Source: a virus. From it: a DNA stretch of 26,257 bases. Positions 1 to 26,257 of this stretch are shown here, in pieces. Numbering within the stretch: the stretch's first letter is position 1; every line of letters begins with the position of its first letter. The translations under genes were made by a program, and so were the position numbers. The stretch lies in the IMG/VR virus record IMGVR_UViG_3300031886_000033, positions 1-26,257 of that record; one strand, 5' to 3'. The notes beneath the pieces are model-generated. The model worked only from the letters and a program-made list of their open reading frames with translations. It had not been told where the DNA came from and did not search any database.

Positions 1-2
1 AA

Positions 3-2381
3 GATACTATAAAATTTGAAGGTGATATAACTTCAAACTTAAATCCAGATCAATCATTAACATATGATATAGGTGAAAATTCAAAAAGATGGGGATACTT
101 CCACGTAAAAAGTATGCCTAACTTAAACAATATTACTATTGATAACTTTATAAGTTTGAATGGTGTAGCTGTTAACTTAGGTATAACAAACAAATGGTAT
201 GTTACTACAGATGGTACTGATTCTTTATCAGGTACTCACCCTAACTTTGCATTTGGAACTATCAAACACACATTAGATCAACTAGAATCAAGTACAGGTG
301 GCCCACATGAAATTCATGTTTTTCCAGGAACATATGAAGAAAATTTTCCAATGGAAATTCCTGAAAATGTTACTATAAAAGGTGTAGGTCAAGGAACTGT
401 TCTTATAAAATCTCCAGTTATAACTGGTGATACAGCATTTTATTTAAATGATAATACTTCTGTACAAAATGTTACAATTGATGTTACTGGAAGTAACGCC
501 GCTTTTAGATTTGCCACAGGAACCAGTTCTGTTATAAACACAGGACCTTACATAGCAGACGTTAAAGTAAAAGGTCTTTTAGGTGTTTTGAATGCTGAGC
601 AAACTAATAGTGCTACCTATCCACCAGCACCAGGTTCTCAACCTAGTATAACATTTAAAAATGTTGATTGTAATTATGGTGGTGGTAGTGGCTCGGCAAT
701 TCTAGCATCAAATGGTGTACGAGTAGAAATGATAGACTGTACTATTGAAAATGCTAACAGTGTAATTTCTGCATCTCATGGACTTTTTGGTTTTGGAAAT
801 TTTGCTTATTCAGGTAACCCTTCTCATGATAATTCTGATCACATATATGGTACAGATATAAGAGCAGTAGGATGTATATTTCGAGATATAACAGATGCAG
901 TAATTCAAGCAGGTTATCATGGCCATGTAGGTGATGATATTCTAATTAATCTTATTGGTTGTACATTTATTAATGTAGAACAAACTACATCAATAACTGA
1001 GTGTCTTGATAATAAGAATCCTATAATATACACAAACATATTTGATGATAAAGGTATTTTTAGAATGGGGCAGGAAGAAGTTACTATATCTTCTGGAGAT
1101 ATACCTACTCCATATAATTTAACAATAAGAGATGATGAAACTACTTTTAAATCAAGTTCAATGACTTTAGAATATTCTCATATAAATTTTAGAGCTCCTG
1201 ATAGTACATTCATTGCTAGTGATTGGGTAGAAGCAGGTGATTTTACTCTTACAGAAAATACAATCCAAAGTAATTTTGGAGATATGAATTTAAAAGCAAC
1301 ATCTGGAACAACTAATATTCAAACAGATACAAAAATTCATTCAGATCTAGATGTAACAGGAAATACTATAATAGGTGGATCAATGATTACTTTAGGTGAT
1401 CAGCCAACAGATACTATTGATTTTTCTATGCAAATGACACAAGATTTAATGCCTACTGGAAGTACTGTACAAAATTTAGGATCAGCAACTAAAAATTGGT
1501 TTAAAACTAATTTTTCTACAGTAGATGTTGGAGACATTACTGCTTACAATAATGTTATGACTACAACTGTATCTAATGCTGATTTAGAAATGAGAGGCAG
1601 TGGTACTGGTAATGTTATTGCAGTTGATTTAACATTTGGAACAGGAATTGATTCTCCAAATGATATAGTTTTAGATGCAGGATCATCAACAGTTACAATT
1701 GATAGTACATCAGCATTGAATCTTCCTACAGGTACATCTGCACAAAGACAAGCACTAACTAGGGAATTAAGATTTAATACAGACACAAATTTATATGAAA
1801 CTTATTCAACAGGAGTAGCCCACGTTGGCGGAGTTAGAGATGCCGATTTAGACACATATATTGATGTATCTAGCAATAATGAAATGACATTTTATGGTGG
1901 TGGTAATAACATTGCTACTTTAGATGGAGCAGGAGTATTAACAGCAACAAAATTTAGTAGTCAAGATGAATTTGCACTTGACGGAAATTCAGTAACTGTT
2001 GGAAGTCCAGGAGCTGAAGCAGGATTAGAAGCAAATGGAAGTGGTAAAGTAATATTAGATACATCTAATTTTACAATGTCAGGAGGTGTACTTCTTAACA
2101 CAGAAAGTGGTAGTGATACAGTTTTTACAGGAACAGGATTAAAAATAGATAGATCTATTAAAGTTGACGCTCCAGCAATAAAATTTGGTAGTGGTACATC
2201 AGCAGAACAACAACAAAAAGCTGATTTAAGACAGGGTGAATTGTTCTGGAATACAGATGTTAGTATTCTTCAAGTTTACACAGGAGTAGATTGGAAGTCT
2301 GCAACAGGGCAAGAAGAATCTCAAATAACCATCGAAGATTTAGAAGCAATTAACTTAACATATAACTTAATAATTAATTAA
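3..2381 (+). CDS. beta-helix tail-fibre/adhesin protein, 5'-truncated by the window
   Basis: The reading frame is open from base 3 to the stop at 2379-2381 (792 codons seen). The first ATG at 114 is almost certainly internal: the 37 codons before it read as a fibre module (GDITSNLNPDQSLTYDIG, then KRWGYFHV) that matches the GDxxTSNxTPxxxxTYNxGSxxxRWNxxFAN module of the next gene. From about 195 comes a pectin-lyase-like parallel beta-helix entry (KWYVTTDGTDSLSGTHP, then IHVFPGTYEENFPMEIPENV), running to about 1080. Then follow fibre-trunk repeats (NLGSATKNWFKTNF at about 1474) and two copies of the phage-fibre motif TSAQR...RFNTDTNLYETY (about 1728-1800 and 2190-2310). The C-terminal ITIEDLEAINLTYNL resembles the end of the downstream paralogue. 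The likely role is a trimeric receptor-binding fibre; this is inferred from fold and context. No catalytic residues are claimed. Confidence 0.8.
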   Translation, partial: DTIKFEGDITSNLNPDQSLTYDIGENSKRWGYFHVKSMPNLNNITIDNFISLNGVAVNLGITNKWYVTTDGTDSLSGTHPNFAFGTIKHTLDQLESSTGGPHEIHVFPGTYEENFPMEIPENVTIKGVGQGTVLIKSPVITGDTAFYLNDNTSVQNVTIDVTGSNAAFRFATGTSSVINTGPYIADVKVKGLLGVLNAEQTNSATYPPAPGSQPSITFKNVDCNYGGGSGSAILASNGVRVEMIDCTIENANSVISASHGLFGFGNFAYSGNPSHDNSDHIYGTDIRAVGCIFRDITDAVIQAGYHGHVGDDILINLIGCTFINVEQTTSITECLDNKNPIIYTNIFDDKGIFRMGQEEVTISSGDIPTPYNLTIRDDETTFKSSSMTLEYSHINFRAPDSTFIASDWVEAGDFTLTENTIQSNFGDMNLKATSGTTNIQTDTKIHSDLDVTGNTIIGGSMITLGDQPTDTIDFSMQMTQDLMPTGSTVQNLGSATKNWFKTNFSTVDVGDITAYNNVMTTTVSNADLEMRGSGTGNVIAVDLTFGTGIDSPNDIVLDAGSSTVTIDSTSALNLPTGTSAQRQALTRELRFNTDTNLYETYSTGVAHVGGVRDADLDTYIDVSSNNEMTFYGGGNNIATLDGAGVLTATKFSSQDEFALDGNSVTVGSPGAEAGLEANGSGKVILDTSNFTMSGGVLLNTESGSDTVFTGTGLKIDRSIKVDAPAIKFGSGTSAEQQQKADLRQGELFWNTDVSILQVYTGVDWKSATGQEESQITIEDLEAINLTYNLIIN

Positions 2382-2420
2382 GCAATATTCTAGCATACTA
2401 CTACCTAATATCAAAATCCG

Positions 2421-2428
2421 TATAAATA
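2421..2428 (+). promoter_or_regulatory. T4-like late promoter, perfect TATAAATA
   Basis: TATAAATA lies in the longest gap of the window, 108 bases before the ATG at 2537. This is the consensus -10 of T4 late promoters (gp55-dependent in T4), and no -35 is expected. It is the only perfect TATAAATA I found on the + strand. It would transcribe the 1235-aa fibre gene and probably those following. Transcription would start a few bases downstream, near 2434-2437, leaving a leader of about 100 nt. Confidence 0.7.
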
Positions 2429-2433
2429 GTATT

Positions 2434-2536
2434 AATGTTTAAATTAGACCATATTTTAGACAGGACAAACTGTGGTTCAACCCGCAAGGTAATGTGGTTG
2501 GTGGGACAAGATCCCCGTGCTATAAGGAGATAGAGA
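2434..2536 (+). promoter_or_regulatory. long GC-richer 5' leader of the 1235-aa fibre gene
   Basis: About 100 nt separate the late promoter from the start codon, far more than at other junctions here. From about 2461 the sequence is clearly richer in G and C than its surroundings. It has two TGTGGTT copies (2471-2477, 2493-2499), two GGACAA copies (2463-2468, 2504-2509), a possible CAACC/GGTTG stem (2478-2482 with 2496-2500) and a GGGA/TCCC stem (2503-2506 with 2512-2515). A strong ribosome site AAGGAGA is at 2524-2530. Whether this is a structured control element or a conserved recombination anchor cannot be decided from one sequence. Confidence 0.45.
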
Positions 2537-5500
2537 ATGGCCGTTGGTCGAATTTCGGGACAGCTCTTAAAGTCCAACTTGCTTCGTAATGGAGTAAACC
2601 TGGCCTTCGAGACTGATCTTTTATACATTGATGTTAATAATTCTCGAATAGGAGTGAAAACTGCTACTCCTCAATATCCATTAGACATAAATGGAACAGC
2701 ACGTACAACAAATTTAGAAGTCACAAATCAAGCAGTAATCAACAATATCACAATTGGTGCTAATACAATATCAACTACTGCATCAGTTCTTAATATTACT
2801 TCACCAGACAGTATATTATACAATAATAAACTAGTAATAGATGACCTTATAATTGAAGGTAACACTATTACAGCCACAGAGTCTAATCAAAATTTTGAAA
2901 TTATAACAAGTGGTACAGGTATTGTACACGTAGATGCTGATATGAGAGTGGAAGGTAATATCCACGCTACAGGAGATATCAGAGCAGATGGTGATATTCA
3001 AATAGGTGACGCAGATACAGATTCAATTTCTATTGCGGCAGATTTTACAAGTAATATTACTCCAGATTTAACTGACACATATAATATGGGTTCCGCAGGA
3101 AAAAGGTGGAATGACGTATTTGCAAATAATTTAATTGTAGATAATCTTACATTGAATGGTAACATTACTGTACAAGGTCTTGACTTAACAGCCAGACCAG
3201 GTAAAATTTATTATGTTGCAACTAATGGTGATGATGCTAAAACAGGAACTCACCAAAATGATCCTTTTGAAACAGTTAAAAAAGCAACAGAAACAGCAAC
3301 AAATGGAGATTTAATTTATGTTTATCCGGGAACATATGTAGAAATTTTTCCATTAACAATTCCATCTGGAGTATCAATAAGAGGAGATGGAGTTAGAGCA
3401 GTTTTAATTACACCACATCCAAGTGTAATAGATAAAGATGCATTTCTTCTTAATGGTGAAACTACTATAGAAGATTTAACTGTTACAGGTTTTCGTTATG
3501 ATAGTGCAGGTAATACAGGACACGCATTTAGATTTAACACAGGTGCAGATAGCACTTATTTTGCACTTACTAGTGATATTCCTTTAATTAAAAATGTTTC
3601 AGTTATTACAGAAGGATCTGTAACGTCAGAGTCTGATCCAAGAGGATTTGATCAAGGAGATGCAGGAAAAGCCGCATTACTTGATGGATCAGTTATTTCA
3701 GGAGCTGACTTAGAACTTAGAGTTAGATTTCAAAATTGTACATTTATTACTCCAGGTATGAATGCATTAACAGTAACAAATGGTGTAAGAGTAGATTGGA
3801 TTAATTCATTTACATATTTTGCAGATGAAGGAATTAGAATTGAAGATGGTCCTACAGGAATAGCGGCGGCAGGAGAAACAAAAATAAAATATGCACAATT
3901 AGTAGGATCTACTCCAACGGCTACTGAAACAATTACTTACTATGATACAAATGGATCTACAAAATTAGGAGAAGCAACAATTAATTCAATTGATGGAAAT
4001 GGAACATTACATATTACTGGAAAATCTACAGGATTTGCACTAGCATCTACAAGAACAGTTAAAAAAGTTATACCAACAGGAACTACAATAGATTCTTCAA
4101 CTAAAAAATATGGAAGTGGAAGTTTTAAAAATGGTTTTATAAATGCAAATACAGATCATTTAAAAGTTGAAGGACATACAGATTTTGGTTTTGGTACTGG
4201 AGATTTTCAAATAGAAGGATGGTTTAATCCATCATCAGTACAAAGTAAAACTTTATTTAAAATAGGTAGACTTGAAGTTGATTTAAGTGGTAATGCTCCA
4301 AGAGTTAGACTTGATGGAAATGTTGTTGTAACTTCTGGAACAGGTCTTAATATTAATTCTTGGACACATTTAGTTGTAATGAGACAAAGTGGTAACTTAA
4401 GAATGTTCATTGGTGGTAATAATGAAGTAGATCAAAATGGTTGGAGTGCAGATTTAAAAAGTGCAAGTCCAGTTTATATTGGAAATAATGATATTTTTAC
4501 TTCAGCTTTTTATGGTCATATAGATGATATTAGAATAATCAACGGTAGTACAACATATACAGCAAATTTCACACCGCCTAGTTCACAATTAGTTAGTACA
4601 GATGTTTCGCAAGAAACTGTATTAATGTTAAATGGTAATGACTTTTCAGACAATGGAACTAGAGGACAAGACATTAGATTTTCAGGTGGTTCAACTGCTT
4701 CAGAAATTACTTTAGCTGATTATTCAGACTTTGGATCAGATTTTAGAAGTATGTCGAGTACATCTGTTTATGGAAATAAAGGAATTGTTGCACAAGGTCC
4801 TGGTGCAAATGTAACTTTAGTTAATCATAATTTTGCATATATAGGTAGCGGTAAAAGTTATGAAAATGATGATACAGCGGCTATTCAAGCAAATGAAGTT
4901 GTAGCAACAAATAGTGCAAAAGTAAATTACAATTCAACTGATCAAAGTGGTGATTTTAGACTTGGTGAATTATTTCATGTTAATCAAAAAACAGGTGTAG
5001 TAGAATTTAAAAGTGCTGATATAAGAATAGACACTGCAGGTTCTATGACAATTAATAATGGTTCAGACGCAACAGTAATAGATTCAACAAAAATAGAAAC
5101 AAATAAATTAAGAATGAGTGGACAAACTATTCAAAGTCTTGCAGGGGATCTTAATCTTAATTCATCTAGTAATTTAATTAATATATTGAATAATGTTAAT
5201 ATTCAAGGTCATTTAGAAGTTGTAGGTAATATAACAATAGGTGGTAACATAACAATAGGTGATGAAACTACTGATACTGTTACTATTACAGCAGGAATAG
5301 GAAGTGATATGACGCCTGCAATAGATAATACATATAATCTTGGTAGTTCAATTAATAGATGGAATACATTATTTGCAAATCAAATGCAAATAGATAGTAT
5401 TAATATTACTAATAATGTAATAACAACTACAGACAGTAATGCTGATTTAGAATTAAGAGCAAATGGAACTGGCGGAATTAGATTAGAATCATTTAGATTT

Positions 5501-6244
5501 GATCAAAGTACTATTACTAATGATTCAGGAGATATGACACTTACTCCTGCATCTGGAGTAGCAAGAGTTGATGGTACTGGAAGTATAAGAATTTCTTCAG
5601 GTACAACTGCACAAAGACCTGGAACTCCTGTTGCAGGTATGATACGTTATAATACAGATACAAGTTTATTTGAAGGTTATGATGGATCTATTTGGATAGC
5701 ACTAACAGGTGTATATGACATAGATAGAGACACTTACATAACAGCAGAACTTACACCAGGTGCAGATGATGATACTATTAGATTTTATGCTGGTGGAACT
5801 TTAGTTGCAAATGTAAATTCTACAAGATTTGATATAACAAAATTAATAGTAGATGACATAGAAATTAGTGGAAATACCTTAAAAACTACTGGGGTAAACC
5901 AGGATTTAATATTGAATGCAAACGGAACAGGTAGTATTAGGATTGAAGACTTTAAATTCGAAGGAAATACGATAACTAATACTATATCGGACCCTATCGT
6001 AATAAGAACGAGTGGAAATGGGTATGTAGACGTTTCAGATGCTGGAGGATTTGTACTTCCTTCAGGAACTGTAGTAGATAGACCTGCTGTTGCAGAGTTG
6101 GGTATGACAAGATACAATACTCAAGATAGCAGGGTAGAACTTTATGATGGAAATCAATGGGGTTCTATTGCAGGTTCTTCTGGTGCAATTAGTGTATTAG
6201 ATGCTACTGAAATTTCAATAACATACGCGATAGCTTTAGGATAA
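2537..6244 (+). CDS. large tail fibre with beta-helix and LamG-like lectin domain (1235 aa)
   Basis: The ATG follows AAGGAGA (2524-2530) at normal spacing. The N-terminus (MAVGRISGQLLKSNLLRNGV) looks like a conserved virion-attachment segment. Order: trunk module with TYNMGSAGKRWNDVF (aa 156-198); pectin-lyase-like entry KIYYVATNGDDAKTGTH with VYPGTYVEIFPLTIPSG (from aa 224); beta-helix to about aa 438; a concanavalin/LamG-like domain (about aa 518-701: YGSGSF, GTGDFQIEGWF, SWTHLVVMRQSGNLRMFI, GHIDDIRIINGSTTY); beta-helix continuation (about aa 735-790); TDQSGDFRLGELFHVNQKTG (aa 800-820); a second trunk module; and two TAQRP...RYNT...YDGxxW motifs (aa 1023-1058 and 1174-1212). The LamG fold commonly binds glycans, so host-surface binding is likely. 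It is a paralogue of the preceding gene. Specific receptor and stoichiometry are unknown. Confidence 0.82.
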   Translation: MAVGRISGQLLKSNLLRNGVNLAFETDLLYIDVNNSRIGVKTATPQYPLDINGTARTTNLEVTNQAVINNITIGANTISTTASVLNITSPDSILYNNKLVIDDLIIEGNTITATESNQNFEIITSGTGIVHVDADMRVEGNIHATGDIRADGDIQIGDADTDSISIAADFTSNITPDLTDTYNMGSAGKRWNDVFANNLIVDNLTLNGNITVQGLDLTARPGKIYYVATNGDDAKTGTHQNDPFETVKKATETATNGDLIYVYPGTYVEIFPLTIPSGVSIRGDGVRAVLITPHPSVIDKDAFLLNGETTIEDLTVTGFRYDSAGNTGHAFRFNTGADSTYFALTSDIPLIKNVSVITEGSVTSESDPRGFDQGDAGKAALLDGSVISGADLELRVRFQNCTFITPGMNALTVTNGVRVDWINSFTYFADEGIRIEDGPTGIAAAGETKIKYAQLVGSTPTATETITYYDTNGSTKLGEATINSIDGNGTLHITGKSTGFALASTRTVKKVIPTGTTIDSSTKKYGSGSFKNGFINANTDHLKVEGHTDFGFGTGDFQIEGWFNPSSVQSKTLFKIGRLEVDLSGNAPRVRLDGNVVVTSGTGLNINSWTHLVVMRQSGNLRMFIGGNNEVDQNGWSADLKSASPVYIGNNDIFTSAFYGHIDDIRIINGSTTYTANFTPPSSQLVSTDVSQETVLMLNGNDFSDNGTRGQDIRFSGGSTASEITLADYSDFGSDFRSMSSTSVYGNKGIVAQGPGANVTLVNHNFAYIGSGKSYENDDTAAIQANEVVATNSAKVNYNSTDQSGDFRLGELFHVNQKTGVVEFKSADIRIDTAGSMTINNGSDATVIDSTKIETNKLRMSGQTIQSLAGDLNLNSSSNLINILNNVNIQGHLEVVGNITIGGNITIGDETTDTVTITAGIGSDMTPAIDNTYNLGSSINRWNTLFANQMQIDSINITNNVITTTDSNADLELRANGTGGIRLESFRFDQSTITNDSGDMTLTPASGVARVDGTGSIRISSGTTAQRPGTPVAGMIRYNTDTSLFEGYDGSIWIALTGVYDIDRDTYITAELTPGADDDTIRFYAGGTLVANVNSTRFDITKLIVDDIEISGNTLKTTGVNQDLILNANGTGSIRIEDFKFEGNTITNTISDPIVIRTSGNGYVDVSDAGGFVLPSGTVVDRPAVAELGMTRYNTQDSRVELYDGNQWGSIAGSSGAISVLDATEISITYAIALG

Positions 6245-6251
6245 AATAGAG

Positions 6252-6581
6252 ATGGCAACATATTTTAAAAATGCAATAGTAAAAAACATTGGAACACTAC
6301 CGGTGACAATTTATACGCCACCTGTAGGAACTAATGCAATTGTGTTGGGTCTTAATCTTGCAAATTTAATATCTAGTGTAGTAAAAGTTAGTGTAACATT
6401 ACAAGACCTTACTAGTGCGTCAGGATTTCTTATTAAAGATGTAATGATTGCACCTAATTCGAGTTTAAGAGTTTTAAGTGCTGGAGAAAAATTAATAGTA
6501 GCGGCTCAAAGCACGTTATCAGTAAATTCTGATATTACTGATTCTGTAGATGTAGTCGCAAGTTATGTGGAGTTAACGTAA
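6252..6581 (+). CDS. small conserved virion-associated protein (109 aa)
   Basis: It starts 7 bases after the fibre stop, with AGGA at 6238-6241 overlapping that gene's end as a weak ribosome site. The protein is a short all-beta-looking chain with no signal peptide or membrane segment. It has the pattern SSLRVLSAGEKLIVAAQSTL followed by SVDVVASYVEL. The 106-aa protein at 23014 has a comparable plan: an N-terminal strand, a mid-protein loop, then an (A)GxKLxV turn and a final strand with VVxGIE. I read both as small accessory proteins of the fibre region. The specific function is not recognised. Position between a fibre gene and a co-directional operon supports a structural or fibre-attachment role. 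Confidence 0.65.
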   Translation: MATYFKNAIVKNIGTLPVTIYTPPVGTNAIVLGLNLANLISSVVKVSVTLQDLTSASGFLIKDVMIAPNSSLRVLSAGEKLIVAAQSTLSVNSDITDSVDVVASYVELT

Positions 6582-6582
6582 A

Positions 6583-7041
6583 ATGAGTGCAATAGGACAA
6601 GGAGTATCAGCATATTTAAAAGCCGGAGTTAAAGATAGATATTTTTACGGTTTAAGAAGAACTGATGAAGGTGAACTATATATAGGAAAAGTTGACCAAA
6701 TGTTAACTGGCGATGGTGTATCAGTTAATGTTCCTGGAGATCCTGCAAAGAATTTTAGTGAGTTTGACCAAGGACAAGATTTTTATGAAGGCAGAGGACC
6801 TAACCATGATAAGGTTTTTGCAAATTTAAAATATGAACAATTTAGATGGGATGATGTTAATTTAAATTATTATGTTAATAGTGAAGGAGAACTAGTAGTA
6901 AGAATTAATAGCCAACAAACTGATGGAACAGTGGCATATCCTAATACAGATGAACAAGTTGTATATGATAAAACTATATTTTCTTTTGATAGAGACGTAT
7001 ACTACTTTGATAGTAATGAAGTAACATTTGACAAACATTAA
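6583..7041 (+). CDS. small conserved protein, RYFYGLRRT family, long form (152 aa)
   Basis: It starts one base after the preceding stop, with GGAG at about 6569-6572 as ribosome site, so the two are likely translationally coupled. The core runs RYFYGLRRTDEGELYIGKVD, then a segment with NVPGDPAKNFSEFDQGQDFY, then YEQFRWDDVNLNYYVNSEGE and LVVRIN. The same core is in the 115-aa protein at 9660 (RYFYGLRRTSEGELFISKVD, YEQYKWDGRNIFYYVNTEGE, LVLRIN), so they are duplicates. This copy adds a C-terminal tail of about 45 residues rich in Asp, Tyr and Phe. Each copy sits next to a long adhesin gene, which suggests an accessory structural role. No catalytic motif is visible and the function is not known to me. 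Confidence 0.7.
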   Translation: MSAIGQGVSAYLKAGVKDRYFYGLRRTDEGELYIGKVDQMLTGDGVSVNVPGDPAKNFSEFDQGQDFYEGRGPNHDKVFANLKYEQFRWDDVNLNYYVNSEGELVVRINSQQTDGTVAYPNTDEQVVYDKTIFSFDRDVYYFDSNEVTFDKH

Positions 7042-7047
7042 GGAGAC

Positions 7048-7065
7048 ATGGGAGCAAACAAATGA
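7048..7065 (+). other. five-codon mini-ORF overlapping the next start codon
   Basis: After the strong ribosome site AAGGAGA (7040-7046, overlapping the upstream stop), an ATG at 7048 encodes only MGANK. It ends in a TGA (7063-7065) that overlaps the ATG at 7062 as ATGA. The long gene's own site would be GGAG at 7051-7054, inside the mini-ORF. The layout fits termination-reinitiation coupling, but the better-spaced ATG for AAGGAGA could simply be incidental. Confidence 0.25.
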
Positions 7066-9653
7066 CAAAACAGATAATACAAGATGGTATAATACCTAAT
7101 GACGGTCAAGGTGACAGTCTTAGAACAGGTGCACAGAAAATAAACACAAATTTTGATGAGTTATATACTGCACTAGGAAATGGTAGTGCTTTAACTTCTA
7201 TTTCAGATAATTTATTTAATTCAACAGGTTCTAACAAGATTGCGTTTCACTTTGATACGCTAGGAGATTTACCAGATGCCACAACCTATCACGGAATGTT
7301 CGCCCATGTACATAGTGAAGGTACAGGTTATATGTCTCATGCAGGAGCCTGGGTTAAACTCGTAGATGCAAATAAATCTATTGATGCTTTAGCAGATGTT
7401 AATACAACTAACACTACACCAACAGATGGTCAAGCATTACTTTGGGATAACGCAAATAGTTATTGGAAACCAGGTGACGTACAAGCATCAGGTGGTGGAA
7501 CTTTTGTTTCATTATCAGATAGTCCTTCTACTTTTTCTGGAGCAAATAATAAATTTGTAACAGTTAATAGTGGAGCAAGTGCTATAGAATTTACAACTCC
7601 AGTTATTGATAAAATTGGAGATGTAGATACAACTACAACACCTCCAACAGCTGGTCAAGTATTAAAATGGAATGGATCTAATTGGGTTCCGGCTCAAGAT
7701 TCTACATCAGGTGGAAGTGGATCAGACGCTGACACATTAGATGGTTTAGATAGTCCATATTTTTTAGATTATAATAATTTTACTAATAAACCAACATCTT
7801 TTGGTAAATCTTTTAACGTATCTGCCGCAACATATACAGCCGCGTCAGGTATAATGCAATTAACTATTGGAGCACACGATTTAGTAATTGGTGACAATAT
7901 TAAAATTGCTCCATTAAGTTTAACATTTTCTTGCGACATGGATAATCATGCTACTAATACGCAATATCCAAGAGCAACTGGAAGTGCCGCACCTGGTGGA
8001 ATGGATTATGTATATAATAAACCAGTTGCAATTACGGGTGCAGATGCAACAACAATTACAATGAATGTTGGAACTGGAAATCTTAAATCTTTTACTCCAA
8101 CAGCCGCAATATACACACCAGCAACAGGTGTAATGGAATTAACTATTGGTACACACAATTACATAGCTGGTAACAAAGTTAGTATTACTACAGAAAGTTT
8201 AACTTTCACTTGCGCCTTAGATGGTCATTCATCACAAAAAGCATATCCAAGAGCAACAGGTTCAGCCGCTCCAGGTGGAGCTGACTATGCCTACGAAACA
8301 CTACAAACTCTTACATCAGTAAGTGCAACAACAATTACAATGAATGTTGGAATATCAAGTAATACATCTGCACATACATTTGTAAGTGCTTCTGCTGGTG
8401 CTATAACAAGTTCAAATATTCATACATTTATAAGTGCTACTTCTAATTGTATAACATTTGCAAAAAGATTTACAGAGTTATCAGATGCTCCATCTAGTTT
8501 TAGTGGATATGGAGATTATTATCTTAAAGTAAACACTGGTGGAACAGCTTTAGAACTTGTAACAAAACCTGGCGGAGCAACTAATTTATCAGGACTTTCT
8601 GATATAACAACATTAGGAAATTATTACAATACATCAAATGCAGTATATACACCTGCGACAGGAGTAATAGTATTAACTATTGGACAACACAATTTACAAG
8701 TTGGTCACAATGTAAAAATTGCTTCAAACAGTTTAACATTTACTTGTGCAATGGATAGTAATGCAACAGAACATACATATCCAAGAGGAAGTGGATCAGC
8801 ATATGCAGGTGGAAAAGATCCTGCTTATACTTCAGCAAGTACAATTACGGCAATAACTGCAGATTCAATTACTGTAAATGTTGGAATATCAAGTAATACA
8901 ACAACACACACATTTATAAGATCTACTGAAAATAATATATCAGTAGTTGATCAATCTTACAGTACATCAAATGCAACATATACACCTAACACAGGACAAT
9001 TGCAATTAACTATCGGAAACCATGCCATACAGGCTGGACATTCTGTTATGATTGCCGCAAATAGTTTAACATTTACCTGCGCCTTAGATAGTAATACTAC
9101 ACAATCAACTTATCCAAGAGCAACTGGATCAGCGGCACCAGGTGGAATGGACTATGCTTACGAAAGACCTGTATTAATTACAGCCGTAAGTGCGACAACA
9201 ATTACAATGAATTGTGGTGTATCAAGTAATACATCAGCACATACATTTGTAAGTGCTGTTGCAAATAATATAAAAGTTGCACCAACACAAGGTGATTCAT
9301 TGTACTTCAATGGAGTATCATGGTTAAGAAGAAACGGACCAGTATCAAGATATGAAATAATAAATGACAGTAGCAATAACTTTACTTGGACAGGACCTGG
9401 TTTAACATCAGCAACTAATGATCCAGTAATGTATATGAACAGAGGTCATACATATTATTTGATTAATCAAGCAGGAAGTTCTCATCCTTTAGAAATAAGA
9501 ACTAGTAATGGTGGTAGTGGATATACATCAGGAGTAACAGGTAGTCAATCAGGTACACAAATATTTGAAGTACCAATGGATGCACCTGCTACATTGTATT
9601 ACCAATGCACAATTCATTCTGCAATGGGTAACACAATTAACATATTGAGTTAA
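7062..9653 (+). CDS. repeat-containing tail-fibre protein with C-terminal cupredoxin-like domain (863 aa)
   Basis: The N-terminus holds NDGQGDSLRTGAQKINTNFDELY, a motif typical of marine phage fibre proteins. Next come a YHGMFAHVHSEGTGYMSHAG segment and LSDxPSxFSG motifs (about aa 150 and 470). Four copies of the YTPATG...YPRAT repeat occupy about aa 254-740. The C-terminus (about aa 765-863) looks like a cupredoxin fold: SSHPLEIR (His808), then FEVPMDAPATLYYQCTIHSA with Cys849, His852 and Met855. This gives H...C-x2-H-x2-M, the type-1 copper ligand order with amicyanin-like spacing. The fold assignment is from pattern only and copper binding is not shown. It is probably a fibre or baseplate-distal protein. 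The start is set by GGAG at 7051-7054 and the conserved N-terminus. Confidence 0.75.
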   Translation: MTKQIIQDGIIPNDGQGDSLRTGAQKINTNFDELYTALGNGSALTSISDNLFNSTGSNKIAFHFDTLGDLPDATTYHGMFAHVHSEGTGYMSHAGAWVKLVDANKSIDALADVNTTNTTPTDGQALLWDNANSYWKPGDVQASGGGTFVSLSDSPSTFSGANNKFVTVNSGASAIEFTTPVIDKIGDVDTTTTPPTAGQVLKWNGSNWVPAQDSTSGGSGSDADTLDGLDSPYFLDYNNFTNKPTSFGKSFNVSAATYTAASGIMQLTIGAHDLVIGDNIKIAPLSLTFSCDMDNHATNTQYPRATGSAAPGGMDYVYNKPVAITGADATTITMNVGTGNLKSFTPTAAIYTPATGVMELTIGTHNYIAGNKVSITTESLTFTCALDGHSSQKAYPRATGSAAPGGADYAYETLQTLTSVSATTITMNVGISSNTSAHTFVSASAGAITSSNIHTFISATSNCITFAKRFTELSDAPSSFSGYGDYYLKVNTGGTALELVTKPGGATNLSGLSDITTLGNYYNTSNAVYTPATGVIVLTIGQHNLQVGHNVKIASNSLTFTCAMDSNATEHTYPRGSGSAYAGGKDPAYTSASTITAITADSITVNVGISSNTTTHTFIRSTENNISVVDQSYSTSNATYTPNTGQLQLTIGNHAIQAGHSVMIAANSLTFTCALDSNTTQSTYPRATGSAAPGGMDYAYERPVLITAVSATTITMNCGVSSNTSAHTFVSAVANNIKVAPTQGDSLYFNGVSWLRRNGPVSRYEIINDSSNNFTWTGPGLTSATNDPVMYMNRGHTYYLINQAGSSHPLEIRTSNGGSGYTSGVTGSQSGTQIFEVPMDAPATLYYQCTIHSAMGNTINILS
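7821..9280 (+). repeat. four YTPATG/YPRATGSAAPGG protein repeats
   Basis: Four in-frame units of about 90-100 codons lie at roughly 7821-8085, 8097-8392, 8634-8940 and 8965-9280. Each has the order YTPATGxxxLTIGxHxL, then xAGxxVxIAxxSLTFTC, then a Cys/Asp/His segment, YPRATGSAAPGGxDYxY, ATTITMNVGxSSNTxxHTFV. Unit 3 is divergent (YPRGSGSAYAGGKDPAY). Units 2 and 3 are separated by an LSDAPSSFSG linker. DNA similarity between units is visible, e.g. the stretch encoding ATTITMNVG. Confidence 0.85.
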
Positions 9654-9659
9654 TAATTT

Positions 9660-10007
9660 ATGAGTGGTGAATTAGATATAGAACAAATAACAGAGACACT
9701 TGGTAACTCTAGATATTTTTATGGACTTAGACGTACTAGTGAAGGTGAATTGTTTATTTCAAAAGTAGATTTACTAGAATTAAAAGATGGTGTACAAGTT
9801 AATAGACCTGGTGCAGTGTCAGATAATTTTAATGATTTTTCTAGAGGCGTAGATTTTTTTGATGGAAGAGATGGACAACATAGAAAAAATTATAAAAATT
9901 TAGTTTATGAACAATATAAATGGGATGGCAGAAATATTTTTTATTATGTTAATACTGAAGGTGAATTAGTTTTAAGAATTAACGAACAATATACATACGA
10001 AGCATAA
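9660..10007 (+). CDS. small conserved protein, RYFYGLRRT family, short form (115 aa)
   Basis: It starts 6 bases after the upstream stop with no clear Shine-Dalgarno sequence, so translation is probably coupled. It is a paralogue of the 152-aa protein at 6583: both share RYFYGLRRTxEGELxIxKVD, a DFFDGRDG/DFYEGRGP segment, YEQxxWDxxNxxYYVNxEGE and LVLRINEQ. It ends directly after that core and lacks the C-terminal tail of the longer copy. It lies just upstream of a late-promoter-like box and the 2273-aa adhesin, again beside a long fibre gene. A structural accessory role is inferred; the molecular function is unknown. Confidence 0.7.
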   Translation: MSGELDIEQITETLGNSRYFYGLRRTSEGELFISKVDLLELKDGVQVNRPGAVSDNFNDFSRGVDFFDGRDGQHRKNYKNLVYEQYKWDGRNIFYYVNTEGELVLRINEQYTYEA

Positions 10008-10016
10008 AATGGAGAA

Positions 10017-10024
10017 AATAAATA
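10017..10024 (+). promoter_or_regulatory. late-promoter-like AATAAATA box
   Basis: AATAAATA lies 18 bases before the ATG of the 2273-aa gene in a 35-base gap. It matches the NATAAATA late motif seen at three other gene starts here. The spacing is tight: a start a few bases downstream would leave a leader of about 10-15 nt, with AGGG (10029-10032) at its edge. That makes it weaker than the box at 2421. Confidence 0.4.
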
Positions 10025-10042
10025 CTTTAGGGATATAATTCG

Positions 10043-13000
10043 ATGGCAGATTTCAAAATAGATAGGATACGATTTAGATGGAGAGGTGACTGGGTAGCAG
10101 GTACTTCTTACATTAAAGATGATATCGTTAGATATGGTGCAAAAATATTTGTCTCTATCGAAATGCATACAGCAGATGCTAACTTTTATAATGATTTAGA
10201 TAATATAGTTCCAAGATGGTCACAAATGATGGATGGTCAAAGTTGGACTGGTAATTGGAAAACAAGTAATTTTTATAAAGTAGGTGAAGTAGCAAAAGTT
10301 GGAGCGGCAGTTTATAAATGTATAGAAGGTCACTTATCAAATGCAAGTGAAGCCAATGGATTATTAGGTGATGAAAATAAATGGGTTTACTTTGCAAGAG
10401 GTGAAAAATGGACATCTTTATGGCAACCTAATACACTTTATAACGTTGGTGAAACAATTGTTTATGGTGGATCAGTTTGGAAATGTATAACATCACATAC
10501 TTCTTCAACTACAGCCGCAGGTATAGAATATCATCAAGCCAATTGGGTTCAATATCATAGATCAGATTTTTACAGAGGTTATTGGGCACCAAATATAAGA
10601 TATTATCCAGATGATATAGTAAGAAATGGTGGAGTAATTTACAGAGCTGTAACAGGACATACAAGTGCCGCAGTAGATTATTGGAACGATTTAGATAGTA
10701 CAGATTATACAACAAATTCATCAAGTGGTTCTGGTGCAGTTATAAATGTTTTCAGAGTTGGCACAACTTATTATGTAAAATTTACAAATGCAGGAGTAAA
10801 CTTTGCGGCGGCAGAAACTATTTCTATAGTAGGTAGTAAAATTGGTGGAGCCGATGGTACAAATGATTTATCAATCACTATTAATACAGTAAACAGTGGA
10901 GCAATAGCAACGACATCTGCAAATGGTACTGCTGTTTCAGGTAGTGCAGGTTTAGAAGCCGATCAAGCAAAATGGGAAATAGTTCTTGATGGTATTGAAT
11001 ATGAAGATGATTGGGCATACGGAAAAAAATATAATAAAGGTGCTCTTGTATCTTGGAGTCCGGGAATTTGGCAAGTAACTACTAGTCACTGGTCAATAAC
11101 GGATTACATGAATGAAGCTAATTTTTCATTATGGGTTCCAGGTGCAGAATACGAAGGAACTTACTCTACTACACAATATTATCAAAAAGGTGACGTTGTA
11201 CATTATGGTGGTTATAGTTATGTTGCTTTAGTAAGCAATACAAATATTATTCCAGGGGTTACAGATAGTACAAATACTTGGGAATTAATTCAAACAGGTT
11301 ATAATTTTAGAAGCGAATGGAATAGTTCAACTGCATATAAAACAGGAGATGTAGTTAGAGCAGGTGGTAACTTATTCATAGCAGTACAAGATAGTACTGG
11401 AGCAGATCCTGATACAACTTTTATCTATGATCCAGGTAGTGATGCTCCTGATCCTTGGCAATTATTAGTAACTGGTAAAGCATTTAAAGGTTCTTGGAAA
11501 GAAAGTGATTCCAACGGAGCAATTACTTACTTTGTAGGTGATGTAGTTACAGTAGCAGGAACAGTATACGCTTGTATTAAAACACATGAGTCATCATCAT
11601 CTGATTCTAAACCAACTTTAGATGAAGAAAGTGAAAATGTTGGTCCTTATTGGGTAATGATAGCCAAAGGTAATGAACCAGGCGCTTTAGTACTTGAACA
11701 AATAGGTGACGTAAAAAGTTTTGATACAGAAAAAACAAGAATAGGTTTAGGAACAGTAGGACAATTATTTAAAGGCAATGCAACTGGTGATTATCCAATA
11801 TGGGGTGATCATGATGTAATAAAAAATGTATTTTTTGTTTCACCTTATGGAACAGACACTCCTACTAGTGGTAAAAGTGTTGCAGGACCTTTTAAAACAA
11901 TCAAATATGCTTGTGATTTTGTAGCGGCAGATTTAGCCGAACGAACACCATGTACTATAGCAATTAAAACTGGTGTATATGAAGAAATATTACCTATTAC
12001 GGTCCCAAGAGATACACACATTTGGGGAGATTTTACAAGACGTGGTGTGAACGTTAGACCTAAAGCAGGTTATACAACAACAGATATGTGGCGTGTAAAC
12101 AATGCCTGTGGTATTGCAAATATGACAATGCAAGGAAAAACAGGTGGATTAACTGCCGCAAATGAATATGGAACAAAAAGAACAACAGGTGGAGCATATG
12201 TAACTTTAGATCCAGGTAGTGGACCTGCAGATACAAGTGTTCATATTTTAACAAAATCACCTTACATTAAAAACTGTTCAATATTTGGAACAGGATGTAC
12301 TGGATTAAAAGTAGACGGAGACTTACACGATGGTGGTCTCAAATCTTTTGTTGCTAATGATACTACACACTTTATTGAAAATGGAATTGGCGCTCATGTT
12401 AATGGAGATGCTAGAGTAGAATTTGTTTCAGTATTTGCCTATTACGCCCACATAGGATATTTGGCAACAGGCGGTGGAAAATTTAGAGCAACAAATGGAA
12501 ATTCATCTTATGGTGATTTTGGTTGTGTTGCAGAAGGACAGTTAGCGGCAGAAACTCCAACAACTGGAAAAATTAATAACCAATCACAAGAAGCACAGGT
12601 AGATGCAGTTTATAATGATGAAAATGAAATATTTGCTTTTGCATATGATCACGCAGGACAAAATTATTCATCAGCAACAATTAATATTTTCGGTTCAGGA
12701 GAAGGAGCCGCGGCAACATTAGGTTACGATCAAATTAGAAATGGTGGAGTAGGTAAAGTAAGAATTAAAGGATTAGGTGATTCATCTACAGCTGGTGGTT
12801 CAAATTATACTAGTGAAATAGCACCTTCACAAGGTGGTGATGCAACATCAATTAAATTAGCACAACAATACGAAGGTACGCCAGCCGAAACTGTAGGACA
12901 AAGAATTTATATATGGGAAGGTACAGGTAGAGGTCAGTATGGATATGTTCATACTTACGACTCAGGTACAAAAGTTGCAACTATTAAAAGAGAATTTGAT

Positions 13001-16000
13001 GATACAGATGGTTGGCAACACGTGATGGGTGGTTTCCCTATTGAAACTTTACTTAATGCATCTACAAAATATTCTATAGAACCTAGAATTACATTTACAG
13101 ATGGACCTTATAATAAATCTACTCCTTCTTTTGGAACTACAGGAGAAATGTTAGTATCTGCATCAGGAAGAGTTGGAGCATCTGATGTTACAGTATTACT
13201 TGGTAATGGTAAAGGAAATAGAACAACAGATGGTTCAAACTGGACTGCTGTTAGTGGAGTTCCTTTAGCTGACTGGATCGGAATGACTAGAACAGAAAAT
13301 TATTTTATAGCAGTAGCACAAGATGGAACAACTGCTAGATCCGCCGACGGTGCAACATGGACTAATATCACAACAAGTCAATATAGTACAACAGGAGGAA
13401 CATATACACCATCTACAGGAGAATTAGTATTAGAAATTGGAGCACATGAAGTAGGTCAGACTTATAGTACAACAAGTGCAACATATACACCAGCAACAGG
13501 TGTAATGGAATTAGGTATAGAAAAACATACTCCTGGAGCACAATTTACTCCATCAGCCGCAACATACACTCCGGCAACAGGAGTATTAGAATTAACTATA
13601 GGATCACATAGTTTAGTAGCAGGTAATAAAGTTAAAATTGCTCCAAATAGTTTAACATTTACTTGCGCCTTAGACAGTCACGCTACTGAAAAAACATATC
13701 CAAGAGCAACTGGAAGTGCCGCACCAGGCGGAGTAGATTATTTCTACGAAAAAGCAATAACTCTTACGTCAGTAGGTGCAACAACAATTACAATGAACGT
13801 TGGTGATACTAGTATATCAGGCAATAACTCAACACACACATTTGTAAGTGCTACTTCTAATTCTGTAACAGAACAAGTTATTGGAGCACACAATTTACAT
13901 ATTGGTAATGAAGTTAAGATTGCACCAACAAGTTTATCTTTTACTTGTTCTTTTGATGATCATACTGCTCAAACAGCCTATCCAAGAGCAACTGGATCTG
14001 CCGCACCGGGTGGTTACGATTATTATTATTATAGCCCAGTAGAAATTACAGCCACAACAGCATCAACAATTACAATGAATGTTGGTAAAGGAAATATTAA
14101 AAATTATACTGTAACAGACGCGGCTTATACACCAGCAACAGGAGTAGTAATATTAACTATTGGTGATCATAATTTAGTAGCTGGTAATTATATTGACATT
14201 GCTCCATTAAGTTTAACATTTACTTGTGCCCAAGATAGTCATGCAACAGAACATAGCTATCCAAGAGCAACAGGTTCAGCCGCTCCAGGTGGTTATGATT
14301 ATTTTTATAATAAACAAATAGAAATTATTTCAGCAGGTGCAACAACAATTACTGTAAATGTTGGAATATCAAGTAATACAACAGCACATACATTTATAAG
14401 TGCTCTTGCTGACGGTGTATCAAATTCAAATACACATACATTTGTAACTGCTCTTGCAAATAATGTAACATTAGCAGGTCAATTTGTTATGATTGCTCCA
14501 AACAGTTTAGGTTTTACTTGTTCTTTTGATAATAATGTATCAACTCATACATATCCAAGAGCAACAGGATCAGCGGCGCCAGGTGGAATGGATTATTTTT
14601 ACGATACACCAGTTGAAATTCAAAGCAGAACAGCAACAACAATTACAATGAATGTTGGAAAAGGAAATATTAAAAGTTACACTCCAACAGCCGCAGTATA
14701 TACACCTGCATCAGGAGTAATGGTATTAACCATTGGAGCACATAGTTTAATAGCTGGTAATTATGTTGATATTGCTACAGACAGTTTAACATTTACTTGC
14801 GATCAAGATAGTCATGGTAGTAATCATACATATCCAAGAGCAACTGGAAGTGCCGCACCTGGTGGTTATGATTATTATTACGAAAAACCAATAAGAGTTG
14901 AGTCAGTAGGTGCAACAACAATTACTCTAAATGTTGGTATATCAAGTAATACAACAGATCACTTATTTGTAAGTGCGACTGCTGATTGTGTAACAAATTC
15001 AAATGCACACACATATGTAAGTGCTACTGCGAATAATGTATCTTATTATTCTGTTCCTGTTGATGTAATGTCAGGTATTGCATATCGTAATGGAACTGTA
15101 ATAATTGCATCAGAAACAGGAATGGTTTATAAATCAACTGATGACGGTTCTAGTTTCTCAGCTGATCAATTAGAAGTTTATGATGGTTCAACATCGATAT
15201 TCACATATATTGCCGCTGGAAATGGATTATGGATAGCAGGTAATGGAACTGGAAAAACTTATGAAAGTCAAGATGAAGGAACAACTTGGTCATTAGGTTC
15301 TAATATTGGAGACAAATTAATGGATATTAACGGTGTTCTTAAATCTGTTCACAGATATGATGTAACATCATTAATATTTGGTGGTGGTAAATTTGTAGCA
15401 ACAGTAATAGACGCTCCAGGAGATGAAAGTACAGTTATTAGTAAATTTATGATATCAAATGCTACAGGACAAGTTGGAGCTTCTGAACAAACAGCTACAA
15501 GATGGACAGAAAGTGAAACACCTCCACACGCAGGACCTTACATTGGAGTTGCATATACTGAAGGTACATATGTTGCAATATCGGCCGGTGGAGATCTTGC
15601 TTACAGTTATGACGCTTGGTCTTGGAAAATATTAGATTCTGCATTAACAGGAACGTTTTCAAGTATAGGTAGTGGTAAAGCTGGCGGTGGACATTTTGTT
15701 CCTTTACAAACTGGTAGTACCGGTACAACATATTTGTTAAGAAAAGGTTCAAGACCTTTAGCAAGAGCAATTACAAGTTCTCAAGTAATTACAAAATTAC
15801 AAATTTTATCTCCAGGTAGTGGATATTCAACTGCACCAGCAGTTACAATAACTGACAATAAAGCTACAACTGATGCAAGTCTTGAAGCAAGAATATTTGA
15901 TGGAGTATTAGGTCAACCAGAATTTTCAAATAGAGGTTCAGGATTTATGAATGTATCTGCAACATTAACAGGAGATGGTTTTGCAGATGAATATCAAATT

Positions 16001-16864
16001 GGTCCTTATCTTCAAGTAAAAGATATGAACGGAAAACCAGGACCAGGTGCAATTTTATATATAAATGGACTTGAAGATCAAGTTTATAGAATAACTCAGG
16101 TTAATAATGTAACAGGAAATTCTCCTAACATTGCCGCTCAGTTTAGAATAACACCTAGACTAAATGCAAATGAATCTCCTGATCATGAAACAACAATAGA
16201 AATAAGAGAAAGATACAGTCAAGTTAGAATAACTGGTCATGATTTCTTAGATATTGGAACAGGTAATAAATCTACAACTAATTATCCAGGTTTATACACT
16301 AGTGGTTATACACCAGGTTATGAACGTAAACAACAAAATGAAACTGTATCAAATGGAGGAGGTAGAGTATTTTATACTTCTACTGACCAAGATGGAAATT
16401 ATAGAGTTGGAGAATTATTTGAAGTAGAACAATCTACAGGAATAGTAACATTAAACGCAGATTTATTTGACTTATCAGGTTTAACAGAAATTACCTTAGG
16501 TGCAGGTGGAGTTGGTGGTACTGATGTTAAAATTAATGAATTTAGTACAGATCCAACGTTGAAGAAAAATTCAAATAGTGTGATACCTACACAAAAAGCA
16601 ATTGCTACATTCGTTGGCTCTAGAGTTTCTGGAGGAGGTGCAAATCTTATTACTAATGAAGTTAGAGCAGGACAAATAAAATTTGCTAATGATCAAATAT
16701 TTAATGAAGCATTTCCGGCGGCTGGACAAGTTGTATTTGCCGCTACAGTAAATATTTCAAATGTTTCTGGGCCTATGTTAGCACAATCATACTTTTTTGG
16801 CTCTAATGTTAGAGATAGCTGGGATGAAGGTGGAGTAGAACGGGACACATTGTATGGAAATTAA
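10043..16864 (+). CDS. giant multidomain adhesin: stalk repeats, beta-helix, Asp-box propeller, YTPATG repeats (2273 aa)
   Basis: Order: N-terminal MADFKIDRIRFRWRGDW; eight stalk repeats (aa about 13-545) of form W-x(8-12)-Y-x2-GDxVxYGGxxYxCxxxHT; a pectin-lyase-like entry (about aa 595, VFFVSPYGTDTP then IAIKTGVYEEILPITVP); beta-helix (aa 705-832, ending NGNSSYGDFGCVAEG); a WEGTGRGQYGYV segment; an Asp-box propeller-like part (TTDGSNW, SADGATW), interrupted at about aa 1114-1670 by YTPATG repeats and resuming with STDDGSSF and SQDEGTTW (to about aa 1900); PGSGYSTAPAVTITD; and the C-terminal module VRITGHDFLDIGTG, TDQDGNYRVGELFEVEQSTG, INEFSTD, VIPTQKAIA. It is a paralogue of the next gene. 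The stalk repeats resemble chitin-binding CBM5/12 spacing but may be purely structural. The likely role is a host-surface-contacting fibre; enzymatic activity is not supported. Confidence 0.8.
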   Translation: MADFKIDRIRFRWRGDWVAGTSYIKDDIVRYGAKIFVSIEMHTADANFYNDLDNIVPRWSQMMDGQSWTGNWKTSNFYKVGEVAKVGAAVYKCIEGHLSNASEANGLLGDENKWVYFARGEKWTSLWQPNTLYNVGETIVYGGSVWKCITSHTSSTTAAGIEYHQANWVQYHRSDFYRGYWAPNIRYYPDDIVRNGGVIYRAVTGHTSAAVDYWNDLDSTDYTTNSSSGSGAVINVFRVGTTYYVKFTNAGVNFAAAETISIVGSKIGGADGTNDLSITINTVNSGAIATTSANGTAVSGSAGLEADQAKWEIVLDGIEYEDDWAYGKKYNKGALVSWSPGIWQVTTSHWSITDYMNEANFSLWVPGAEYEGTYSTTQYYQKGDVVHYGGYSYVALVSNTNIIPGVTDSTNTWELIQTGYNFRSEWNSSTAYKTGDVVRAGGNLFIAVQDSTGADPDTTFIYDPGSDAPDPWQLLVTGKAFKGSWKESDSNGAITYFVGDVVTVAGTVYACIKTHESSSSDSKPTLDEESENVGPYWVMIAKGNEPGALVLEQIGDVKSFDTEKTRIGLGTVGQLFKGNATGDYPIWGDHDVIKNVFFVSPYGTDTPTSGKSVAGPFKTIKYACDFVAADLAERTPCTIAIKTGVYEEILPITVPRDTHIWGDFTRRGVNVRPKAGYTTTDMWRVNNACGIANMTMQGKTGGLTAANEYGTKRTTGGAYVTLDPGSGPADTSVHILTKSPYIKNCSIFGTGCTGLKVDGDLHDGGLKSFVANDTTHFIENGIGAHVNGDARVEFVSVFAYYAHIGYLATGGGKFRATNGNSSYGDFGCVAEGQLAAETPTTGKINNQSQEAQVDAVYNDENEIFAFAYDHAGQNYSSATINIFGSGEGAAATLGYDQIRNGGVGKVRIKGLGDSSTAGGSNYTSEIAPSQGGDATSIKLAQQYEGTPAETVGQRIYIWEGTGRGQYGYVHTYDSGTKVATIKREFDDTDGWQHVMGGFPIETLLNASTKYSIEPRITFTDGPYNKSTPSFGTTGEMLVSASGRVGASDVTVLLGNGKGNRTTDGSNWTAVSGVPLADWIGMTRTENYFIAVAQDGTTARSADGATWTNITTSQYSTTGGTYTPSTGELVLEIGAHEVGQTYSTTSATYTPATGVMELGIEKHTPGAQFTPSAATYTPATGVLELTIGSHSLVAGNKVKIAPNSLTFTCALDSHATEKTYPRATGSAAPGGVDYFYEKAITLTSVGATTITMNVGDTSISGNNSTHTFVSATSNSVTEQVIGAHNLHIGNEVKIAPTSLSFTCSFDDHTAQTAYPRATGSAAPGGYDYYYYSPVEITATTASTITMNVGKGNIKNYTVTDAAYTPATGVVILTIGDHNLVAGNYIDIAPLSLTFTCAQDSHATEHSYPRATGSAAPGGYDYFYNKQIEIISAGATTITVNVGISSNTTAHTFISALADGVSNSNTHTFVTALANNVTLAGQFVMIAPNSLGFTCSFDNNVSTHTYPRATGSAAPGGMDYFYDTPVEIQSRTATTITMNVGKGNIKSYTPTAAVYTPASGVMVLTIGAHSLIAGNYVDIATDSLTFTCDQDSHGSNHTYPRATGSAAPGGYDYYYEKPIRVESVGATTITLNVGISSNTTDHLFVSATADCVTNSNAHTYVSATANNVSYYSVPVDVMSGIAYRNGTVIIASETGMVYKSTDDGSSFSADQLEVYDGSTSIFTYIAAGNGLWIAGNGTGKTYESQDEGTTWSLGSNIGDKLMDINGVLKSVHRYDVTSLIFGGGKFVATVIDAPGDESTVISKFMISNATGQVGASEQTATRWTESETPPHAGPYIGVAYTEGTYVAISAGGDLAYSYDAWSWKILDSALTGTFSSIGSGKAGGGHFVPLQTGSTGTTYLLRKGSRPLARAITSSQVITKLQILSPGSGYSTAPAVTITDNKATTDASLEARIFDGVLGQPEFSNRGSGFMNVSATLTGDGFADEYQIGPYLQVKDMNGKPGPGAILYINGLEDQVYRITQVNNVTGNSPNIAAQFRITPRLNANESPDHETTIEIRERYSQVRITGHDFLDIGTGNKSTTNYPGLYTSGYTPGYERKQQNETVSNGGGRVFYTSTDQDGNYRVGELFEVEQSTGIVTLNADLFDLSGLTEITLGAGGVGGTDVKINEFSTDPTLKKNSNSVIPTQKAIATFVGSRVSGGGANLITNEVRAGQIKFANDQIFNEAFPAAGQVVFAATVNISNVSGPMLAQSYFFGSNVRDSWDEGGVERDTLYGN
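12497..12538 (+). repeat. 42-base exact direct repeat, copy A
   Basis: These 42 bases, encoding the end of the beta-helix (GNSSYGDFGCVAEG), are identical to 20594-20635 in the paralogous gene about 8.1 kb downstream. Identity this long in otherwise diverged paralogues suggests recent gene conversion or strong constraint. Confidence 0.8.
13386..15050 (+). repeat. array of YTPATG/YPRATGSAAPGG repeats inserted in the Asp-box region
   Basis: Two isolated heads (GGTYTPSTGELVLEIG at about 13393, SATYTPATGVMELGIE at about 13474) precede five units at about 13552-13870, 13870-14105, 14116-14455, 14456-14680 and 14689-15040. Units 2 and 4 lack the YTPATG head and begin directly at the xxVxIAPxSLxFTC part, giving an alternation of full and headless copies. 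All five keep YPRATGSAAPGG followed by DY, reached after a variable V, Y or M. The head-containing units are the most alike at DNA level. Confidence 0.85.
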
Positions 16865-16879
16865 AGATTTAACGGTAAT

Positions 16880-16887
16880 GATAAATA
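16880..16887 (+). promoter_or_regulatory. late-promoter-like GATAAATA box
   Basis: GATAAATA lies in the 48-base gap before the 2028-aa gene, 25 bases upstream of AAAATGG. The ribosome site AAAGGA follows at 16897-16902, a layout matching the box at 23361. It fits a T4-like late promoter. Confidence 0.5.
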
Positions 16888-16912
16888 ATATACAACAAAG
16901 GATTATATAAAA

Positions 16913-19900
16913 ATGGCTGAGTTTAAACTAGGTAGAATTAGATTTGTTTGGAAAGGTTCTTGGGTAACTTCAACATCATATTACGTCGATGACGTTATAA
17001 GATATGGTGGAAGAACCTATAATTGCGTATCAAATCACATTGCTAACGCAGATTTCCAAGTAGACTTATCTGCTGAAAACTGGCAATTAATGTCCGATGG
17101 TCAAGAATGGAAAAGTGACTGGTCATTAAACACAGTTTACAAACCAAATGATGTTGTAAAATATGGTGGTTACATTTATATTTGTAACACAGGACACACA
17201 TCTGCCGCAACGGTAGAACTTGGCTTAGAAAATCATCAATCTTATTGGGATTTATTTGTAGAAGGATTTGATTGGAAATCTGATTGGACAATTTCTACTA
17301 GATATAAAGTAAATGATTTAGTAAAATATGGTGGATCAGTTTATCTTTGTATAGAAGAACACACATCAGATACAACAACAGCAGTTGGCTTAGAAGGAAA
17401 ACAAAGCAAATGGGAAATTTTTGGAAAAGGTTTTGTTTGGTTAGGCGACTGGGCAATTAATACTAGATACAGAGTAAATGATACAGTTAGATACGGTGGA
17501 CAAATTTATATTAACATAACTGGACATACTTCAGCGGCAACTATCGCAGATGGTTTAGAAGCCAATCAAGCACAATGGCAAGCCTTACACAAAGGAATAG
17601 AATATTTAGGTGCTCACGCGGCAACAACAAGATATAAAGTTAATGATGTAGTAAAATATGGTGCAAATATTTGGATTGCTACAGCGGCACATACATCAAC
17701 AACTTCTTTAGCGGCTGACGAAGGTAATTGGTCAGTTTTAATTCCAGGTTTAGAATTTGAAGATACTTGGGATTCTTCAACACAATATCAACCAGGTGAC
17801 TTTATTACTTACGGTGGATATAGTTATGTTTCAAATACAAATAACGTTAATAAAAATCCACCTCTTAATTCAAGTGATTGGACATTATTTGTAACAGGAT
17901 TTAATTTAAGAGGCGACTATAATGCCGTTACTGCATACAAACAAGGTGACGTTGTTAGAGTTGGAGGTTTTACATATCTCGCAATTGCAGACACAACAGG
18001 TAATAAACCACCAAGTGTTTTACACTGGGATAAACTTAATGAAGGTTTATATTGGAAAGGTAATTGGGCAAATGCAACTGAATTCGACAGAGGTGATATA
18101 GTAAGAGGAACTACTAACACTAATACAAGTTATATTTGCGTAACAGGACACACATCAAATAATGTTGGACCAAGTACAATTAATCAACCAGACTATCCAC
18201 CAGGAGCAGGTGTCGATACTAGTGTTTGGTCATTATTAGCATCAGGAACAGAAAACGCTGTACTATCAGTAAAAGGTGATCTTTTAATTTATGGTCAATC
18301 AGGACCAGCTAGATTGCCAATTGGTAAAGCAGGACAAACTTTAATTGTAAACTCAGCAGGTGATCTTCCTGAATGGGGATACTTTGGAGCTGTAGATCAA
18401 GTTTATTATGTTTCAGAAACAGGAACAGATGTTCCAGCACCTGATTCAGGACCAACACTTGACAAACCTTGGAAAACTTTAAGATATGCTTTATGGCAAA
18501 TTGAACAAGGACCAAGAAATCCTCAAGGAACTTACATGATGGAAAGAAACAAAGCATTTATTCAAGCAGAAATTATAGCTTGGATTAACGCTCAAATTTC
18601 TGGAAACATTTCACCTTTCACATCAGGTTATACATACGACGCGGCAAAATGTACAAGAGACTCTGGATTAATGATTGATGCAGTTCTATGGGATTTAAGA
18701 CATGGTGGAAATGAAAAATCAAGATATGCAACACTTAGAATTTCAACTCAAACAGAATTTGTAAATAATTCTGCTGAATTACAAGCCTATCTTACTAGAT
18801 TAGTTTATATTACACAACAAGTTACAGCCAACAATGCAGGTTATTCTGCAGGACAAGGTACAATAAATCAAGTTGTTGATAACAATTATACTGCGGAGCC
18901 GGCTGTTAATGGAGAAATTGCAAGTTATATACAAATTGCAATAGATTGTCTTGCGGCAGGTAATACATCTGGAGTACCTATAGAAGAAATAGCACAAACT
19001 ACATTATTTGTTAAAACAGGAACATACGAAGAAGTGTTACCTCTTTCAATAAGAAAAGGAACAGCACTAGTAGGAGATGAATTAAGATCAACAGTTATTA
19101 AACCAGCGGGACAACAATCTTCAGTAAGCGACACAGCATTTACATTACAAGGTATTGGTAGAATGCAGGCAATTTTGTCTGACATAGTTCAGAACGTTGC
19201 TGTAACACCAACACCTGTAGGAGGTGTTACATTTTTAACAACACCTGCACCAGATTTAGGTTTTGTTAATGGAACTTACACTAACGTTGCAGTAACAGGT
19301 GGAACTGGAACAGGATGTACAGTAGATTGTACTGTTTTATCATTTGCAATTACGGCTTTGTCTATAAATTCACCAGGACAGAATTATGTAGTTTCTGATG
19401 CATTAACAATTCCAGCGGCAACAATTGGAGCAGATGGAGTTTCAACTGTAACAGGAGTTACAACAGGAAATAATTTAACTCAAAATACAGATCTTCCTGT
19501 AGGTTCAGCGGCGGCAGGTACAGCGGCGGCGGCAATTGGACAAAATATTATAGATCATATAACTTACAAAGTTAATGCAACTGGATCTGATCCAGCATTA
19601 ACTGGTGTTAATAGTGCAGATTCAACTGCAGGTTTCACAGATGCAAGATTAAGACTATTAGCAAATAAAGAATTTATTGCATTAGAAGCCGCGGAGTTTG
19701 TACAAAGAGCAAATCCAACTCATAGTAATTTTAAAGAAAAATGTTTGAATGATATTAGAATATATGTTCAAACAATTATGGACGACTTAGAATATACCGG
19801 CAATTATAAATCATTGAAAGCCTCAGATGCCTACATTAATTCTAGACTTGCAAAAGGTTCTAGTGCAAATGATATGTTCTATGTTAGAAATGCTTCAGGA

Positions 19901-22900
19901 ATAAGAAATGTAACAGTAGAAGGTTTAATAGGAACATTAGGTACTACTCAATTCTCTACAACAGCGGCAACATACACACCAGCAACAGGTGTAATGGAAT
20001 TAACTATTGGATCACATAGTATTGCTGTTGGTGAAAAAGTAATGATTGCTTCAAATAGTTTAATCTTTACTTGCGATCAAGATACTCACGCTACTCAACA
20101 TAGCTATCCAAGAGCAACTGATCCTTATTACAATAAAGAAATTTTAGTTACAGGTGCGACAGCGACTACAATTACAATGAATGTTGGAATATCAAGTAAT
20201 ACAACAGGACATACATTTGTAATGGCTACTGAAGATAATGTAACATTAGCTACTGCAAATGAATATGGAACAAAAAGACCAACAGGTGGAGCATATGTAT
20301 CATTAGATCCAGGTTGGGGACCAGCACATGAAGAAGTATGGATTAAGTCTAAATCACCTTATATCCAAAATGTAACAACTTGGGGAGAAGGTTGTGTTGG
20401 AGTAAAAGTAGACGGTGCATTACACGATGGTGGTTTTGATTCTATCGTTGGAAATGACTTTACACAATTATGCGATAATGGTATTGGTGCTTGGATTACA
20501 AATTTAGGTAGAGTAGAACTTGTATCAGTATTTTCTTATTATGCACACATAGGTTACCTTTGTGAAAATGGTGGAAAACTTCGTTCTACAAACGGAAATT
20601 CATCTTATGGTGATTTTGGTTGTGTTGCAGAAGGAACAGATGCAAGTGAAACTCCAATAACAGCAACAATAGATAATAGAAGTACAGATGCAGTTATTGA
20701 CAATGTTATAACAGATGCTAATCAAATATTAGCATTTGAATATGATAATGCAGGTAGACAATATAGTAATGCAACATTTACTATATCTGGACCTGGTTAT
20801 GGAATTGCTGGAACAACTCCAACTTATAATACTGGTGGTGTTTACAAAATTAGATTAATAGAAACTAATCAAGAAGTAAGTGATCAAGGTGGATCAACTT
20901 ACATGACTGCACTTAATACTGGACAAACAGGTGACACTACATCAATTACTATAGCTAACGCAGATAGTAATGCCTCAGGGGCTTATCCTGGAATGGCAAT
21001 ATGGATTGTAGAAGGAAAAGGTGTAGGACAATATGCATATATTAATACTTACAATGCAACAAGTAAAGTTGCAACTGTTAAAAAATATTCAAATAGTGCA
21101 GACGGTTGGGAAAGACTTGGAGGTTTAGCGGTAGAGGCAACATTAGACAATACAACAAAATATAGTATTGAACCGAGAGTAGTTATTGCGGCTCCTCAAG
21201 ATGATGGAAGTACAGCAGTTAGACAAGCAGTTGCAAGAGCAGTTGTTACAACAGAAAAAATTTCCAAAGTAAAAATTATAGATTGCGGAGCAAGTTATAC
21301 TTCAGCACCTACTGTAACATTTACTGATCCTAACAATACTACAGATGCTCCAGTACAATCATACATAGATGATGGTGTATTAGGACAACCAACTTTCTCT
21401 GCAAGAGGAATTGACTTTGAAACTGCAAGTGCAACAGTATCTGACGCAGGAAGCGAAAAAGTTATTACAGGTATTTCACAAGCAAATCCAATGGAAGTTA
21501 CAGCCGTAGCTCATAATTTTGTTGATGGTCAAAAAGTTGTATTTTCTGATATAGTTGGTATGACAGAATTAAATTCTGGTGTATATTTTTATATTAGATC
21601 TACAAGTGTAGATACATTTGCAGTTTACATTGACTTTGATTTAAATAATGGATTAGATTCAACTAATTTCACAGCATACGTTTCAGGTGGTAAAGCAACA
21701 AGCTTCGGTGGATTTAGAGATGAATATCAATTTGGAAGATATCTTCAAGTAGAAGGATTAACAAAAGTACCTCAAGCAGGTTCTAATATAGAATTTGATG
21801 GCATTGGTTCTACAACATATCCTTATGCATATGATGTTCTAACTTCAAATAAAGAATTTTTAAAAGATGAAGTTGTTTCTTGGTTTGATAATACTGGTTA
21901 TCCAGGTGTTCATTCTCAAGCAGAATTAGATAAGTGCGAAAGAGACGTAGGATATGAAATAGATGCGTTAGCACATGATTTAAAATTTGGCGGTAATACA
22001 GAAACAGTTAGGGTAGCAAAATTTTATTGGATTGGAACTAATACACAACTAGGCGTAGGTGAACAAGCCTATGCAGTTGCAGTTAATAATAAATTAAAAG
22101 AAATAATTAATGGTTATATTCTTACTAATACTGGTTGGTCAACAGAACAAACTCCAGTTGTTACTACTCAAACTACAACTGCATTTAATGGAGAAACTGG
22201 TACAATAGATAAAATTACAACATTAATTACAAACTTTAATGATGTTATTGAAAATGGTTTAACATCATTACCAGCTACAATAGGATTAAATAATCCTTAC
22301 TACAAAATAGTAAGTGTTAAAAATCAAGCAGGATCACAAGCTCCTTATTCAGCACTATTACAAATTAGTCCACAATTAAGTGTAGCACAATCACAAGAGC
22401 ATGGTTCTCAAGTGACAATGAAATTTAGATACAGTCAAGTTAGATTGACTGGTCATGACTTTTTGGATGTTGGTACTGGTGACACAGCTAACACCAATTA
22501 TCCTGGAACACCTTTAAATGATCCAGATTCAGCTAATGAAGCCGTTGGAAGAGGTGGAGGTAGAGTATTCTTCTCCGCAACTGATCAAGACGGTAACTTT
22601 AAAGTTGGAGAATTATTCTCAGTACAACAAGCAACAGGTATTGCTACGTTGAATGCTGATGCATTTAATATTTCAGGATTACAAGAGCTTCAGTTAGGAG
22701 ATCAAACATTAGGAGGCACTAGTGCCGCTATTAATGAATTCTCCACTGACGGGACAATGGCGGCTAATAGTGATTCCATTGTACCAACACAACGGGCAAT
22801 AAGAACTTATATCGCTTCACAAATTGGTGGTGGTGCAAGTTCTATTAACGTTAACTTGATAACTGCAGGATTAATTCAGATATCAGGCAATTCAATAAAT

Positions 22901-22999
22901 ACAACAACAGGAGTAAGCATCAATATTGCAAGTCCAGTTAATTTCCTTAAAGGGGTTAGCGGAGGACCATTGGCGATGAACTTCTTAATACATAGTTAA
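16913..22999 (+). CDS. giant multidomain adhesin, paralogue of the preceding gene (2028 aa)
   Basis: Ribosome site AAAGGA at 16897-16902. Order: N-terminal MAEFKLGRIRFVWKGSW; eight stalk repeats (aa about 13-443; e.g. WTISTRYKVNDLVKYGGSVY); QVYYVSETGTDVP pectin-lyase entry (about aa 496), broken by a helical NKAFIQAEIIAWI module with KCTRDSGLMIDA (aa 544-610), then FVKTGTYEEVLPLSI; a Gly/Thr-rich segment; a second NKEF module (aa 916-980); one YTPATG repeat (aa 1011-1114); beta-helix (aa 1116-1244); WIVEGKGVGQYAYI; ASYTSAPTVTFTD (about aa 1455); an FCCH-like segment (about aa 1515-1600: AHNFVDGQKVVFSDIVGMTE); a third NKEF module (aa 1643-1740); and the shared C-terminus (VRLTGHDFLDVGTG, TDQDGNFKVGELFSVQQATG, INEFSTD, VPTQRAIRTYI). 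It lacks the Asp-box propeller of its paralogue. The likely role is a fibre or baseplate-associated adhesin. Confidence 0.8.
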   Translation: MAEFKLGRIRFVWKGSWVTSTSYYVDDVIRYGGRTYNCVSNHIANADFQVDLSAENWQLMSDGQEWKSDWSLNTVYKPNDVVKYGGYIYICNTGHTSAATVELGLENHQSYWDLFVEGFDWKSDWTISTRYKVNDLVKYGGSVYLCIEEHTSDTTTAVGLEGKQSKWEIFGKGFVWLGDWAINTRYRVNDTVRYGGQIYINITGHTSAATIADGLEANQAQWQALHKGIEYLGAHAATTRYKVNDVVKYGANIWIATAAHTSTTSLAADEGNWSVLIPGLEFEDTWDSSTQYQPGDFITYGGYSYVSNTNNVNKNPPLNSSDWTLFVTGFNLRGDYNAVTAYKQGDVVRVGGFTYLAIADTTGNKPPSVLHWDKLNEGLYWKGNWANATEFDRGDIVRGTTNTNTSYICVTGHTSNNVGPSTINQPDYPPGAGVDTSVWSLLASGTENAVLSVKGDLLIYGQSGPARLPIGKAGQTLIVNSAGDLPEWGYFGAVDQVYYVSETGTDVPAPDSGPTLDKPWKTLRYALWQIEQGPRNPQGTYMMERNKAFIQAEIIAWINAQISGNISPFTSGYTYDAAKCTRDSGLMIDAVLWDLRHGGNEKSRYATLRISTQTEFVNNSAELQAYLTRLVYITQQVTANNAGYSAGQGTINQVVDNNYTAEPAVNGEIASYIQIAIDCLAAGNTSGVPIEEIAQTTLFVKTGTYEEVLPLSIRKGTALVGDELRSTVIKPAGQQSSVSDTAFTLQGIGRMQAILSDIVQNVAVTPTPVGGVTFLTTPAPDLGFVNGTYTNVAVTGGTGTGCTVDCTVLSFAITALSINSPGQNYVVSDALTIPAATIGADGVSTVTGVTTGNNLTQNTDLPVGSAAAGTAAAAIGQNIIDHITYKVNATGSDPALTGVNSADSTAGFTDARLRLLANKEFIALEAAEFVQRANPTHSNFKEKCLNDIRIYVQTIMDDLEYTGNYKSLKASDAYINSRLAKGSSANDMFYVRNASGIRNVTVEGLIGTLGTTQFSTTAATYTPATGVMELTIGSHSIAVGEKVMIASNSLIFTCDQDTHATQHSYPRATDPYYNKEILVTGATATTITMNVGISSNTTGHTFVMATEDNVTLATANEYGTKRPTGGAYVSLDPGWGPAHEEVWIKSKSPYIQNVTTWGEGCVGVKVDGALHDGGFDSIVGNDFTQLCDNGIGAWITNLGRVELVSVFSYYAHIGYLCENGGKLRSTNGNSSYGDFGCVAEGTDASETPITATIDNRSTDAVIDNVITDANQILAFEYDNAGRQYSNATFTISGPGYGIAGTTPTYNTGGVYKIRLIETNQEVSDQGGSTYMTALNTGQTGDTTSITIANADSNASGAYPGMAIWIVEGKGVGQYAYINTYNATSKVATVKKYSNSADGWERLGGLAVEATLDNTTKYSIEPRVVIAAPQDDGSTAVRQAVARAVVTTEKISKVKIIDCGASYTSAPTVTFTDPNNTTDAPVQSYIDDGVLGQPTFSARGIDFETASATVSDAGSEKVITGISQANPMEVTAVAHNFVDGQKVVFSDIVGMTELNSGVYFYIRSTSVDTFAVYIDFDLNNGLDSTNFTAYVSGGKATSFGGFRDEYQFGRYLQVEGLTKVPQAGSNIEFDGIGSTTYPYAYDVLTSNKEFLKDEVVSWFDNTGYPGVHSQAELDKCERDVGYEIDALAHDLKFGGNTETVRVAKFYWIGTNTQLGVGEQAYAVAVNNKLKEIINGYILTNTGWSTEQTPVVTTQTTTAFNGETGTIDKITTLITNFNDVIENGLTSLPATIGLNNPYYKIVSVKNQAGSQAPYSALLQISPQLSVAQSQEHGSQVTMKFRYSQVRLTGHDFLDVGTGDTANTNYPGTPLNDPDSANEAVGRGGGRVFFSATDQDGNFKVGELFSVQQATGIATLNADAFNISGLQELQLGDQTLGGTSAAINEFSTDGTMAANSDSIVPTQRAIRTYIASQIGGGASSINVNLITAGLIQISGNSINTTTGVSINIASPVNFLKGVSGGPLAMNFLIHS
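19945..20254 (+). repeat. single YTPATG repeat inserted in the beta-helix of the 2028-aa adhesin
   Basis: One unit (TTAATYTPATGVMELTIGSH ... SSNTTGHTFVMATEDNVT) sits between GIRNVTVEGLIGTLG and ANEYGTKRPTGGAYV. The paralogue at 10043 has GIANMTMQGKTGGLT joined directly to AANEYGTKRTTGGAYV at the same place. This copy has the short form YPRATDPYYNKE and lacks the GSAAPGG stretch of the other repeats. Confidence 0.85.
20594..20635 (+). repeat. 42-base exact direct repeat, copy B
   Basis: This is identical to 12497-12538. A second near-identical block lies upstream in both genes (12158-12201 and 20255-20298, encoding ANEYGTKRxTGGAYV), so the repeats bracket a homologous region that could support recombination between the two adhesin genes. 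Confidence 0.8.
22894..22901 (+). promoter_or_regulatory. possible intragenic late box AATAAATA
   Basis: AATAAATA near the 3' end of the 2028-aa gene lies about 112 bases upstream of the 106-aa gene, which otherwise has no promoter box in its 14-base gap. A match of this length can occur by chance in AT-rich coding DNA. Confidence 0.2.
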
Positions 23000-23013
23000 A
23001 GGAGAGAAAACAC

Positions 23014-23334
23014 ATGGCTTCAGGAAGATTAGGAAAAGCGGATTTGGTTGCCACTACTGATACTGTAGTATACACGTGTCCAGCGGATACATTTACCGTG
23101 GCCACCGTGTCTATCTGCAATAGAGGTAATCAAGTTATTACACTAAAAATGTCGGTGTCAGACTCAGGTACTCCAGATGCGTCAGAATATGTAGAATATG
23201 ATACAGAAGTTCTGTCACACGGAGTATTAGAACGAACTGGTTTAGTAATGAATGCTGGACAAAAGCTCGTTGTATGGTCTAACGCTGTAAATGTTAGTGC
23301 AGTAGTTATGGGTATTGAAACTGGTACTTCGTAA
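23014..23334 (+). CDS. small conserved virion-associated protein (106 aa)
   Basis: A strong ribosome site AAAGGAG (22998-23004) spans the upstream stop and the ATG follows about 9 bases on. The protein (MASGRLGKADLVATTDTVVY) is a compact beta-rich chain with VATVSICNRGNQVITLKMSV, a DASEYVEYD segment, VLERTGLVMNAGQKLVVWSN and a final VNVSAVVMGIE. This order is familiar from small marine-phage fibre-region proteins, and it parallels the 109-aa protein at 6252 in size, the GxKLxV turn and the final strand. No enzyme motif, signal or membrane segment is present. The probable role is a minor structural or fibre-associated subunit; the exact function is unknown. Confidence 0.68.
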   Translation: MASGRLGKADLVATTDTVVYTCPADTFTVATVSICNRGNQVITLKMSVSDSGTPDASEYVEYDTEVLSHGVLERTGLVMNAGQKLVVWSNAVNVSAVVMGIETGTS

Positions 23335-23360
23335 TAATTACGTAGAATTAGCTTAAATAA

Positions 23361-23368
23361 CATAAATA
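23361..23368 (+). promoter_or_regulatory. late-promoter-like CATAAATA box
   Basis: CATAAATA lies 29 bases before the ATG at 23398 in a 63-base gap, followed by the ribosome site AAAGGA (23383-23388). The box, spacing and ribosome site repeat the arrangement before the gene at 16913. It would serve the 110-aa protein and possibly the Cys-rich trio. Confidence 0.5.
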
Positions 23369-23397
23369 GTTAAAATAGATACAAAGGACATAGAAAA

Positions 23398-23730
23398 ATG
23401 GGAAGATATATATCAACAACTGGAACTGCTGGTGCTGTTACTAGAGAAGTCTCTACAACATACGCCGCATTAGTTAATGATAGAATTCTTGCTGACAGTA
23501 CAGGTGGAGCATTTACAATAACTCTACCGGCAAATGCTGGTTTGTTAATTAATGATACAATTCAAATCATTGATGCAACATCTCAAACTGGCGTAAATGC
23601 AATAACTGTTGGAAGAAACGGATCATTAATTCAGGGAGTGGCAGAAGATTTAACTGTTGACTTACCTGGAGCGATAATGACTATGGTTTATACTGGTGCA
23701 ACATACGGTTGGATCTTAGGTGCTGTATAA
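23398..23730 (+). CDS. small fibre-like protein with NDRILADSTGGAFTITLPAN motif (110 aa)
   Basis: It is preceded by AAAGGA (23383-23388) and a CATAAATA box. The sequence carries NDRILADSTGGAFTITLPAN, then DTIQIIDATSQTGVNAITVG, RNGSLIQGVAEDLTVDLPGA and MVYTGATYGWIL. This is a short beta-structured domain that recurs in phage tail-fibre proteins, often as the C-terminal part of a longer fibre. Here it stands alone as a separate gene. No transmembrane segment, signal or catalytic site is visible. The role is probably a small fibre or tip component; binding target unknown. Confidence 0.7.
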   Translation: MGRYISTTGTAGAVTREVSTTYAALVNDRILADSTGGAFTITLPANAGLLINDTIQIIDATSQTGVNAITVGRNGSLIQGVAEDLTVDLPGAIMTMVYTGATYGWILGAV

Positions 23731-23781
23731 GAATTATTATTAATTTTTTTACACAACAGTTTTATTTAGGAGAGTTAAGAG

Positions 23782-24771
23782 ATGAGTGCATTAAGCACAA
23801 TGCTGACAACAAAAAAAGTAGGTTTTACCGAAGCCGAAGAACAGAATCTTGAGAAAGGAAGAATTTATACATATACTCAAGGGGCTAATTGGTCTAGACT
23901 TTGGTGCGGATTTTGTTTTCATCCTGAAGTAGCAGGAACAGTATATTTAGAATCATGGGGAGCTGGCGGTAGTGGCGGTAAAATGTGCTGTTGCGGTTTT
24001 GGCTTACCTGGTAACTCTGCGGCTTATGCCTATAGAAAATTTGATCTAGGAGAAAATGGATTTATTTGCGGATGTACAGGTCAATCATGTGGTAATGCAG
24101 ATACATTATGTCACAGAGGTTGTTCTGAACCAACGTTCATGAATATTTCTACTGGTTTAGGTGAATGTACTTGCGTTTGTACTCAAGGTGGTGCAGGCGG
24201 AGTTTCTTATTGTTCTACTAATACTTCATTTTATTGTTGTTTTGCGGCAAACGGTTTTTGTGCAACAAAAACTGATAACGATCACTGCGGATGGGTATGT
24301 AATATGTGCGATGGAAAACATATAGCTCAAGCATATTGCGGAGATGCAGGTTTTAATTGTCCAGGAAGAACTTCTTGTGTAGCGGCTTTTGGTTGTTACC
24401 CATTATGTATTTGTAATTTTACTCACTACGCACCTACACCTGCAGGTATGTTTAGTAAAGAAGGAATGTATGTCGCTTTTAATACAGAAAACGATAACGG
24501 ATTTTCATCATGGTCAGGACAAGGTGCACACCAATTAGAAGCATCTTTAGGGGCTGGAAGATGGCCTACAGGTGGTATACCTTGGGCAACTTGCTGGGGA
24601 GCAAGTAAAGGTTGTCACTGTCAAATAGGTGAACCTTGTATACCTCACGTTCCAGTTGGAATGGGAGGACACGGATCAATGCCATGTCCACAAGTAAGAG
24701 ATCACGCAAGTAGAGGAGGTCACGGTGGAGTACGAATTAAATTTATTCGTAACGACGAACCGACTCAATAA
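23782..24771 (+). CDS. Cys- and Gly-rich putative fibre-tip protein, copy 1 (329 aa)
   Basis: Ribosome site AGGAGAG at 23769-23775. It has 31 Cys by my count, about 9 percent, most in CxC, CCC and CC clusters, plus many Gly. N-terminal helix-like lead (aa 1-30), then WCGFCFHPEVAGTVYLESWG, AGGSGG, MCCCGFGLPGN; later CTCVCTQGGAGG, YCC, NCPGRTSC, GCYPLCIC, and a C-terminal SRGGHGGVRIKF. The VxxWGAGGSG element is typical of phage glycine-rich domains. The start shares NLEKGRIYTYTQG with the next two genes. It could be a disulfide- or metal-stabilised tip adhesin, but this is inference. No zinc-finger family fits well. It is the first of three tandem paralogues. Confidence 0.75.
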   Translation: MSALSTMLTTKKVGFTEAEEQNLEKGRIYTYTQGANWSRLWCGFCFHPEVAGTVYLESWGAGGSGGKMCCCGFGLPGNSAAYAYRKFDLGENGFICGCTGQSCGNADTLCHRGCSEPTFMNISTGLGECTCVCTQGGAGGVSYCSTNTSFYCCFAANGFCATKTDNDHCGWVCNMCDGKHIAQAYCGDAGFNCPGRTSCVAAFGCYPLCICNFTHYAPTPAGMFSKEGMYVAFNTENDNGFSSWSGQGAHQLEASLGAGRWPTGGIPWATCWGASKGCHCQIGEPCIPHVPVGMGGHGSMPCPQVRDHASRGGHGGVRIKFIRNDEPTQ

Positions 24772-24783
24772 AGAGAGATTATT

Positions 24784-25797
24784 ATGCCAGCATCATCATT
24801 AACAGCATTATTACAAACGAAGTATGATTACCCATTAGCTAATGAAACTAATTTAGAAACGGGACAGCTTTTTACATTTTATCCTAGTAATCAATATAGC
24901 ACTAATTTTTGGTGTCATATTTGTTGGAAACCACCAGCAAATGGTATAGCTACAATTGAAGTATGGGGTGCGGCTGGATCAGGTGCAGAAATGTGCTGTT
25001 GCGGTGGAGGAATTCCAGGCAATCCAGGCGGTTATTCTAGAAAAGTATTACCAGAATTTGGAGCATCTTGGGCCGATTGTTATATTTGTGCTCAGATAGG
25101 TTTATCTTGTAATAACACAGACGATTTATGTTACAGAGGAATGTCAGAACCAACTCAAGTTTGTTGGTTAGCTGGTGATTCCGATGGATGTATTTGTGCT
25201 CAAGGTGGTAGAGGTGGAACATCATTCTGCTCATCTAGTCCAGCAATGTATTGTTGTTACCTAACAAATGACTGGTGTGGTACACAAGCCGGTGGAGCAG
25301 GTTGCGGTATAATTTGTAATTACAGAGATGATGGTGGTACAAATTATGACGGTGCAGATTATTGTGCATTTGCTTATGGTGGAGATGTAAACTGTTATGG
25401 CGGATTTAGTTGTATGTACTTTAAAAACTGTTATCCAAACTGTAACTGTAGACAAAATCCAGTAATTAGAATTCCACCAGGAATGATTTCAGAAAAAGGT
25501 GGACAAGTTCAATACGCAATGGATACAGATAATCAAAGATCTTATTGGTCAGGAATGGGCGGAATTTTTGGAGTAATGGAACCATTAAATATGGCAACAA
25601 GAAATCCAACTCAAGGAGCTCCTTATAATGCTTGTTGGACAGGTAATGACTCTTGCGGATGTTATCAAGATCAAGGAGCAATTAACTTCTTCCCTGGAGG
25701 AATTCCAGGACAAGGTCCTACACCTTGCGATGGTGTAAGAGATCACGCTTGGAGAGGCGGAAACGGAATAATGAGGATTAAATTTGTAGCTTCGTAA
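24784..25797 (+). CDS. Cys- and Gly-rich putative fibre-tip protein, copy 2 (337 aa)
   Basis: It starts 12 bases after copy 1, with AGAGAG (24772-24777) as a modest ribosome site. It has 28 Cys by count. Alignment by eye: NLETGQLFTFYPSNQYSTNF, then WCHICWKPPANGIATIEVWG, AAGSGAEMCCCGGGIPGNPG, SCNNTDDLCYRGMSEPTQVC, GCICAQGGRGG, YCC, a GCGIIC segment, NCYPNCNC, CDGVRDHAWRGGNG and the final MRIKF. Cys positions, the RDHAxRGGxG...RIKF end and the AGSG core match copy 1, so this is a tandem duplication with strong divergence between conserved Cys and Gly sites. The role is as for copy 1 and is unproven. No signal peptide or membrane segment. Confidence 0.75.
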   Translation: MPASSLTALLQTKYDYPLANETNLETGQLFTFYPSNQYSTNFWCHICWKPPANGIATIEVWGAAGSGAEMCCCGGGIPGNPGGYSRKVLPEFGASWADCYICAQIGLSCNNTDDLCYRGMSEPTQVCWLAGDSDGCICAQGGRGGTSFCSSSPAMYCCYLTNDWCGTQAGGAGCGIICNYRDDGGTNYDGADYCAFAYGGDVNCYGGFSCMYFKNCYPNCNCRQNPVIRIPPGMISEKGGQVQYAMDTDNQRSYWSGMGGIFGVMEPLNMATRNPTQGAPYNACWTGNDSCGCYQDQGAINFFPGGIPGQGPTPCDGVRDHAWRGGNGIMRIKFVAS

Positions 25798-25815
25798 AAA
25801 GGAGTAAATAGTATT

Positions 25816-26257
25816 ATGGCAACATTGAAAAAAATATTAGGTGAAAGAACAGCCGGAGGCGGTATAGAACAAAACATAGAAAAAGGTTATATCTATGCTT
25901 ATTCTCCAGGTACTCAACATTCAAATTTTTGTAATGGAGTTTGCTGGACTGCACCTTCAAATGGTAAAGCAATTGTAGAAATTTGGGGAGCTGGTGGATC
26001 TGGTTCTCGTATGTGTTGTTGTGGTGATGGATTACCAGGCAATGCAGGAGGTTATTCTAAGAAAACTCTTGCAATTACGGCAGATGATACTATTACAGCT
26101 TCTTTAGGAATGGCTTGTATGTCTCACCCACTTTGTCACTCAGGTTGCGGTAGTCCAACTCAATTATGTTATGTAACAGCCGGTAGTAATGGAAATGGTT
26201 GTATGTGTGCTAGAGGTGGATATGGCGGGAAATCAATGTGTACTACAGGTACATCTT
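25816..26257 (+). CDS. Cys- and Gly-rich putative fibre-tip protein, copy 3, cut by the window end
   Basis: The ATG follows AAAAAGGAGT (25796-25805, overlapping the previous stop). The frame stays open to the last base, giving 147 complete codons. The visible part (MATLKKILGERTAGGGIEQN, IEKGYIYAYSPGTQ, CNGVCWTAPSNGKAIVEIWG, AGGSGSRMCCCGDGLPGNAG, LCHSGCGSPTQLCY, GCMCARGGYGG) matches the N-terminal half of copies 1 and 2. Twelve Cys are seen so far. By comparison with the neighbours, about half the protein lies beyond the window. The function is inferred from the family and is unknown. Confidence 0.75.
   Translation, partial: MATLKKILGERTAGGGIEQNIEKGYIYAYSPGTQHSNFCNGVCWTAPSNGKAIVEIWGAGGSGSRMCCCGDGLPGNAGGYSKKTLAITADDTITASLGMACMSHPLCHSGCGSPTQLCYVTAGSNGNGCMCARGGYGGKSMCTTGTS

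Follow-up and report, generated by a model that had tools for sequence, protein, structure and literature searches.

The stretch of DNA analysed here (the window; 26,257 bases) is a 26-kb record that belongs to a lineage of jumbo phages: large, uncultured tailed phages with T4-like genes. Its + strand encodes a 109-aa conserved structural protein (6252..6581), the query that recovered 52 relatives, and a 110-aa conserved protein (23398..23730), also used in a search for relatives. The latter adjoins two tandem genes for Gly/Cys-rich adhesin-like proteins (23782-24771 and 24784-25797, + strand), read from the sequence and given as context only; the two adhesin proteins had no match at 1e-5 in the phage collection, and a megablast of window positions 1-25000 against that collection returned none. 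The feature of main interest has no strand and spans the whole window (1..26257): GCWGC is missing from it, as judged from counts, Markov expectation, codon shuffles and blocks. A second palindrome, RCATGY, is likewise absent from 1..26257, where none of the 39 CATG sites is flanked as R...Y.

The initial annotation had reported that the window holds no GCAGC or GCTGC, and counting confirms this (0 and 0, zero on both strands). Because these two words are reverse complements of each other, counting on either strand cannot separate a palindromic GCWGC from an asymmetric GCAGC. The S-centred words GCCGC (25) and GCGGC (34) are common, as that annotation had said, and the other sites it had named all occur: GATC 91 times, GGCC 9, GCGC 6, CCAGG 37 and CCTGG 17. 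A Markov model built on 3- and 4-base words predicts 32.1 GCWGC sites (z -7.0), and no strand-merged 5-mer is more depleted than the GCAGC/GCTGC pair; some 4-mers reach z -7.7. Among 5-bp palindromes with W or S at the centre, GCWGC is the most depleted (0 versus 31.8 expected), followed by CASTG (12 versus 34.2). Five strand-merged 5-mers have a count of zero, with Markov expectations of 32.1 for GCAGC, 3.4 for CCCCC, 1.9 for CCTCG, 1.8 for CCCTC and 0.9 for CGCGC. Base composition alone gives comparable values for CCCTC (19.3), CCTCG (16.6) and GCAGC (15.5); mere absence is therefore not the basis of the claim, which depends on the Markov and codon controls. When synonymous codons were shuffled within 12 ORFs (25,272 coding bases), 48.9 +/- 2.9 GCWGC sites were expected, with a minimum of 40 in 1000 shuffles. 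The absence is also even along the window: in five 6-kb blocks (the last shorter), GCWGC is 0 in each and GCSGC is 6, 14, 21, 14 and 4.

The same exclusion can be read in the codons. GCA or GCT makes up 568 of 697 Ala codons in the 12 ORFs, and all 59 Ala-Ala pairs open with GCG (34) or GCC (25), in agreement with what had been claimed for every such pair. The Ala run GCGGCGGCGGCA, previously placed at about 19522, is present and free of GCWGC; its recomputed position is 19523..19534 on the + strand. Cys-Cys pairs were said to be TGC-TGT or TGT-TGT and never TGC-TGC; the last part stands (0 of six pairs), but two of the six are TGT-TGC, a spelling missing from that list. Beyond the window, in ORFs of at least 150 aa, pairs starting with GCA or GCT number 0 of 1433 in nine GCWGC-less contigs versus 1018 of 1176 in five contigs with normal counts.

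The motif is missing from related phages far beyond the window. Long contigs of GCWGC-poor relatives fall in six groups, five of which rest on contigs of 45-134 kb; 13 of the 16 contigs have no GCWGC (1.76 Mb, ~1,878 expected, partly redundant), and the remaining three have 1 of 114 expected (G036), 4 of 56 (G018) and 7 of 87 (G017). One contig, G002, which carries a T4-like terminase, tail sheath and UvsX-like recombinase, has 0 sites versus 305 expected in 267,783 bases. In contrast, eight normal contigs, whose terminases are 77-80% identical to that of G002, contain 1903 versus 2034 expected. A quick terminase tree of 98 rows indicates recurrence, as its well-supported branches require at least four switches between normal and GCWGC-poor. 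The 52 loci found through the 109-aa protein have 0 sites in 49 cases and 2, 2 and 1 in the others; homologues of this protein occur in normal contigs too. For the 110-aa protein, the best 80 of 241 relatives comprise 58 GCWGC-poor loci (56 with 0 sites, two with 1) and 22 normal ones. Adhesin-like genes adjoin it in all 80, so this tail module, which at first look seemed exclusive to GCWGC-poor phages, was dropped as a marker. In 50-kb samples of three other phages we saw no such absence: observed and expected counts are 65 versus 59 for SAR11 phage HTVC008M, 98 versus 145 for SAR116 phage HMO-2011 and 173 versus 132 for Roseobacter phage CRP-9.

Could these patterns arise with no nuclease at all, through codon choice, mutation bias or base composition? 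The phages are A+T-rich, have strong biases and are depleted in several further words, which speaks for such an origin. However, the absence withstands both codon shuffles and Markov expectation, relatives of similar G+C show normal counts, and GCSGC is raised alongside the loss of GCWGC, which is missing from both strands. We find this explanation scarcely credible. Selection against cleavage at GCWGC, site-specific, common to many relatives and recurrent, is well supported.

The GCWGC-poor phages also carry an all-or-none patchwork of further absent palindromes. AGCT corresponds to an AluI-like specificity and RCATGY to an NspI-like one. AGCT is present in the window (51 sites) and retained in G002 (638 of 828 expected) and G001 (589 of 675), whereas a second set lacks it entirely (G004, 0 of 424; G035, 0 of 354; G036, 0 of 216). 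Among loci of at least 10 kb, some of which share a contig, 33 of 126 GCWGC-poor ones lack AGCT versus 0 of 49 normal ones. RCATGY is at 0 in G001, G004, G006, G009, G011, G012, G013 and G035 (7 to 40 expected in each) and at 185 versus 225 expected in G002. Partial depletion is seen for GCWWGC (groups A, B, C and F) and for GCGC.

This patchwork bears on the kind of enzyme involved. A host cutter of asymmetric GCAGC (type IIS, as with BbvI-like enzymes, or type III or BREX-like), or a methylation-dependent one, could have acted in place of an orthodox palindromic type II enzyme. The asymmetric form predicts the same absent words, yet AGCT and RCATGY, also absent in these phages, are palindromes, and a methylation-dependent cutter would require methylated phage DNA. 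In the available part of PMC6286503, GCWGC is included among type IIM sites as well, but avoidance is not seen at type I and IIG sites and is very rare at type III sites. Taken together, these points make such an enzyme distinctly improbable.

We also considered a GCWGC-specific nuclease encoded in the phage genomes and directed against host or rival-phage DNA, with site exclusion providing self-immunity. A cutter at work in each infection would be expected to leave just such complete absence over many subclades. Neither PF00145 nor PF01555 has a match in any of 34 records (23 GCWGC-poor and 11 normal, mostly fragments, and excluding the window's own record, G035, G036 and G037), which also fits. 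In addition, phrog_274 (labelled 'DNA endonuclease V', a doubtful label) is found in 13 of 13 GCWGC-poor versus 5 of 12 normal records, several of the normal contigs being short; this favours a phage nuclease and counts against host restriction. At least one phrog_274-matched protein looks by eye like a 2OG oxygenase.

Other gene comparisons point away from a phage nuclease. When the 16 long GCWGC-poor contigs were compared with the eight normal ones, only the adhesins and the 110-aa protein formed clusters that each of the six poor groups has and every normal contig lacks, yet the 22 normal loci described above have both. Thirty ORF rows (redundant, with queries from four contigs) are common to at least two poor groups and have no normal homologue; by eye, none of the rows listed is nuclease-like. 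PF01844 HNH matches above the cut-off occur in three of 21 records, all normal; there are three weaker matches, one of them in GCWGC-poor G017. Matches to phrog_1314 are in 4 of 13 GCWGC-poor and 3 of 12 normal records. We rejected PF01844, phrog_1314 and phrog_274 as trait-tracking nucleases, as none splits poor from normal cleanly. The loss of AGCT and RCATGY would need additional phage cutters, and among genes tracking those losses nothing looked nuclease-like by eye in the sequence covered.

G002 was searched more broadly, using ORFs of 80-750 aa that lie within a single piece and have homologues in two or more further contigs. This filter gave 204 ORFs, of which 188 were searched in two sets (89 and 99); 13 of the 16 omitted are adhesin or tail-region genes. 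Among the PADLOC families listed, 25 of 44 in the first set and all 23 in the second, none is named REase_II, and models for type I, type IIG and type IV enzymes were matched by single members. For PHROGs, the families listed were the best 25 of 131 in one set and 25 of 83 in the other. A GCWGC nuclease of the phages' own seems unlikely to us. Marginally less likely again is its fuller form, in which self is told from non-self only by the erased sites and sister lineages add AGCT or RCATGY cutters. Were the site loss phage-driven, it would be a new viral way of telling self from non-self.

The earlier inference of selection by host restriction or by a phage nuclease thus holds as to selection against GCWGC cleavage; as to the agent, host restriction fits better because of the palindrome patchwork and because the sequence covered shows no nuclease-like gene whose distribution follows the loss of GCWGC. 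The best explanation, to which we give a probability of about three in four, is that GCWGC was purged under type II restriction by a putative host and enzyme. We infer the agent's nature as a nuclease, its origin in the host and the identity of the enzyme; GCWGC is the specificity of TseI (PMC6329791). Hosts would, over long periods, have carried an enzyme cutting unmethylated GCWGC (or asymmetric GCAGC). As the 34 records searched yielded no methyltransferase of the two families, every GCWGC would expose the incoming phage DNA to a double-strand break that could be lethal, and site-losing mutants would have outcompeted others until zero remained. This would account for the spelling of Ala-Ala as GCG-GCN or GCC-GCN and for the increase of GCSGC in return, and sublineages meeting hosts with further enzymes may have purged AGCT or RCATGY in the same all-or-none way. 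In favour of this reading, published avoidance, in the available part of PMC6286503, falls mostly on orthodox type II sites of DNA phages that are non-temperate. Against host restriction, one textbook enzyme does not predict the partial depletion of GCWWGC and GCGC. Moreover, 3.9% of host sites in that study were excluded at CB < 0.1; total absence across so wide a group exceeds that usual outcome.

Restriction-site avoidance is already known; the novelty lies in how complete, how widespread and how recurrent it is in this lineage. The exclusion of a type II site agrees with PMC6286503, where the phages are non-temperate dsDNA phages, although that study paired known hosts with known enzymes and the host here is putative. 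The following comparisons draw on the portions of the sources available. Staphylococcus phage K, from which GATC sites have been eliminated against Sau3A (PMC6532042), is likewise a large phage with complete loss of one type II site; in contrast, ours is a wide uncultured lineage, the word is GCWGC, its loss has several origins (by the quick tree), and a patchwork of further palindromes accompanies it. In pelagiphages, GANTC depletion clusters by phylogeny in about half of 33, and for the host methyltransferases that act on GANTC no matching endonucleases are reported (PMC9516812). There, too, a methylation motif is depleted in some clades of a phage group and normal in others; here the motif is GCWGC, the absence is complete and the phages are jumbo phages. 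The Melnitz-like OM43 methylophages (PMC9004378) are also a T4-like clade nearly without certain W-centred 5-mers, but different words are missing and Melnitz-3 has an annotated HhaI-like methylase gene. In our counts over 80 Melnitz-like loci, many of them short, GCWGC is near normal (1169 of 1337), GGACC is 1 of 336 and CGACG 4 of 300; 79 loci lack GGWCC and 76 lack CGWCG, a nearly whole loss.

The lineage would offer an unusually clear natural example of how restriction shapes the genomes of phages, with well over 1000 expected sites missing, apparently repeatedly, and normal kin as controls. If the pressure is host-driven, the missing words would be a restriction fingerprint of the hosts, one that could be tested as a way to assign uncultured jumbo phages to bacteria. 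A terminase search of genome contigs found ten relatives, all inside metagenome bins of several phyla. GCWGC is 0 in L406, L407, L408 and L412, 2 of 30 in L403 and in L404, and near expectation in L405, L409, L410 and L411. Given the several phyla and mixed loci, we rejected these bins as proof of host and retained one, MED657 (G047), as a lead. PF00145 matches occur in two of five such bins (G047 and G046), and one of the five has a weak PF01555 match. MED657 contains GCWGC-less phage contigs together with two loci that pair C5 methyltransferases with nuclease-like genes, candidate restriction-modification systems; the endonuclease of one of them is found in two of 32 genomes of that order, MED657 included.

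The window holds neither GCAGC nor GCTGC (together GCWGC) in its 26,257 bases (record G000 is exactly the window; G+C 35%), where 3- and 4-base words predict 32.1 sites. The z of -7.0 is the lowest among its strand-merged 5-mers, and 1000 synonymous shuffles of 12 window ORFs gave 48.9 ± 2.9 sites, with a minimum of 40. The absence reported in the initial annotation is thus borne out against both Markov and codon-shuffled expectations, and it extends to relatives. In the same ORFs the S-centred counterpart GCSGC occurs 59 times versus 11.9 in the shuffles, as if GCW-GCN pairs had been recoded to GCS-GCN. By base composition alone the absence does not stand out: 15.5 GCWGC are expected, and two further absent words are expected at 16.6 and 19.3. 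The window's ORFs resemble long structural, tail-fibre-like proteins and Gly/Cys-rich adhesins; tandem genes of the latter kind lie at 23782-25797, and for the first of them the phage collection gives no match at 1e-5.

A search with a conserved 109-aa window protein recovered 52 viral contigs, 49 of them with 0 GCWGC and the other three with 2, 2 and 1, about 7 to 37 being expected in each. The PF03237 terminase is present in 14 of 20 long records, and the terminase of the relative G002 matches 2552 phage records; the best matches, Pseudomonas phage PA5oct (53%) among them, are jumbo phages. GCWGC is normal in 50-kb samples (observed/expected) of PA5oct (61/51), Phosso (106/118), Vibrio phage 2.275.O (73/78) and PBECO4 (72/58), and also in S-SRM01 (64/47) and Melnitz-3 (72/88).

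Among long relative contigs, GCWGC is entirely missing from G001 (195 expected), G002 (305), G003 (207), G004 (188), G005 (152), G006 (132), G009 (102), G011 (85), G012 (94), G013 (73), G014 (106), G035 (147) and G037 (92). These 13 contigs amount to 1.76 Mb and about 1,878 expected sites, which are not independent because the contigs were picked for their GCWGC-poor loci and include near-duplicates (the terminases of G002, G003 and G007 are identical). Residual sites occur in G036 (1/114), G018 (4/56) and G017 (7/87, four of the seven within the single gene G017|39). Counts are normal in relatives with terminases sharing 77-80% identity with the G002 protein: G021 770/868 (357 kb), G022 260/311, G023 127/136, G024 192/183, G025 127/130, G026 138/135, G027 153/138 and G028 136/135.

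The loss is site-specific. We divided the GCWGC-poor contigs into groups A (G001-G005), B (G006, G009, G036), C (G011-G013, G035), D (G014), E (G017, G018) and F (G037). Pooled over members of groups A-E, GCAGC stands at 11/1505, versus 1903/2034 in normal contigs, and among 5-mers with at least 25 expected in the pooled A-E contigs none besides GCAGC falls under 0.49. Two GC half-sites with a W spacer are at 0 of expectation (group E, 11/143); with WW they are at 0.16-0.19 in A, B, C and F and 0.7 in D and E, with no spacer at 0.19-0.56 and with WWW at 0.74-1.0, and with S they are raised. GCGC is partly depleted beside GCWGC in groups A, B, C and F. GCAAGC is also reduced (A 51/228, B 14/55, C 8/31) and, as this word is non-palindromic, its loss is at odds with a plain palindromic enzyme. 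In ORFs of at least 150 aa, none of the 1433 Ala-Ala pairs of nine GCWGC-less contigs starts with GCA or GCT, against 1018 of the 1176 pairs in five normal contigs. The frequency of the dipeptide is 0.84 of expectation in the former and 1.14 in the latter.

We classed loci by observed/expected GCWGC as poor (<0.1), normal (≥0.6) or low (between); the best 80 of at least 599 terminase relatives comprise 30 poor, 5 low and 45 normal. A quick maximum-likelihood tree built from 98 terminase rows puts the changes of the 'normal' label at five, four of these forced by branches with support ≥95, and those of the 'null' label at six, five forced and null/low switches counted in, with short-locus labels depending on few expected sites. 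Fourteen rows took the null label from their contigs, among them G007, G008, G010, G015 and G016, for each of which the check covered a single 20-kb locus. One big clade is almost entirely GCWGC-poor; G014, G017 and the loci L140 and L192 are placed among normal phages.

Other palindromes are missing from parts of the lineage. AGCT is at 0/424 in G004, 0/354 in G035 and 0/216 in G036; G037 has 16/198, and the remaining GCWGC-poor contigs lie between 0.6 and 0.9 of expectation. AGCT is absent from 33 of 126 GCWGC-poor loci of at least 10 kb versus 0 of 49 normal ones. RCATGY is absent from G001 (36 expected), G004 (40), G006 (37), G009 (33), G011 (10), G012 (13), G013 (7) and G035 (30), stands at 32/45 in G037 and is near normal in G002, G003, G005, G014, G017, G018 and G036; at the level of loci (1 of 44 with enough expected) the sequences are too short for a verdict. 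The window has 51 AGCT and, among 39 CATG, no RCATGY. Several palindromes lost all-or-none in differing combinations are the trace that would be expected of shifting host restriction repertoires.

The initial annotation had proposed selection against GCWGC cleavage by either a host restriction system or a phage-encoded nuclease. We consider purging under host type II restriction the best reading, with a probability of roughly three in four, and a cutter encoded by the phages themselves is disfavoured: across six GCWGC-poor groups and eight normal contigs no gene read as a nuclease follows the trait, and by eye no nuclease-like gene follows AGCT or RCATGY absence. This comparison disfavours such a cutter and goes no further, since it relies on mechanical ORF calls, BLAST homology and functions read by eye from partial sequence, five groups being contigs of 45-134 kb from genomes that may exceed 350 kb. 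AGCT absence is tied to two mutually homologous ORFs, transporter-like (membrane) by eye and missing from G035, and RCATGY absence is tied in part to 41 ORF rows. The sole association leaning to a phage factor is phrog_274: all 13 GCWGC-poor records searched have it, as against 5 of 12 normal ones, so it is commoner in the former yet not confined to them. Its label, 'DNA endonuclease V', is doubtful; the match at G002 20959-21267 sits in a protein that looks by eye like a 2OG oxygenase. Neither the PF00145 nor the PF01555 methyltransferase was found in any of 34 records. Seven proteins from G002 ORFs (alignment A5) match the PADLOC viperin model; PHROGs labels several of them radical SAM enzymes, and all may be ordinary members of that class.

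Ten terminase relatives sit in genome bins, which span several phyla, so binning is no proof of host. The metagenome bin MED657 (G047) contains two phage contigs, L408 and L412 (found as terminase relatives, identity 58%), without GCWGC (0/18 and 0/16) and without AGCT (0/72 pooled). At C15 and C25 of this bin (L498, L500, L502) lie two R-M-like loci, with a pair of C5 methyltransferases in each. In one, two ORFs match the single PADLOC type II endonuclease model PDLC03402, and the enzyme appears to be split; the other encodes a 464-aa protein that matches nothing above a cut-off and shows, by eye, an HNH-like arrangement of cysteines and histidines. Among 32 genomes of that order, 2 have the first endonuclease, MED657 being one of them, and 11 have C5 methyltransferases. 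These loci are putative R-M systems that may serve as a lead. GCWGC m4C methylation is described in lake Chloroflexi (PMC6329791), an example of the specificity existing, not evidence for its presence here.

Among the papers listed and passages covered on GCWGC in phage or marine settings, we saw no description of GCWGC being missing from this lineage, and we found no paper joining GCWGC with jumbo phages. Loss of GATC sites is described for phage K (PMC6532042), and GANTC depletion, by clade, for about half of 33 pelagiphages (PMC9516812). In the best 80 of 597 loci of a Melnitz-like T4 clade, GCWGC is near normal (1169/1337) and GGACC (1/336) and CGACG (4/300) are nearly absent; clade-wide 5-mer loss is therefore not peculiar to these jumbo phages. 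In these loci (L413-L492) and Melnitz-3 (L493, L494, L120, L495), GGWCC, CGWCG and CGCG are almost gone and GGWWCC is strongly reduced. In 50 kb of the SAR11 myophage HTVC008M (L377), TCGA is at 0/39, TCAAGA at 0/33, TCTAGA at 0/13 and CACTG at 2/65.
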